A stretch of DNA of 59,888 nt from Candidatus Levybacteria bacterium RIFCSPLOWO2_02_FULL_37_18 (GTDB lineage: Bacteria > Patescibacteriota > Microgenomatia > Levybacterales > UBA12049): positions 1-59,888 of the forward strand of contig MFPD01000020.1 in NCBI GenBank assembly GCA_001784115.1, written 5' to 3'. This document shows positions 1 through 59,888 of the stretch, piece by piece; positions within the stretch are counted from its first letter, which is position 1, and the number at the start of each line of letters is the position of its first letter. The notes under the pieces were generated by a model, which saw only the letters and a list, made by a program, of their open reading frames with translations, had not been told where the DNA came from and ran no database searches. The translations under genes and the position numbers were made by a program.

Positions 1-125
1 TAATTGACTTGAATAGACAATCGTAATTGCCGACACGATCCATTATATCTCGTCCCGTAAATGCATAATACCCTAAATTAATTGTAGATCGTAATAATGA
101 TTTGTCAACCCCGATTAATTCTTAC

Positions 126-154
126 TTGACAATTAGCAGAGTTTTTGGTAGAGT
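126..154 (+). promoter_or_regulatory. Predicted lon promoter
   Basis: A consensus -35 hexamer TTGACA (126-131) is followed after 17 bases by TAGAGT (149-154), which matches the -10 consensus at four of six positions. A transcript would begin near 161, giving a leader of about 17 bases before the lon ATG at 178. The promoter overlaps the CIRCE-like operator, so repressor binding would block it. Bases 1-125 show no gene or clear signal. Confidence 0.6.
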
Positions 155-159
155 GCTAA
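133..159 (+). promoter_or_regulatory. CIRCE-like HrcA operator
   Basis: The right arm GAGTGCTAA (151-159) is a perfect CIRCE half-site. The left arm TTAGCAGAG (133-141) matches the expected TTAGCACTC at its outer six bases and differs in the inner three. The 9-base spacer is the standard CIRCE spacing. CIRCE is the binding site of the heat-shock repressor HrcA. Its position over the -10 region suggests heat-inducible derepression of lon. The three mismatches mean weaker binding is possible. Confidence 0.62.
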
Positions 160-177
160 TGTAGTTGAAGAAACGTT

Positions 178-2544
178 ATGGAAAAAGTAGTACCTATTAT
201 ACCTATTCGAGATGGAATAATTTTTCCCAATACAGATTCGGTTTTGACCTTTGGCAGGCCTAAAAGTTTGGCAGCTTTAGAAGCATCTTTTAAACACGAG
301 CGGATTGTTTGTTTTGTATTACAAAAAAATTCAAGGCTTAATGATCCTACGCCAAATGATTTATATGAAGTTGGAACGCTTTCCCGTATCGAGCGGATGA
401 TTCGGACAGATGGAGAAATTAACGCCCAAGTCAGAGGAGTTTCAAGAGTAAAAATTCTATCTTATGAAGAACATGGCTCGTACTTGCTGGCTAAAGTTGT
501 TGAGCTTGAAGAGACTTCTGTAAATACTCCGGAAATAAAAGCGCTTTGTAACCATTTAACCAATGAATTCAGACGAGCAATGAATTTGGGTAAGGCAGCA
601 GACTTTCTGGTTTTTATGAATATAATGTCTGAGACATCGTCATCCGAACTCTCTGATTTAATCGCCTCGGTTTTGGATTTAAAGCCTTCCGAAAGACAAG
701 AACTTTTAGAAATTACCGATGTAAAAATAAGACTTGAAAAAATTACCGAACTTTTAGCTCGGGAAATTAAAATATTGGAAATCGAGAGAAGAATCGCTTC
801 AAAAACCCAAGAGCGGTTTGAAAAAGGAGCCAGGGAGGCAATGCTTAGGGAAAGACTTAAGACTATAGAGAAGGAATTGGGAGAAGACGAGGGAAACGAG
901 ACTAAATATCTTATGGATAAGGTCAAAAAGGCCGGAATGCCTGAGGATGTTGAGGAAAAAGTTAGAAAAGAGATTAAAAAATTAAGTCAAATGAACCAAT
1001 TCAACCCCGAAGCAGGCTACATTCGAAACTACATAGACTGGCTTCTTTCGCTTCCCTGGAGTACAAAAAGTAAGAGCAATGTCGACGTTTCCACTGCGGA
1101 AAAAATTTTAGAAGAAGATCACTTCGGCCTTAAAAAAGCTAAAGAAAGAATTGTCGAATATTTGGCAGTCCAAAAGTTAGCCGGTAAGATAAAGGGGCCG
1201 ATTCTCTGTTTTGCCGGGCCTCCAGGAGTTGGTAAAACTTCGATCGGAAAATCGATTGCCAGAGCACTGGACAGAAAATTTGTGAGAGTTTCATTGGGAG
1301 GAATTCGGGACGAAGCCGAAATCCGGGGGCATAGAAGAACGTATGTAGGTGCTTTGCCGGGTAGAATTATTCAAGGTGTAAAAGATGCAGGAACCAAAAA
1401 TCCTGTATTTATGCTTGATGAAATCGACAAAGTTGGTACAGATTTTCGAGGAGATCCTTCTTCGGCACTATTGGAAGCACTAGATCCGGAGCAAAACAAC
1501 CAGTTTTCAGACCATTACCTGGAAGTTCCTTTTGATCTGTCGGATGTATTATTTATTGCAACGGCAAATATATTAGATACGATTCCTCCGGCTCTTAGAG
1601 ATAGGCTTGAGATCATTCTGTTTGCAGGATATACCCATGATGAGAAATTTAGAATTGCCAAAGACTTTTTGCTTAAAAAACAAATGGGAAGCCATGGATT
1701 GACTTCTGAAATAGTAGAAATAACCGATAACGCATTAAAGTTTATTACCCAGCATTACACAAGAGAAGCTGGAGTTAGAAATTTAGAGAGACAAATTGCT
1801 GCAATTTTTAGAAAAGTGGCAAAAGTAATTGCAGAAGGGAAAAAACAGAAAATTGTGGTAACCCCTTCCAATGTGTCTAAATATTTAGGTCCGATTAAAT
1901 TTAGATCAACCTTGGTTGAAAAGAAGGATGAAATAGGTATGTCAACAGGGCTTGCCTGGACAGAAGCAGGCGGAGATATATTATTTATAGAAGTTGCTTT
2001 AATGCCCGGAAAAGGAAGTTTGTTGCTGACAGGACAACTGGGAGAAGTGATGAAAGAATCCTGTCAAGCAGCAATGTCTTATATTCGCGCACGGGCAATA
2101 AATCTTGGTTTGCCTGAAAAATTCTATCAAAAATTGGATGTACACGTGCACGTTCCCGAAGGCGCGGTACCAAAAGATGGTCCTTCGGCTGGAATTGCGA
2201 TTACAACAGCAATTATTTCTGCGTTGACAAAAATTCCCGTAAACAGAAAGGTTGGAATGACAGGAGAAATCACCCTTCGGGGAAGGGTTCTGGAAATCGG
2301 AGGAATTAAAGAAAAAGTTATTGCAGCACATCGGTCAGGACTTAAGACAATACTATTGCCCAAGGAAAACAAAAAAGATTTGGAAGATATTCCCAAAGAG
2401 GTAATAAGAGATCTTGCCTTTGTATTTGTGTCCCATATGGATGAAGTATTAGACGTTGCTTTGTCAAAGCAACTGCATAAAGAAAGAAGAGTAGAAGGTC
2501 AACGGTCTGTTTTACACGCTCCAGCTCCTTATAAAGTTGACTAA
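178..2544 (+). CDS. lon: ATP-dependent Lon protease
   Basis: This is a cytoplasmic AAA+ serine protease that unfolds and degrades damaged and regulatory proteins. At 788 residues it has full LonA length. An N-terminal substrate-binding domain covers about 1-200 and is followed by a coiled helical linker. The AAA+ module has Walker A GPPGVGKT near 347-354 and Walker B with MLDEID near 412-417. The C-terminal peptidase domain carries the catalytic pair Ser670 (in DGPSAG) and Lys713 (in GGIKEK). Their 43-residue spacing equals that of E. coli S679/K722. All key residues are present, so the enzyme should be active. The ATG at 178 follows the promoter and CIRCE-like operator by about 17 bases, with only a weak GAAG ribosome-binding site. 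Confidence 0.97.
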
Positions 2545-2553
2545 ATTCCCATC

Positions 2554-2581
2554 TTGATATTAGAGTTTGTTTTGTTATAAT
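2554..2581 (+). promoter_or_regulatory. Predicted promoter of the yhhQ-like gene
   Basis: TTGATA (2554-2559) is followed after 16 bases by a perfect TATAAT (2576-2581). The -10 box is preceded by TG one base away, an extended -10. Transcription should start near 2588, only about three bases before the ATG at 2591, so the mRNA is nearly leaderless. Confidence 0.65.
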
Positions 2582-2590
2582 GCCCTTATT

Positions 2591-3244
2591 ATGTTTTCTG
2601 TAAGAAAGCTGGATTTATTAATTTCTATTTATATTTTCTGCATAATTGCAGCCGAACTTATGGGAGGAAAAACATTTCCTCTGGCAAACATTTGGGGATA
2701 TAAACTAAATGCAAGTGTTGCAATTTTTTTACTTCCTATTCTTTTTACAATTAATGATATGGTAACGGAAGTATTTGGAAAAGAGAGAACAAAAAGTATT
2801 ATCCGAAGCGGACTTCTAATAGTTTTCCTGAGTTTCCTAGCTTCTATTGCTTTTACCCAATTGCCGCCGTCACCAAGATTTCTTAAAACAGAAGCTTCAT
2901 ACGATCAAATCTTTGGACTCTCGGCTCGCATCTCTGCTGCAAGCTTAATTGCCTTTGCAATCGCAGAATTTGCCGATGTTATACTATTTGTTCGAATTAG
3001 AAAAGCATTGGGTAAAAAAGCATTATGGCTTCGAAATAATCTTTCTAACTTCGTCGCACAGTTTTTGGATACTGTTATTTTTATGACGCTTGCGTTTTAT
3101 GCATTAGATCGAGGTGTTGCAGACAATGTTTCGTTTCTCACAAGTCTTATTATCACATATTGGTTGCTTAAGTGTTTTATGTCTGTTATCGAAACACCCT
3201 TAGTATATTTGGGAGTCAACTGGCTTAAGAGTGAAAAAGAATAA
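2591..3244 (+). CDS. yhhQ: YhhQ/VUT-family queuosine precursor transporter
   Basis: This integral membrane protein of 217 residues belongs to the Vut_1 (DUF165) family. Its E. coli member YhhQ imports queuosine precursors such as preQ0/preQ1. Family signatures visible are MGGKTFP near 24-30 and NDMVTEVFGKERT near 55-67, followed by about five to six hydrophobic segments. I chose the ATG at 2591 because it directly follows a strong extended -10 box and starts the conserved N-terminus; an upstream in-frame start at 2567 would lie inside the promoter. No queuosine synthesis genes are visible nearby, which fits a salvage role. The substrate is inferred from the family. Confidence 0.85.
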   Translation: MFSVRKLDLLISIYIFCIIAAELMGGKTFPLANIWGYKLNASVAIFLLPILFTINDMVTEVFGKERTKSIIRSGLLIVFLSFLASIAFTQLPPSPRFLKTEASYDQIFGLSARISAASLIAFAIAEFADVILFVRIRKALGKKALWLRNNLSNFVAQFLDTVIFMTLAFYALDRGVADNVSFLTSLIITYWLLKCFMSVIETPLVYLGVNWLKSEKE

Positions 3245-3255
3245 TTTCGAAAAAC

Positions 3256-3334
3256 GTCATTGCGAGGAACGTTAGTGACGAAGCAATCTAATTTGAGATT
3301 GCTTCTCCTTCAGTTTCTTCAGGATCGCAATGAC
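3256..3334. repeat. Dispersed inverted-repeat element, type A
   Basis: This 79-base element begins GTCATTGCGA and ends TCGCAATGAC, its exact reverse complement. An inner pair AGCAATCT / AGATTGCT flanks a 6-base loop. The arrangement resembles the short dispersed palindromic elements found in many bacterial genomes. It occupies the gap between the yhhQ-like and reductase genes and could fold into a hairpin ending the upstream transcript. There is no transposase; it is probably a non-autonomous, MITE-like repeat. Confidence 0.7.
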
Positions 3335-3345
3335 AACATTAACCA

Positions 3346-3996
3346 ATGATATACCAAAACCTCAAATTTACCGTTCTTTCGGATCGGCCGTATTTTATAA
3401 CTAATTTTATCTCAACTGTTGATGGGAAAGTAAAAGTTTTAAAACCTGGCTACTGGCCGATTGGGAGTTTACTAGATTTTGAAACTTTTACATATTTACG
3501 GGCACATGCGGATGTAATTGTAGATGGGAAAAATACTGCACTTGAATTTGGAAAAGCAACTATAGAAACAATTCATAGCGAATCGTTTAGAAATTTAAGA
3601 AAAGAATTAGGGAAAGAGGGAAATCCGAAATATTTTATTCTCACGGAGAATTCAAATGAACAGCTAGAAAGAGTTTTAGAAAATTCATTCGGATATAAAT
3701 CAACTATTTTTTCCGGATCAATAAGCGACTTAGCTCAGAAATTACATAAAGATAACATGAATGTTGTGTTTGTTGACGGAGGACCAAAACTACTTGGATC
3801 TTTTTTCAAAGAAGACCTCATTGACGAGGTATTCTTAACAATTTCACCGAAGATTTTTGGAAACGCACAAAATCAAACATTAACCATGATGGAAGGAACT
3901 CTTCTCCCTCCCGAAAAAATCAAAAATTTAGAACTTTTATCAATGCAAGCGTTTGATAGCGAGATATACTTGAGGTATAAACTGAAGAATGTATAA
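3346..3996 (+). CDS. RibD C-terminal / dihydrofolate-reductase-like protein
   Basis: This 216-residue cytoplasmic protein has the fold of the RibD reductase domain (PF01872). STVDGK near 23-28 corresponds to the family N-terminal SxDG motif. VDGGPKLLGSFF near 143-154 corresponds to the EGGPxL nucleotide-binding motif, and ISPKIFG follows. Family members are NADPH-dependent reductases acting on pteridine or riboflavin precursors. No other riboflavin or folate genes are visible here, so the substrate is unknown. The gene stands alone between the type A repeat and a possible RNA gene. The ATG is the only good start. Confidence 0.75.
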   Translation: MIYQNLKFTVLSDRPYFITNFISTVDGKVKVLKPGYWPIGSLLDFETFTYLRAHADVIVDGKNTALEFGKATIETIHSESFRNLRKELGKEGNPKYFILTENSNEQLERVLENSFGYKSTIFSGSISDLAQKLHKDNMNVVFVDGGPKLLGSFFKEDLIDEVFLTISPKIFGNAQNQTLTMMEGTLLPPEKIKNLELLSMQAFDSEIYLRYKLKNV

Positions 3997-3997
3997 T
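3970..3997 (+). promoter_or_regulatory. Promoter-like site at the end of the reductase gene
   Basis: TTGAGG (3970-3975), a 16-base spacer and a perfect TATAAT (3992-3997) overlap the last codons of the reductase gene. Initiation would fall near 4004, exactly where a string of hairpins begins. There is no plus-strand protein gene for 2.7 kb downstream, which argues for a noncoding product. The -35 match is only four of six. Confidence 0.45.
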
Positions 3998-4003
3998 TCA
4001 CCT

Positions 4004-4140
4004 GGGAGGTGATTTAGCTAGGACACCTAGGGATTTCTTGAGATCCCGCTAGCACCTTAAACCCGCTTCGCCCGCTCAGCGAGGCGAGCAGGCTGCGGGA
4101 ATTCTCCGAATTATTCCTTCAGGACGGCCTAAGCTCTGAA
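4004..4140 (+). ncRNA. Candidate structured noncoding RNA
   Basis: This non-protein interval contains four consecutive hairpins on the plus strand. The first pairs AGGT 4007-4010, GCTAG 4017-4021 and GGGAT 4030-4034 with ATCCC 4043-4047, CTAGC 4049-4053 and ACCT 4054-4057. The second pairs CCCGC 4062-4066, CGCC 4069-4072 and CGC 4073-4075 with GCG 4079-4081, GGCG 4083-4086 and GCGGG 4095-4099. The third is GGAAT/ATTCC (4098-4117) and the fourth TTCAG/CTGAA (4118-4140). Hairpins 2 and 3 share bases and may alternate. A promoter-like site ends seven bases upstream. I cannot match it to 6S, SRP, RNase P or tmRNA. It could instead be a dispersed repeat or bidirectional terminator. Confidence 0.4.
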
Positions 4141-4187
4141 TTTGCTTATCAATTTGGCTTAAGAGATATATAAGTAAAGTACAATAG

Positions 4188-5222
4188 CTATTTTTCTCTT
4201 AAGATATAATAAGTTGCTTTGCCTTTACCTTTTCTGCTAATTAGACCTAAGTCTATTAATTTTCTAAAATCCAGTGCTCTTGTTGCTTTTGCCCGGTCAA
4301 CTAACTTTACATAGTCACGATCAGATATAAATCCTTTCTCATTAATAAACTCAAGTATCTTTAGGTGGTAAGATTCCAATTTAGTCTCTGGACTCATTCC
4401 AAACTCCGGAAGTAATTTTTGTACTCTTAAAAGTTCATCAATAATTCCTTCTGTAAAATATTCCAGCCAAGAAGTAAAATCGACTTTATCAACCAAATCA
4501 TAATAATTACCAAATTCTCCTACAGTTTGAAAATATCTAGTAACATTTTTATTATAGTAATTCTCAAAACTAAAAAGGTTAAAAGTATTTAATCCCATTT
4601 CAGCAAGTAATATTTTTGTAGCAAGGCGTGTAGTTCTTCCATTCCCATCCATAAAGGGGTGGATTATAACCACTTGTTTATGAAAAATACCGGCTAAAAT
4701 AAGCGAATCAATTTCATTTCGGTTACTATTTATAAACTCAATTAGACCCTCTATTAGTGTCCTTACGTCTTTTGCATCAGGAGGTAAATATATAACTTTT
4801 TTAGTCCTCGGATCGTTAACAACCACTGGTTTCTCCCGCAATTTTCCAGATTCAAATTTAGGTAATAACCCCTCTGTAATTTGTTTTTGGATTTTGAGGA
4901 TAAGATCGAGTGACAACCTTACTCTGTCTTCTCCGAGCTTACTGTTTAAATCCTGGAGTGCTTGATTGTAATTTAAAACTTCTCTTTCGCTATCTCTGAT
5001 ATGTGCAGGTTTTGATTTGAGAATCCTTTTTACTTCAGTTAAAGGAAGTGGATTGCCTTCAATACTGATTGAAGCATAGGTAGAGACAGCTCTAGCTACT
5101 TTTTCAAGTTCTACTAAGACAACATGGGGAAATCGTCTATGATTTAACTCATTTACTAGAGCATTAACTCTTTTAATGTTCGCCAGGAGACGATCCGTAA
5201 TTGTATATCGAGGATTAAACAT
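4188..5222 (-). CDS. Fic-domain protein with N-terminal inhibitory motif
   Basis: This 344-residue protein is predicted to transfer AMP or a related nucleotide group to a target protein. The Fic core motif HPFMDGNGRTTR spans 188-199, with catalytic His188, Asp192 and the anion-binding GNGR intact. An inhibitory helix motif of the (S/T)xxxE(G/N) form is seen as S51-x3-E55-G56, so the enzyme is autoinhibited. The C-terminal part, about 270-344, looks like a winged helix (a DYVKLVDRAKATRALDF region), as in many Fic/DOC proteins with a DNA-binding tail. It is convergent with the reductase gene. Upstream lie a promoter with direct repeats, a hairpin and a candidate small RNA. No antitoxin gene is seen beside it. 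Confidence 0.9.
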   Translation of the reverse strand: MFNPRYTITDRLLANIKRVNALVNELNHRRFPHVVLVELEKVARAVSTYASISIEGNPLPLTEVKRILKSKPAHIRDSEREVLNYNQALQDLNSKLGEDRVRLSLDLILKIQKQITEGLLPKFESGKLREKPVVVNDPRTKKVIYLPPDAKDVRTLIEGLIEFINSNRNEIDSLILAGIFHKQVVIIHPFMDGNGRTTRLATKILLAEMGLNTFNLFSFENYYNKNVTRYFQTVGEFGNYYDLVDKVDFTSWLEYFTEGIIDELLRVQKLLPEFGMSPETKLESYHLKILEFINEKGFISDRDYVKLVDRAKATRALDFRKLIDLGLISRKGKGKATYYILREK

Positions 5223-5246
5223 ACTGTGCCCGCCGCTTCAAGCGCT

Positions 5247-5285
5247 CTTTGTAGCGTGTATGAATAATACTAAAAAGCTACAAAG
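5247..5285 (-). promoter_or_regulatory. Inverted repeat in the fic leader
   Basis: A perfect 9-base inverted repeat, CTTTGTAGC at 5247-5255 and GCTACAAAG at 5277-5285, encloses a 21-base loop within the predicted 5' untranslated region of the fic mRNA. A second compact palindrome, CGCTT/AAGCG around 5235-5245, lies about 13 bases before the start codon and could mask ribosome entry. Confidence 0.5.
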
Positions 5286-5306
5286 TAAGCTTAGGAGGGT
5301 AATCGT

Positions 5307-5335
5307 ATTATAGACGATTATTAGACGATTCGCAA
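5307..5335 (-). promoter_or_regulatory. Predicted fic promoter with direct-repeat operator
   Basis: On the minus strand TTGCGA (5330-5335) and a perfect TATAAT (5307-5312) are separated by 17 bases, placing the start near 5300 and leaving a leader of about 78 bases. Within the promoter a 9-base direct repeat (TAGACGATT on the plus strand, 5311-5319 and 5322-5330) recurs every 11 bases, one helical turn. This is typical of an operator bound by a repressor dimer on one DNA face. The regulator could be the winged-helix tail of Fic itself, which is an inference. Confidence 0.55.
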
Positions 5336-5341
5336 GGAGTA

Positions 5342-5437
5342 AAAAATCGATCCTTATGGCCTAGATGAATCATTAAATCTGATGTCAACATTCGCTCCCT
5401 AACAGTAAGGTACTTTCACCACAAGGATCATTCGGTG
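5342..5437 (-). ncRNA. Candidate 96-nt structured RNA upstream of fic
   Basis: An extended -10 TGTTATAAT on the minus strand (box 5444-5449) would start RNA near 5437. Eleven bases at 5420-5430 pair with 5350-5360 (one G-U-type pair), enclosing three small stems: GTGA/TTAC, TGTTA/TGACA and AGAT/ATCT. The outer helix is followed by a run of six U (5347-5342), as in an intrinsic terminator. The product would be a cloverleaf-like RNA with its own promoter and terminator, just upstream of the fic promoter. It lacks the SRP GGAA loop and any T-loop, so it is neither SRP RNA nor a tRNA. It might also act as a premature-termination leader. Confidence 0.4.
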
Positions 5438-5489
5438 GGAATATTATAACAAAACTTTGAAGAATTTACATAATAAAACTTAGAGCTAT

Positions 5490-6419
5490 CTATAATTCAG
5501 CGTAGAAATTTGTTGGGTACGCTTCTGTCACTTTTTCCCAATCTGCTCGGTTGCCCATTACTTTCTGTAACTTTTCATAATCTATTTGAAGCGGTGCTTG
5601 AACAATTTTCTTTTTTCTACCACCAAGAGATTCCTGACGAAATGTTAATTGATTCCCAACTCTACTTATCGTAAATCTTTTTTCATCATATAAAAATGGC
5701 TCTTCCCAATCAGCTTTTAATGCATCTCGTGTTTTGTCCTCTTTCTTTATCCATGAATCTTTCATTTTAATTTCACCGGATGTTACTCTTTTCATTTCTG
5801 CTAGAAATTCTTGCAAACCTCTGCTGGATTTAACCTGCTCTACAACAACCCATTTGCCATTTTTAAAAACAAATTGCGTGGGATCAAATTCTGACAGCCC
5901 TCTTAAATCTCTCAATCGTTTACCATATGCATCATAAGTAGGACATAATTGCTCCATATCAGGAAAAGCCTCTACTGGTATATTACCTGCTCCATATTTT
6001 GCGTATAACTCGTCAAGTGCTTCGTGATGGCGTTCTAATTCTTCCTCAATAATTGCTCGATCTTCGTCTGTCGGCGCGTCTTTCCAAAAAGCATATTCTG
6101 CAAAATAAAATGGTGCAGGATGAATACGAATTGGTGACCCCGCTTTGTCGTAGGATATTGATCCAAAATGAGTCATTCTATTTTCAGCGGTTACCAAAAA
6201 TTCGTCCCTTCGGAAAACATACTGTCTTTCAAAGCCATTGGGATAAGAAAATAAAATAGATATTTCTCTAACTTCTCCTTTCGGTGAAATAGAGAAAAAT
6301 TGCTCTGTCGTCCCATCATTAAAGGGTTTCGTTGAAGTAATCATGGTTGAACCATCAACATCTTTATCGCGATGTCGCTCATAAGGTAATGTAGTACGAT
6401 AATCGAATCTTTCCGTCAT
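5490..6419 (-). CDS. Hypothetical soluble protein, 309 residues
   Basis: I do not recognise this protein. It is hydrophilic, with no signal peptide or membrane segment. It has a beta-rich N-terminal part (about 1-100, with repeated short aromatic strands), an acidic helical stretch rich in E, D and H near 110-150, and a basic C-terminal part with a GGRKKK cluster near 266-271. The start ATG at 6419 has no clear Shine-Dalgarno site, and a TAAAAT box lies about 10 bases upstream on the minus strand. It is richer in charged residues than the membrane genes to the right. It lies between tRNA-Glu and the fic control region in the same direction as both, possibly an accessory gene. No function is assigned. 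Confidence 0.75.
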   Translation of the reverse strand: MTERFDYRTTLPYERHRDKDVDGSTMITSTKPFNDGTTEQFFSISPKGEVREISILFSYPNGFERQYVFRRDEFLVTAENRMTHFGSISYDKAGSPIRIHPAPFYFAEYAFWKDAPTDEDRAIIEEELERHHEALDELYAKYGAGNIPVEAFPDMEQLCPTYDAYGKRLRDLRGLSEFDPTQFVFKNGKWVVVEQVKSSRGLQEFLAEMKRVTSGEIKMKDSWIKKEDKTRDALKADWEEPFLYDEKRFTISRVGNQLTFRQESLGGRKKKIVQAPLQIDYEKLQKVMGNRADWEKVTEAYPTNFYAEL

Positions 6420-6480
6420 ATTAGGGGTATTTTATTGGAGATTGCATTATGAATCTATTGTTAATTTCTTTCATCTATTT

Positions 6481-6494
6481 TTAACAATTGTTAA
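6481..6494. repeat. 14-base perfect palindrome after tRNA-Glu
   Basis: TTAACAATTGTTAA is its own reverse complement and lies four bases beyond the 3' end of the tRNA. It could form a short hairpin that ends the tRNA transcript, or be an operator for the 309-residue gene, whose start is about 60 bases away. No long U-run follows. Confidence 0.4.
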
Positions 6495-6498
6495 CTTG

Positions 6499-6570
6499 TG
6501 ACCCCTAGGGGAATCGAACCCCTGTTGCCGGGATGAGAACCCGACGTCCTAACCGTTAGACGAAGGGGCC
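6499..6570 (-). tRNA. tRNA-Glu (anticodon CUC)
   Basis: The minus strand folds as a 72-base cloverleaf. The acceptor stem GGCCCCT pairs with AGGGGTC through six Watson-Crick pairs and one G-U. The D-arm contains GTCTAACGGTTAGGAC, typical of tRNA-Glu. The anticodon stem TCGGG/CCCGG encloses the loop with anticodon CTC at tRNA positions 34-36. The T-loop TTCGATT is normal. The CCA end is not encoded. This isoacceptor reads GAG; most bacteria rely on UUC, so a second tRNA-Glu is expected elsewhere. Confidence 0.95.
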
Positions 6571-6574
6571 AGTA

Positions 6575-6603
6575 TTTATATTCTATCTCAATTTCAGGTT
6601 CAA
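6575..6603 (-). promoter_or_regulatory. Predicted tRNA-Glu promoter
   Basis: On the minus strand TTGAAC (6598-6603) and TATAAA (6575-6580) are separated by 17 bases and end four bases before the mature tRNA 5' end. Transcription would start at or just inside the first bases of the tRNA gene region. The match is four of six for -35 and five of six for -10. Confidence 0.5.
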
Positions 6604-6653
6604 TAGCAACTTAGGTTGCTTTTCGTAACTGTTCACGCTTCTGACACGATCTC

Positions 6654-6719
6654 GTCATCCTGAGCGTAATAAAGGATCTATTCTGTAAAAGATTCTTCTG
6701 CTTTCAGTCTCAGAATGAC
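6654..6719. repeat. Dispersed inverted-repeat element, type B
   Basis: This 66-base element starts GTCATCCTGAG and ends CTCAGAATGAC, reverse complements with one mismatch. An inner pair AGGATCT / AGATTCT is present. It resembles the widespread GTCATCCTGAG-type short palindromic repeats and differs in sequence from the element at 3256. It lies between the tRNA-Glu promoter and the first glycosyltransferase promoter, at the left boundary of the glycan cluster. No transposase is present. Confidence 0.65.
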
Positions 6720-6756
6720 AGTTTTATGTTAGAACTGTGACCTGTTACAGGGTTGT

Positions 6757-6785
6757 TTGTTCAAAGTATTTATTTCTTGTATAAT
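6757..6785 (+). promoter_or_regulatory. Predicted leaderless promoter of the glycan cluster
   Basis: TTGTTC (6757-6762), a 17-base spacer and a perfect TATAAT (6780-6785) are followed after six bases by a GTG start codon at 6792. Initiation would coincide with that GTG, making the first transcript of the cluster leaderless. Confidence 0.6.
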
Positions 6786-6791
6786 CTTTGT

Positions 6792-7547
6792 GTGAGTAAG
6801 CTATTTCTTTCTGTAGTTATTCCTTGCTTTGATGAGATGGTTAATCTTCAGAAAGGAGTACTTTATAAAGTTCGAGATTATCTTGAAGAGCAAAAATATG
6901 ACTACGAAGTTATTGTAGCAGATGACGGCTCAACTGACGGAAGTGTTGAATTTATAAAGGAATTTATTAAGAAAAATCCTTCGTTTCGAGTGATGGAAAA
7001 TACTCATCTGGGAAAAGCAGGCGCTGTCACAAAAGGTGTTTTAGAAGCAGCAGGAGAAATCATTTTATTCACCGACATGGATCAGGCAACCCCAATTGAA
7101 GAATTAGGTAAATTACTTCCTTCTTTTAAAGAGGGATATGATGTGGTAATTGGTTCAAGAAGCAGTCGTCGAAAAAATTCTCCTTGGACTCGAATTGTTA
7201 TGGCGCGAAGTATGATCATATTAAGATCACTTATAGTTGGACTTAAAGGAATTTCTGATACTCAGTGCGGTTTCAAAGCATTTAAAAATGGAGCAGCAAA
7301 AAAAATATTTATTAAAATAAACAATATGCATAACGGTTTTAGACAGATTACGGGATCTGCGGTTACGGCAGGTTTCGATGTAGAGCTTTTATTTATTGCA
7401 TTAAAAATGGGGTATAACATAAAAGAAGTACCGGTTAATTGGCTCTATGTTGAATCAAGACGCGTAAGTCCTGTTAAAGATTCGATAGAAGGATTAATAG
7501 AACTTGTGAGAATTCGAATGAATATTAATAAGGGAATGTACGACTAA
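6792..7547 (+). CDS. GT2 glycosyltransferase, polyprenyl-phosphate glucosyltransferase (ALG5)-like
   Basis: This 251-residue cytoplasmic GT-A enzyme probably moves a sugar from a nucleotide donor to polyprenyl phosphate. From the GTG start, SVVIPC near 7-12 opens the fold. ADDGSTDGS at 43-51 binds the nucleotide, GKAGAVTKG at 74-82 and the metal-binding DMD at 95-97 follow, and QCGFKAF is the conserved acceptor-side motif of ALG5/DPM-type enzymes. No C-terminal membrane helix is seen. I chose GTG 6792 because an upstream TTG at 6753 lies inside the promoter. It opens the long plus-strand cluster, 15 bases before an MptB-like protein, and may supply lipid-linked sugar to the GT-C enzymes. Confidence 0.82.
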   Translation: MSKLFLSVVIPCFDEMVNLQKGVLYKVRDYLEEQKYDYEVIVADDGSTDGSVEFIKEFIKKNPSFRVMENTHLGKAGAVTKGVLEAAGEIILFTDMDQATPIEELGKLLPSFKEGYDVVIGSRSSRRKNSPWTRIVMARSMIILRSLIVGLKGISDTQCGFKAFKNGAAKKIFIKINNMHNGFRQITGSAVTAGFDVELLFIALKMGYNIKEVPVNWLYVESRRVSPVKDSIEGLIELVRIRMNINKGMYD

Positions 7548-7562
7548 GAACTAAAAACTCAA

Positions 7563-8756
7563 ATGGCAAAACTCAAAACTATAGTTCAAAGTTCGAAACT
7601 TATAGCAACTGGATACATATTCACAATTATTCTTTTGTTTTTTTACTCATTTACTCAGGTGGATTTGGGATTAACACTTACCCGTCATCCGGTATTCTTG
7701 CCGTATCAAAAGTTTTTTCAATACATTGGCTATTTTAACAGACCGCTTTCCACATATCTTTTCGTAGTCATATTTTTTTTTCTATTAGTTTTTTATTTTT
7801 TAATACTTAGATTTACCTATCAAAAGAAAGTTATGAGTTCACTGTTTTGGAAAATAATTCTTTTAACATCAGCGATTCTTTTATTTTCTTATAACGCATT
7901 CTCCTATGATTTATTTAATTATATTTTTGACGCAAAGATAATAACTTATTATGGGCAAAATCCATATCAACACAAGGCGTTAGATTATCCTCAGGATCCA
8001 ATGCTTTCGTTTATGCACTGGACCCATAGGTTGTATCCATACGGCCCGATATGGCTTCTCATAACGGTTCCATTTTCATATATTGGCTTACAATTTTTTC
8101 TTCCAACTTTTTTATTGTTTAAGCTATTAATAATCGGAAGCTTTATAGGAACAGTTCATTATATTGAAAAGATTTCACAAAAATTATTTCCTTCTGATTC
8201 TATGTTTAATACAATATTTTTTGCATTAAATCCCCTTGTAATAATTGAATCTTTAGTATCTGCTCATAACGATATTGTTATGATGTTTTTTGCAATGATG
8301 GCAACATACTTACTGATTGAAAAAAAATACGCTTTGTCATTTTTAGTTCTTTTGTTATCGGTAGGGATTAAATTTTCGACCCTATTTCTTGTTCCCATTT
8401 TTCTCTATGTATTAATTTTGAACTACAAAAAAAAATCTGTAGATTGGGAGAGAATTTTTTTACTGGAAAGTATTGTTATGATTATTGCGGTTATTTTTTC
8501 TTCAGCCAGAACCGAGCTTCAGCCGTGGTATTTTTTATGGGTCGTTCCATTTGCGGCCTTTATTTCTCGGAAAAAGTTACTATTTATACCTACGTCAATT
8601 TTCTCATTTATTTTACTGGCATATTATGTACCTTTTCTTTATTCGGGCAACTGGGATCCACCAATTCCCTCGATTAAAAACTGGTTGTTAATTTTTGGCA
8701 TGCTGTTTTCTGGTTATCTGATAATTTTTCCAAGAACGAAAAAAGAAAAAGTATGA
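7563..8756 (+). CDS. MptB/DUF2029-like polytopic mannosyltransferase
   Basis: This GT-C-type integral membrane protein of 397 residues has about ten hydrophobic segments. It resembles the polyprenyl-phosphate-mannose-dependent alpha-mannosyltransferases (MptA/MptB and GT87 relatives). Key motifs are SYDLFNY near 114-120 with the likely catalytic Asp116 after the second helix group, NPY at 133-135, YGPIW at 160-164, and NPLVIIE...SAHNDIV near 222-238. A paralogue with the same motifs lies at 49766. The donor would be a lipid-phosphate sugar used on the outer face. The gene follows the ALG5-like GT2 by 15 bases and overlaps the next ATG by four (ATGA), indicating coupled translation. The sugar is not determinable. 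Confidence 0.75.
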   Translation: MAKLKTIVQSSKLIATGYIFTIILLFFYSFTQVDLGLTLTRHPVFLPYQKFFQYIGYFNRPLSTYLFVVIFFFLLVFYFLILRFTYQKKVMSSLFWKIILLTSAILLFSYNAFSYDLFNYIFDAKIITYYGQNPYQHKALDYPQDPMLSFMHWTHRLYPYGPIWLLITVPFSYIGLQFFLPTFLLFKLLIIGSFIGTVHYIEKISQKLFPSDSMFNTIFFALNPLVIIESLVSAHNDIVMMFFAMMATYLLIEKKYALSFLVLLLSVGIKFSTLFLVPIFLYVLILNYKKKSVDWERIFLLESIVMIIAVIFSSARTELQPWYFLWVVPFAAFISRKKLLFIPTSIFSFILLAYYVPFLYSGNWDPPIPSIKNWLLIFGMLFSGYLIIFPRTKKEKV

Positions 8757-9934
8757 AGAAGATATTATTCATTGTTGTTTTTTTAGTATTTATCTCTCAT
8801 TTCTTCTTTCGAGTTTATTCCTATAAAGAAAATTATGTATCACGATTTGATCCAAAATACTGGAAAGACAGATATCTTAATTCCCAATGGGTAGATCCAT
8901 CTGGTTGTGATTGGGATCCACATATTAATCCGGTAACATGTGTATGGGACGATGCATGGTTTGCTGCTCATCCTGTAGAAAATTATGTGCCAGGAAAAAA
9001 TGAGCCAATTGGAGATGATGGATTATATGCATATGCTGGTTGGGAATATGTTCATGGAAAAGACCCGTCTCTTCTAAACGCGGAAATTCCTCCCCTAGGA
9101 AAATATCTGATTGGACTATCAATACTTATTTTTAACAATCAAAACATTTTTGCATTCATCAGTGGAATTTTATTTCTCATCTCTTTTTATTTTCTTAATA
9201 CCAAAATTTTTAAAGAAAAAGTTTTAGCTTTTTTACCAGTTGCTTTATTTTCTTTTGAGCCGCTTTTTTATACACAACTTCGGGCTCCTTTTTTAGATCT
9301 TCTCTACGGAACATTTCTGTTTTTAGTTTTTTATTTTTTCCTCACAAAAAAATATATTTTGTCCAGTATTTTTTTAGGGTGTATGATGGCAACGAAAGCT
9401 TCTGTTGCTACGTTTGCCATTACAGAAGGAAGTATTTTTTTATATCTTTTTACAACAAGAAAAATTAATGAGATAAAAAACATAGTATTTCTCAGTCCAG
9501 TTGCTTTTTTTGTTCTCACTCTTTCCTATTTACGATATTTTTTATTAGGACATAACATATTCGGGTTTCTTAAAGTTCAAAAATGGATTATTTCTTTCTA
9601 TGGAATGGGGGCAAAAGGAAAATTTGCAGATATTTTTCAAATGATCATGACTGGAAAATGGTCAACATGGTTTAGTGCGACAATTCCGGTTACCGAATGG
9701 CAGATTACCTGGCCACTAGTATTTATATTTTCTTTTTTATGTATTATATTGATTTTTAAGTATAAATATATTGATGCATCATTTCTTTTTGTTTCTTGGA
9801 TTTTTGTGTATGGAGCTTTCTTATTATTAATTCCGGTTTTTCCCCGCTACCTTTTGATACTTCTTCCATTTTTTTACACTCTTTTAGTATATGTTGTCAA
9901 ACGATTTCGTTCTGAAGTTTTTAAGTCTTCATGA
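8753..9934 (+). CDS. PMT-like GT-C glycosyltransferase with Cys-containing loop insertion
   Basis: This 393-residue polytopic membrane protein resembles the dolichyl-phosphate-mannose protein mannosyltransferase group. After one N-terminal helix comes a large outer loop ending in EPIGDDGLYAYAGWEYVHG (84-102), with DDG in the position of the catalytic acidic pair, then IPPLGKYLIGLSILIF. A late motif WSTWFSA...EW...WP and the C-terminal PVFPRYLLILLP are shared with paralogues at 10723 and 27059. Between SQW (44-46) and EPIGDDG this copy has 37 residues where 10723 has six. The extra segment holds two cysteines (52, 63) and many Trp, Asp and Pro. The start overlaps the previous stop by four bases. 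Confidence 0.75.
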   Translation: MKKILFIVVFLVFISHFFFRVYSYKENYVSRFDPKYWKDRYLNSQWVDPSGCDWDPHINPVTCVWDDAWFAAHPVENYVPGKNEPIGDDGLYAYAGWEYVHGKDPSLLNAEIPPLGKYLIGLSILIFNNQNIFAFISGILFLISFYFLNTKIFKEKVLAFLPVALFSFEPLFYTQLRAPFLDLLYGTFLFLVFYFFLTKKYILSSIFLGCMMATKASVATFAITEGSIFLYLFTTRKINEIKNIVFLSPVAFFVLTLSYLRYFLLGHNIFGFLKVQKWIISFYGMGAKGKFADIFQMIMTGKWSTWFSATIPVTEWQITWPLVFIFSFLCIILIFKYKYIDASFLFVSWIFVYGAFLLLIPVFPRYLLILLPFFYTLLVYVVKRFRSEVFKSS

Positions 9935-9940
9935 TACAAT
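9935..9940 (+). promoter_or_regulatory. Possible -10 box before an 18-codon upstream ORF
   Basis: TACAAT at 9935-9940 lies seven bases before an ATG at 9948. That ATG opens an 18-codon reading frame overlapping the GT2 start at 9994. No convincing -35 is visible, so this is a weak internal promoter candidate. Confidence 0.35.
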
Positions 9941-9947
9941 ACGCTGT

Positions 9948-10004
9948 ATGATTCCACGGATAAAAATATCGACAATAAAAGATTTCTTAGAAAATGGATT
10001 TTAA
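9948..10004 (+). CDS. Possible 18-residue leader peptide (upstream ORF)
   Basis: A short frame starts at ATG 9948, reads 18 codons with several Ile and Lys and ends at TAA 10002-10004, overlapping the start of the GT2 gene at 9994 by 11 bases. Because an in-frame stop precedes the GT2 ATG by one codon and no Shine-Dalgarno site is seen there, translation of this frame could deliver ribosomes to the GT2 start. There is no homology evidence; it may be chance. Confidence 0.3.
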   Translation: MIPRIKISTIKDFLENGF

Positions 10005-10707
10005 AGAAATAAAAATAGCGATCATAATTCCAACATATAAGGAAAGTGAAAGTATAAGTATTTTAGCAGATAGAATTTTAACTATTTTTCCGAATGCAAA
10101 AATAATCATAGTGGATGATTCTCCGGTTAAGGAAAATACAAAAATCAAAGAACAGTTTAAAAAAAAGAAGGATACAATAAATATCTGCTCTCGATTTAAA
10201 AAAGAAGGTAGAGGGAGTGCGGTGATTGTGGGTTTTAAACAAGCTTTAAAAAATAAAGCAACAGACTTCTTTTTTGAAATGGACGCAGATTTAGCACATA
10301 ACCCGGATGAGATTGTGAACTTCCTTAAAAAAAGGAATCAAGCAGATGTAATAGTTGGCTCTAGATATTTATCCGAAAGTAAAATAACACAATGGCCTCT
10401 GAGAAGACTTATTCTTAGTAAGACGATAAACGCCTTTTTAAAAATTTGGTTGGGAATTAATCTCACTGATTATACTAACGGGTTTAGAATGTATAACAGA
10501 AAATCCATAGAGTATGTGTGTAGCGTATCTTTAAAGGAAAAAGGTTTTATCTTACTTTCAGAAGTTATCTACAGATTAAAAAAAGCAGGATTTAAAATTA
10601 TCGAAATTCCCATTACTTTTAAAGATCGAACATATGGAAAGTCTAATGCAGGAATTAGGGAACATGTGAATTCATTAATCGGTTTAGTAAGAATTCGATT
10701 TTCGTAG
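9994..10707 (+). CDS. GT2 polyprenyl-phosphate mannose synthase-like enzyme (DPM1 type)
   Basis: This cytoplasmic GT-A enzyme of 237 residues very likely makes a polyprenyl-phosphate sugar, the donor used by GT-C enzymes. IIPTYKE opens the protein near 11-17. VDDSP at 40-44 replaces the usual VDDGS, and EMDADLAHNPDE at 95-106 carries the metal-binding D97-x-D99. DYTNGFRMY and the C-terminal FKDRTYGKSN are hallmarks of dolichol-phosphate mannose synthases. It lacks the C-terminal membrane helices of many bacterial homologues, like the soluble DPM1 form. It sits between two near-identical PMT-like genes, which suggests it feeds them. Confidence 0.85.
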   Translation: MDFKEIKIAIIIPTYKESESISILADRILTIFPNAKIIIVDDSPVKENTKIKEQFKKKKDTINICSRFKKEGRGSAVIVGFKQALKNKATDFFFEMDADLAHNPDEIVNFLKKRNQADVIVGSRYLSESKITQWPLRRLILSKTINAFLKIWLGINLTDYTNGFRMYNRKSIEYVCSVSLKEKGFILLSEVIYRLKKAGFKIIEIPITFKDRTYGKSNAGIREHVNSLIGLVRIRFS

Positions 10708-10722
10708 AATGCAATCTTTATA

Positions 10723-11808
10723 ATGAAACAAAAGATTTTTTGCATCTTAATAGTTTTTTTTGTTTTACACCTTATAGTAAGGGTATATTCATTTAGGAAA
10801 AATTTTACCACACCCTATAATTCTCATTATTGGAAAGAAAGATACGAAAGATCACAATGGATTACTTTTATGTCCACAGAGCCAATTGGAGATGACGGAT
10901 TATATGCGTATGCTGGTTGGGAATATGTTCATGGAAAGAACCCAGTTCTTAATAGTCCTGAGGTTCCTCCCCTAGGAAAATATCTGATTGGACTATCAAT
11001 ACTTATTTTTAACAATCAAAACATTTTTGCACTTTTAATAGGACTTTGTACGTTACTGGTTTTCTATATCCACAACATGGAGATTTTCAAAGATAAATTC
11101 CAAGCTTTTCTTCCGGTTTTTCTTTTTAGCTTTGAGCCAATTTTTTTTGAACAGATAAAAGCACCATATCTTGATCTTCTACAGCTTCTTTTTTTATTAC
11201 TTATTTTTATTTGCATTCATAGAAAAAAAATAGTTTTATCTGGAGTATTTTTAGGTTGTTTTGCAGCAACAAAAAATACCTATTTATCTCTTCTTGTAGT
11301 GGCAACAGTTTCGGGTTATCTTCTAACGCAAAAAGACAAAAAAAAACTTTTACATTCCTCCGTGGGGGTGCTCATATCATTTTCTATATTCATAGCATCT
11401 TACGCTAGATTCTTCATGTTAGGAAATTCTTTTTTAGATTTTCTTAGAGTCCAAAAAGGGATACTTATCAATAATTACTTTATGGCTGCAAAATCAAAAT
11501 TAGGAATCGTGATTCCCATGTTTTTTACGGGGTATTGGTTTACCTGGTGGGATGGTATACAAAGGGTAGCGGAATGGTTACCAACGTGGCCTGTTTTATG
11601 TCTTGTTTTACTTTATTATATAATAACGCATAAAGAAAATTGTTTTTTAAACAAGTTCTCTTTAAATTTTATTTGGATAGGATTGTATTTATTTTTTTTA
11701 CTGTTTGTTCCAGTATTCCCACGTTATTTGCTTCTTCTTTTGCCTTTTATGTATAATCTTTTTGTATGGGTTTTATCAAAAAATATCGCATCGAGATTAT
11801 TACATTAG
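10723..11808 (+). CDS. PMT-like GT-C glycosyltransferase
   Basis: This 361-residue polytopic protein is a paralogue of 8753. The outer loop carries EPIGDDGLYAYAGWEYVHG at 53-71, then PPLGKYLIGLSILIF. The 51-residue stretch from EPIGDDG to NNQNIFA is almost identical to 8753 at both protein and DNA level, while flanking parts are much more divergent. A WFTWWDG...EW...WP motif and a C-terminal PVFPRYLLLLLP follow. It lacks the Cys-containing insertion of 8753. The ATG at 10723 overlaps a chance TATAAT string. It overlaps the following gene by 43 bases. The acceptor may be a protein or a lipid-linked glycan. Confidence 0.75.
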   Translation: MKQKIFCILIVFFVLHLIVRVYSFRKNFTTPYNSHYWKERYERSQWITFMSTEPIGDDGLYAYAGWEYVHGKNPVLNSPEVPPLGKYLIGLSILIFNNQNIFALLIGLCTLLVFYIHNMEIFKDKFQAFLPVFLFSFEPIFFEQIKAPYLDLLQLLFLLLIFICIHRKKIVLSGVFLGCFAATKNTYLSLLVVATVSGYLLTQKDKKKLLHSSVGVLISFSIFIASYARFFMLGNSFLDFLRVQKGILINNYFMAAKSKLGIVIPMFFTGYWFTWWDGIQRVAEWLPTWPVLCLVLLYYIITHKENCFLNKFSLNFIWIGLYLFFLLFVPVFPRYLLLLLPFMYNLFVWVLSKNIASRLLH

Positions 11809-13286
11809 CATTATTTACTGTTATCTACTTTTTTATCCGATTCACAAATATACTCACTCTTCCCATTTTTACAGACGAAGCTATTTATGTAAGGTGGGCT
11901 CAGATTGCCAAGCAAGATGCGAATTGGAGGTTTATATCCTTAACAGACGGAAAACAGCCAATGTTTGTTTGGATGACAATTCTTCTAATGCGTATAGTAA
12001 AAGATCCGCTTTTGGCCGGAAGAAGTATCTCGGTGTTTTCTGGATTTTTTACTATGATTGGCCTTTATTTTTTGGGTAATGAACTTTTTAAAAATCGAAA
12101 ATTAGGACTAATTTGTTCTTTCCTTTATCTCATATTTCCGTTTGCTCTTGTTTACGATAGGATGGCACTTTATGACAGTTTGGTAGGAGCTTTTGCGGTC
12201 TGGGGATTTTACTTGGAAGTTTTATTAGCTAGAAGACTTCGACTGGATATAGCTTTGATAGCAAGTTTTGTAATTGGCGGGGGAATGTTAACAAAAACGA
12301 ATGCCTTTTTTAATCTCTACTTACTTCCTTTAACTCTTATTTTTTTTGATTTCAAAAATAAACAATTAAAGCAAAACATTATAAAATGGATTGGACTTTG
12401 TGGCGTGGTTTTTATTTTGAGCAATGTATATTATTCAATTTTACGACTTTCACCCTTTTTTCACATAATAACCGAAAAGAATGCGCTTTTTGTGTATCCT
12501 TTTAAGCAGTGGCTTATGCATCCATTTACGTATTTTTGGGGTAACCTTTTGATTGGAGAAAAAGACTGGTTAATAAAATACATGACAATACCAATTCTTT
12601 TATCTGTAGTTGCTGCATATTTTATTGATAAAAAGTTTTTGAAAGAAAAAATAATTCTTTTTATATGGTTTCTGATCCCCTTTTTGTATCTTGCTCTTTT
12701 TGGAAATGCTATTTATCCAAGATTTATTTTTTTTATGACTTTGTTTTTGCTTCCGCTTGCTGCATTTACCATTCAAAGGGTATCATTGTTAATACCTAAC
12801 AAAAAGTTGTATATTGTTTTTTGTTTGGCTGTTTTTTCATTTTCCTTTTACAGCGATTATTTTATTATTTTTAGTTTTTCAAAAGCTCCAATACCGTATT
12901 CTGATGTGAACCAATATAATAATGATTGGCCATCGGGAACAGGAGTCAAAGAATCTATTCAATTTTTTAAAGACAAAGCAAAAAAAGGAAAAATTTATAT
13001 AGCAACACAGGGAACTTTTGGACTTATGCCAGCAGCTTATGAAATGTATCTTAGTGATAATAAAAATATAGAACTTAAAGGTTATTGGCCAATAGAAGAT
13101 TTTGTTCCGAAAGAAGTATTACGAAAAAGTAAAACTATGCCGACATATTTTGTATTTCATGAACCGTGTGTTCCATGCGAAGGAAAAGGACTAGCTCCTG
13201 TCTTATGGGAAGCCAAATCAGTGCTTCAGATAGAAAAGATAACTAAGTCAGCATATTTTACGGTATATCAAATTAGTCCGCAATGA
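11766..13286 (+). CDS. ArnT/PMT-like GT-C glycosyltransferase
   Basis: This polytopic membrane protein of 506 residues has a first helix at about 10-30. An outer loop then holds TDEAIYVRWAQ, with the catalytic-type D37-E38 pair, and GKQPMFVWM near 62-70, the K-x-P motif of the PMT_2/ArnT family. About ten further hydrophobic segments follow. The C-terminal 130 residues form a soluble outer domain ending in a strand-rich region with a CVPC pair in EPCVPCEGKG. The start overlaps the upstream gene by 43 bases, the longest overlap in the cluster. The end overlaps the YfhO gene by four bases. Donor and acceptor sugars cannot be read from sequence. Confidence 0.78.
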   Translation: MGFIKKYRIEIITLALFTVIYFFIRFTNILTLPIFTDEAIYVRWAQIAKQDANWRFISLTDGKQPMFVWMTILLMRIVKDPLLAGRSISVFSGFFTMIGLYFLGNELFKNRKLGLICSFLYLIFPFALVYDRMALYDSLVGAFAVWGFYLEVLLARRLRLDIALIASFVIGGGMLTKTNAFFNLYLLPLTLIFFDFKNKQLKQNIIKWIGLCGVVFILSNVYYSILRLSPFFHIITEKNALFVYPFKQWLMHPFTYFWGNLLIGEKDWLIKYMTIPILLSVVAAYFIDKKFLKEKIILFIWFLIPFLYLALFGNAIYPRFIFFMTLFLLPLAAFTIQRVSLLIPNKKLYIVFCLAVFSFSFYSDYFIIFSFSKAPIPYSDVNQYNNDWPSGTGVKESIQFFKDKAKKGKIYIATQGTFGLMPAAYEMYLSDNKNIELKGYWPIEDFVPKEVLRKSKTMPTYFVFHEPCVPCEGKGLAPVLWEAKSVLQIEKITKSAYFTVYQISPQ

Positions 13287-15640
13287 GAAAATTTTTAATA
13301 GGGATTTTCTTTCTTTTTTTGACATTTTTTTTCTTTTATCCGATTTTCAAAGGGTTTATCCCATTTCCGGGAGACCTTCTTTCCTCAGAGTATCAACCGT
13401 ATCGATCGTATTCGTATTTAGGATATAATCCCGGAAGTATTCCAAATAAAGGTCAAGGGCAGGATACAATTAGGATGATGTATCCATGGAAATATTTTAG
13501 CATCGAAGCTTTAAAACATGGACAAATGCCCCTGTGGAATCCGTATAATTTTTCCGGGAATCCACATTTTGCAAATCTTCAATCAGGAACTTTTTATCCG
13601 GAAAATATTTTATTTTTCTTGTTGCCTTTTAATGCAGCATGGGCAATGTATATCATGTCTCAACCCTTTTTGGCCGGAGTTTTTCTTTACATTTTCTTAA
13701 GGAGCATTGGGCAAAAAAAAGCATCATCTTTTTTTGGAGGAGTTGTTTTTGCATATTCTTCCTTTATGGTTGTATGGCTTGAGTATGGGAATTTGATAAG
13801 TACTTTTCTTTGGCTTCCTCTTGCGCTCTTTTTTATTGATAGTTTTATAAAATCTTCCAAGATATTAAGGCTTGGCGGTTTGATAGTTTGTTTTCTTTTT
13901 TCGATTTCCGGAGGATATATACAGCTGTTTATGTATCTTTACATAATTTCGGTTTCGTTTGCAGTTTATGTTTTACTTAGGAATAAAAAGAACTTTTCTT
14001 ACCAAAAAACTATTTTACTGACATCAGCATTTGTTGTGCCGTTTTTCCTAAGCGCTGCTATTTTACTACCGCTTTTTGAGATATTTAAAAACTCGGCAAG
14101 AAATGCTTATACGTTTTCGGAACTTCCCGAACGTCTTATTCCGCTTAAAAATCTAATTACCATTGTCGTTCCCGACTTTTTTGGAAATCCTGCTACGAGA
14201 AATTATTGGATAAAAGGAACATATATAGAGAGAGTTTCATATATTGGGATAATCCCACTTTTATTTTCTTTAGTTTCTTGGAAGATGAGAAAAAGGGGAT
14301 ATGTAATATTTTTTATAAGCACCGCTATAGCAAGTTATGTATCCACGCTTAATATTTTTCCCGTACAATTATTCCATTCGCTTGGTTTTCCGTTTGTCTC
14401 AACTGGAGTTCCAAGCAGAATATTATCTGTTTATTGTTTTTCCATGGCAGTTCTTGCGTCTTATGGGTTTAGTTATTGGCAAGAGGCAAGAAAACTCAAG
14501 GAGTTTTACATCGCATTTTTCATTCTTTTGGGAATTGTTTTAACTTCTTGGATATTTGTTTCCATTTTTCATTATCCACAGGCATCCATAACAAAACATA
14601 ATCTTGTATTGCCTACATTATTTATTCTGGCAATCGGAATATTGTTATTCATCCAAAAATTGATATCAAGAAAAATTATTTTATTTGTTTTTTTTATTCT
14701 CACTATTTTTGATTTATTCTTTTTCTTTAGAAAAATAATTCCTTTTTCACCGCAGATTCTTACATACCCTAAAACCGAGGTAATGGAAAAGCTTCGCTCG
14801 ATACAAGGAATTAACAGATCGTGGGGATATGGATCGGCATTTATTGATGCAAATCTCCAACTGCAGGAGAGAATATATGCCACAGACGGCTATGATCCTT
14901 TGTTCATAAAAAGGTATGCAGAATTTGTTTCTTCGTCAAAAAACGGTCAAACACCGGTGATTATTGATAGGTCTAACGTGAATGTGGCGACAGGATATGG
15001 AGAAAGTGATCTAAGCACTAACATCTATCGCCAAAAAGTATTAGATCTTTTGGGTGTAAAATACATTCTTCATAAAACAAGCCAGAAAAATCCCGACACT
15101 GTCATCTTCCCAGAAAAAAGATATAAGCTACTATGGCAAAGTGGTGACTGGCAAATATATGAAAACAAGCAGGCACTTCCGCGTGTTTTTTTAGCAAAAA
15201 ATTTTGTCGTTGAAAAAGACAAGAGAAAAATACTAGATTTGATTTTAGATAAAAATTTTGATTTACAAAACACTGTAATTCTTGAGAAATCACTTCCTTC
15301 AGAGTTTAATAATAATAAAGATGAAAATGCGGGAATTGTATTAGAAAAATACGATCCAAATACTATAATAGTAAAAACTCGGTCAGAATCGCCTTCCTTA
15401 CTTTTTCTGTCGGATAATTATTTTCCCGGTTGGAGAGTGAATATCGACGGAAAACCATCTACAATATATAGAGCAGATTATACGTTTAGAGCTGTTCCTG
15501 TGATGAAAGGAAAGCATCAGGTGGAAATGTGGTACCATCCTGATTCATTTGCCTTGGGAGTAAAAATATCAACAATTACGTTTATATCATTGATACTATA
15601 CGTAGTATATAATGCTTTTAAGAAAAAAAGGAATGTTTAA
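13283..15640 (+). CDS. YfhO-family polytopic membrane protein, full length
   Basis: This 785-residue protein belongs to the YfhO family (PF09586). Firmicute members such as YfhO glycosylate cell-surface lipoteichoic acid, and relatives are GT-C-like. Motifs are MPLWNPYNFSGNPHFANLQS near 84-103, VPDFFGNPATRNYW near 294-307, and VPSRILSVY. A beta-rich outer domain ends with FLSDNYFPGWRVNIDG and RADYTFRAVPV, followed by one last C-terminal helix and a basic tail (KKKR). It is the longest of three YfhO paralogues here and the only one retaining the final helix. It overlaps both neighbours by 4-8 bases. Confidence 0.85.
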   Translation: MRKFLIGIFFLFLTFFFFYPIFKGFIPFPGDLLSSEYQPYRSYSYLGYNPGSIPNKGQGQDTIRMMYPWKYFSIEALKHGQMPLWNPYNFSGNPHFANLQSGTFYPENILFFLLPFNAAWAMYIMSQPFLAGVFLYIFLRSIGQKKASSFFGGVVFAYSSFMVVWLEYGNLISTFLWLPLALFFIDSFIKSSKILRLGGLIVCFLFSISGGYIQLFMYLYIISVSFAVYVLLRNKKNFSYQKTILLTSAFVVPFFLSAAILLPLFEIFKNSARNAYTFSELPERLIPLKNLITIVVPDFFGNPATRNYWIKGTYIERVSYIGIIPLLFSLVSWKMRKRGYVIFFISTAIASYVSTLNIFPVQLFHSLGFPFVSTGVPSRILSVYCFSMAVLASYGFSYWQEARKLKEFYIAFFILLGIVLTSWIFVSIFHYPQASITKHNLVLPTLFILAIGILLFIQKLISRKIILFVFFILTIFDLFFFFRKIIPFSPQILTYPKTEVMEKLRSIQGINRSWGYGSAFIDANLQLQERIYATDGYDPLFIKRYAEFVSSSKNGQTPVIIDRSNVNVATGYGESDLSTNIYRQKVLDLLGVKYILHKTSQKNPDTVIFPEKRYKLLWQSGDWQIYENKQALPRVFLAKNFVVEKDKRKILDLILDKNFDLQNTVILEKSLPSEFNNNKDENAGIVLEKYDPNTIIVKTRSESPSLLFLSDNYFPGWRVNIDGKPSTIYRADYTFRAVPVMKGKHQVEMWYHPDSFALGVKISTITFISLILYVVYNAFKKKRNV

Positions 15641-17288
15641 CAAACATAAAATAATTTTTTTATCATTGGGAGTAATTTTTTTTGTTGGTTTATTTATAAG
15701 ATTAAATGCTTTAAGTTCTTTTCCCGTTGGTTTTCATCAAGATGAAGCAAGTGTAGGATACAATGGGTATTCACTCTTAATAACTGGAAAAGATGAAAAC
15801 AATAATCCCTTTCCTTTGTATATAGACATGTTTGGAGATAATAGACCATCCGGTTACCATTATTTGACTATAATTCCAATTATGTTGTTTGGCCTTACAG
15901 AATTTTCCACGAGGCTTCCAGGAGCGATTTTTGGAAGCTTAACAATTATAGCCTTTTTTTTCTTAACACACGCAGTGTTTAAAAATAAACTGCTGGGTCT
16001 TGTAAGCTCACTCCTTCTTGCTCTTGCTCCATGGCATGTGTCGCTTTCGAGAGCAAGCGATGAAGCAATCGTTGCTTTGTTTTTTATAGTAGTAGGATTT
16101 ACTTTTTTTATTCATAGTATAAGAAACAACAGTAAAAAACAAATGATAATAGGTACTTTTATTCTCATAGTAAGTTTTTTCTTTTATCATACCCCTAGGG
16201 TTTTCGTTCCCTTACTATTTTTTATAGCCCTTATTTCATGTTTCCCAATTCTTAAAAAGACAAACCGAGAATATAAAATTGCCTGCATATTTTTGTTTCT
16301 TTTTATTTCTTTGATAGCTTTTGTGCTTGTATTTTCCATTCCTGGAGGGACAGGGAGGTTTGGCCAAGTTAATATATTTAGTAATTTTCAAACTGTGTTT
16401 TTTCAAACGCAACAGATCCAAGAGGACGCAATAGCACAATCTTCCTACTTCGCTTCTCGTTTCTTTCATAATAAAATTACAAATGTATTATTAGTTTTTA
16501 TTTCGAACTATTTTGATTATTTCGGGTTAAACTTCCTTTTTACAAAAGGAGGGTTGCCCATTTGGTATTCCATTCCCCGCCAGGGATTGCTGTATTTGAT
16601 TGAGCTTCCGTTTATTGCTATAGGCATGTATCAGCTTATAAGGCGTAAGGTCGATCTGATTCATGTTATTCCATTGTACTGGTTACTAATTGGTCCGTTT
16701 GTGGCAGCAATTACTATGGATGATGTACCCAATATTAACCGGTCTCTTGTAATGTTTCCCATGTTTGATCTAGTAGCTGCTTTCGGATTTCTATATGTAG
16801 TTAATAATCTTAAGAGAAAACAAGGATTACTCTTTATTTTGCTATCGGTGTCGGCACTTTTAGTAAGCTTTTTTTATTTTTTACATCAATATTATTACAA
16901 TGCAAAAACTCATAATCCATGGTATCGAAATAATGGGTTTAAAGCAATGATGGAGGAGGTAAAAAAATCATACAATTCGTACGATAAGGTTGTTATAACA
17001 AAATACCAAGGGGGGACGTACCCTCTTGTTTTGTTTTATATGAAGTTTGATCCAAGGCAGTATCAAAAAGAAGGATCTCCGAAGAGTAAAGAGTACGGGG
17101 GATTTGGAAAATTCTTTTTTGTCCCTCAGGATTGTCCATCGGTACAAACAACAGATAAAACCCCCAGTGGCCGTATTCTTTTTGTAGATTACGGAGGTTG
17201 TAAGTGGGACAAATCTCTTGCTTTTAAAAAAATTACTTTTATTGACCGTGAAGATAGATCAAAAGCGTTTCGCATGGTATATGAATAG
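15633..17288 (+). CDS. ArnT-like GT-C glycosyltransferase
   Basis: This polytopic protein of 551 residues belongs to the ArnT-like group also represented at 17281, 36948, 40549 and 42161. QDEASVGYNGYSLLITGKDE (36-55) contains the catalytic-type D37-E38 and the conserved YN-x-YS string. GYHYLTIIP and RLPGAIFG follow. DVPNINRSLVMFPMFDLVAAFG late in the protein marks the conserved outer-loop/helix signature. The C-terminal soluble part is divergent and lacks the WQYGYKE signature of the other four. I chose ATG 15633 (eight-base overlap with the upstream stop, AAGGA just before it) over 15612. Confidence 0.8.
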   Translation: MFNKHKIIFLSLGVIFFVGLFIRLNALSSFPVGFHQDEASVGYNGYSLLITGKDENNNPFPLYIDMFGDNRPSGYHYLTIIPIMLFGLTEFSTRLPGAIFGSLTIIAFFFLTHAVFKNKLLGLVSSLLLALAPWHVSLSRASDEAIVALFFIVVGFTFFIHSIRNNSKKQMIIGTFILIVSFFFYHTPRVFVPLLFFIALISCFPILKKTNREYKIACIFLFLFISLIAFVLVFSIPGGTGRFGQVNIFSNFQTVFFQTQQIQEDAIAQSSYFASRFFHNKITNVLLVFISNYFDYFGLNFLFTKGGLPIWYSIPRQGLLYLIELPFIAIGMYQLIRRKVDLIHVIPLYWLLIGPFVAAITMDDVPNINRSLVMFPMFDLVAAFGFLYVVNNLKRKQGLLFILLSVSALLVSFFYFLHQYYYNAKTHNPWYRNNGFKAMMEEVKKSYNSYDKVVITKYQGGTYPLVLFYMKFDPRQYQKEGSPKSKEYGGFGKFFFVPQDCPSVQTTDKTPSGRILFVDYGGCKWDKSLAFKKITFIDREDRSKAFRMVYE

Positions 17289-18936
17289 TTTTTTAAAAAA
17301 ACGCTTAATACGATATATTTTTTTTTCAATCTTAATTCTTAGTATTTTCTTGCGATTTAACCAGTTAGGAAATAATCCGCCAAGCTTAGATTGGGATGAA
17401 GCAAGTCTCGGATACAATGCGTATGCTCTATTAAAAACTGGAGCGGATGAATATGGAAATAAATTTCCAATGAGTATTCGTTCGTTTGACGATTACAAAC
17501 CTCCACTGTATGCATACCTGATTGTTTCTTCTATCGCATTTTATGGTTTGAATGAGTTTGGTGTTAGATTTCCGAGTGCTATTTTAGGAGTAGTTGCTGT
17601 AATTCTTACTTATTTTTTTGCCAAAGAGTTATTCAAATCAATAGATCAAAAGGAAACTATTGCGCTTTGTTCCTCTTTTTTTATGGCAATAAGTCCTTGG
17701 CATTTACAATTTTCTCGGGCTGCGTTTGAAGGAAATGTGGGTCTCACTTTTTTTCTCTTAGGTATGCTTTTATTTCTTAAAGGCTTAAAAAAGCCTTATT
17801 TTTTATTACTTTCAGGAATTTCTTATGTATTAAGCATGTATTCTTACCATAGCTTTCGTCTTATTGTTCCATCCGTATTATTAGCAAGCAGTATGATTTT
17901 TTATCAAGCCTTATGGCAGAAAAAATTCTATTCATGTATTACATTTTTATCTATGATTGTTTTATCTGTACCTATTTTTCTCAGTATATTTTCAGTTTCA
18001 GGTACTGGTGCAAGACTTTCTATGGTAACGATTTTTTCACCTGCAGAAACACTTCATGCATCAATTAATAGGTTGCGACTTGATCAAAAAAGAGGAAACA
18101 CAATCGGAGAACTATTTCATAACAGAAGAGTTACATATTTTCTTGCAATAGCCAAAGGATACCTTGATCATTATAATCCCGACTTTTTATTTTTACATGG
18201 TGATGGAGGAAAACAACATCATGCAGTGGATACGGGAATGTTATATTTATTTGAGCTGCCATTTATTATTGTTGGTTTTGTTTTTTTGTTTCAAAAATTC
18301 GACAGACGAATTCTTTTTTTTACTACATACTTTTTTTTAAGCCCGATTGCTTCTGCAATTTCTACAGGTACCCCTCATCCGGTGAGAGCCATTGCCATGA
18401 TTCCGGCTTTTCATATACTTACTGCATTAGGAGTTGTTATGTCTTATTATTTGCTTTACAGGATTGGTAGATTTTTCAAGCTTGGAATTGTTTTTTTTGT
18501 CTCAACACTTTTTATTTTTAATTTTTTATATTATCTTCATCAATATTATGTTCACACACCTATTGAGTATGGGTATTTTTGGCAATATGGTAATAAAGAA
18601 GCTGTTTATTTTGCATTAGAATCTGAAAAAAAATATAACAAGATTATCATGACATACGGCTATGATCAACCATATATTTATTATTTGTTTTATGGAAAAA
18701 TAGACCCTCTGTGGTATCAGAATCATTGGAATTATAATGGTAACGGGAAATTAGATAGGTTTAAAAGGATAATAGGAAAATATGAGTTTAGACCTATTCA
18801 ATATGGGGTAGATAGTCGTATTCCCAAAACGCTTCTTATAGGAACACCTGAGGAAATTCCAAAAAATAGGAAAATAATTAAGGAGATATTATTTCCAGAC
18901 GGACGAACCGCCTACCGAATTTCGTCTTCATTATGA
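17281..18936 (+). CDS. ArnT-like GT-C glycosyltransferase
   Basis: This tandem paralogue of 15633 has 551 residues. DWDEASLGYNAYALLKTGAD (37-56) carries D39-E40. RSFDDYKPPLYAYL (67-80) gives the K-P pair of the family. APWH-like SPWHLQFSRAAFEGN and GTPHPVRAIAMIPAFHILTALG are shared with the other members. The C-terminal domain begins HQYYVHTP...FWQYGNKEAV. About ten to eleven hydrophobic segments precede it. ATG 17281 overlaps the upstream stop by eight bases, whereas an earlier frame start at 17218 would run far into the preceding gene. It is followed by a PTPS-related gene with a four-base overlap. Confidence 0.82.
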   Translation: MNSFLKKRLIRYIFFSILILSIFLRFNQLGNNPPSLDWDEASLGYNAYALLKTGADEYGNKFPMSIRSFDDYKPPLYAYLIVSSIAFYGLNEFGVRFPSAILGVVAVILTYFFAKELFKSIDQKETIALCSSFFMAISPWHLQFSRAAFEGNVGLTFFLLGMLLFLKGLKKPYFLLLSGISYVLSMYSYHSFRLIVPSVLLASSMIFYQALWQKKFYSCITFLSMIVLSVPIFLSIFSVSGTGARLSMVTIFSPAETLHASINRLRLDQKRGNTIGELFHNRRVTYFLAIAKGYLDHYNPDFLFLHGDGGKQHHAVDTGMLYLFELPFIIVGFVFLFQKFDRRILFFTTYFFLSPIASAISTGTPHPVRAIAMIPAFHILTALGVVMSYYLLYRIGRFFKLGIVFFVSTLFIFNFLYYLHQYYVHTPIEYGYFWQYGNKEAVYFALESEKKYNKIIMTYGYDQPYIYYLFYGKIDPLWYQNHWNYNGNGKLDRFKRIIGKYEFRPIQYGVDSRIPKTLLIGTPEEIPKNRKIIKEILFPDGRTAYRISSSL

Positions 18937-20585
18937 AGATTTTTTATCGTTCTAAACAAGTTTATTTTTATATATTATTGTGTATTTTCTTTTTAATAAT
19001 TACTACTCCTGTCATTCTTCCATTTTTTTATAAAGGTTATTTTCCAACCCACGATGGTGAATGGGCAGTTATAAGACTTACAGACATGTATCGGGAGCTG
19101 AAAGATAAACAGATTCCACCCCGTTTTAGTGGAAATCTTAATTTTGGTTATGGGTATCCATTATTTAATTTTACATATCCTTTTCCATATTATGCCGGCA
19201 TAGTAATATACTTACTACATTTTGGTTTTGTTAATAGCATTAAAATATTATTTATTTCAAGTGTTTTATTTTCTGCAGTGAGTATGTTTTTTGTTTCAAA
19301 GACATTGTGGAACAGTACACTAGCCGGATTTATTTCTTCAACCGCGTACGTATATGTTCCATATAGAATGGTTGATTTATTTGTTCGTGGTTCGCTCGGA
19401 GAATCACTATCATTTGCTCTTTTTCCCGCAATACTTTTTTGTGTAATAAAACTATTGCGAACAGGAAAAGATATATATGGTATTTTCTTAGCAATTTTAT
19501 ATGGAATACTTGTCCAAACTCACAATATCATGGCAATTTTTTTTAGTATCTTTCTTTTACTTTTTATTTTAGGCAGCTTATTTTATATTCGATATAAATC
19601 TATAAAGAAAATTGTTTTTTTCTTGTTGTTGGGGGTGGGAGCATCAGCATTTTTTTGGTTACCTGCATTAGTAGAAAAGAAACATATTCTTTTATCTTAC
19701 GTTCCTATTACAGACAGAAGCCTCTATTTTGTTACGTTTTCGCAATTGTTTTTTTCCAAGTGGGGCTATGGTGCTCCTGCAAGCAGTGATGGGTTTACGT
19801 ATCAAATAGGTATTCCATTCGTATTAATTCTTTTGATTACTTTAATAGTGCTTATCAGTAAGAAAAGAAGCACTATTTTCAATACGGTTAATACGCAAGC
19901 TTTAGTTTTGGTTGGAATTACAATTTTATTTTTTCCTCTTCTTTTTAAAGAATCTGAAATTGTTTGGCGTTTGCCATTTCTTTCCGAAATAAACTATCCA
20001 TGGATATTGCTTGGTATGTTAGGGTTTCTCTTAAGTCTTCTAAGCGGATTTGTGGCTGCAAAGCCGTTTTGGAGATTTGTTGCGGTATGTTGTGTTTTGG
20101 TTAACATATTCTTAGTTCTTCCACATGCAAAACCTCAATATTTCGTAGACAGAGGAGACACATATTATATGACAAACGATGCTACGACAACTTCTTCTAA
20201 CGAGCTTATGCCTATTTGGGTTAAAAAATTTCCCTTGCGTCGCCCTGAAAATAAAGCTGTACTTATCAAAGGTAGAGGTTTGGTTGAAACTGAGAAATTA
20301 TCGTCACGTAGAATTACTTTTACAGCCAATTTGCAAACAGACGGGGTAGTTCGTATTAACACAATTTACTATCCGGGATGGATTCTGGAAGGATCTAAAA
20401 GATCAATCGCTTATGATAATCCGCAAGGAGTAATGGAGATACCACTTAGTAAGGGAATGAACAAAATTTCTTTAGTATTTAAAGAAACACTATTTCGATC
20501 CGTCTGCGATTTGCTTTCTTTATTTTCACTTTTTATTATTGCTGTTTTGTTTGTTAAACAAATCAAAGTTCTAAAAGTAAATTAA
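18933..20585 (+). CDS. PTPS-related (PF10131-type) polytopic membrane protein
   Basis: This 550-residue GT-C-like membrane protein is often named 6-pyruvoyl-tetrahydropterin synthase-related; it has no pterin enzyme fold, so that name is misleading. Signatures shared by the four copies here are HDGEW...R near 33-40, FGYGYPLFNFTYPFPYY, PYRMVDLFVRGSLGE, QTHN, and INYPW, ending in a beta-rich outer domain with IYYPGW and a final C-terminal helix. The His-Asp pair just after the first helix is a candidate catalytic site, by analogy with other GT-C enzymes. It overlaps the previous gene by four bases. The substrate is unknown. Confidence 0.78.
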   Translation: MKIFYRSKQVYFYILLCIFFLIITTPVILPFFYKGYFPTHDGEWAVIRLTDMYRELKDKQIPPRFSGNLNFGYGYPLFNFTYPFPYYAGIVIYLLHFGFVNSIKILFISSVLFSAVSMFFVSKTLWNSTLAGFISSTAYVYVPYRMVDLFVRGSLGESLSFALFPAILFCVIKLLRTGKDIYGIFLAILYGILVQTHNIMAIFFSIFLLLFILGSLFYIRYKSIKKIVFFLLLGVGASAFFWLPALVEKKHILLSYVPITDRSLYFVTFSQLFFSKWGYGAPASSDGFTYQIGIPFVLILLITLIVLISKKRSTIFNTVNTQALVLVGITILFFPLLFKESEIVWRLPFLSEINYPWILLGMLGFLLSLLSGFVAAKPFWRFVAVCCVLVNIFLVLPHAKPQYFVDRGDTYYMTNDATTTSSNELMPIWVKKFPLRRPENKAVLIKGRGLVETEKLSSRRITFTANLQTDGVVRINTIYYPGWILEGSKRSIAYDNPQGVMEIPLSKGMNKISLVFKETLFRSVCDLLSLFSLFIIAVLFVKQIKVLKVN

Positions 20586-20591
20586 GGCGAT

Positions 20592-22307
20592 ATGAAAAGA
20601 GTAATTCGTACATTCCACGTTTATGAAAGCGTTTTGGTCCTGATTCTTTTATCTTTTTTTGCTATCAAACCATTGCTTGCGCAGGGTTTTTTTCCAATGC
20701 ATGATGATACGCAAGTAGCCAGGGTATATGAAATGACGAAGTCATTAAAAGATGGTATGTTTCCTGTCCGGTGGGTTCCTGATTTAGGATACGGGTACGG
20801 GTATCCTATTTTTAATTTTTATGCTCCACTTTCTTACTATATAGGTTCATTGTTTAGCCTAATAGGTTTTGACTCATTGACGGCACTAAAAATAATGATG
20901 GGAATAGGAATTGTTTTTTCTGGGATTTCCATGTATTTTCTTGCAAGAGAATTTTGGGGAGAAGTAGGAGGAGTTCTTTCAGGAATGCTTTATGTATACG
21001 CACCGTATCACGCTTTGGAGATTTATGTTAGAGGTGATGTAGCTGAATTCTGGGCATATGCTTTTATTCCTCTTGTCTTTTATGCATTTGTAAAACTTTA
21101 TAAAACACAAGAGTTAAGATATGTTGCAATAGGTTCAATTACATATGCTTCCATTATTCTTTCACATAATCTTACTGGGTTAATGGTTACCCTCTTCATT
21201 TTCGTTGTTCTATTGTTTTATTGTTATTTTGCTTACAAAAGAAGAAAACTGTTTATTGTTTACAGTTTACTGTTTACTGTTTTTGTCGGTTTACTTTTGT
21301 CTGCATTTTATTGGATACCTGCAATCTTAGAGATGAACTATACGAACGTACTATCACAGATTGGTGGTGGAGCTAATTTTAAAGAGCATTTTGTTTGTCT
21401 TAGCCAATTATGGGAAAGTCCATGGGGTTTTGGAGGATCTACTTCGGGATGCATCGATGGCATTTCGTTTAGAATAGGAAAGATTCACACTATTTTAGCA
21501 ATAGTAACTTTTATGTATTCATTGTTGAAGTGGAAAAAAAATAAATATGAATCAAGGGCGTTAGCCGCCGGGTTTTTTGGATTTTTACTTTCCATTTTTT
21601 TACTATTACAAAGTTCTCAGTTTGTTTGGGAAGCTTTTCCTTTTATGTCTTTTTTCCAATATCCATGGAGGTTTTTAATTATGGTTGTATTTTTTTCTTC
21701 TTTTATGTCCGGATATTTTGTACATGAAATGCACGAGATACATAAAGCATCAAAAATAGTTTCTTATATTTTTGTAGGAATTATTATTAGTGGTTTGATT
21801 ATAAATTATGTAAAGCTTTTTAACCCACAATATGTCTCCTCAGATTTGGTTACTAATTACACGAATGAAAAAGCTTTACAATGGACAGTTTCAAAGATTT
21901 CAGATGAATATATGCCAAAGAATTTTAGAAAACCAAATAATGAAAATGAAGTAATTTCTCATAAATTTTACGTTGAAAAAGGAGACGCGGTAATTGTTAA
22001 TAGTCAGGAAAAAACACAGTATGCAAAAGCAGAAATTATCTCAAAATCAGAGTCTATGATCCTAATTCAAACTGCATATTTTCCTGCATGGAAAATATAT
22101 ATAGATAGAGTAAATACTCCTTTTAAGATTACGCAAAAAGGGATGGAAATAAAAGAAAATCCAGGAAAACATGTGATTGAGGTAAAATTTGAACAGACGC
22201 CATTAGAAAAGATAGCTAATCTCATGAGCCTGATCGGGTTATTTTTACTTATTATTGGTATAATAAGAAATAATTTTTTCCTCTTTTATGAAAAGACCAA
22301 CGGTTGA
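20592..22307 (+). CDS. PTPS-related polytopic membrane protein with heptanucleotide repeat
   Basis: This 571-residue protein is the tandem paralogue of 18933. HDDTQVARVYEM near 35-46, YGYGYPIFNFYAPLSYY, PYHALEIYVRGDVAE, LSHN and FFQYPWRF are the family signatures. A late AYFPAWKIYIDR strand region precedes the C-terminal helix. The acidic HDD replaces HDG of the other copies. Codons around residues 220-231 are built from five tandem 7-base units, an unstable design because losing or gaining one unit shifts the frame. A seven-base gap with weak AAGGCG separates it from the upstream gene, and it overlaps the next GT2 by 20 bases. Confidence 0.78.
   Translation: MKRVIRTFHVYESVLVLILLSFFAIKPLLAQGFFPMHDDTQVARVYEMTKSLKDGMFPVRWVPDLGYGYGYPIFNFYAPLSYYIGSLFSLIGFDSLTALKIMMGIGIVFSGISMYFLAREFWGEVGGVLSGMLYVYAPYHALEIYVRGDVAEFWAYAFIPLVFYAFVKLYKTQELRYVAIGSITYASIILSHNLTGLMVTLFIFVVLLFYCYFAYKRRKLFIVYSLLFTVFVGLLLSAFYWIPAILEMNYTNVLSQIGGGANFKEHFVCLSQLWESPWGFGGSTSGCIDGISFRIGKIHTILAIVTFMYSLLKWKKNKYESRALAAGFFGFLLSIFLLLQSSQFVWEAFPFMSFFQYPWRFLIMVVFFSSFMSGYFVHEMHEIHKASKIVSYIFVGIIISGLIINYVKLFNPQYVSSDLVTNYTNEKALQWTVSKISDEYMPKNFRKPNNENEVISHKFYVEKGDAVIVNSQEKTQYAKAEIISKSESMILIQTAYFPAWKIYIDRVNTPFKITQKGMEIKENPGKHVIEVKFEQTPLEKIANLMSLIGLFLLIIGIIRNNFFLFYEKTNG
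21249..21283 (+). repeat. Five-copy heptanucleotide repeat inside a coding sequence
   Basis: Consecutive units CTGTTTA, TTGTTTA, CAGTTTA, CTGTTTA and CTGTTTT lie within the gene at 20592 and encode part of a hydrophobic helix. Seven is not a multiple of three, so slippage by one unit would truncate the protein. Units differ at one or two positions, which lowers slippage rates. Confidence 0.7.
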
Positions 22308-23016
22308 AATTACCATTCCTGTTTATAATGAAGAAAAAGAACTTGAAGAACACATAAACGTTTTATCTGATTTTTGTGAAAAAAATCTTAAAAATTACGA
22401 TTGGCATATTACTATTGCAGATAATGCCTCAAGCGATAACACACCTATAGTCGCAGCAACAATAGAGCGAAAAAATCATAAGGTTAGTCTTTTTAGGCTG
22501 GAACAAAAAGGAAGGGGTAGGGCAGTAAAAAGGGTATGGAGTAAGTCAGGAAGCGATTTTTGTGTATACATGGATTTGGATCTTTCCACAGATTTAAAGC
22601 ATCTCCCAACCATTTTAAAAGCACTTGAAAATGGATACGATATTACAGTTGGTTCAAGGCTATTAGAAGGATCTGTAGTTGAAGGAAGGACTGTGCTTCG
22701 GGAATTTACCTCTCGAACACTCAATTTTTTATTTATTCGTTTATTTTTTAACACCCATTTTACAGACGCTCAGTGTGGGTTTAAAGGGGTTACAAAACGA
22801 GTAGTGTTAGAGCTTATTCCTAAAATTTTAGACAATGACTGGTTTTTCGATGGTGAATTACTTATTGTTGGTGAAAAAAGCGGATATAAAATTTATGAAG
22901 AGCCGGTTCATTGGGTTGATAATCCGGGTTCGACTGTTCGGCTTTTGTCAACAATTTGGGGAGATATATTAGTAATCATTCGACTTTTAAAGACAAGACC
23001 TTGGAGAAAGCTTTAA
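22288..23016 (+). CDS. GT2 polyprenyl-phosphate glucosyltransferase (ALG5)-like
   Basis: This cytoplasmic GT-A enzyme of 242 residues opens with ITIPVYNEE near 8-16. ADNASSDNT at 44-52 replaces the usual DDGS, KGRGRAVKR is at 74-82, the metal site is DLD at 96-98 in YMDLDLSTD, and GSRLLEGS and DAQCGFKG follow. The latter two are typical of the ALG5/DPM-type GT2 group that charges polyprenyl phosphate. No membrane helix follows. It overlaps the upstream PTPS-related gene by 20 bases and sits 7 bases before a flippase, so carrier loading and export are encoded side by side. Confidence 0.82.
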   Translation: MKRPTVEITIPVYNEEKELEEHINVLSDFCEKNLKNYDWHITIADNASSDNTPIVAATIERKNHKVSLFRLEQKGRGRAVKRVWSKSGSDFCVYMDLDLSTDLKHLPTILKALENGYDITVGSRLLEGSVVEGRTVLREFTSRTLNFLFIRLFFNTHFTDAQCGFKGVTKRVVLELIPKILDNDWFFDGELLIVGEKSGYKIYEEPVHWVDNPGSTVRLLSTIWGDILVIIRLLKTRPWRKL

Positions 23017-23023
23017 TATACGT

Positions 23024-24469
23024 ATGAGTGAATCAGATATGTCAACTGTTGCAAGAAGGTCAGCTCACGGTATTTTAGCGCTTGTTTCCAGAACTTTTCT
23101 TCTAAACGTAGTTTCATTCGCATCTTCTCTTATAATTTTTAGTATTTTAACAGCTTCCGATGTAGGAATATATACGGCAGTAGTTGCAATTCAAAGAATT
23201 ATAAGCTTTTTTACTGATATTGGCTTTGGTGCGGCACTGGTTCAAAAAAGAGAGGAACTGAAAGAAGAAGACCTGACTACAAGTTTTACAGTTCAGTTAT
23301 TTCTTACGCTTTCAGTGTTTGCGACAGTTCTTGTGTTAAGTAGTTCTATTCTGTCTTTTTTTCATCTTAATGCGGTTGCCGGGCGATTACTTATTGTTTT
23401 AGTTTTATCAATTGTCTTTTCTTCTTTTAAAACAATACCATCAATTCTTCTTGAAAGAAAAATAGAATTTCAAAAACTGGTTATTCCTCAGATGACTGAA
23501 TCCATTGTGTTTAATGTAATTCTTATTGTGATGGTTTTAAAAGGTTTTGGAATAGACAGTTTCTCAGTAGCATTTTTAGTATCAAGTGTTATTAGTATTC
23601 CAATTTATTTTTATATTTCTCCATGGAAAGTAAGATTGGGACTAAATAAATCATCGCTTACTCATCTAAAATTCGGCTTCGCATATCAGATGAAAAACGT
23701 TCTTGCAACGGTAAAAGATGATTTACTGACAGTTTTGTTGACAAAATTTTTATCATTTGCGGAAATTGGATATATAGGATTTGCTCAAAGACTTTCTTTT
23801 TTCGTATTTCGCTATATTGTTGATTCTGTTACAAAAGTAACATTTTCGACATATTCTCGCGTGCAGGATAGATTGGATATATTGAAAAAAGGAATTGAGA
23901 AATCTTTATTTTTTGTAAGCTGCACGATGTTTCCTATCCTTTTTGGACTGATAGTAACAGGAGGATATATTATTGAATATTTTCCAAAATGGCATGGGAA
24001 ATGGGAACCAGCTATTATTAGTTTAATATTTTTTTCTTTAAATGCTATGGTGTCTTCAATCTCGGGGATTTTAGTAAATGTGCTAGATGCATCCGGAAGG
24101 GTGAAAACTACGCTTAAACTCATGGTGATGTGGACAATTCTTACTTGGGTATTGACTTTGATTTTTATCAAACTATGGGGATACAATGGAGTTGCAATTG
24201 CTTCTTTCTTAGTGACACTTACAATTGTTATCACAGTTCAATTAGCAAGAAGAGTAGTTGACTTTGCATTTTTTAGAAATATATATAAACCATTAATAAG
24301 TTCTGTTATCATGGGAATTGTAATATATTTTTGCGCACCGTATTTTATTTCAAGTTTGTTTAGTCTTATTGTAGTAAGCGCAGTTGGCGGAAGTTTGTAT
24401 ATAATTTTATTATACCTTTTAGCAAAAAAAGAATTACACGAAAACATTAACTTATTTTTTAGATTATGA
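23024..24469 (+). CDS. Oligosaccharide flippase, Wzx/WzxC-like (PST family)
   Basis: This polytopic exporter of 481 residues belongs to the MOP/PST superfamily, which flips lipid-linked oligosaccharides across the membrane. The N-terminal DVGIYTAVVAIQRIISFFTD and FGAALVQKREEL regions are typical of the polysaccharide synthase 3 (WzxC) branch. About twelve to fourteen hydrophobic segments are spread over the length, with LERKIEFQKL in the cytoplasmic loop. It is the first of two flippases in the cluster; the second, at 55152, is a different subfamily. It lies between the ALG5-like enzyme and three GT2 genes, and overlaps the next by four bases. Confidence 0.85.
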   Translation: MSESDMSTVARRSAHGILALVSRTFLLNVVSFASSLIIFSILTASDVGIYTAVVAIQRIISFFTDIGFGAALVQKREELKEEDLTTSFTVQLFLTLSVFATVLVLSSSILSFFHLNAVAGRLLIVLVLSIVFSSFKTIPSILLERKIEFQKLVIPQMTESIVFNVILIVMVLKGFGIDSFSVAFLVSSVISIPIYFYISPWKVRLGLNKSSLTHLKFGFAYQMKNVLATVKDDLLTVLLTKFLSFAEIGYIGFAQRLSFFVFRYIVDSVTKVTFSTYSRVQDRLDILKKGIEKSLFFVSCTMFPILFGLIVTGGYIIEYFPKWHGKWEPAIISLIFFSLNAMVSSISGILVNVLDASGRVKTTLKLMVMWTILTWVLTLIFIKLWGYNGVAIASFLVTLTIVITVQLARRVVDFAFFRNIYKPLISSVIMGIVIYFCAPYFISSLFSLIVVSAVGGSLYIILLYLLAKKELHENINLFFRL

Positions 24470-25380
24470 GTGAGAACAAAAAATTATCAGTTGTAATTTC
24501 TGCATTTAATGAGGAAAAGAGAATTAGGCAGTGTCTGAATTCTATAACATTTGCCGATGAAATTATATTTGTAGATAACTCATCGACTGATTCAACAGTT
24601 GCTGTGGCAAAAAAATATACAAAAAAAATATTTACTCGGCCAAATAACTTAATGCTTAATGTAAACAAAAATTACGGTTTTACAAGGGCGACAGGTGATT
24701 GGATTTTATATTTGGATGCGGATGAAATAGCGAGTGAAGAGTTAAAAAAGGAAATTCAATCAACTATAAATACAGAAAAAGATATTTATGGGTATTGGAT
24801 TCCGCGTAAAAATTTCATATTTAATAAGTTGATTCTTCATGGTGGATGGTATCCGGATTTTCAGATGAGATTATTCAAAAAAGGATTTGGGAAATTTGAA
24901 GAGCGGCATGTTCATGAAATGATTGCGGTAGATGGAAAAACAGAGTATCTACGGCACCATGTATTACACAGTAATTACGAATCTATCTCTCAATTTCTGC
25001 ACAAAGCAACGGTAATCTATGCTCCGAATGAAGCAACGGAGTTGTTAAGAAAAGGATATACATTTAATTTTGTGGATTGTTTTCGGTTTCCTTCAAAGGA
25101 GTTTATGAGTCGATTCTTTGCGAGGGAAGGGTATAAGGATGGTTTTCATGGGTTGATGCTTGCAATATTTATGGCATTTTATCACTTTATTGTGTTTTGT
25201 TTCATTTGGGAACGCCTTGGATTTTCCGATTTTGAAACAAACAAAACTATCTCCTTTGTAAAAAAAGAGTTAGCTGGTATTAAAAAAGAAATGAAGTACT
25301 GGTTAGAGAAAGAAAAGATGAAAAATATTAAAAATCCAATTATAAAATTTGTGATAAAAATTACTTCTCTTTTAGGTTGA
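24466..25380 (+). CDS. GT2 glycosyltransferase, WaaE/KdtX-like
   Basis: This enzyme of 304 residues has LSVVISAFNEE at 7-17, FVDNSSTDST at 35-44 and YLDADE at 82-87 (metal-binding D84-x-D86 followed by E87). This DADE form and the later PRKNFIFN...GGWYPDFQMRLFKKG segment are typical of WaaE-type sugar transferases acting on lipid-linked or core glycans. HVHEM follows near 144. One or two hydrophobic segments near 225-255 suggest membrane association. It is the first of three GT2 genes in a row (with 25380 and 26311) directly after the flippase; the close relative at 46974 shares the PRKNFF and YPDY motifs. Confidence 0.83.
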   Translation: MSENKKLSVVISAFNEEKRIRQCLNSITFADEIIFVDNSSTDSTVAVAKKYTKKIFTRPNNLMLNVNKNYGFTRATGDWILYLDADEIASEELKKEIQSTINTEKDIYGYWIPRKNFIFNKLILHGGWYPDFQMRLFKKGFGKFEERHVHEMIAVDGKTEYLRHHVLHSNYESISQFLHKATVIYAPNEATELLRKGYTFNFVDCFRFPSKEFMSRFFAREGYKDGFHGLMLAIFMAFYHFIVFCFIWERLGFSDFETNKTISFVKKELAGIKKEMKYWLEKEKMKNIKNPIIKFVIKITSLLG

Positions 25381-26309
25381 TGAAAAATATTTGGATAGTT
25401 ATAGTTAATTACAACACTGAAGAATATGTTAAGAAATGTCTTTCTTCGATAGAGAAATTAGAAAAAGAAAACTTTTCACTTAATACAATCGTTGTTAATA
25501 ATAAATCGGAGAGAAAACCGGTCTTACAACTGACATCATATGTCAGGAAAAATTATCCGGAAATTTTTTTCATTGTTAATGAAAAAAATGTAGGCTTTTC
25601 AGGAGGAAATAATATCGGAATTTCTTTTGCTCTTAAGAAAGGAGCAGATTATGTTCTTCTGTTAAACAGCGACACCTGTGTTCATCCCACACTAATTAGA
25701 GAATTGTTCGAAGTTTTCGAACAAGATAATGCTATTGGAATTGTAGCTCCCAAAATATATTTTGCAAAAGGATTTGAATTCCATAAATCTAAATATAGCC
25801 AAGAAGATCTGGGAAATGTTTTGTGGTATGCCGGTGGAGAAATGGACTGGAAAAATGTTATTGGATTTCATAGAGGTGTGGACGAAGTTGATCACGGACA
25901 GTACGATACCGTTGGGGAAACACAGATTGCAACTGGTTGTTGTATGATAATAAAAAAAGAAGTGTTTAAAAAAGTGGGAATGTTTGATGAAAGATATTTT
26001 TTATACTATGAAGATGCGGATTTGAGTGTTCGTAGTAGAAAAGCAGGATTTAAAATACTTTTTACTCCAAGAGCTTTTTTATGGCATAAAAATGCGTCTT
26101 CCACAGGAGGGTCTGGTTCTGCATTGCAAGATTATTATATAACAAGAAATAGACTGCTTTTTGGAATGACGTATGCGCAATCGAGAAGTAAATATTCTTT
26201 GGTCAAGGAAAGTATGAGAATGCTACTTACAGGAAGAAAGTGGCAAAAAAGAGGAGTGATTGATTTTTACTTGAGAAGATTTGGAAAAGGAAGTTTTTCG
26301 ATTGCGTAA
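25380..26309 (+). CDS. GT2 glycosyltransferase, rhamnosyltransferase (WbbL/RfbN)-like
   Basis: This 309-residue cytoplasmic enzyme starts at ATG 25380, which shares one base with the preceding stop. WIVIVNYNTEEYVKKCLSS opens the fold. NVGFSGGNNIGI near 70-81, LLLNSDT with metal-binding N96-S-D98, and ATGCCMIIKK follow. FDERYFLYYEDADLSVRSRK is the C-terminal signature of the WbbL/rhamnosyltransferase branch, including the catalytic-base E/D-D cluster. Such enzymes add a single sugar, commonly rhamnose, to a growing lipid-linked chain. The donor is unproven. Confidence 0.84.
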   Translation: MKNIWIVIVNYNTEEYVKKCLSSIEKLEKENFSLNTIVVNNKSERKPVLQLTSYVRKNYPEIFFIVNEKNVGFSGGNNIGISFALKKGADYVLLLNSDTCVHPTLIRELFEVFEQDNAIGIVAPKIYFAKGFEFHKSKYSQEDLGNVLWYAGGEMDWKNVIGFHRGVDEVDHGQYDTVGETQIATGCCMIIKKEVFKKVGMFDERYFLYYEDADLSVRSRKAGFKILFTPRAFLWHKNASSTGGSGSALQDYYITRNRLLFGMTYAQSRSKYSLVKESMRMLLTGRKWQKRGVIDFYLRRFGKGSFSIA

Positions 26310-26310
26310 G

Positions 26311-27069
26311 ATGAAGCTGTCTGTTGTAATTATTGCCAAAAATGCAGAAAAACAAATAGGAGAGGCAATTAAATCTTGTTCTTTTGCTGATGAAGTAATA
26401 ATAATTGACAATAATTCACAAGATCAAACTCCTAAAGTTGCTGAAAAACTTGACGCAAAAGTATACGCGGTAGAATCAGACAATTTTTCCGAGTTGAGAA
26501 ACATAGGAATAGAAAAATCAAACGGTGAGTGGATTTTGTATATTGATTCGGACGAACGGGTTACAAAAGAACTGAGTAGCAAAATCATATCACAAATTCA
26601 GAAAGAAACATTTTTCTCAGCATACAGGCTTAATAGAAAAAATTTCTATTTTGGAAATTATGAATGGCCTTATATCGAAAGATTAGAACGTTTATTTAAG
26701 AAAAATAACTTGAAGAATTGGTATGGACAGCTACATGAAAGTCCAATCGTTGATGGTCCAATAGGAGAACTACACGGATTTCTTCTTCATTACACGCATC
26801 AAGATCTAGAATCAATGCTTAATAAAACGATAGAATGGTCTAAAATAGAAGCTGAGTTGCGGTTTAAATCAGATCATCCCAAAATGACTTGGTGGAGATT
26901 TCCGAGGGTTATGATAAAAGCATTTATTAATTCTTACATTACACAGGGTGGTTGGAAAGCAGGAGCAACTGGAATTGTAGAAGGTACATATCAGGCATTT
27001 AGTATTTTTATCACATATGCAAGGTTATGGGAGCTTCAGGAGAAAGTAATGAAGAAGAATGAAATATAA
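26311..27069 (+). CDS. GT2 glycosyltransferase, WaaE-like
   Basis: This enzyme of 252 residues starts at ATG 26311, one base after the upstream stop; an upstream TTG (26281) would add ten non-conserved residues. LSVVIIAKNAEKQIGEAIKS, IIDNNSQDQT and YIDSDERVTKEL (metal-binding DSD followed by E) define the family. RKNFYFGNYEWPYIERLERL and LHESPIVDG correspond to the acceptor-side motifs of WaaE relatives. A weak hydrophobic C-terminal stretch may touch the membrane. It overlaps a PMT-like gene by 11 bases. It is similar to 24466 but shorter. Confidence 0.83.
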   Translation: MKLSVVIIAKNAEKQIGEAIKSCSFADEVIIIDNNSQDQTPKVAEKLDAKVYAVESDNFSELRNIGIEKSNGEWILYIDSDERVTKELSSKIISQIQKETFFSAYRLNRKNFYFGNYEWPYIERLERLFKKNNLKNWYGQLHESPIVDGPIGELHGFLLHYTHQDLESMLNKTIEWSKIEAELRFKSDHPKMTWWRFPRVMIKAFINSYITQGGWKAGATGIVEGTYQAFSIFITYARLWELQEKVMKKNEI

Positions 27070-28201
27070 AGTTATCACTTCGGTGCTTGTTATTCTTTTA
27101 TTTTTCAGGGTTAGTTTCCAACTTCTTAATAATATGGAAAGTATTTTTGCTCGGAATTATCATAATAAATATGAACACTTATACTCCAATTACTATTCTT
27201 CTCAGTATGTAAAAAAAGATCACCCGAATATTATTCCAGATAATGCATTGGAAGCATTTGCGGGAGGAATATTTCTCAAAGGTTTAAATCCAATTCTTAT
27301 CGTTCATGATCAACCTCCGCTTGGAAGATATATTATTTCCTTTTCAATCCTTCTTTTTGATAATGTAAGTACGATTCCAGTATTTCTTCATTTACTTTCA
27401 GTAGTTGGATTACTACTCATTTCAAAGAAAATATTTAGAAAATTTTTACCCGCTGTTATACCAGTAGGAATTTTTGTTAGTCAATCTTTTTTTCTTAATG
27501 AAATGAATGTAGCACCAACTTTGGAACCTATTCAGTTGCCATTTATTATTTTTTCTTTATATTTTTTTATAAAAGGGATTGAGGAGAAAAAAGATATACC
27601 ATGGTTTATTCTTTCTGCGATTATGGTAGGCTTTGTCATTAGTATTCGCTTTTTTAGTCTTGGGGTTGCGCTTGTTGCTTCAATGAGTTCGTGTATTCTT
27701 ATTACAGAAAGAATGAGAAAAAAAACAATTCATTTTTTTTTGGTATTACCATTATCGATACTTGTGCTTCTTTTATCCTATACGAAAACAATAGTAAGCG
27801 GATATTCTATACTACAAATTTTTGGGATACAAAAATACATGCTTTTATATCACCAATCTAAATTTACTTTACCGTTAACTGTTTGGGATCTTCTCATGTT
27901 TAATAGATGGCATACCTGGTGGGGAAATCGTGCAATATCAAAAGACCCCGAGTGGTCAGTTTTCTGGCCAATATCAACAATACTTTCATTCCTTAATATA
28001 ATTGGATTTAGTCTAAAAAAGTTCCATCTTAGTATATCAGAAAAAGTACTTTCATTTTGGATAGTTTGGTATATGATTTTATTGTCACTAGGATATTCTT
28101 CAACTCGTTATTTTTTGCCATTAATTCCCTTTTTGTATATGTTAGGTTTTGCAGTACTGTATAAACTTTTTAATAAATTTCGAAAATCTCACGATGATTA
28201 A
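27059..28201 (+). CDS. PMT-like GT-C glycosyltransferase, divergent third copy
   Basis: This polytopic protein of 380 residues is distantly similar to 8753 and 10723. The outer loop has DNALEAFAGGIFLKG where the other copies have DDGLYAYAGWEYVHG, so the second acidic residue of the DD pair is missing and one Asp (about residue 61) and a downstream Glu remain. QPPLGRYIISFSILLFDN follows, then RWHTWWGNRAI...EWSVFWP and a C-terminal STRYFLPLIPFLY. The altered loop may change the acceptor or donor. It overlaps the next gene by eight bases. Confidence 0.7.
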   Translation: MKYKVITSVLVILLFFRVSFQLLNNMESIFARNYHNKYEHLYSNYYSSQYVKKDHPNIIPDNALEAFAGGIFLKGLNPILIVHDQPPLGRYIISFSILLFDNVSTIPVFLHLLSVVGLLLISKKIFRKFLPAVIPVGIFVSQSFFLNEMNVAPTLEPIQLPFIIFSLYFFIKGIEEKKDIPWFILSAIMVGFVISIRFFSLGVALVASMSSCILITERMRKKTIHFFLVLPLSILVLLLSYTKTIVSGYSILQIFGIQKYMLLYHQSKFTLPLTVWDLLMFNRWHTWWGNRAISKDPEWSVFWPISTILSFLNIIGFSLKKFHLSISEKVLSFWIVWYMILLSLGYSSTRYFLPLIPFLYMLGFAVLYKLFNKFRKSHDD

Positions 28202-30425
28202 AAATAAGATTTCAATTTTGATTATAGTCTTAATCTGGGTTATTTTTTCATTTCCTTACGTAATAAACAGAAAAGTTCCTTTTCCTTCAACATATCAGGT
28301 AAATAACTTTGCCCCATGGAGTCATTATGAAAAGTTTTGGGGGCCTGTAAAAAATGGAGCAATGCCAGATATTATAACTCAAATATATCCATGGAAGCAC
28401 CTTACAATAGAAACATATAAATCAAATCAAATTCCTTTTTGGAATCCGTATAATTTTTCAGGTAATCCTCATCTGGCAAATTTCCAAACTGCAGTATTTA
28501 CACCATTAAACATTTTATTTTTTATATTTCCGTTTATCTATGCATGGTCTATTATTGTTCTTATTCAACCTTTGATAGCTGGATTGTGCATGTATATATT
28601 CTTACGTTCACTTGAAGTGAGCAAAGAAGGTTCTCTTATCGGTTCAATAACCTTTATGTTCTGCGGATTTATGGTGGTGTGGATGGCATACGCAACTCTA
28701 TCAATGGCTATTGCTTTTTTTCCCTTGACTCTTTTTGCAATAGAAAAAATATATAAAAAACCAATGATTAGGTATCTTTTACTTTTGAGTTTATCGATCG
28801 TCCTATCTTTATTTTCAGGACATTTCCAGACAAGTATTTATTTACTGCTATTTTCATTTGTTTTTTTCGTTTTTAAATTTTTTACAACTAAAAAAAATAA
28901 AGAAGGGATTTTTGTAATAACAGGTTTTCTACTGGGAATTATGTTATCAATGCCTCAGCTTATTCCCGCTATTAATCTTTATCTGAATTCAGTAAGAAGT
29001 GTAATTTTTAATCAAAGTGGCGGTATACCTTTTTATTATCTTGTTACCATTTTCTCACCTGATTTTTTTGGAAATCCAGTTACGCGAAACGATTGGTTTG
29101 GATATTATGCTGAATGGTCAAGTTTTGTAGGAATAATACCGTTGACGCTTGCGATTTTTTCGTTGTACAGGCTAAGAAATAAAACAATACTTTTTTTTAC
29201 AATAAGTACCGTAATTATTTTATTGCTGGCAATAGATTCGCCGCTACAGAAGTTTGTTGGTAATCTTGAAATACCTGTGCTTTCTACCAGTAACCCGTCC
29301 CGGATTATTGTACTTTTTAGTTTTTCTATTGCTGTATTGGCATCATTTGGATTGGATATTTTTAAAGAAATTGTATTGGTAAAATCAAAAAAGAAATATT
29401 TCCCACATATAGTAGTCGGTTTTATGCTTTTAATTATTTGGATATTGACTTTTGGTTTGTATGTTTTACCAGAGGATAAAAGTTTTATTGCAAAGCGAAA
29501 CCTTATTTTTCCTACGTTGTTATTGACTATTTTTGTACTAACTACTTGGTTAAGTAAATTCTACCGAAACAAAAAAAATAGATTTTTAATTATTTCAGTA
29601 GTTGCTTTTGGTATGATTTCCTTTGACAGTTTACGATTTGTGCAGAAGTGGATGCCTTATGATCCAAAAGAATTAGTATTTCCACAAACTTCTATCGTAA
29701 AGGCAATAAAGAAAGAAATTGGCTACAACAGAATATACGGAAATTTAGGAACAGAAGTAAATACCTACTATAAGATTCCATCTATTGAAGGATATGATCC
29801 GTTATACATTAATAGATATGGAGAATTTATAGAATCTGCTGAAACCGGAAAATACAAATCAGCAATGAGGTCTGTAGTTAGGCTTGAACGAGGGACAAAG
29901 TATACGAATAGGGTATTAGATTTGCTTGGGGTTTCTATAATTTTCCATCCTATAGCCGATACAAATCAGGGATGGGCTTATCCTGTTTGGGAAGATAAAG
30001 AACGTAATTCTTTAATTTATAAAGACAACAAGTTCGAGCTTTTTAAGAATAAGAAAGCTCTTAATAGAGTTCAATTGTTTTACAACTACCTTGTTTTAAA
30101 GGATAACAAAAAACTTCTTGAACAGTTTTATAATGATGATTTTGATTTTAGAAAAGTTCTACTCTTGGAAGAATATCCTAAAGGCAGCATTTCTGGTGAG
30201 GGAACAGGAAGTGCAAAGATAATTTCTTACACACCAAATAAAATAGTAGTAGAATCAGAATCTACATCTTCTGCATTGCTTTTTCTTTCCGATAATTTTT
30301 ATCCGGGATGGAAGGCAAAAGTAAATGGTAAAGAGGCAAAAATATATCGAGCTGATTATAGTTTTAGGAGTGTAATTGTCCCGTCTGGAAAATCCATAGT
30401 TGAGTTTACATATTCCCTCTACTAA
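28194..30425 (+). CDS. YfhO-family membrane protein, lacking the last helix
   Basis: This 743-residue paralogue of 13283 starts at ATG 28194, eight bases before the upstream stop; the in-frame ATG at 28149 would run deep into that gene. IPFWNPYNFSGNPHLANFQT, SPDFFGNPVTRNDW and NPSRIIVLFSFS match the family. The outer beta domain with FLSDNFYPGWKAKVNG and RADYSFRSVIV is intact, but the protein stops about three residues after a TYSLY string, so the final membrane helix and basic tail of 13283 are absent. The stop is not followed by an in-frame hydrophobic stretch. It is the last gene before the internal promoter at 30462. Confidence 0.83.
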   Translation: MIKNKISILIIVLIWVIFSFPYVINRKVPFPSTYQVNNFAPWSHYEKFWGPVKNGAMPDIITQIYPWKHLTIETYKSNQIPFWNPYNFSGNPHLANFQTAVFTPLNILFFIFPFIYAWSIIVLIQPLIAGLCMYIFLRSLEVSKEGSLIGSITFMFCGFMVVWMAYATLSMAIAFFPLTLFAIEKIYKKPMIRYLLLLSLSIVLSLFSGHFQTSIYLLLFSFVFFVFKFFTTKKNKEGIFVITGFLLGIMLSMPQLIPAINLYLNSVRSVIFNQSGGIPFYYLVTIFSPDFFGNPVTRNDWFGYYAEWSSFVGIIPLTLAIFSLYRLRNKTILFFTISTVIILLLAIDSPLQKFVGNLEIPVLSTSNPSRIIVLFSFSIAVLASFGLDIFKEIVLVKSKKKYFPHIVVGFMLLIIWILTFGLYVLPEDKSFIAKRNLIFPTLLLTIFVLTTWLSKFYRNKKNRFLIISVVAFGMISFDSLRFVQKWMPYDPKELVFPQTSIVKAIKKEIGYNRIYGNLGTEVNTYYKIPSIEGYDPLYINRYGEFIESAETGKYKSAMRSVVRLERGTKYTNRVLDLLGVSIIFHPIADTNQGWAYPVWEDKERNSLIYKDNKFELFKNKKALNRVQLFYNYLVLKDNKKLLEQFYNDDFDFRKVLLLEEYPKGSISGEGTGSAKIISYTPNKIVVESESTSSALLFLSDNFYPGWKAKVNGKEAKIYRADYSFRSVIVPSGKSIVEFTYSLY

Positions 30426-30438
30426 CGCTTAAGTTTTC

Positions 30439-30467
30439 TTTCCAATAAAAGCAAAAATTGATACAAT
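30439..30467 (+). promoter_or_regulatory. Predicted internal leaderless promoter
   Basis: TTTCCA (30439-30444), 17 bases, then TACAAT (30462-30467) are followed after exactly six bases by the ATG at 30474. The spacing equals that at 6780-6792 and 54092-54104. It lies in a 48-base gap, one of the largest in the cluster, and would start a second transcription unit. Confidence 0.55.
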
Positions 30468-30473
30468 TGGTTA

Positions 30474-31547
30474 ATGAACATAGGAATATACGATCCTTAT
30501 TTGGATACTATGGGTGGTGGAGAAAAGTACATGCTTACTGCTGCTAGTTGTCTATCAAAGAATAATAATGTATCAATCTTTTGGGAACAAAAAAGTGTAC
30601 AAGAAATCAAAAAGATCGCAAACAGCAGATTTGGTTTTGATCTCTCATCAATTCGATTTACTAAGAATATTTTTTCAAAAAATATCTCGTTTTTAGAGCG
30701 TCATACTCAATTAAGAAAATATGACGCTATTTTTTATCTAAGTGATGGTAGTATTCCATTACTTTTGTCAAGAAAATTAGTACTGCATTTTCAGTTCCCG
30801 GTAAATTGGGTTTGTGCAAGCTTGTTAACAAGAACTAAATTTGCAAGTATCAAGAATGTGGTTTGTAATTCTTATTACACAAAAAAATATATAGATAAAA
30901 CTTTTTCAACAAAAAGTATAGTTGTTTATCCTCCTGCTAATGATTATGAGTTTAAAAAAATTCCTAAAAAAAATATTATTTTAACCGTTGGACGTTTTAA
31001 TCCCATGCCTGGAGGCGGAAATTTTAAGAAGCTGGATGTAATGATTACTATATTTAAAGAAATGATTGATACGGGAGCAAAAAATTGGGAATTATATGTT
31101 GTAGCAAGTTTTAAAAAACAAGAAGAAGGAGAAATCGCAAAGTTAGAAGAAACAGTAGAAAACTATCCTATTTTTATTATGAAAAATATTCCATATGAAA
31201 AGTTGAACGATTTTTACCTCAGATCAAAAATATATTGGCATGGGGCAGGATATGGTGAAGATTTAGAAAATCATCCTGAGAGAGCAGAGCATTTTGGTAT
31301 TGCAACAGTAGAAGCAATGAAGAATGGCGCAGTACCTGTTGTGATTAGTGCAGGAGGACAACCGGAGATTGTAAAGGAGGGCGTAAACGGATTTTTGTGG
31401 AACACAAAAGAAGAACTAATACGAAAAACAATCCACCTTATCGAAAACCCCAAGATTCTTGAAAAAATTTCACAAAATTCACGATTGATAAGTAATACAT
31501 TTAGTATGGAAAAATTTTGCAGCGAGATAAATAGTGTTTTTAAATGA
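30474..31547 (+). CDS. GT4 glycosyltransferase (ALG11/mannosyltransferase-like)
   Basis: This cytoplasmic GT-B enzyme of 357 residues begins IGIYDPYLDTMGGGEKYML (3-21), whose glycine-rich loop binds the donor. HFQFPVNWV and VCNSYYTKKYID follow in the acceptor half. VGRFNPMPGGGNFKKLDV starts the donor half. The EX7E motif is E-HFGIATV-E in the region before AMKNGAVPVV, and GQPEIVKEGVNGFLW closes it. The ALG11-like pattern suggests a mannosyltransferase, but the sugar is not certain. It probably has a leaderless mRNA start. It overlaps the next YfhO gene by four bases. Confidence 0.85.
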   Translation: MNIGIYDPYLDTMGGGEKYMLTAASCLSKNNNVSIFWEQKSVQEIKKIANSRFGFDLSSIRFTKNIFSKNISFLERHTQLRKYDAIFYLSDGSIPLLLSRKLVLHFQFPVNWVCASLLTRTKFASIKNVVCNSYYTKKYIDKTFSTKSIVVYPPANDYEFKKIPKKNIILTVGRFNPMPGGGNFKKLDVMITIFKEMIDTGAKNWELYVVASFKKQEEGEIAKLEETVENYPIFIMKNIPYEKLNDFYLRSKIYWHGAGYGEDLENHPERAEHFGIATVEAMKNGAVPVVISAGGQPEIVKEGVNGFLWNTKEELIRKTIHLIENPKILEKISQNSRLISNTFSMEKFCSEINSVFK

Positions 31548-33838
31548 AGAATTTATTTATTGTTTTAAGTTTAATATTACTTGTCGGATTATTCTTCAGG
31601 CCTGTTTTGGTTGGCAAATTGCCAATTCCGGCTGATACAATAATTGGGTTTTATCATCCATTTCGCGATTTATATTCTAAAAATTACCCCCGCGGAATTC
31701 CTTATAAAAATTCACTTATTACAGATCCGGTAAGACAACAATATCCTTGGAAGTTTTTAGTTATTTCTTTGGAAAAGAATTTCAAACTTCCCCTGTGGAA
31801 TCCTTATAGTTTTAGCGGTACGCCTTTATTAGGAAATTATCAATCCTCCTCTTTTTATCCCCTAAATGTTATTTTTTTGTTCTTGCCTTTTGACAAAGCT
31901 TGGACAATTTTGATTGTTTTACAGACTATTTTAGCTGGTTTGTTTCTGTATCTCTATCTCGATTACTTCAGGATTCACAAAGTTGCTAGTTTTTTTGGTG
32001 CTTTTACCTGGGCGTTTTGTGGATTTTCAATTGCCTGGCTTACGTGGAATACAATTCTTCAGACCGCATTATGGTTGCCATTGTTATTGTTGGCAAAAGA
32101 ACATCTTTTAAAAAAATGTTCCAAAAAGTGGGTATTAATTTTTTTATTGGCTGAATGTAGTGCAATTTTTGCCGGGCATTTACAGGTTTATTTTTACTTT
32201 TTTTTAATAAGCAATGTGTATTTGGCAATTCGAATAGTTCAAACTTTATACAAGAATAATATCAAAAAAAATATTTGGAAAATGGTAATTAAAAAATATA
32301 TTCCTTTTTTGGTTTTAGGAGGAGTTGTTTTTTTTATTACATTTATTCAATGGTATCCTGCTTTGCAATTCATTTTGCTCTCAGCAAGATCAATAGATCA
32401 AACAAATTGGCAAAACGATGGATGGTTTATTCCCTGGCAGCACCTTATACAGTTTGTTGCACCTGATTTTTTTGGCAACCCTGCTACGCTGAATTATTGG
32501 GGGGTGTGGAATTATGGAGAACTCGTTGGATACATAGGAATAATTCCTTTTTTGATGAGCATATACGCAATATTATTCAGAAGGGATAAGAAAACATTTT
32601 TCTTTGGAACATTATTTTTTCTTTCATTGATTTTTTCTCTGCCTACATTTATTGCTAAAATTCCATATCTATTACATCTGCCATTTATTTCCTCAGCCCA
32701 ACCTACACGTTTTTTGTTTGTTACGGATTTTTCACTTGCAGTTTTGGCTGGACTCGGGTTTGATTATTTCATAAGATATAAAAAAAATATAGTGTATCCA
32801 CCGATGTTTTTAGGCTTGGTTTTAGGAGGATTATGGTTTTTTGTTTCTTATCTTGGAAAAAACTTTATTCTTCCCCAAAATCTTTCAGTTGCAAAACATA
32901 ATCTTATTTTGCCCACTATAGTTTTTTTGGTAATTTCAGTAATTGTGTTTTATGGTTTCTTACATAAGAATAAAATGATTCAAATCATTTTATTAACGAT
33001 TCTATTATTAATTACAATTTTTGATTTACTTCGCTTTTCGGAAAAATTTACTCCATTTTCCAAGAAAGAGTATCTCTTTCCAAGTACTAGGGCTATTGAG
33101 TTCTTGCAAAAAAATATTGGGAATTATAGGATTATGTCAACCGATTCAAGAATTCTTCCGCCTAACTTTTCAATTATGTATAAGCTGCAAAGTATAGAAG
33201 GATATGATCCGTTATATCTAAAAAGATATGGAGAATTAATAGCAGCATTAGAGCGGGGCAAACCAGATATTAGCCCTCCTTTTGGTTTTAATCGTATTAT
33301 TACTCCTCATAATTTCGAATCAAGAATTATTGATCTGCTTGGAGTTCGATACATACTTTCTCTTTCTGATCTTTCATCATCAAAACTTAAGGAAGTGTTT
33401 CAAGAAGGTCAGACACGCGTATATGAAAATAGAAATGCCCTTCCTCGCGTATTCTTTGTCGAAAAAATACACGAATTCACTTATAGCAAAGATAAAGAAA
33501 AAGCACTTCATCAATTGTTTGATCAAAATTTTAATCCTAGAGTAGCAGCGGTAATAGAATATGAGAACCCAGACCATGTTGTTATTAAACGAGGAACTCG
33601 ATCGGAGAAATGGTCAGTTGGAAAAGTAGATATTATTAGTTACTCTGAGAATAAAATAGTTCTTGCTGTAGAAAATACAGGAGATGGATTTTTGGTTCTT
33701 ACCGATACTTTTTATCCAATCTGGAAAGCAAAAATTGACGATTCTCAAATAAAAATATATAGAACTGACTATAATTTCAGGGGAATTTTTGTTCCAAAAG
33801 GAAAACACACGATTGAATTTTATACAACATTACTTTAA
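31544..33838 (+). CDS. YfhO-family membrane protein, lacking the last helix
   Basis: This 764-residue third YfhO paralogue has PLWNPYSFSGTPLLGNYQSS, APDFFGNPATLNYWG and QPTRFLFVTDFS as family signatures. The C-terminal outer domain includes FLVLTDTFYPIWKAKIDD and RTDYNFRGIFV, and ends at TTLL without the final membrane helix, exactly as in 28194. The stop codon lies inside a 26-base perfect palindrome at 33832-33857. Whether the shortened ends leave these two copies unanchored at the C-terminus or are normal for a subfamily is unknown. Confidence 0.83.
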   Translation: MKNLFIVLSLILLVGLFFRPVLVGKLPIPADTIIGFYHPFRDLYSKNYPRGIPYKNSLITDPVRQQYPWKFLVISLEKNFKLPLWNPYSFSGTPLLGNYQSSSFYPLNVIFLFLPFDKAWTILIVLQTILAGLFLYLYLDYFRIHKVASFFGAFTWAFCGFSIAWLTWNTILQTALWLPLLLLAKEHLLKKCSKKWVLIFLLAECSAIFAGHLQVYFYFFLISNVYLAIRIVQTLYKNNIKKNIWKMVIKKYIPFLVLGGVVFFITFIQWYPALQFILLSARSIDQTNWQNDGWFIPWQHLIQFVAPDFFGNPATLNYWGVWNYGELVGYIGIIPFLMSIYAILFRRDKKTFFFGTLFFLSLIFSLPTFIAKIPYLLHLPFISSAQPTRFLFVTDFSLAVLAGLGFDYFIRYKKNIVYPPMFLGLVLGGLWFFVSYLGKNFILPQNLSVAKHNLILPTIVFLVISVIVFYGFLHKNKMIQIILLTILLLITIFDLLRFSEKFTPFSKKEYLFPSTRAIEFLQKNIGNYRIMSTDSRILPPNFSIMYKLQSIEGYDPLYLKRYGELIAALERGKPDISPPFGFNRIITPHNFESRIIDLLGVRYILSLSDLSSSKLKEVFQEGQTRVYENRNALPRVFFVEKIHEFTYSKDKEKALHQLFDQNFNPRVAAVIEYENPDHVVIKRGTRSEKWSVGKVDIISYSENKIVLAVENTGDGFLVLTDTFYPIWKAKIDDSQIKIYRTDYNFRGIFVPKGKHTIEFYTTLL

Positions 33839-33857
33839 TGATGTACATCATTAAAGT
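33832..33857 (+). repeat. 26-base perfect palindrome over a stop codon
   Basis: Arms of 13 bases (ACTTTAATGATGT and its complement) meet at a TGTACA centre. The TAA stop of the YfhO gene (33836-33838) is in the left arm, and the GT2 ATG at 33865 follows seven bases after the right arm. In RNA it forms a tight hairpin with no U-run; in DNA it could be an operator. Confidence 0.6.
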
Positions 33858-33864
33858 ATAAGAT

Positions 33865-34806
33865 ATGAAAATAAGTATTATAATTCCAAATTATAATGGA
33901 GAAGAATTATTAAAAGAAAACTTTCCTAAGGTAATTACTAGTATTTCTCATGGTTCGTTTCAGGTTGAAGAAGTAATAATTGTTGATGATTATTCAAACG
34001 ACAATAGTAAAGAAGTAATAAAAACATTTATTGATCAATACAAAGATAGAATTAGAATATTTTTTATAGAAAATGAAAAAAATCTTGGGTTCTCATCCTC
34101 AGTAAACAAGGGTGTTGATAATGCCACAGGTGATTTTGTCGTGTTATTAAACACCGATGTTGTTCCTGAAAATGAATTTTTGTCCAAAGCATTAAGACAT
34201 TTTGGGCAAAAAGATGTTTTTGCAGTAGGGTGTTTGGATAAAAGTGTAGAAAGTGGAAAAGTCGTGTTTCGTGGAAGAGGTATAGGAAAATGGGAAAGAG
34301 GATTCTTGGTACATAGTCGAGGTGAAATAAATAAAACAAATACCCTTTGGGTCAGTGGAGGAAGCGGAATATTTAGAAGATCAATCTGGGAAAAATTAGG
34401 TGGATTTTCTGAGGTGTATAATCCTTTTTATTGGGAAGATATAGATTTATCATATAAGGCTCTCAAATCAGGATATAGAATAATTTTCGAACCTCAAAGT
34501 GTTGTGGTTCATAAACATGAAAAGGGGGCTATAAAAATAAAATATTCCACATTTTGGGTTCGTGTCATATCATATAGAAATCAAATATTATTTGTTTGGT
34601 TAAATATTACTGATTTAAACCTTATTATTTCCCATGTAGTATGGATGCCATACTATTTTTTACGATCTTTGGTAAAAGGTGATATCACGTTTTATGTTGG
34701 GTTTTGTTATGTTCTAATAAAATTGTCACACGTAGTCTTTATAAGGAATAGAAACAAAAAAACGTTTCTTAAAAATGATCAAGATGTAATTGATATGGTT
34801 AAATAG
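33865..34806 (+). CDS. GT2 glycosyltransferase, rhamnosyltransferase-like
   Basis: This cytoplasmic GT-A enzyme of 313 residues starts ISIIIPNYNGEELLKENFP. VDDYSNDNSKEV, KNLGFSSSVNKGVDNATG and VLLNTDVVPEN (N-T-D metal site) follow, and GFSEVYNPFYWEDIDLSYKALK is the C-terminal E-D signature of the WbbL branch. Two moderately hydrophobic segments near 235-290 suggest a membrane-associated tail. It sits between a palindrome and a DUF2079 gene and is a likely single-sugar transferase. Confidence 0.83.
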   Translation: MKISIIIPNYNGEELLKENFPKVITSISHGSFQVEEVIIVDDYSNDNSKEVIKTFIDQYKDRIRIFFIENEKNLGFSSSVNKGVDNATGDFVVLLNTDVVPENEFLSKALRHFGQKDVFAVGCLDKSVESGKVVFRGRGIGKWERGFLVHSRGEINKTNTLWVSGGSGIFRRSIWEKLGGFSEVYNPFYWEDIDLSYKALKSGYRIIFEPQSVVVHKHEKGAIKIKYSTFWVRVISYRNQILFVWLNITDLNLIISHVVWMPYYFLRSLVKGDITFYVGFCYVLIKLSHVVFIRNRNKKTFLKNDQDVIDMVK

Positions 34807-34807
34807 T

Positions 34808-36217
34808 ATGAATATACAAAAAGTTATCGATAATCAAATAATTAATGCTATGGCATATATTGTATGCGTATTGTTTATCACAGCAGGTAGTTTTGTTTCG
34901 TTGAATCGATTTTGGCAGTATGAAGTATTTTACTATGATTTTGGGATATTTGATCAGGCTATTTGGAGCGTTGCTCATTTTAAAGCACCAATAATTGACC
35001 ATTTGGCAGTTGGAAGAAATTGGATTTTTGCAGACCATTTTAATCCAAGTATTTTTATTTTTTCCCCGCTTTACTGGTTTACAGACAAAAGTGAAATACT
35101 TCTTATTGCTCAGAGCATTTTTGTCGGATTAAGTGGTATTGTTCTTTATTCAATAGGTAATAAAATTTTAAAAAATTTCTCTCTCTCTTTATCTGTATTA
35201 GTGTGTTACTTGTTTTTTATAGGATTGCAGAATGCAATAATAAGTGATTTTCACGAGGTAACCGTATCGGTATTACCTCTTATGCTTACTTTTTGGGCAG
35301 TTCTTGCTAATAAAAAAATCTTGTATTTTTTGTTTCTTATTATCACATTAGGATTTAAAGAGAGTATTTTTGTTGTTGGGATAGGAATTGGATTATACAT
35401 TTTTTTAACAAAAAAAGAATGGAAAAGAATTAGCGTAATTACCATTGTCATTTCTTTATTGTGGGGAATTATTTCAATTAAATTTATAATTCCTTATTTT
35501 TCTGGAGGGATATATCAATATTTATCACTTTCGCATTCAGAATTTGGAAACCCTTTTATTATATTGTTTGACAGCACAATAAAACGAAGAACGCTTTTCT
35601 ATAGTTTTTTAAGTTTTGGTTTTCTGCCTCTTTTATCACCTCAGCTTTGGTTTTTACTTTTTCAAGATTTCTACACACGTTTTGTGCCATATGCACAAAC
35701 AAGATGGTATTTAGGTCTTCATTACAATGCTCAGTCTGCAGTATTTTTTGGTATCGGATCTTTTTATGGAATCCTGTTTCTAAATAAGATACAATATGTC
35801 AGACAATTTTTACCCTTACTTGGAATTATTTTAATAATTAATGCAGTTTTTCTTTATCGTTTTATCCTGCATGGCCCATTTGGACTTTTTTATAACCCAG
35901 CCTTTTATAAGCATACGCGTGATTTTACTTTTCTCGATGAACTTATAAAAAAGGTTCCAAAAAATTCAAGCGTTATGACTCAAAACAATCTAGCAGTAAG
36001 ATTTACCCATCAAAACATAGCGATGTTACAATATAACTATTCCTCATTTAATCCAGATTATGTTCTAATCGATTTAAGAAAAGGACAAAATCCGAATAAT
36101 TTTTTTACAATACATAATATAAAAGGAATATTTGAAAGGTTAAGAGCGGATAAAAATTATCATCTCATTTATAGCACCAACGAACAGTATGTTTACAAAC
36201 ATATAAATATAATTTAA
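34808..36217 (+). CDS. DUF2079 polytopic membrane protein
   Basis: This GT-C-like protein of 469 residues starts at ATG 34808, two bases after the preceding stop. The family signature is the outer loop YYDFGIFDQAIW (about 42-53) with the acidic DFG-x-FD pair, followed by HLAVGRNWIFADHFNPSIFI (66-85). The aspartates and HFNP string characterise DUF2079 (PF09852). SDFHEVTVSVLPL and KESIFV follow. The C-terminal soluble part has VPKNSSVMTQNNLAVRFTHQ and YVLIDLR, like the outer domain of other GT-C proteins. The function is unproven but a sugar transferase is likely. Confidence 0.82.
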   Translation: MNIQKVIDNQIINAMAYIVCVLFITAGSFVSLNRFWQYEVFYYDFGIFDQAIWSVAHFKAPIIDHLAVGRNWIFADHFNPSIFIFSPLYWFTDKSEILLIAQSIFVGLSGIVLYSIGNKILKNFSLSLSVLVCYLFFIGLQNAIISDFHEVTVSVLPLMLTFWAVLANKKILYFLFLIITLGFKESIFVVGIGIGLYIFLTKKEWKRISVITIVISLLWGIISIKFIIPYFSGGIYQYLSLSHSEFGNPFIILFDSTIKRRTLFYSFLSFGFLPLLSPQLWFLLFQDFYTRFVPYAQTRWYLGLHYNAQSAVFFGIGSFYGILFLNKIQYVRQFLPLLGIILIINAVFLYRFILHGPFGLFYNPAFYKHTRDFTFLDELIKKVPKNSSVMTQNNLAVRFTHQNIAMLQYNYSSFNPDYVLIDLRKGQNPNNFFTIHNIKGIFERLRADKNYHLIYSTNEQYVYKHINII

Positions 36218-36233
36218 AGAAGAAATCTTTAAA
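36213..36233 (+). repeat. Stop/start-spanning inverted repeat
   Basis: TTTAAAG (36213-36219) and CTTTAAA (36227-36233) flank a 7-base loop. The left arm holds the DUF2079 stop, and the right arm ends on the first base of the GT2 ATG. The hairpin could modulate initiation. Confidence 0.45.
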
Positions 36234-36943
36234 TGAAATTATCTATTATTATTCCCCTTTTTAACGAGCAAAAAACCATACTCAAGCTTTTGGAAAAGGT
36301 AAGCTCTATTTCAATTCCCAAGGTTAATAAGGAAATAATTATTGTAGACGACGGGTCGTCGGATGGTTCTTATGAACTCTTGCAAAAATATGTGAAAAAA
36401 AAGCAAGGGATGTCTGTTTTAAGACATAAAGAAAATAAAGGAAAAGGGAGCGCTGTGGCAACCGGTATTCAAAAAGCCAGCGGAGATTATATTCTTATTC
36501 AAGACGCCGATCTGGAATATGATCCAGTGTATATACCTAAATTTATTAAAGCTTTAGGACAAAATAGGGTAGTATATGGTACAAGGCTCAATAGATTCCC
36601 AAATTTTCTTAAAGATGAAAAAAATCCCCTCTTTTTTCTTCATTATATAGGTAATAGACTTTTAAGCTTGTTGACGAGTCTTTTGTATGGACAATGGATT
36701 ACAGATATGGAAACTGGATACAAACTTTTTCCCAAAATTGCATTAGAAAATATTAAGCTGAATGCAAGAGGTTTTGATTTTGAACCTGAAATCACGGCAA
36801 AACTCATAAAAAAAAGATATCGCATTTTAGAGATTCCCATATCAACTACACCACGCGGATATGATGAAGGGAAAAAATTAAACACGGTTAGTGATGGGAT
36901 TATTGCGTTTTGGACACTGATCAAGTATAGATTTATCTCCTAA
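36233..36943 (+). CDS. GT2 polyprenyl-phosphate sugar synthase-like (DPM1 type)
   Basis: This 236-residue cytoplasmic enzyme has LSIIIPLFNEQKTILKLLEK, IIVDDGSSDGSYELL, ENKGKGSAVATGIQKASGD and IQDADLEYDPVYIPKF, with metal-binding D-A-D. YGTRLNRFPNF and TDMETGYKLFPK are the downstream signature of bacterial dolichol-phosphate mannose synthase-like enzymes (catalytic domain only; no membrane helices). It probably charges polyprenyl phosphate for the following GT-C genes; the next gene starts five bases downstream. It is the fourth carrier-loading candidate in the cluster. Confidence 0.86.
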   Translation: MKLSIIIPLFNEQKTILKLLEKVSSISIPKVNKEIIIVDDGSSDGSYELLQKYVKKKQGMSVLRHKENKGKGSAVATGIQKASGDYILIQDADLEYDPVYIPKFIKALGQNRVVYGTRLNRFPNFLKDEKNPLFFLHYIGNRLLSLLTSLLYGQWITDMETGYKLFPKIALENIKLNARGFDFEPEITAKLIKKRYRILEIPISTTPRGYDEGKKLNTVSDGIIAFWTLIKYRFIS

Positions 36944-36947
36944 GACC

Positions 36948-38570
36948 ATGAAAGAATCAATTTTTGAAGCAAGGAGTTTTTTTATCCTCAGTTTTATTTT
37001 ACTAATTTCATTAGCCCTTCGTTTGTATGCGATTAATACAATTCCGGCAAGCTTAAATCCCGACGAAGCAGCACTTGGGTATAATAGTTATTCAATACTA
37101 AAAACAGGTAGCGATGAGCATGGGGCATTTTTACCATTGTCTTTAAAGTCATTTGGTGACTGGAAACTACCCGGGTATTCATACATTACTACTATACCTA
37201 TTTTTTTATTTGGACTTTCGGAATCTTCAATAAGACTGCCAAGTGTCATTGCAGGCGTAGTGGGGGTATTGCTTATTTACTACATTGCTTATTTCATTTT
37301 CAAAAAAAGGTCAATTTCTCAACTCAGTGCCCTTTTTTTTGCACTTTCTCCATGGAATATATACTTTTCCCGCGCAGCCTATGAGGTTAATCTTGGATTA
37401 ACGTTTTTTTTACTAGGACTATTCTTTTTCTTACTTTATCTTAATAAGAAAAGTTCTTTTTCTATTATTAGTTCTGGTATTTGTTTTGGGTTAACTTTTT
37501 TTACGTATCATGCTTTCGCCATTTTTGTCCCCCTTTTTTTAGCAGGGCTTGTAATTAGATATTGGAAGAATATTGATAAAAAAACTTCAAGCGTTGTTGC
37601 TTGTTCTATTGTTTTATTTCTTTTAGTGACATTTATTGTTTCGACAATTCATGGAGGAGTTAATAAAATAGCAACTCTTAATATCTTCAATGATCAAAAT
37701 ATTATCTATGAAAGAGCAGAAAAATTACGCGGAGACAGAAGTAAAAAAAATGACTTTATAGAAAAGATTCTTTTTAATAAGTTTACCGGTGTTTCATATC
37801 AATTAGCTCAAAATTACCTGCTTTCTTTTTCTCCCTCTTTTTTATTTGACAAGGGAGGAGAAAAGCTAGTGCATAATTTGGGAAGCATTGGCAATCTTTA
37901 TTTAACTGATGTTGTGTTTCTTTTTATCGGTTTTATTACTATTTTTTGGAATAGAGAAAAGCAATTGCCACTTTTGCTTATTTGGCTGATTGCAGGTCCG
38001 ATTGCGTCAATTATTACCAGAGATACTCCAAATTCCACACGATTATATATGCTTATGCCTCTTTTTGTTCTTTTGAGTGCCTATGGCGCGCATGAGATAA
38101 TCACTTCAAAACTAAAAAAAGTTGGAGTTTTTTTAATGATTATTGTATGTGGATTATACATAATAAATGTTTTGTATTTCCTAGATATTTATTTTGTTCA
38201 CATGAATGTTCAACGTATTAGATTTTGGCATTACGGCTATAAGCAGTCAGTTGAACTTGCTAAGAAATATCCATCTTTTAATGTGGTAATGAAGGGTCCA
38301 GAAAATTTTCCCTATATCTATTTTCTATTTTACGAAAAGTATGATCCATTAAAATTTAGAAAAGAGGTAGAGTATTATCCACCCACTTCAGAAGGGTTTT
38401 ACTTTGTCAAAAAATTTGGCAGGTTTAGTTTTGTTGAAAAAATTAATTATGAAAGTTTAAAACCAGAAACTATATATATTGACTCAACACGCCTTGATGA
38501 TAAAAAACATTCTATTTTATTACCGAATGGAGATCTGGTGTTCGGTTTTCTAATAACTCAAAAAAAATGA
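36948..38570 (+). CDS. ArnT-like GT-C glycosyltransferase
   Basis: This 540-residue member of the five-gene ArnT-like set has NPDEAALGYNSYSILKTGSD (37-56, D39-E40), KSFGDWKLPGYSYI, SPWNIYFSRAAYEVN and DTPNSTRLYMLMPLFVLLSAYG. It ends with a soluble domain starting YFVHMNVQRIRFWHYGYKQSV. About eleven hydrophobic segments are seen. The family would transfer a sugar from a polyprenyl-phosphate donor at the outer face. It directly follows the DPM-like synthase and overlaps the broken gene by four bases. Confidence 0.82.
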   Translation: MKESIFEARSFFILSFILLISLALRLYAINTIPASLNPDEAALGYNSYSILKTGSDEHGAFLPLSLKSFGDWKLPGYSYITTIPIFLFGLSESSIRLPSVIAGVVGVLLIYYIAYFIFKKRSISQLSALFFALSPWNIYFSRAAYEVNLGLTFFLLGLFFFLLYLNKKSSFSIISSGICFGLTFFTYHAFAIFVPLFLAGLVIRYWKNIDKKTSSVVACSIVLFLLVTFIVSTIHGGVNKIATLNIFNDQNIIYERAEKLRGDRSKKNDFIEKILFNKFTGVSYQLAQNYLLSFSPSFLFDKGGEKLVHNLGSIGNLYLTDVVFLFIGFITIFWNREKQLPLLLIWLIAGPIASIITRDTPNSTRLYMLMPLFVLLSAYGAHEIITSKLKKVGVFLMIIVCGLYIINVLYFLDIYFVHMNVQRIRFWHYGYKQSVELAKKYPSFNVVMKGPENFPYIYFLFYEKYDPLKFRKEVEYYPPTSEGFYFVKKFGRFSFVEKINYESLKPETIYIDSTRLDDKKHSILLPNGDLVFGFLITQKK

Positions 38571-40534
38571 CAATGTTTTTCGATGGTTCATTTTGGCTAT
38601 ATTTTTTCTATTTTTTGATTGTAATTGTAATTGCGTTTTCCCCCCGGGGAGATATTTTTAAAAAAACTGCGACTTCCTTTACTTCACCGATTTGTTTTAG
38701 GAAGTATAGTTGGAATGGTATTATGGGGATGGCAAGGATTTATTTTTGGTTATTTAAACGTTCGTTTCTTAACTTATTTTTATTTAATATTCTTTGCTGC
38801 TTTATGGATTTTATTTAATAAGAAAAATGTATCAACTTTTGCTTTTAAGATCAAAAATATTGATTTTTTTTCTCTTATGTATTTTCCTTTTTGGAGTCAT
38901 TATTCAATTAAGTGCTGTATGGTTCGAAGGAGTATATACTAAAAATGGGCTTTTTTTCTGCTGTAGTAATTTTGTCGACAGCGTATATCACATTGCTCTG
39001 ACGAATCAAATTATTAAACGTATTCCTCCTTACCAACCTGAGATATACGGAGTAGTTGTACAGAATTATCACTACTGGGGAAATATTATTAGTGCTGAAT
39101 TGATAAGGATTTTCCATCTTCCGCTTATTTCAACTCAATACCAGTACATTATGCTTTTTTTATCTTTATTTTTAGGATTATCAGCTGTAGTTTTCACAGA
39201 AATATTACAGCTTGGAAAAACGTATAATTGGAGGGGATCTTATTTTTGTCTTGGTTTCATTTATGCGCAGAGAAATTAATTTTAAAATGAGTTCCTTGGA
39301 AGATGGGGCAAAATTTTTAGTAAATCCTCCAAGAGCATTTGCAATTATAATTTTTATGGCCGGTGTAATATTCCCTATGTATTGGTTGAAACGAAAAGAT
39401 AAATATTTAGGAATACTTGCGGCCTTCATGTTAGGAAGTACCATAGGATATAAAGTATACATAGGTATTTTTTCTATCATAGGACTTTTATTTCTTTCTT
39501 CATACTTTTTAATAAAGAAAAAATATAAATTTCTTTATTTACTTCCTATTGCGTTATTTTTTTCAATCAGCATGTACGTACCAAGTAATAGTAATGCTGG
39601 AGGACTGTATTTTACTGGTCTTTATATTTTTGAAAATTTTGTCGTACAACCTTGGATGAGATTAGAGCGGCTTGAGCTTGCGCGACAGATATATCTAGAG
39701 CACCATAATTGGTTAAGAGTGGTTGAGTATGAGCTTATTTTCATTTATTTGTTTATAGTAACAGTATTTGGTACAAAGCTAATTGGTTTAATACAAACCA
39801 AGAAATCTTTAACTTCTTTCCCATCAGAGCTTAATGTTTTTTTGCTAAGTGGTATTTTTGTAAGTGCTGTTTTAGGATTTTGTTTTCAACAACAGTCTGG
39901 AGGTCCAAACTCTTTTATTTTTTTGGTTTCCGTATTTATTTTCAGTTCTTTTTATACAGCTAATGCTGCAAATTATTGGATTAAAAAAATAAACGGGAAA
40001 ATTTTCTACATTGTAATTGTAATAGTAATTTTGATTATTTTAACATCAACAAGAGTTCTCAATGTTTTATTTGTAAACATACAATCAATTCAAAAAGAAA
40101 AAGGAAATATAATTACCGCAGAAGAACTTGCAGCACTCTCCTACCTAAAAAATAATACTCCACCAAATGCAATTGTTTTGGTCGAGCATAGCATTCTTAC
40201 AGCCGATTACGAAACTCCATATGTCAGTTTTTTATCCGATAGACCAATGTTTTTATCTAGCAATGGAACTCTTTCTTCGCATGGAATAAATTTTTCTGAC
40301 AGAAAAAATACTGTAGATGAAATTTTTCTTAGCTATGGCAGCAAAAAAGTTGCTCCTCTATTGCTAAGTAATAATATTGATTACCTTTACACATCTACGG
40401 TTTACTCCTCGCTTCCACAAGATGTAATGAGCTATACTAAGACGGAATTCAGAAATAGAGATATTTTTATAAAAAAAGTTTTAAAAGATAAAGCTAAGGC
40501 ATATCAAGAAAGTCACGATAAAATTATCAAATAA
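38567..40534 (+). pseudogene. Frameshifted polytopic membrane protein (three +1 shifts)
   Basis: One reading path of about 654 residues is split over three frames. It reads frame 1 from ATG 38567 to the C6 run at 38640-38645, frame 2 to the T8 run at 38864-38871, frame 3 to the G4 run at 39233-39236, and returns to frame 1 until 40534. Removing one base from each run restores a continuous GT-C-like protein with about twelve hydrophobic segments. Visible pieces include LPLLHRFVLGSIVGMVLWG, then VDSVYHIALTNQIIKRIPPY and YHYWGN, then SLEDGAKFLVNPPRAF and GYKVYIGIFSIIGLLF, and a soluble tail TAEELAALSYLKNNTPPNAI. I do not know its function. It may be a true pseudogene, a phase-variable gene, or an assembly with homopolymer errors. 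Confidence 0.75.
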
Positions 40535-40548
40535 AACGTATTTTCCAG

Positions 40549-42156
40549 ATGAATAAATTTTTTCTGTCGCTTATTATATTTACTGCGATGCTGCTTCGTT
40601 TCTTGAATCTTGGTAGTAATCCTCCCTCTCTCACTTGGGATGAAGCAGCATGGGGATATAATGCTTATTCATTAGGTATTGATGGAAGAGATGAATTCGG
40701 AAGATTTTTACCTTACGATTACCTGGAATCATTTGGTGATTTTAAGCCTCCGGTGTACGCATATCTTGATATATTACCTGTAAAACTATTTGGTCTTACA
40801 GAATTTGCCACCAGATTTCCATCTGCATTAATGGGTGTACTGACGGTTTTTTTAACTTATTTTTTAGTTAAAGAAATATTTAAGAATTCTCAAAAGAAAG
40901 AAATATATGCACTTGTTAGCTCTTTTTTACTAGCAATATCTCCTTGGCATATTATGCTCTCCAGAGCGGCTTTCGAGGCAAATGTGGCAACCTTTTTTAC
41001 AACTTGTGGGATATGGCTATTTTTAAAAGGACGAGAAAATAAATGGGGTTTTTCACTTTCTGCAATATCATTTGTATTATCAATATACACCTTTAATTCT
41101 GCGCGAATTGTAGCACCACTTCTTGTATTATTTCTTGTAGGGATGTTTCACAAAGACATCACAAAAAAGAAGAAGCAAGCAACCACAGCGTTTTTTATAG
41201 GATTTATTCTTATTCTTCCAATTGTAAAATTTCTTTTTTCCCCTCAAGCAACTCTAAGATTTAAAGAGGTGAATATATTTTCGGATTTTAACATTATAAA
41301 AAGAGTTAATCAGCAAATTGAAAATGATCATAACGCTCGTTGGTCATCAGTACTTCATAATCGAAGATTTGTTTTTACAGTAGAATATTTAAAACATTAT
41401 TTTGATAATCTAAGTTCTAGTTTTTTATTTATAAAAGGAGACGGAAATCCAAAATTTTCAACTCAGCAAGTCGGACAATTGTATATGTGGGAAATACCTT
41501 TTTTAATTGCGGGCGTTCTTTTTTTAATACGAAAAAAAGAAGGACTTTGGTTGTTAGTTCCAATCTGGTTACTCATTGGCATTATTCCAGCAGGAAGTGC
41601 TCGGGAAACGCCACATGCTCTCAGAATTGAGGCTAGCCTGCCAACATTTCAGATACTTGTAGCATATGGTCTTATAAATAGTATGGAAAAGTTGAAAAGA
41701 TGGAAGCTTGTAACTGCAGGCTTATCTCTCGTCATTTTCTTTAATCTCATTTACTTTCTCCATGATTATTATGTTCATTATCCGGTACATTACTCAAGAG
41801 AATGGCAATATGGATATAAAGAGTCTGTACGGTATGTAGTAGGAGTTCAGAATAACTTCAAAAAAGTATGGGTTACGCAAAACTTAGGAAGACCATATAT
41901 GTATTACCTATTCTACCTGCATTATAATCCTTCAACATTTAGGACAAACTCAGACATAAAAAGAGATGTATTTGGCTTTGTTCATGTTAAGCGTTTCGAT
42001 AAGTATTTTTTCGGTGATAATAATAGGATTTCTCGGGCGGAAGGTAAAGGTAGTCTATTTGTTAATACATACGATCAAGTTCCAAACAATGCAAAAATAC
42101 TTAAGGATTTTAAATTACTAAATCGCGATTCCTATTTAGTTGTTTATACTAAATAA
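40549..42156 (+). CDS. ArnT-like GT-C glycosyltransferase
   Basis: This 535-residue polytopic protein has TWDEAAWGYNAYSLGIDGRD (29-48, D31-E32), ESFGDFKPPVYAYL, SPWHIMLSRAAFEANVA and ETPHALRIEASLPTFQILVAYG. The C-terminal soluble domain opens with DYYVHYPVHYSREWQYGYKE. It closely resembles 17281 and 42161, suggesting a recent tandem family expansion. Fourteen bases separate it from the broken gene and four from the next. The acceptor is unknown. Confidence 0.83.
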   Translation: MNKFFLSLIIFTAMLLRFLNLGSNPPSLTWDEAAWGYNAYSLGIDGRDEFGRFLPYDYLESFGDFKPPVYAYLDILPVKLFGLTEFATRFPSALMGVLTVFLTYFLVKEIFKNSQKKEIYALVSSFLLAISPWHIMLSRAAFEANVATFFTTCGIWLFLKGRENKWGFSLSAISFVLSIYTFNSARIVAPLLVLFLVGMFHKDITKKKKQATTAFFIGFILILPIVKFLFSPQATLRFKEVNIFSDFNIIKRVNQQIENDHNARWSSVLHNRRFVFTVEYLKHYFDNLSSSFLFIKGDGNPKFSTQQVGQLYMWEIPFLIAGVLFLIRKKEGLWLLVPIWLLIGIIPAGSARETPHALRIEASLPTFQILVAYGLINSMEKLKRWKLVTAGLSLVIFFNLIYFLHDYYVHYPVHYSREWQYGYKESVRYVVGVQNNFKKVWVTQNLGRPYMYYLFYLHYNPSTFRTNSDIKRDVFGFVHVKRFDKYFFGDNNRISRAEGKGSLFVNTYDQVPNNAKILKDFKLLNRDSYLVVYTK

Positions 42157-42160
42157 TTCT

Positions 42161-43846
42161 ATGAGATTAAATACCTCATTATTTGTAGGAATTATTATTA
42201 TTGCCGCAGTGCTTCGTTTTTGGGACTTGGGAGTTGTACCTGTTTCTCCAGATTGGGATGAAGTCGCATTAGGATACAATGCATACTCGATCTTACAAAC
42301 GGGAAGAGATGAATATGGTGAATTTCTTCCAATTGTTCTTAGATCTTTTGATGATTATAAACCAGCGTTATACGCCTATTGTATAATACCTTTTATTAAA
42401 TTATTTGGATTAAGTACTTTTTCAATACGATTGCCTTCGGCGATTACTGGAGTGTTAATGATAATTGGAATATATTATTTGATTGGAGAATTTTTTCTTT
42501 TCCATAAGTCAAAAAACGAAAATGTATATACCCGTTGGGTACCTCTTATTACTTCAGCTTTGTTAGCAATATCCCCTTGGCATCTACAATTTTCTCGAGT
42601 TGCTTTTGAGTCAAGCGTTGGTACTGCTTTTAATATCTTTGGAACTTTATTTTTTCTAAAAGGTTTGAGGAAAGGATGGTATTTTCCACTCAGTGCTTTT
42701 TTTTATGGATTAAGTCTTTATACCTATCAAAGCGAAAAGGCTTTTGTTCCCCTGCTTCTTATTGCTTTGTTGTGTTTATTGTATAAACACATTTTTTCTT
42801 TAGATAAAAAATATGTAATAGTAAGTATTTTTTTAGGATTGATAATTTCTCTTCCAATAATTTCCTTCACCTTATTTAATAAACAATCACTGTCTAGGGC
42901 TGTTGGAGTTAGCATTTTTTCCGACAAAAACTCTCTTCTTCAGAGGAATGTCCAAGATATTATAAGAGATAAAGAAGCTAATAACAAGTTGGGTTTATTT
43001 TTAGACAACAGAAGATTTATATATGCAAAAACTGTTGTTCTTAGCTATATAAATCACTTTGATATAAACTGGTTGTTTATTAGAGGTGATTACAACTTGC
43101 CAAGACATCATGCACCCGATATTGGCCTTTTATATATTATCGAATTCCCTTTTATTTTAATAGGAATATACCAGCTTATTTTCAATAATAATTTTTTTGG
43201 AATAGATAAGAAAATAAAATACTTAATCTTCTCTTGGTATCTTCTTGCCCCCATACCAGCTTCTGTAACAATTGATGCTCCACATTCTGTTAGAACACTT
43301 AATTTAGTAGCAATATATCCTATTTTTACAGCCTTTGGAATAATTACCGCATATCTTTTTTGTAAGAATCTTCCTAGCAAGAAGATCTTGAAAGTAACCG
43401 GTGCAGTTTGTATTCTAGTGATTTTTACTTTAAATTTCTCGTATTATATTAATCAATATTTTGTGCAGCAAAACTATTATCACGCAAAATATTGGCAGTA
43501 TGGATACAAAGAGCTTGTTGACTATGTCGACACGATCAAAGGGAATTATAATAAAATTATTGTCTCAAACACAGAAACAATGGATCAATCACATATGTTT
43601 TTTCTTTTTTATTTACAATACGACCCCAAAAAATACTTATCTGAGGGAGGAACATATTCGCGTGGTTTTGCAGAAAACAAAAATAAGTTCTCAAATTTTG
43701 AATTTAGAAAATTTGACATATATAAAGAAACTGAAGCCAATACTTTATTCATTGGTGCTCCTTCAGATTTTCCAGAAGCACTTCATCGTCTCCATACAAT
43801 ATATTATCCAGATAAAGAGCCAGCGATATATATTGCACAGCATTAA
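42161..43846 (+). CDS. ArnT-like GT-C glycosyltransferase
   Basis: This 561-residue protein starts at ATG 42161, four bases after the upstream stop; a start at 42140 would add seven residues inside the preceding gene. DWDEVALGYNAYSILQTGRD (31-50, D33-E34), RSFDDYKPALYAYC, SPWHLQFSRVAFESS and DAPHSVRTLNLVAIYPIFTAFG mark the family, and the tail begins NQYFVQQNYYHAKYWQYGYK. A cytoplasmic insertion FFLFHKSKNENVYTRW near 113-128 is longer than in the other copies. Three bases lie between its stop and the next start. Confidence 0.82.
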   Translation: MRLNTSLFVGIIIIAAVLRFWDLGVVPVSPDWDEVALGYNAYSILQTGRDEYGEFLPIVLRSFDDYKPALYAYCIIPFIKLFGLSTFSIRLPSAITGVLMIIGIYYLIGEFFLFHKSKNENVYTRWVPLITSALLAISPWHLQFSRVAFESSVGTAFNIFGTLFFLKGLRKGWYFPLSAFFYGLSLYTYQSEKAFVPLLLIALLCLLYKHIFSLDKKYVIVSIFLGLIISLPIISFTLFNKQSLSRAVGVSIFSDKNSLLQRNVQDIIRDKEANNKLGLFLDNRRFIYAKTVVLSYINHFDINWLFIRGDYNLPRHHAPDIGLLYIIEFPFILIGIYQLIFNNNFFGIDKKIKYLIFSWYLLAPIPASVTIDAPHSVRTLNLVAIYPIFTAFGIITAYLFCKNLPSKKILKVTGAVCILVIFTLNFSYYINQYFVQQNYYHAKYWQYGYKELVDYVDTIKGNYNKIIVSNTETMDQSHMFFLFYLQYDPKKYLSEGGTYSRGFAENKNKFSNFEFRKFDIYKETEANTLFIGAPSDFPEALHRLHTIYYPDKEPAIYIAQH

Positions 43847-43848
43847 AC

Positions 43849-45339
43849 ATGATAAAAGTGTTAAAGAGTAATTATATATATTTGATATTATCTTTTATCG
43901 TTGTAGTTGGTTTTTTTCTTAGATCAAGTGGGATTTTCTCTAATTCGTTTGCTTTCACTTATGATGTTGGAAGGGATCTTCTTGCAGTTCGTGATTTAGT
44001 TGTCAACCATAAAATTTCTTTAATAGGCGCCACAACCGGAAAAGAAGGTATATTTTATGGCCCAGTCTGGTATTGGATTTTGGCATTCCCTTTTATTATT
44101 TCTTCTGGTAATCCACAAATGATTGCATTGTTTATGGCATTCTGTGGAATTTTGGTTGTGCCTATAGGATATTTTTTAGGTGAAAAAATACATGGTAAGT
44201 TTTTAGGACTTACTCTTGCAGCATTTTTTAGTTTTTCACCTGTTATGATTGGCGTTTCTTCACAAATATGGAATCCAAATTTAATACCGCTTTTTGTAAT
44301 AATCCTTTTGAGTTTGCTGATACAGGAATCTTTAAGAAGTAAAAAGACGTTTTTTGTAATTGGTTTGCTGCTTGGAGTTATTTTAGAGCTGGAAATTGTT
44401 TTTGGAATTCTGCTAATAGTTGCTACCGGTATATACGTACTATGTACCGGAAACCTTAAGCAAAAAATTCTTCAGTTTTTTATTTTTTTGGCAGGTATTA
44501 TTTTGGTCCTGTTTCCTAAAATTATTTTCGATATTAGACATAATTTTTTAATGACGAGAAGTTTCTTTTCACTCTTTAATGGTCCTTTTTCAGAAAAACT
44601 TGGGTTATCTTTTTTGAGCAATTTTCCTCAACGTTTACAGGTATTATTTAATCTATTTTCAGATTCTTTAACTAATTCGAATAAATATCTTGCTTTCTAC
44701 CTTTTAGCCCTGTGCTTTGTTATACTTATTTACTTCCGTAAAAAACTATCAGGAACTCAGAAGAAAGAATTACAAATTATTTTTATCACTCTATTAACTT
44801 TTTTAATTGGATTAAGTTTTTTTTCTCATGATATTTGGTCACATTATATTATTGGTTTGCCTGTTTATTTTATTCTTACCATTACAGTAACAGTAGATAT
44901 AATGTCTAAAAATTTCAAACAGAAAAAAGCAGCGATACTACTTGTTGTTGTGATCTTAACAATTAATTTTAATCCAGTCCTCTTTTTAAGAGGTATAAGA
45001 TCACCTCTGTGGGAGGGGAATTCAGCTGTTTATAGGAACCAGCTAGCTGTTATAGATTATGTCTACAATGATACAGATGGAGAAAAGTTTAGCTATGTTG
45101 CTTACACACCGCCTATTCACGATTACACTTGGCAATATTTATTTCTATGGTATGGACAAAAAAAGTATCACTATGTACCAAGTAAAGTAACAGAAAAACT
45201 ATTTTATCTTATCTTAGAGCCAGATTATGAGAGGCCATCCCGGCTCAAAGATTGGTTGGAAATTAGAAAAAATGATGGCAAAATTATAAAAGAACAGGTT
45301 GTTAAAGGAGGGATAGTAGTACAGACAAGAATTCATTAA
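43849..45339 (+). CDS. GT-C glycosyltransferase with DxGRD loop
   Basis: This 496-residue polytopic protein is related to ArnT-like enzymes but has TYDVGRDLLAVRDLVVN (37-53, D39 and D43) in the first outer loop in place of DE. GATTGKEGIFYGPVWYWIL and SSQIWNPNLIPLFV follow. The paralogue at 47720 shares the plan (EETVRDAVVGIEAAREL and FGPLYTY). A short soluble tail contains DYVYNDTDGEKFSYVAYTPP. About ten to eleven hydrophobic segments are seen. It starts a PTPS/GT2/GT-C sub-block. Confidence 0.78.
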   Translation: MIKVLKSNYIYLILSFIVVVGFFLRSSGIFSNSFAFTYDVGRDLLAVRDLVVNHKISLIGATTGKEGIFYGPVWYWILAFPFIISSGNPQMIALFMAFCGILVVPIGYFLGEKIHGKFLGLTLAAFFSFSPVMIGVSSQIWNPNLIPLFVIILLSLLIQESLRSKKTFFVIGLLLGVILELEIVFGILLIVATGIYVLCTGNLKQKILQFFIFLAGIILVLFPKIIFDIRHNFLMTRSFFSLFNGPFSEKLGLSFLSNFPQRLQVLFNLFSDSLTNSNKYLAFYLLALCFVILIYFRKKLSGTQKKELQIIFITLLTFLIGLSFFSHDIWSHYIIGLPVYFILTITVTVDIMSKNFKQKKAAILLVVVILTINFNPVLFLRGIRSPLWEGNSAVYRNQLAVIDYVYNDTDGEKFSYVAYTPPIHDYTWQYLFLWYGQKKYHYVPSKVTEKLFYLILEPDYERPSRLKDWLEIRKNDGKIIKEQVVKGGIVVQTRIH

Positions 45340-45348
45340 TATTATTCA

Positions 45349-46992
45349 ATGAGAAATAAAAATTTGATTATCTTCTGTTTTATCACGCTTATTTCAATTT
45401 TTCCCCTTTTGGATCTTGCTCATCCTGGATTACCCATTACCCATGACGGACAAGATCATGTAGCCAGAATTGCAAATTTTTATGCAAATCTTGAAGAAGG
45501 AAATATAGTTCCCAGATGGGCATCTAATCTCAATTGGGGGTATGGCCATCCAATATTAATGTTTTTATATCCCTTGCCTTCTTATGTTGCTTCAATATTT
45601 CATTTCTTCGGCTTTTCACTTGTTGACAGTGTAAAAATAGTTTTTGCTGCCGGTTTTTTCCTAAGTGGTATCGTTATGTATGTATGGACTTCAATTTTTT
45701 TGGATAAAAGAAGCGCGTTTTTCGCTTCTTTATTATATCTTTTTGCCCCGTATCGATTTGTAGATTTATATGTACGAGGTGCAATTGGAGAACATATTGC
45801 GTTTATTTTTCCACCTTTAGTTTTTTGGGCAATTTTAAAGCTAAACAGAACTGCAGAGAAAAAATATCTTACATATGGTACTTTGGCACTTTCTGGGCTT
45901 ATTCTTTCTCATAATGCCATTACAATTATGTTTTTACCGCTCTTTTTTCTATATTTTGTCTTCATTTTTTATTTTGGGAAAAGAAGAAAATTATTTTTGT
46001 TCCAGTTTATTTCTTTAATAATTCTTGGTTTTGGATTAGCCTCTTTTTTTGTATTACCAGCTTTTTTTGAAGGAAAATATACATTGCGTGATATCGTTAC
46101 TGCCAAAACATCATTAAGTTTTTCTTCGGTTGGACAATTCTTATTCGGGGAATGGAATTATGGCGGAACAGGTGCTTTTACTGTCCAAATTGGACTCATA
46201 CAATTGTTTTTCATAGTTCTTTCATTGTTTTTTCTCGTTTTTGCCTTTCGAAAAAATAAACAAACGAAAATATTATTGGCTTGTCTAGAACTCTTGTTTT
46301 TACTCACGTTATTTTTAATGACTTCTCAGTCAAACGTTATTTGGGAAAAGGTTACCTTGTTACAAAAGTTTCAGTTTCCTTGGAGGTTTCTCTCTTTAGC
46401 TGTTTTTATTTCTGCTGCTATCGGAGGAATTACGTTTTCGGCTATTAAGGAAAAGTATAAAAATATTTTTTTGTTACTTATTGTTAGTGTTCTTTTGTTT
46501 GTTAATAAAGATTATTGGCGAGCTAAAGGATATCTTATTAAACCAGAAATTTTTTATACAGGAATTTATAACAGTACAACAGATACGGGAGAAAGTGCAC
46601 CAATATGGTCTGTGAGATTTATGGAGAAGAGACCAAAAAGTCGCTTGGAAACAATAGAGGGGGAGGGAAACGTTTTGGAAGTGAATCGTTTTTCAACAAA
46701 GCATGTTTATCAAATTACTTCTAAAGAAGGTCTTCGTATTAGAGAGAATACGTTGTACTTTCCGGGTTGGGAAGTATTTGTGGATGGGAAAAAAGTTCCA
46801 ATTGAGTTTCAAGATCCGGCAAATAGGGGACTTATTACATTTTTTTTAGAGGAAGGTATACACACCGTAAAGATAAAATTCACTGAGACAAAATTGAGAA
46901 TTCTTGCGGATAGCATAAGTATTGTTGGTTTGGTTTTTGTTACAATTTTAGGTATACTTAAAAAAAGATTACTATGGCCTCACTTTCGGTAG
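45349..46992 (+). CDS. PTPS-related polytopic membrane protein
   Basis: This 547-residue third copy of the PF10131-type family has HDGQDHVARIANFYANL near 31-47, WGYGHPILMFLYPLPSY, PYRFVDLYVRGAIGE, LSHN, and FQFPWRFLSL. The outer beta domain carries LYFPGWEVFVDGKKV, followed by a C-terminal helix. As in the other copies, the conserved HDG and RG motifs lie in outer loops and probably line a sugar-transfer site. It overlaps the following GT2 by 19 bases. Confidence 0.78.
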   Translation: MRNKNLIIFCFITLISIFPLLDLAHPGLPITHDGQDHVARIANFYANLEEGNIVPRWASNLNWGYGHPILMFLYPLPSYVASIFHFFGFSLVDSVKIVFAAGFFLSGIVMYVWTSIFLDKRSAFFASLLYLFAPYRFVDLYVRGAIGEHIAFIFPPLVFWAILKLNRTAEKKYLTYGTLALSGLILSHNAITIMFLPLFFLYFVFIFYFGKRRKLFLFQFISLIILGFGLASFFVLPAFFEGKYTLRDIVTAKTSLSFSSVGQFLFGEWNYGGTGAFTVQIGLIQLFFIVLSLFFLVFAFRKNKQTKILLACLELLFLLTLFLMTSQSNVIWEKVTLLQKFQFPWRFLSLAVFISAAIGGITFSAIKEKYKNIFLLLIVSVLLFVNKDYWRAKGYLIKPEIFYTGIYNSTTDTGESAPIWSVRFMEKRPKSRLETIEGEGNVLEVNRFSTKHVYQITSKEGLRIRENTLYFPGWEVFVDGKKVPIEFQDPANRGLITFFLEEGIHTVKIKFTETKLRILADSISIVGLVFVTILGILKKRLLWPHFR

Positions 46993-47723
46993 TTTTGGCG
47001 ACATATAACGAAGAAGAAAATCTCAAAAAATGCCTTGAATCGGTTCAAGATTTATGTAATGAAATAATTGTTGTTGATGGTGGCTCTGGGGACAAGACTG
47101 TAGAAATAGCAAAACAATTCAATGCAAAAGTATGTATCACAGATAACCCGCCTATTTTTCATATCAACAAACAGAAGGCAATATATAAGGCCACATGTGA
47201 TTGGATTTTACAACTGGATGCTGACGAACAAGTTACAGAGGGGCTCGCAGCGGAAATAAAAGAAAAAATAAAAAATATTCATGTCAATGGTTATTGGATA
47301 CCAAGAAAAAACTTTTTTCTAGGGAGATATTTATTAAAAGGAGGTCAATATCCGGATTATACTCTACGTCTTTATCGAAAAGGAAAAGGAAAACTTCCTC
47401 AGAAAAGTGTTCACGAACAAGCAGTGGTTGATGGAAAGTGTGAATATCTTGTTAACCCACTTATCCATATGGCAGATACTAATTTCAAAAGATACATAAT
47501 CCGATTTGGAAGATATACAGATCTTATTGCAGTGGAGTTGAAAAAAAAGAATAACAAGAGTCTTATTTTAGGCATACAATATTTATTGGTTTTACCTCCG
47601 TGGTGGTTTTTAAAAACATATATACGTCACAAGGGATTTATGGATTCATGGCAAGGACTTGTTTTTTCTTTTTTTTCTTCTTTAAGATTTCCAGTTGGTT
47701 ATATTAAATCCTTGAGCACATGA
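46974..47723 (+). CDS. GT2 glycosyltransferase, WaaE-like
   Basis: This 249-residue enzyme has LSVVLATYNEEENLKKCLES, IIVVDGGSGDKTVEIAKQF and LQLDADEQVTEGL (metal-binding D-A-D, then E). WIPRKNFFLGRYLLKGGQYP and VHEQAVVDG are the WaaE-type acceptor motifs. A C-terminal hydrophobic stretch with PPWWFLKTYIRHKG suggests a membrane-bound tail. It resembles 24466. The overlap of 19 bases upstream and four bases downstream indicates tight coupling. Confidence 0.84.
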   Translation: MASLSVVLATYNEEENLKKCLESVQDLCNEIIVVDGGSGDKTVEIAKQFNAKVCITDNPPIFHINKQKAIYKATCDWILQLDADEQVTEGLAAEIKEKIKNIHVNGYWIPRKNFFLGRYLLKGGQYPDYTLRLYRKGKGKLPQKSVHEQAVVDGKCEYLVNPLIHMADTNFKRYIIRFGRYTDLIAVELKKKNNKSLILGIQYLLVLPPWWFLKTYIRHKGFMDSWQGLVFSFFSSLRFPVGYIKSLST

Positions 47724-49249
47724 GAAAATTACTTCATAACTTTGCTGACAATTATAAAAGAAATAGGCGAGATGTTATTAAGTTAACAATTATTATTCTT
47801 CTTGGTAGTTTTTTAAGATTATTTAATTTTCCATACAGATACGGTCTTGGAGAAGAAACAGTACGAGATGCAGTGGTCGGTATTGAGGCCGCAAGGGAGC
47901 TTCAACTACCGCTAACTGGAGCTTTTTCTTCCTTAGGACCTTTTACTTTCGGTCCGTTATATACTTATCAGGTTGCATTCTCTTACCTTGTTTTACCGTT
48001 TAATTATTCCCCATGGATATATTTATCGCTCATCTCAATTTTTTATATTTATATAATTTATAAAATAGGTGAAATATTAAATGGTAAAAATTTCGGACTC
48101 ATTCTCGCGTTTATTGCGGCAATTTCACCTGCGCAAATTATTTCCGCGACTCATCTAACCAGTCATAACAATACCAACATATTTGTAGCTTTAACAATTT
48201 GGATTTTCTTAAAAATTTTTAAAAAAAATATCTCGTATTGGTGGGGGTTTTTCTTAGGAGTTTCTCTTGGATTTGGCATGAATTTGCACTATCAGATGAC
48301 TGGGTTATTTATTTTAGTAATACTTCTGCTATTTTACAAACCAAAAAGATACCTCTATTTTATTACTTCCATCGTAGGAATATTTGTAACATTCATCCCC
48401 CTTTTTATATTTGAACTAAATAATCATTGGTTTAATGTTAGAAACATGATTTATTATGCGATGTATGGAAAAAATCTTATGTATGTACCAAACAGATGGC
48501 TTTTTTACGTACGAGATTTTTGGCCGGCTTTTTGGGCGGATGCATTAGGGGTTCCTTTAATTGGAGGATATATATCCATTGTGATAGTTTCAGTTATTTT
48601 TTTGGCGGTTCTGAAAAAAAGAAAGCTTACAGCTCCCTTTTTAGCACTAATCATTTGTTTTATATTTAATTTTATCTTACTTCGGTATTATTGGGGACAT
48701 CGATTTTTCGGATACCTTAATTTTCTCCGTCCATTTGTTTTTATCCTTACCGGATTTGCACTTTTATATCTTTTTCAAATTAAGCAATACGGAAAGTACA
48801 TAGGAAGCATATTATTTATATTCCTTACGTTGTTTGCTGTGCCGCGAATAAAAGATAGTATCATTAAGGATCCGTTTACAATGCAGATGTATAAAGAAGT
48901 TGCTATTCTCAAAAATAAATTCCCAAGTAAAAAAATTACAGTTTATAAATGTACTAAAAAATATATTAGTGGGTCAAACACAGAACCCTTCTCTTTTGCT
49001 TTTTTACTAGATAAAGATAGACTGCTAACTAAATCAGGGGTTAATATCGGATTTATTGGAACTAAGGAAAATAACTGCATTTCTTCTCGGAATGAACTTA
49101 GTAAAAATATTTTAGAAATAAAAGATACTAATCTTCTTGATTTATCCCATATCTCGAAGAATAGTCTGGTTAAAGATGGCTGGGAAATAATAGATTTTAA
49201 ATATATTTATGATTTGAATGCCAGATGGTGGTTTAGAGAACAGCCATGA
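47720..49249 (+). CDS. GT-C glycosyltransferase, paralogue of 43849
   Basis: This 509-residue protein has a long basic N-terminus (about 18 residues) before the first helix. The outer loop is GLGEETVRDAVVGIEAAREL (42-61, acidic E45-E46 and D50), followed by SLGPFTFGPLYTY. SPAQIISATHLTSHNNTNIFVA resembles the SSQIWNPN segment of 43849. The soluble tail includes CTKKYISGSN and FIGTKENNC. The catalytic acidic residues differ from the DE type, so donor or mechanism details may differ. It precedes the secreted DUF5667-like protein with a four-base overlap. Confidence 0.77.
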   Translation: MRKLLHNFADNYKRNRRDVIKLTIIILLGSFLRLFNFPYRYGLGEETVRDAVVGIEAARELQLPLTGAFSSLGPFTFGPLYTYQVAFSYLVLPFNYSPWIYLSLISIFYIYIIYKIGEILNGKNFGLILAFIAAISPAQIISATHLTSHNNTNIFVALTIWIFLKIFKKNISYWWGFFLGVSLGFGMNLHYQMTGLFILVILLLFYKPKRYLYFITSIVGIFVTFIPLFIFELNNHWFNVRNMIYYAMYGKNLMYVPNRWLFYVRDFWPAFWADALGVPLIGGYISIVIVSVIFLAVLKKRKLTAPFLALIICFIFNFILLRYYWGHRFFGYLNFLRPFVFILTGFALLYLFQIKQYGKYIGSILFIFLTLFAVPRIKDSIIKDPFTMQMYKEVAILKNKFPSKKITVYKCTKKYISGSNTEPFSFAFLLDKDRLLTKSGVNIGFIGTKENNCISSRNELSKNILEIKDTNLLDLSHISKNSLVKDGWEIIDFKYIYDLNARWWFREQP

Positions 49250-49773
49250 AGAAACTGAATCTTCTTCTTATTTTTTTTGTTCTTTTTTTAAGTATACAAT
49301 CAATAGCTTTTGCGAATAGTTCGTATGTTCTCCCGTATCCTTCTAGCATGCCGGGAAGTATTCCTTATAAAGTTCATGTATTTATAGAACATATTTTAAA
49401 GTATTGGTATTTTGGAAGCTTTTCCCAATTTAAATACAATAGAAAATACGCAGACAAATATTTAATTGAAGCAAAAGTGCTTTTTGAATACGGCCAATAT
49501 CCTTTGGCTATTAAAGCATTGGAAAAATCAAACTTCTATTTTAAGAACGAATCCGATTTTCTTGTTCAAGCGGAAAGAGAAAATAAAAATATTAGTGAAA
49601 AAATGATGCTATTAAAAAATGCTTCACAAAAACATATAGAGGTTTTAGAAAAAATTAAAAAGGAGGTTCCAGAAAAATTTAATTGGAGTCCAGAAAAATC
49701 AATCCCGTACGAACTTCAAATACGCACAATAATTGACAAAGCGATTAAGGATCGAATGCAAGTATATGAATAA
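49246..49773 (+). CDS. Secreted DUF5667-like protein
   Basis: This small protein of 175 residues has a signal peptide (KK near the start, hydrophobic core 5-21, likely cleavage after AFA near 23). Mature residues YVLPYPSSMPGSIPYK are followed by a helical segment with KYWYFGSFSQFKYNRKYADK and EAKVLFEYGQYPLAIKALEK. This pattern resembles DUF5667-type extracytoplasmic proteins. No lipobox Cys is visible, so it is probably free or anchored by other means. It is the only small secreted protein in the cluster and could be an accessory or acceptor. It overlaps both neighbours by 4-8 bases. Confidence 0.65.
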   Translation: MKKLNLLLIFFVLFLSIQSIAFANSSYVLPYPSSMPGSIPYKVHVFIEHILKYWYFGSFSQFKYNRKYADKYLIEAKVLFEYGQYPLAIKALEKSNFYFKNESDFLVQAERENKNISEKMMLLKNASQKHIEVLEKIKKEVPEKFNWSPEKSIPYELQIRTIIDKAIKDRMQVYE

Positions 49774-50869
49774 AGCGTTTTTTTTTCTATTCGGAACATT
49801 CTTATTTCTAGTAAGTGTATTTTCATATTTGTTTGTCGAATCCAATGTTTTTTCCTTTTTTTTTGCTAGTTTTGCATTTAATAATAGATTAATAGTTTCA
49901 ATATTATTTATTATTGTAATATCAATATTTTTTCTTTTTTACTTGTTTCTCATTAGCAAAATTAAAGAAAAATCGATAACAATTTTTGATGTTTGGAAAA
50001 TTATTTTTCTTACTTGCATTTTTTTATTATTTTCTTATCCCGCGATGCTTTCGTATGATATATTTAATTACATTGTAACTGCGAAAGTAATATATCTGTA
50101 TCAGGAAAATCCATATATAATAATGCCAATTGAGTTTATCAGAGAACCACTTCTTGAATTCATGCACGCCGCAAACAAGATATCCTTATATGGTCCTTCC
50201 TGGATATTTTTAAGTTTTATTCCACATTTTACTGGTTTTCAAAATTTTACTTTTACATTGTTAACATTTAAAATTTTTAATCTTTTATTTTATTTAGGAA
50301 CAACGGTCTTAATATGGAAGCTTACAAAGAAAATTGTTTCGGTTGCTCTATTTTCTCTTAATCCTTTGGTAATAATAGAAACATTGATAAGTAGTCATAA
50401 TGATATTGTTATGATATTTTTTATGCTTTGTTCTTTTTTTTATATTCAGCAAAATAAAAAGATTCTAGCTCTGTTATTTTTGTTTGTTTCTATTCTGGTT
50501 AAGTATGCAACCATTTTTTTAGCCCCCATTTTTATATATCTTCTTTGGAAGAAAAATCAAGACATTAATTGGCAAAAAATATATAAATATTCTTTAATAT
50601 TAATGTCATTACCCTTTTTTCTTTCTCCTTTCAGAGAAGAAATATATCCATGGTATGCCATTTGGTTCCTTGTTTTTACGTCGCTGGTAAATAAAAAGAT
50701 AATAAATCAATTAACAACGGTATTTTCTTTCAGTTTGCTCTTGCGGTATATACCTTTTATCTATTGGGGTACTCATGCTGGTATTACTCCTTTTTTAAAA
50801 ATTGGAGTTACCTTTTTCCCGCTATCACTCTACAGTATCTATTATTGGATTAAAAGAAGATATGCGTAG
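49766..50869 (+). CDS. MptB/DUF2029-like polytopic mannosyltransferase
   Basis: This 367-residue paralogue of 7563 shares SYDIFNYIVTAKVIYLYQEN, NPYII, YGPSWIF, and NPLVIIETLISSHNDIV. The Asp in SYDIFNY is the likely catalytic residue by analogy with MptA/MptB. ATG 49766 overlaps the upstream stop by eight bases; a start at 49733 would extend into that gene. The two MptB-like genes lie near opposite ends of the cluster, each followed by GT-C genes. The next gene overlaps by eight bases. Confidence 0.75.
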   Translation: MNKAFFFLFGTFLFLVSVFSYLFVESNVFSFFFASFAFNNRLIVSILFIIVISIFFLFYLFLISKIKEKSITIFDVWKIIFLTCIFLLFSYPAMLSYDIFNYIVTAKVIYLYQENPYIIMPIEFIREPLLEFMHAANKISLYGPSWIFLSFIPHFTGFQNFTFTLLTFKIFNLLFYLGTTVLIWKLTKKIVSVALFSLNPLVIIETLISSHNDIVMIFFMLCSFFYIQQNKKILALLFLFVSILVKYATIFLAPIFIYLLWKKNQDINWQKIYKYSLILMSLPFFLSPFREEIYPWYAIWFLVFTSLVNKKIINQLTTVFSFSLLLRYIPFIYWGTHAGITPFLKIGVTFFPLSLYSIYYWIKRRYA

Positions 50870-52502
50870 AATTTTGCCGTTTCTTATCGTATTAGCTTTT
50901 GGGTTTTTCTCTGTTTTATCTCTATTTCATCCGGGTTTACCTCCAACTCATGACGGAGAATACCACGTGGTAAGATTTTATGAGTTTAATAAAACATTAT
51001 TAAGCGGGCAATTATATCCAAGGTGGGCACCTGATTTAAATAAAGGATACGGTTCTCCCATACTTAATTATTACTATCAATTGCCAAATTATTTTGCGTC
51101 TTTTTTGCATCTGTTAGGACTTAGTTTTATAGATTCTTTCAAAATCGAATTAATTCTAGCTACCTTATTCGGTGGGTTACTCTTTTTTTTATGGGCAAGA
51201 ATATTTTGGGGAACGGCTGGAGGAGTAATTTCTTCAGTTTTGTATATATATTCACCTTATCGTCTGGTTGACATTTTTATACGAGGGTCTGTGGGTGAAG
51301 TTCTTGCATTGTGTTTTTTCCCGGGGTTTTTGTGGTCTATAACTGAGTTTGTAAAAAGAAGAGAGCGGAAATTTTTTGTTTTTTCGGTACTTCTTCTTTC
51401 TCTTGTGATTTTCTCTCACAATATATTGGCTTATATGTTTTTTTCTTTTGCAATTTTATATACTTTTTTTATACTACTTATTAACAAAGTTGGGAAGAAA
51501 ACATGGATATTTTCCACGGTCATTTTATTATTGAGTATAGGAATAGCAGGTATATTTTGGGTACCAGCTTTATTCGAGAGACATTACGTGCAAGGACTTG
51601 AAATTTTTGACTATAAAAGTCATTTCCCCGAACTTTATCAGCTTTTATTTCCATCGTGGGGAACAGGTTTTTCTAATTCTGACCTAGGAAATGAAATGTC
51701 TTTTCAGCTAGGAGTAATGAATCTTATCTCGGTATTTTTTGGAATAGCGAGTTTTTTTATTTTAAAAGAAAAAAATTTAAAAAAAACTATTTTATTTTTT
51801 ATAACAGGATTTTCTTTCGTTCTCTTTCTGATGCTTAAAAACTCGTTATTTTTATGGGAATACATTCCTTTTTTAAATTATTTTCAGTTTCCCTGGCGGT
51901 TATTAAGCTTAGAGATAATAATAACTTCATTTTTAGGTGGAAGTTTATGGAAAATGATTGTTTCTGAAAAATCTAAAACTAAAGGTTTTATTTCATTGGT
52001 TATTTTTGCAATATGTACTGTAATTGTCACATCTGAATATATAAAACCTGCCTATTTCTTGGAAAGATCAGATGATTACTATATTACGGAATCAGATTTT
52101 ATTGATAGTACAAATACTCCAGGTAATGCTTTAAATGTAGTAGGCTTCAACAGCCAATTAAAACGGACTAAAGAAAAAATTAGCTTTATTAGTGATTCGG
52201 GCGTTATTCTTTCAGAGATGATTTCTCCCACTCGCTATATTTTCAATGTAAACCTTAAAAATAATACAACAGCGGTAATTCAAACGGCGTATTTTCCGGC
52301 TTGGAGAGCAAAGACGAATAAAGGAAAAATAAATCTTACTAAAGATGAAAATGGTCTTATAAAAATTGATCTTAATAGTTCCGTTAAATCTCTTGAAATA
52401 TTTTTTACATCTACCGTTTTTGTGAAAGCGGGAGAATTTCTTTCCGCATTTTCTTTAATAAGTTTGATTTTTGTATATCATTATTTCAGGAAAACAATTT
52501 AA
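50862..52502 (+). CDS. PTPS-related polytopic membrane protein
   Basis: This 546-residue fourth copy has HDGEYHVVRFYEFNKTL near 27-43, KGYGSPILNYYYQLPNY, PYRLVDIFIRGSVGE, FSHN and FQFPWRLLSL. The outer domain has AYFPAWRAKTNKG, with the lysine-rich loop shorter than the 45349 version, then a C-terminal helix. ATG 50862 overlaps the upstream stop by eight bases; 50802 is an unlikely start inside the previous gene. Confidence 0.78.
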   Translation: MRRILPFLIVLAFGFFSVLSLFHPGLPPTHDGEYHVVRFYEFNKTLLSGQLYPRWAPDLNKGYGSPILNYYYQLPNYFASFLHLLGLSFIDSFKIELILATLFGGLLFFLWARIFWGTAGGVISSVLYIYSPYRLVDIFIRGSVGEVLALCFFPGFLWSITEFVKRRERKFFVFSVLLLSLVIFSHNILAYMFFSFAILYTFFILLINKVGKKTWIFSTVILLLSIGIAGIFWVPALFERHYVQGLEIFDYKSHFPELYQLLFPSWGTGFSNSDLGNEMSFQLGVMNLISVFFGIASFFILKEKNLKKTILFFITGFSFVLFLMLKNSLFLWEYIPFLNYFQFPWRLLSLEIIITSFLGGSLWKMIVSEKSKTKGFISLVIFAICTVIVTSEYIKPAYFLERSDDYYITESDFIDSTNTPGNALNVVGFNSQLKRTKEKISFISDSGVILSEMISPTRYIFNVNLKNNTTAVIQTAYFPAWRAKTNKGKINLTKDENGLIKIDLNSSVKSLEIFFTSTVFVKAGEFLSAFSLISLIFVYHYFRKTI

Positions 52503-52503
52503 A

Positions 52504-54060
52504 ATGAATAAAGAGATTAAAGCTTTTAACAGATTTTTTCCTCTTCATAAAGTTTTATTTTTATTAATTTTTACTTTATTTTTTGCGCCTTTGGGATATA
52601 CATTTATACAAAGAATCGGCGCTTTTGGCTGTTCTGATCAATGCGCTAATTTCGTAGCCGCTTATTTCATGCTTAAAGGGAAACAACTTTATTCTCAGGT
52701 ATTCTTTAATCATCAATTGTTAATGCCTTACATTAGTTTTATTCTTCAATATGTTTTCCATCCAGTTTCTATCTATAAACTCGTCCTTCATCATCATATT
52801 TTTATGGTATTACTCGCATTTATTATAAATAGTATATTGATTGTTAGATTCGGTATTGTAGGATTTTGTTTTGCAATTTTTTATGAAGCAACGAAATATT
52901 ATCTGCATGGGAATCTGTTTCTTCCTGAAGCAATTGCGGTCTATCCGTTAATATATATGTTTCTGCTTGCTATAAAGACCTTTAAAGGAGATAAAATAAA
53001 AAGAACCGATGCTCTCATAGCGGCATTGACAACATGGTTTGTAATTTTTCTCAGGGAGCCATATATCCCTTTGTCATTATTGTTATTTTCACGCATAGTT
53101 ATTTATTGTTCGAAAAAAAATAAAATTCTTTCAATATGTATTCTTATTGTGTTATCGGTTGTTTCATTTTTTTCAGTTGATTTTTCCAATTACATTTTTG
53201 ATGTTTTTACGGTAAACAGTCAGTCCATTCAACAGAGAATAAGTTTAGAAAACATCGCTAAATCATTTTTTTATCCAGTCCTTATACTTATAGATGGAAA
53301 AAGGACATTTTTAGGAGAACTACTATTCCTTTTAAATGTTGTTTTTCTTATTTTTTCTTTTATTTTCTTAACCGTTTTTAAGGAAAAAAAATTAATGTCA
53401 TTCATCTTTATCGTACTTGGGTTTTCAGCAATACGGTTTGTTCAGCCTGGTACCATGTATTTTGAGGCATTTCATATTTTGCCTTGGTACGCTTTATTTC
53501 TTGCATCTATTTTTTATATGTTTGAAAGGATTTTGGAATTTTTGAAGAAAAAGAGATTATTCTGTAGTGTAGTAGTATATTTTGTTCTTATATTTCTTTA
53601 TATAGTTTTTTCCCCGCGATCATTTCTTCAGGATTCAATTGATAAGCAAAGGGAATTTACTACCAATTTTGCTTCATACTTCGCATATGGTCAAACAATA
53701 AAAACACTTGCAGAAAAAGAAAGTACAGTTTATCTAGATGTATGGGACGATTTAATATATTGGGAAACTGGTCTTGATTCACCATTTCAGTATTCGTTAT
53801 TTATTCCGGTAATGAAAATAATTCCAAAGTTTGAAAACGCTAGATTAGAGATGTTTAAAAAGACTCCGCCCGATTTTTATTATTCAAGATGTACTGAGAA
53901 AGATAATTATTCTTTTCCGCCCTTAAATATCCAAAATTCGTATCTGCAACTCCTTAAAAATGGAGAAAATAGTTGTTTATTTATCAAGAAATTTATTCTC
54001 GACAAGGTCACAAAACAGCAAATTGTAAAAATAGCACAATTTGGGTTCTCAACCCCATAA
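52504..54060 (+). CDS. Polytopic membrane protein, GT-C-like, unassigned
   Basis: This 518-residue integral membrane protein starts at ATG 52504, one base after the previous stop. The first outer loop has GCSDQCANFVAAYFMLKGKQ (43-62), with an Asp flanked by two Cys and an x-Q string in place of a DE pair. NHQLLMPYISFILQ follows. Later parts include FLREPYIPLSLLLF. About ten hydrophobic segments are seen, and the C-terminal tail has a CTEKDNYSFPP segment. It resembles GT-C enzymes in plan but no named family is certain. It ends the second transcription unit. Confidence 0.65.
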   Translation: MNKEIKAFNRFFPLHKVLFLLIFTLFFAPLGYTFIQRIGAFGCSDQCANFVAAYFMLKGKQLYSQVFFNHQLLMPYISFILQYVFHPVSIYKLVLHHHIFMVLLAFIINSILIVRFGIVGFCFAIFYEATKYYLHGNLFLPEAIAVYPLIYMFLLAIKTFKGDKIKRTDALIAALTTWFVIFLREPYIPLSLLLFSRIVIYCSKKNKILSICILIVLSVVSFFSVDFSNYIFDVFTVNSQSIQQRISLENIAKSFFYPVLILIDGKRTFLGELLFLLNVVFLIFSFIFLTVFKEKKLMSFIFIVLGFSAIRFVQPGTMYFEAFHILPWYALFLASIFYMFERILEFLKKKRLFCSVVVYFVLIFLYIVFSPRSFLQDSIDKQREFTTNFASYFAYGQTIKTLAEKESTVYLDVWDDLIYWETGLDSPFQYSLFIPVMKIIPKFENARLEMFKKTPPDFYYSRCTEKDNYSFPPLNIQNSYLQLLKNGENSCLFIKKFILDKVTKQQIVKIAQFGFSTP

Positions 54061-54091
54061 AACCAACGTCTCAAAGTAGGTAAAATTTAGG

Positions 54092-54097
54092 TATAAT
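54092..54097 (+). promoter_or_regulatory. -10 box of a predicted leaderless promoter
   Basis: A perfect TATAAT (54092-54097) lies exactly six bases before ATG 54104. No convincing -35 is seen at the standard distance. The 43-base gap is one of the largest in the cluster, so this may start a third unit covering 54104-59078. Confidence 0.5.
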
Positions 54098-54103
54098 ATC
54101 ATT

Positions 54104-55168
54104 ATGAATATAGCGATAGATATTTCTCCTTTACATTCAGGTAATTTTCTTCAGCATCGAGTTCGAGGAACAGGGTTCTATATCGAGAACCTCAAAACAT
54201 CTTTAGAAAAATATTTTCCGGAAAATAATTATATCTACTTTATTAAAGGTGATAAGCTACAAAAAAATACTGATGTCATTCACTATACATACTTTGAACC
54301 GTTTTTTTTAACCCTTCCTTTAGAAAAAAAACATAAAAAAATAGTTACGGTACATGATGTAACTCCTCTAGTTTTTCCTATTCATTTTCCTCCGGGAATA
54401 AAAGGAAAAATTAAATGGGAAATACAAAAAAAAGCATTAAAAAACTCAGATATTATAATTACCGATTCATCTTCCTCAAAGCGCGATATTATTAAATATA
54501 CAGGTATAAAAGACGAAAAAATAAAAGTAATTTATTTAGCTGCGAAAGAAAACTTTGTTCCATTGAAAAATAAAAATACAAAACAAGAAATTACTAAAAA
54601 ATACAATATACCATCAGAGTTTATTCTCTATGTTGGAGATATAACATGGAATAAAAATGTTCCGCGCTTAATCGAAGCTGTAAATACAATAGAAATTCCC
54701 TTGGTTATAGTTGGTAAAGCTCTTTCGGATCAAGAGTTAGGAAAAACAGATAGGAAAAATTTATGGAATCAAGATCTTTTTAAAGTTGAGCAACTAATTA
54801 AACAAAATAAAGAAATTTTTAGACTTGGATTTGTTCCGGAAGAAGATCTCATTAAGTTATATAATAGCGCAAGGGTGTTTCTTATGCCATCTTTGTACGA
54901 GGGCTTTGGTCTTCCTGTTCTTGAAGCTATGAGCTGCGGCTGTCCGGTTATAACCTCTAAGGATGGATCTTTAGAAGAAGTTGGAGGCGAGGCTGTATTT
55001 TATGTTGACGCGCATAACACAAACAGTATTGCTTCCGGAGTAAAAGAAGTATTTATAGATTCAAAAAAACAAATTGAATTAAAGAAAAAAGGATTAGTAC
55101 AGGCAAAAAAATTTTCATGGAAAAAAACTGCTGAGGAAACAATAAAAGTTTATGAAGGAACGAATTAA
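54104..55168 (+). CDS. GT4 glycosyltransferase (WbaZ/mannosyltransferase-like)
   Basis: This cytoplasmic GT-B enzyme of 354 residues begins IAIDISPLHSGNFLQHRVRG (3-22) with the RGTGFY loop for acceptor/donor contacts. VHDVTPLVFP and ITDSSSSKRDI are in the first half. LYVGDITWNKNVPRLIEAVN opens the second half, and the EX7E motif is in YEGFGLPVLEAMSCGCPV. This organisation is typical of mannosyl/rhamnosyl transferases of O-antigen clusters. It overlaps the flippase by 17 bases. Confidence 0.86.
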   Translation: MNIAIDISPLHSGNFLQHRVRGTGFYIENLKTSLEKYFPENNYIYFIKGDKLQKNTDVIHYTYFEPFFLTLPLEKKHKKIVTVHDVTPLVFPIHFPPGIKGKIKWEIQKKALKNSDIIITDSSSSKRDIIKYTGIKDEKIKVIYLAAKENFVPLKNKNTKQEITKKYNIPSEFILYVGDITWNKNVPRLIEAVNTIEIPLVIVGKALSDQELGKTDRKNLWNQDLFKVEQLIKQNKEIFRLGFVPEEDLIKLYNSARVFLMPSLYEGFGLPVLEAMSCGCPVITSKDGSLEEVGGEAVFYVDAHNTNSIASGVKEVFIDSKKQIELKKKGLVQAKKFSWKKTAEETIKVYEGTN

Positions 55169-56411
55169 ACGAGTAGCACAGAATCCACTTATCTTAGGAA
55201 GTGCTGTTATATTTTTTGGTACTCTTTTTGCTAACTTTTTAAATTTCTTGTTTAATTTTTACATGACAAGAAATATGACCGTTTCCGATTATGGAATTCT
55301 ATCAAGTCTTGTTTCAGTTATAATGCTTTCTGCATTAACGTCTGATTCTTTTGCTCCAACAATCGTGCATTTTTCCGGCGGTTTTTTTGCGCGGAAAGAA
55401 ACCGAAAAAGTGATTGGCCTATTCCATGAACTGAATAGATATTTTCTTGCTTTAGGGATATTAATTCTCGCGCTGTTTTTAGTTTTTGGTAAATATATTG
55501 GTATTTTTTTTAAAATAGAAGATCAATTTCTAGTAATTTTAGTTGGAATAATAGTATTCATTAATCTTTTAGGAACTGTTAATAGAGGAATTTTGCAAGC
55601 CAAATTGTCCTTTAGATATATTTCTTTTATATATATATGTTCTTCGTTTGTTAAGCTTGTTATTGGTATTTCTTTAGTAATTCTCGGTTTTAGGGTTAAA
55701 GGTCCTTTGTGGGCATTTATTATATCTTTTTCTGTTGCATATTTTTTAACTTTTTTTCCATTAAAATTTTTACTAAAGAGAGAAGGTAAAACATCAGGGG
55801 TACGTATCGGAGAGATAGTATCCTATGCAGCTCCAGCTACTCTGTCGCTTGTTGGACTTACTTCTTTTATCTCAACTGACATTTTGCTCGTAAAACACTT
55901 TTTTTCGAGTGATGATGCAGGGATTTACGCGGGAATATCACTTTTAGGAAGAATAATTTACTTTTTCACAGCTCCGATAACAATGGTATTATTTCCTCTT
56001 ATTGTACAAAGGAATACCCGAGGAGAAAAGTACATTCATTTGCTAAAATTAGGAGGATTATTAGTTTTTTTATGTTCGTTTGCAATTACAATCAGTTACT
56101 ATCTCTTCCCTGATTTTTTTATAAAAATTATATTAAAAAGAGAGGAATATTTAATAGGCATACCCTTCTTAGGACTTTTTGGAATTTTTATGATTATATA
56201 TTCATTACTGTTTTTAATAACAAATTTTTATTTGTCAATTAAGAAGACAAAAGTATTTCTAGTAATACTTTTTTTTGCTTTTTTACAAGGTATTTTAATA
56301 TGGTTTTACCATGAGACTTTTCAAAATATCGTCTTAATTTCAATATTTTCATGCCTTATTCCATTGTCACTTTTTATTTTACACCTTGCGTTTTATGGAA
56401 AAAATAAATAA
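55152..56411 (+). CDS. Polysaccharide flippase (MOP superfamily)
   Basis: This polytopic protein of 419 residues has about twelve hydrophobic segments and would export lipid-linked glycans. NFYMTRNMTVSDYGILSSLV near 35-54, then GILQAKLSFRYISFIYI and IVSYAAPATLSLVGLTSF are typical of polysaccharide biosynthesis flippases. It is distinct from the WzxC-like protein at 23024, so the cluster may export two lipid-linked products. It is flanked by a GT4 and GT2 with 17-base overlaps on both sides. Confidence 0.84.
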   Translation: MKERIKRVAQNPLILGSAVIFFGTLFANFLNFLFNFYMTRNMTVSDYGILSSLVSVIMLSALTSDSFAPTIVHFSGGFFARKETEKVIGLFHELNRYFLALGILILALFLVFGKYIGIFFKIEDQFLVILVGIIVFINLLGTVNRGILQAKLSFRYISFIYICSSFVKLVIGISLVILGFRVKGPLWAFIISFSVAYFLTFFPLKFLLKREGKTSGVRIGEIVSYAAPATLSLVGLTSFISTDILLVKHFFSSDDAGIYAGISLLGRIIYFFTAPITMVLFPLIVQRNTRGEKYIHLLKLGGLLVFLCSFAITISYYLFPDFFIKIILKREEYLIGIPFLGLFGIFMIIYSLLFLITNFYLSIKKTKVFLVILFFAFLQGILIWFYHETFQNIVLISIFSCLIPLSLFILHLAFYGKNK

Positions 56412-57207
56412 TAAAACTCAACATCTTGTTTCCCTAATAATTCCTGCATACAGACAAGAGAAAACAATAATAGAGGACATAATTCGTATAAAAGATGTCT
56501 TAGAACAACTTAGATATGACTATGAAATGATAGTTGTTGTAGACGGAAAAGTAGATAATACTTTGCAAAATGCAAAGAAGGTCACATCTCCTAAAATTAG
56601 AGTAACCGGTTACGAACACAATCATGGAAAGGGATTTGCAATTCGATACGGAATGATGCATTCAAAAGGAGATATTGTTGGCTTCATAGATTCGGGAATG
56701 GATCTTAATCCCAACGGTTTATCTATGCTTTTAGAACATTTTGAATGGTACAATGCCGACATCATAATTGGCAGTAAAAGACATCCCGCTTCGAGAGTAA
56801 ATTATCCGTTTAAAAGGCGTTTGATAAGCATGCTTTCCCAGATTTTTATTCGAGTTTTGTTTGGATTAAATGTTCGAGATACCCAGGTTGGCATGAAGTT
56901 TTTTAAAAGAAAGGTTATAGAGGACACATTGCCTCGTCTTCTAGTAAAAAAATTTGCATTCGATATAGAGATTTTAGTAGTGGCATACGGTTTGGGGTAT
57001 AAAAAGATATATGAGGCTCCTATTGAACTAGAGCATATCTTTTCTGAAAGTATTGTTTCCAACAGACTTATTCTGGAGGTTTTAGATACTCTTTGGGATA
57101 CTCTTGCGATATTTTATCGGCTTAAAATTCTTCGTTACTATGATAATAAAAATAAAAGAAGGTGGAGATATGATCCGGAGCTAAAGTTTGAGGTAAACAT
57201 GCCGTAA
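56395..57207 (+). CDS. GT2 glycosyltransferase with altered metal motif
   Basis: This 270-residue cytoplasmic enzyme begins VSLIIPAYRQEKTIIEDI. The nucleotide motif is VVVDGKVDNT rather than the standard DDGSxD, and the metal motif is IDSGMDLNP rather than a simple DxD. GSKRHPASRVNYPFKRR, RDTQVGMKFFKRK and FAFDIEILVV are conserved features of a DPM-like subfamily, so it is probably active. No membrane helix is seen. ATG 56395 is preferred to the TTG at 56386. The next gene starts one base after its stop. Confidence 0.82.
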   Translation: MEKINNKTQHLVSLIIPAYRQEKTIIEDIIRIKDVLEQLRYDYEMIVVVDGKVDNTLQNAKKVTSPKIRVTGYEHNHGKGFAIRYGMMHSKGDIVGFIDSGMDLNPNGLSMLLEHFEWYNADIIIGSKRHPASRVNYPFKRRLISMLSQIFIRVLFGLNVRDTQVGMKFFKRKVIEDTLPRLLVKKFAFDIEILVVAYGLGYKKIYEAPIELEHIFSESIVSNRLILEVLDTLWDTLAIFYRLKILRYYDNKNKRRWRYDPELKFEVNMP

Positions 57208-57208
57208 G

Positions 57209-58306
57209 ATGAAAATCTTAATACTAAACTGGCGGGATATAAAACATCCACTGGCAGGGGGCGCAGAAATTTCTACGCATGAACATGCTAAGGGATGGGT
57301 AAAAGCTGGACATGAAGTTTTTCAATTTTCATCCTCCTTTCCAAATGCAAAAAAAGAGGAGGTAATAGATTCAATAAGAATAATTAGAAGAGGAAATCAT
57401 TACACGGTACACCTCTATGCATTTTTTTATTTTTTAAGGTATTTAAGAAAACGAATAGATTTAATTATTGATGAGTTTCATTTTATTCCTTTTTTTACTC
57501 CGCTTTATACAAAATCTAAAAAATTAGCATTCATTCATGAAACCGCAGAGGAGATTTGGCTGAGGCATAGATTATTCCCTATAAATATTATAGGATATTT
57601 TATTGAGCCCCTGTTTTTCAAACTGTATAGGAATATTCCATTTATGACCGTTTCAAATTCAACAAAAAATGATCTTGTCCGATTTGGAATAAACAAAAAT
57701 AATATTACTATAATTAATAATGGAGTAAATATTGTTAAGCGTAGGTCAGAAAAAGAAAAAACAGCAACGATAATTTGTCTTAACAAATTGTCAAACGATA
57801 AAGGAAGTGAAGACGCAATTTACGCATTCCATGAAGTCTTGAAATATGAGAGAAATACTCATCTTTGGATGGTTGGAAAAGAAGATGAGAAAGGATACAA
57901 AGAAAAGCTCAAGCAAATAGCAAAGAATTTAGGGATAGAAAATAAAATATTTTTCTTTGGCTTTGTATCCGAAGAAAAAAAGTTCAATTTGCTCGGGAAG
58001 GCTTGGATTTTAATACACCCATCAATAAAAGAAGGATGGGGATTAAATGTCATAGAAGCTGCCAGTTGTGGAACTCCGACTGTTGCTTATGATACATCGG
58101 GTCTTCGAGATGCAATAGTTGACGGACAGACCGGTTTGCTCGTAAAGAAAAGAAATCCTATAGAATTAGGAAGGAGCATATATTCGCTTTTGAACAATCA
58201 ACAGTTTTATAATATTTTGAGTAAAAACGCCTTGGCGTGGAGTAAAAAATTTGACTGGAAAAAATCAGCTGAGGAAAGTCTAAAGCTGATTGAAAATATA
58301 ATATAG
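57209..58306 (+). CDS. GT4 glycosyltransferase
   Basis: This GT-B enzyme of 365 residues begins ILILNWRDIKHPLAGGAEIS (3-22), with the GG-AE loop binding the donor nucleotide. FIHETAEEIW, VSNSTKNDLVRFGI and NNGVN follow in the first half. LNKLSNDKGSEDAIYAF begins the donor half, and KEGWGLNVIEAASCGTPTVA holds the EX7E motif. It resembles PimA/WcaI-type mannosyl- or glucosyltransferases. It ends two bases before a methyltransferase gene, which might modify the terminal sugar. Confidence 0.86.
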   Translation: MKILILNWRDIKHPLAGGAEISTHEHAKGWVKAGHEVFQFSSSFPNAKKEEVIDSIRIIRRGNHYTVHLYAFFYFLRYLRKRIDLIIDEFHFIPFFTPLYTKSKKLAFIHETAEEIWLRHRLFPINIIGYFIEPLFFKLYRNIPFMTVSNSTKNDLVRFGINKNNITIINNGVNIVKRRSEKEKTATIICLNKLSNDKGSEDAIYAFHEVLKYERNTHLWMVGKEDEKGYKEKLKQIAKNLGIENKIFFFGFVSEEKKFNLLGKAWILIHPSIKEGWGLNVIEAASCGTPTVAYDTSGLRDAIVDGQTGLLVKKRNPIELGRSIYSLLNNQQFYNILSKNALAWSKKFDWKKSAEESLKLIENII

Positions 58307-58307
58307 T

Positions 58308-59078
58308 ATGAGTATTATTTTTAAGGTTTTAATATTTTGGTATTCATTGACCAGTTTTTTTAAACGTAAAATCTTAGTAAAAAATATTGGCAAAGACGAT
58401 TTGGTATTGGATGTTGGATCCGGTGATAAACCCTTTTGGAGAGCGGATGTGATCGTTGATAAATACCTTCAAGATGATCAGCAAAGACACAGTGGGGCTG
58501 TGGTGAATGACAAGAGAAAAATATTTATAGAAGGAGATGTTGAAAGGCTTCCTTTTAAAGATAAAGTTTTCGATTTTGTATTCTGTTCGCATCTTTTAGA
58601 ACATGTTGAAAATCCCGATATGGCAATTGCGGAGTTAGTCAGAGTAGCAAAAAGAGGATACATAGAGGTTCCGTATGCAATCGTTGATCTTTTAATGCCT
58701 TTTCCGCCTCATTTGTGGTTCTGTTTTTACAAGAAGGACACTCTTATTTTTCATCAGAAAGAAAAAGAAAAGAATATTCTGATTCATGATACGGAGCGTT
58801 TCGGAAAAATATTTTATAATAGTTCTTTGGTTCAATATCTGTTTGCAAAGGACTATAAATCAATTTTTATTACTCTTTACTGGAGAAATAACTTAAAGTA
58901 TTCCGTTACAAGAGTAAAGAATCCATACAGGTATATATATAAAGAAGAGTTACATGAAAAAACACTTTTTATAAAGATAAGCTTTGTCTTATACAAAATT
59001 TTCTACTTTTTCATAACAGGATTACTTTATAAAAAGAAGAAAATAGATATAGATAAACTTTTACTGATAAAGGAATAA
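58308..59078 (+). CDS. Class I SAM-dependent methyltransferase
   Basis: This 256-residue cytoplasmic protein has motif I LVLDVGSGDKPFWRADVIVD near 28-47, with the E/D-x-G-x-G SAM-binding loop. FIEGDVERLPF near 70-80 is motif II-like, and FDFVFCSHLLEHVENPDMAI is the post-I/IV signature of the Methyltransf_11 group. A hydrophobic C-terminal segment (FVLYKIFYFFITGLL) may associate with the membrane. It is the last gene of the plus-strand cluster; a terminal methylation that caps a glycan chain is plausible but unproven. Confidence 0.83.
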   Translation: MSIIFKVLIFWYSLTSFFKRKILVKNIGKDDLVLDVGSGDKPFWRADVIVDKYLQDDQQRHSGAVVNDKRKIFIEGDVERLPFKDKVFDFVFCSHLLEHVENPDMAIAELVRVAKRGYIEVPYAIVDLLMPFPPHLWFCFYKKDTLIFHQKEKEKNILIHDTERFGKIFYNSSLVQYLFAKDYKSIFITLYWRNNLKYSVTRVKNPYRYIYKEELHEKTLFIKISFVLYKIFYFFITGLLYKKKKIDIDKLLLIKE

Positions 59079-59092
59079 AGCAACATGCTGTT

Positions 59093-59888
59093 TTAAGGTT
59101 GTTGTGCATGCGGAAGGTGATATACGTTTAGAGATTGTATTTTATTGGGACATGAGTTTTCCGGATCTACAATAACATGGATATACCGTGCATACTCTGC
59201 AGCAAATGGATATGTTATGGTGTTGCCAGCTGGTTGCCTTTCCAGAGTGGGAATTGGTAAGTCTTCCGGAAGAACGTGAGGAGTTTTATACCAGCTATTT
59301 CCTCTGATTGAAATATTGAAATAAATTTGATTTGCTTGCTTGCAATTAATTTGGGAAAAACTCCATTTAATTTTTGATATATAAAGCGGCTTTTTTAAAT
59401 CGATGAGTATTCCACGGTCAGTCTGTTTGTAACTTGCATTATGAGCTATTTCCTCTGTCGTAAACCCTTTTTTTGTGCGAGAGAGATCGTTTTTCCAAAT
59501 ATTAAGAATACTTGCTTCATCAACTTTTATCTGGTATAAGGGTTGCAAATAATGATTATAGTATCTACTACTGTAGTATGATCTATTTGCTGCATTTCCA
59601 TAATCTAGGCCGATTACGTACTCTCCTTTCCTTACATATCCGCTCCGCAAATTGTTGCCGTATTTTAGATCGCTTCTTACAAACAATTTTGGCAAGTTGG
59701 GCATAAGCTCTTGTGCAAGAACCAATGTAGATTCTGGTTCAGCGTTTTGGTTTACCCAAACCGCTGCCTGTCGATACGCATTTCCAAAACTATTTCCCCA
59801 GTAAGGCAAATTCCTCTCTTTTGCTCCCCTTAGACCACCAATAAGAGGATTGAAGTATACGTTTTCATTGGGATGAATTGAGATGAGC
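59093..59888 (-). CDS. Partial GT-C-type membrane protein (C-terminal soluble domain)
   Basis: The gene is open to the window edge on the minus strand and its start lies outside. The visible 264 residues read HPNENVYFNPLIGGLRGA followed by PYWGNSFGNAYRQAAVWVNQ, a motif block common at the membrane-to-outer-domain junction of ArnT-like proteins. A long soluble domain with YPFAAEYARYIHVIVDPENS then ends HLPHAQQP. No membrane helix is in the visible part. Base use looks less AT-rich than the cluster next to it, and the orientation is opposite, so it may belong to a separate unit. It ends 14 bases from the methyltransferase stop. Confidence 0.7.
   Translation of the reverse strand, partial: LISIHPNENVYFNPLIGGLRGAKERNLPYWGNSFGNAYRQAAVWVNQNAEPESTLVLAQELMPNLPKLFVRSDLKYGNNLRSGYVRKGEYVIGLDYGNAANRSYYSSRYYNHYLQPLYQIKVDEASILNIWKNDLSRTKKGFTTEEIAHNASYKQTDRGILIDLKKPLYISKIKWSFSQINCKQANQIYFNISIRGNSWYKTPHVLPEDLPIPTLERQPAGNTITYPFAAEYARYIHVIVDPENSCPNKIQSLNVYHLPHAQQP

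Follow-up and report, generated by a model that had tools for sequence, protein, structure and literature searches.

The three-component transmembrane glycosylation systems of Gram-positive bacteria, such as CsbB-GtcA-YfhO and GtlA-GtcA-GtlB, rely on a GT-A enzyme that loads C55-P with a sugar, a flippase, and a GT-C enzyme of the YfhO or PMT_2 type that acts outside; in the system proposed for S. pyogenes, the flippase is Wzx-type (PMC8035078, PMC5836110). The locus that we describe here, from a member of the Microgenomates, Candidatus Levybacteria bacterium RIFCSPLOWO2_02_FULL_37_18, shares with them YfhO and PMT_2 GT-Cs, a Wzx-type flippase and, by homology only, the GT-A donor synthase. 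However, these systems have one GT-C each and decorate an existing polymer, whereas the locus has about 23 GT-C-type genes in one conserved run, with a stem-building module and no GtrA. Our best reading of the sequence is that it represents a greatly enlarged variant of such multi-component systems.

Two-sided logic is also shared with the lipid-linked N-glycan pathway of eukaryotes and archaea (the ALG enzymes and STT3/AglB), in which GT-A and GT-B enzymes work inside, the product is flipped, and GT-Cs using polyprenyl-phosphate sugars work outside. Indeed, ALG12 and STT3 are predicted structural relatives of modelled locus proteins, although the locus lacks the oligosaccharyltransferase motif, draws on other GT-C families and has far more GT-C genes. 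Lipomannan and arabinan synthesis in mycobacteria and corynebacteria involves MptA/B, PimE, AftA-D and EmbA-C (PMC2440535, PMC2157549, PMC12041525). Here the likeness would lie in serial GT-Cs with polyprenyl-phosphate donors and in two locus proteins, u1 and C21, that resemble MptA/B below the model cut-off; the difference is that no Emb-type arabinosyltransferase was recognised in the locus. To our knowledge, the mycobacterial and corynebacterial genes are not gathered in one operon-like run. Wzx/Wzy polysaccharide loci likewise have GT2 and GT4 enzymes and a Wzx flippase, but also Wzy and an initiating phosphoglycosyltransferase (PGT), and ABC-transporter-dependent O-antigen and teichoic acid systems have an ABC exporter, whereas Pfam scans found no ABC domain (Wzm/Wzt or TagGH) in the locus. 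In open-access text, 29 glycosyltransferase genes have been noted in one Microgenomates genome (PMC7143001); we found in such text no description of a Microgenomates GT-C locus, and no system of such scale, just as the original prediction had supposed.

Gene content and protein families

The window analysed is an entire contig of 59,888 bp, and the locus is therefore not seen to its 3' end. Between 6,792 and 59,078, open reading frames with Pfam and NCBIfam matches define 40 genes, all on the + strand, with intergenic distances of -43 to +60 nt and frequent 4-nt overlaps. Twenty-three encode polytopic GT-C-type or GT-C-like proteins and 13 encode cytoplasmic glycosyltransferases (10 GT2 and three GT4); two Wzx-type flippases, a class I methyltransferase (58,308-59,078; PF08241, 4e-13) and a DUF5667 protein (49,246-49,773; PF18915, 1e-8; one predicted TM segment) complete the run. 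This is the inventory originally predicted, except that the DUF5667 protein had been missed, and the run is indeed on one strand, but it is not uninterrupted. The sole interruption is C15 (38,631-40,534), counted among the 23, in which two frameshifts split the gene into three successive frames that match an intact 665-aa relative in genome G022 (at 38,643-38,894, 38,866-39,255 and 39,230-40,522).

BLAST groups most of the membrane proteins into families, essentially those of the original prediction. The largest, PMT/ArnT-like, has five members: C6 (15,612-17,288; PF13231 just under cut-off), C7 (17,281-18,936; PF13231, 2e-11), C14 (36,948-38,570; PF13231, 1e-12), C16 (40,549-42,156; PF02366, 2.5e-14) and C17 (42,161-43,846; PF13231, 1e-8), with an invariant DE motif in C6 and C14. 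There are three YfhO proteins (PF09586), namely C5 (13,283-15,640; 4e-30), C11 (28,194-30,425; 4e-22) and C12 (31,544-33,838; 2e-29), and four of the PTPS type: C8 (18,933-20,585), which is 28-29% identical to the other three and has an invariant D in THDGEW, C9 (20,592-22,307; PF10131, 2.4e-16), which has a beta domain near its C-terminus, C19 (45,349-46,992; PF10131, 7e-11; conserved D in THDG) and C22 (50,862-52,502; PF10131, 8e-16). Three short polytopic proteins form a further family, u2 (8,753-9,934; 42% identity to C3), its paralogue C3 (10,723-11,808; PMT_2, 28 bits) and C10 (27,059-28,201; PMT_2, 42 bits). The two MptA/B-like proteins, u1 (7,563-8,756; invariant D116 in SYDLFNY) and C21 (49,766-50,869; invariant D98), match the MptA model TIGR03459 at 5.5e-14 and 3e-7, or 52 and 30 bits against a cut-off of 439. 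C18 (43,849-45,339; PF13231 at 24 bits with hmmscan and 28 in the genome search; conserved YDVGRD) and C20 (47,720-49,249; PF13231, 1.7e-8) are a weakly similar pair, and the singletons are C4 (11,766-13,286; PF13231, 2.3e-11; TDEAIY motif with invariant D37/E38), the DUF2079 protein C13 (34,808-36,217; PF09852, 6e-41), C15 and the unannotated C23 (52,504-54,060; invariant D45). Paralogues within the run are only 27-42% identical, and BLAST of the locus proteins revealed no repeated block of genes.

Are these really GT-C proteins? Matches to the PMT_2/PMT, YfhO and PTPS_related families, acidic motifs and a predicted fold together bear out a GT-C-rich glycan locus. The AlphaFold model of C9 (pLDDT 85, pTM 0.88) finds GT-C proteins as its top PDB folds (STT3/AglB/PglB, ArnT and AftA), PTPS and YfhO profiles are related with 95.6% probability in profile comparison, and most membrane families of the locus conserve an acidic residue in the N-terminal region. 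The features of the class, 8-13 TM helices (crude hydropathy counts) and an acidic motif in an outer loop, are thus seen through homology, motif or fold. Direct evidence is weak or absent for C23, C15, u2 and C13; the C23 model, of moderate confidence (pLDDT 69), has ALG12 as its best PDB fold (E 0.013), making C23 a tentative GT-C. Searching the PDB by sequence with profiles of u1/C21 and of C4 gave no matches, and these two profiles showed no significant relation to one another. We consider the membrane proteins of the run to be GT-C-type or GT-C-like, with putative transfer activities.

Among the cytoplasmic enzymes, likeness to polyprenyl-phosphate-sugar synthases is seen in four or five GT2s: GT2a (6,792-7,547; PF00535), GT2b (9,994-10,707; PpgS, ArnC and AglJ models), GT2c (22,288-23,016; PF00535; top NCBIfam model ArnC), GT2h (36,233-36,943) and probably GT2j (56,395-57,207; of the GT2a/c group). 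For GT2a, GT2b and GT2h, the best PDB match is dolichol-P-mannose synthase 5mlz (3.9e-16, 8.2e-27 and, over nearly the full length, 1.9e-22), with ArnC and GtrB next. The top NCBIfam model for GT2h is AglJ (113 bits, below cut-off), an enzyme of archaeal S-layer N-glycosylation. The remaining GT2s are GT2d (24,466-25,380; GmaR/SunS-like), GT2e (25,380-26,309; PF00535/PF13641; rhamnosyltransferase-like by TIGR01556, 2.4e-22, below cut-off), GT2f (26,311-27,069), GT2g (33,865-34,806; about two predicted TM segments) and GT2i (46,974-47,723; a GT2d relative), and the GT4s are GT4a (30,474-31,547; PF00534), GT4b (54,104-55,168; PF00534, 2e-30) and GT4c (57,209-58,306; PF00534, 2e-38). Of the flippases, both Polysacc_synt_3 proteins, Wzx1 (23,024-24,469; PF13440, 3.6e-44) matches MOP/Wzx models, and Wzx2 (55,152-56,411) matches PF13440 at 5e-12.

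Gene order across the class

Genome sequence was taken as stretches around GT-C matches. Gene order was compared across relatives, as had been suggested. In one relative, 30 of 32 orthologues are collinear with the locus (chance mean 9.6), and the other five relatives give chains of 27/28, 25/28, 19/22, 15/17 and 18/21, with chance means across the six of 6.7-9.6. Misassembly of unrelated contigs is therefore very unlikely, because these genomes were assembled independently. An alignment-based search with C12 retrieved 53 related loci from genome contigs; C12 as a single-protein query found no match there. Of 50 loci, 44 have GT4a as the immediate upstream neighbour of C12 and 42 have GT2g as the immediate downstream neighbour. 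The core Wzx-GT2d-GT2e-GT2f-YfhO-GT4-YfhO-GT2g (here Wzx1 to GT2g, with C11, GT4a and C12) recurs class-wide, and gene order holds from one family of the class to another. In the YfhO tree, C5, C11 and C12 each fall in an orthologue clade of their own (99-100% support), and these clades span several Microgenomates lineages. C6 and C14 also have clades of their own, C4 has orthologues in all six relatives and GT2a in five, and those of C16 and C17 include a Gottesmanbacterium; no orthologue clade was recovered for C7, whose labels in relatives are what remained after best-hit assignment, and some of the rows labelled C16 are distant. The DUF5667 gene is a conserved partner, adjoining C21 in G006, G033, G039 and G037. 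Recent tandem duplication is ruled out by the low paralogue identity and the YfhO tree, and the notion of repeated paralogue sets finds no support, since the paralogues are ancient, mostly fixed in position and not part of any repeated block.

Other genes are optional, including the lineage-specific cassette u2-GT2b-C3 (u2 has no reciprocal orthologue among the six relatives), C10, C13, C14, C15, C20 and C23, some of them at the same site; for example, C13 occupies the GT2g/GT2h site in four other Levybacteria-type loci and is absent from most. As far as gene orders tell, what has been conserved is the presumed stem machinery, other GT-C genes may be present or absent at set positions, and the pattern is one of modular gain and loss between lineages, not shuffling within one cell. 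Because the order is near-identical in relatives across the class, this looks like an ancient assembly line and not a random mix-and-match. The original idea of a combinatorial factory, with interchangeable GT-Cs making many glycoforms per cell, is right about cassettes that vary between relatives, and could also appeal to the frameshifted C15, but order and orthology kept over long times, paralogue identities of at most 42% and the lack of a repeated block make this antigen-varying reading very improbable indeed.

A probable two-sided assembly line and its alternatives

On balance, we think it probable that Microgenomatia assemble a large and defined glycan for their surface from both sides of the membrane, and that this locus, ancient and widely conserved, is the assembly line. 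What is computed here is gene content, homologies, one representative's predicted fold, acidic motifs, orthology and synteny; every activity, the order of steps, the carrier and the anchor are inferred. GT4a, GT2d/e/f/g/i and probably GT4b/c would assemble a conserved stem, carried on a lipid, at the cytoplasmic side, and a Wzx-type flippase would turn it outward. GT2a, b, c, h and probably j would load single sugars onto polyprenyl phosphate, and some 20 GT-Cs (YfhO, PTPS-related, PMT/ArnT-like and MptA/B-like) would use these lipid-sugars to extend and branch the stem outside, each forming roughly one linkage. That there are two flippases points to a second stem or else to one Wzx moving the monosaccharide carriers. 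Genes for activated sugars follow the locus in G006 and are on other contigs in our genome.

A non-repeating oligosaccharide, finished step by step, is the probable product, since the run has neither Wzy nor an initiating PGT: Wzy_C matches occur in this genome only on the contigs labelled C14, C19, C25 and C27 (contigs, not genes), and Bac_transf only on contigs C14 and C19. A Wzy-dependent polysaccharide locus is ruled out on these grounds as far as the contig extends, and this absence is not final because the 3' end lies off the contig. Against an assembly line we also count the large ratio of about 23 GT-Cs to at most five donor synthases (some polytopic proteins of the run may not be active transferases), the absence of any recognised ligase or anchor gene in the locus, and that of a GtrA-type flippase, whose sole match in the genome is on a contig labelled C13, in a reading frame shared with a GT2.

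A ligase would not be needed if the product were a lipoglycan resembling lipomannan or lipoarabinomannan, in which GT4s act on a phospholipid or glycolipid that is flipped, extended outside by GT-Cs and kept as the final anchor. Three GT4 enzymes in a run with no PGT, and the MptA matches of u1 and C21, fit such a scheme, but those matches fall far short of the cut-off, GT4b and GT4c have their closest matches, of low similarity, in MshA-like and other GT4s and none to PimA/PimB, and the missing Emb-type enzyme adds to the difficulty, so we consider this unlikely. It is also rather doubtful that the glycan ends up on surface proteins such as S-layer proteins or pilins, or that some GT-Cs add single sugars to them in the manner of PMT. 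The PMT/PMT_2 families, the AglJ match of GT2h, the nearness of the C9 model to oligosaccharyltransferase folds and the conserved DUF5667 protein, a conceivable target or partner, are all in keeping with protein glycosylation; however, closeness to STT3 comes together with closeness to ArnT, AftA and PMT and so reflects the GT-C class overall, and WWDxG is in no locus protein (C3 has a single WWD), which rules out a recognisable oligosaccharyltransferase in the locus.

Meaning for a reduced genome

Returning to the assembly line, the peripheral GT-C genes vary from lineage to lineage, and the outer sugars should therefore differ between species. We would tentatively go further, and propose as a possibility an undescribed envelope glycan typical of the class, large and non-repeating, whose stem is conserved and whose outer sugars are particular to each species; more than 20 GT-Cs acting serially would make it, mostly outside the membrane, and their genes would form a single inherited locus of about 5-9% of a reduced genome. 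The dozens of unassigned GT-C enzymes of the YfhO, PTPS-related and DUF2079 families, standing beside probable donor synthases, may be useful for working out GT-C specificities. Patescibacteria with reduced genomes are thought to live on other cells and are expected to shed costly pathways, and nevertheless a sugar locus of 52-66 kb has been retained with its gene order conserved. So costly a surface glycan is a prime candidate for shielding Microgenomates or for mediating their interaction with hosts, and the locus furnishes a specific gene set with which these roles can be tested.

A dense run of predicted membrane glycosyltransferase genes

The window is contig C20 (59,888 bp) in full length, from a host genome of 1.11 Mb (31 contigs, rated 96.5% complete). 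In it, 40 genes lie on the forward strand at 6,792-59,078, with intergenic gaps of -43 to +60 nt. Scans of the locus with Pfam and NCBIfam identified PMT/PMT_2, YfhO, PTPS_related, DUF2079, MptA-like, GT2 and GT4 proteins, as well as two Wzx-type flippases, DUF5667 and a methyltransferase. Several of the polytopic GT-C-like proteins (C8, u1, C21, C15 and C23 among them) had no Pfam match; BLAST among the locus proteins groups C8 with the PTPS-related proteins as their paralogue, the NCBIfam MptA model gives weak matches to u1 and C21, and u2, C3 and C10 form one family, of which two of three members score against PMT_2 in a genome-wide search. C23 and C15 were assigned to no family by Pfam, NCBIfam or locus BLAST. 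The GT-C-like C15 gene (38631-40534, +) contains two frameshifts, with three successive frames matching a relative in genome G022 where the counterpart is intact, and the break could represent either a pseudogene or an assembly error.

A predicted model of the PTPS-related C9, built from 18 sequences (pLDDT 85), finds GT-C enzymes throughout as its best solved folds, led by oligosaccharyltransferase catalytic subunits (E from 3e-5, with modest TM-scores of 0.36-0.45) and then by ArnT, AftA and EmbB; the C23 model (5 sequences, pLDDT 69) has ALG12 as its sole credible match (E 0.013). Profile comparison relates PTPS to YfhO, and for YfhO itself the support for a GT-C identity, from B. subtilis, is genetic (PMC5836110). 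In orthologue alignments, most families conserve an acidic residue in the N-terminal region, as DE in the PMT-like proteins, D in YfhO, HD in several PTPS proteins and SYD(L/I)FNY in u1/C21; the C20 alignment has no acidic residue at 90% conservation, and the comparison leaves out u2, C3 and C15, for which there are too few orthologues.

Among the cytoplasmic enzymes, the best match of GT2a, GT2b and GT2h to a solved structure is dolichol-phosphate-mannose synthase, with ArnC and GtrB next. The nearest NCBIfam models are ArnC for GT2c and AglJ for GT2h, all with scores below the cut-off, and GT2j joins the GT2a/c group by BLAST only. From their sequences, GT2d, f and i, and GT2e and g, look like ordinary cytoplasmic transferases. 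In G006, sugar-nucleotide genes follow soon after the locus (410-430 kb) and include SIS, GHMP kinase and nucleotidyltransferase/HAD proteins, which we take to be the set expected for GDP-heptose. The host's own RmlA/RmlD-, GMD- and UGD-like genes lie on other contigs, as does a SIS/GHMP pair.

Surroundings and other GT-C genes in the host

The locus is adjoined by a gene for a Fic/DOC-domain protein (4188-5222, -), and a 238-aa protein is encoded at the contig end (59093-59809, -). A short relative of the latter lies where contig C23 begins, possibly a sign that the two contigs are adjacent or that they share a gene family.

Elsewhere in the host, which has 31 PMT_2 matches in total, an isolated pair on contig C1 (2211-6133 of the stretch analysed), away from the main locus, comprises a C19-type PTPS protein and a C12-type YfhO that is 48% identical to C12. 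On contig C13 (about 13162-22413), Rml-type, GDP-mannose dehydratase and UDP-glucose dehydrogenase genes are followed by a GT2-GtrA fusion, the sole GtrA in the genome, and a GT-C; this is, judged by its genes, a compact classical three-component unit. Stretches rich in GT-C genes, encoding YfhO- or PMT-like proteins, also occur on contigs C11, C19, C23 and C25.

An inherited gene order

Reciprocal-best orthologues are largely collinear with the locus in G006 (30/32), G033 (27/28) and G039 (25/28), in the partly fetched loci of G037 (19/22) and G022 (15/17), and in the Gottesmanbacterium G052 (18/21), compared with chance means of 6.7-9.6 and a maximum of 16 in 5,000 shuffles. The upstream Lon protease gene (178-2544) keeps this neighbourhood in five of the six relatives. 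Polytopic non-flippase genes number 30 in G006, 24 in G033 and 23 in G039, in loci of 56-66 kb. Of 50 loci that carry C12, 44 have GT4a as its immediate upstream neighbour and 42 have GT2g as the immediate downstream one, contig ends accounting for five of the remaining cases. At 8753-11808, the paralogous GT-C-like genes u2 and C3 flank GT2b, a polyprenyl-P-sugar-synthase-like GT2; this cassette has no reciprocal orthologues in the six relatives and is possibly a lineage-specific insertion.

The nearest relatives of C12 are in Candidatus Levybacteria/Levyibacteriota, and the next in Gottesman-, Roizman-, Shapiro-, Woese-, Curtiss- and Chisholmbacteria, all Microgenomates, that is, the class Microgenomatia. 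In a tree of 43 YfhO proteins, the C5, C11 and C12 clades separate cleanly, and because each spans several named lineages, the duplications are older than the lineages sampled; C6, C14 and C17 form one clade apiece, and C7 is not a single clade. With a threshold of E<=1e-60, a search with the C12 profile picks up 17 of the roughly 32 class genomes sampled and seven in the rest of the phylum. The weaker matches among these could be proteins of the C5 or C11 type, so that presence in the class is common without being universal. First-look PMT_2 candidates mostly number 13-42 per genome in the class versus 2-10 in most of the remaining phylum, with some families outside the class reaching 15-26.

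A proposed constant stem with variable additions

The conserved part of the locus is a stem module of Wzx1, GT2d-e-f, GT4a, GT2g and two YfhO proteins; the genes that come and go are mainly GT-C genes and small cassettes, and some of these occupy fixed sites, as the C13 gene does between GT2g and GT2h. By analogy with lipopolysaccharide cores, this division fits a product whose core is constant and whose outer sugars vary. The run contains no Wzy and no initiating transferase as far as the contig end, beyond which its 3' end lies, and this absence would argue against a repeating polymer. The working parts are already known, namely lipid-linked sugar donors, Wzx and GT-C enzymes, but published multi-component systems have a single GT-C each (PMC8035078), in contrast to the serial array here. 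As far as the open-access literature shows, the novelty lies in the scale, in a serial array that is inherited as one locus, and in the conservation of that locus across a class.
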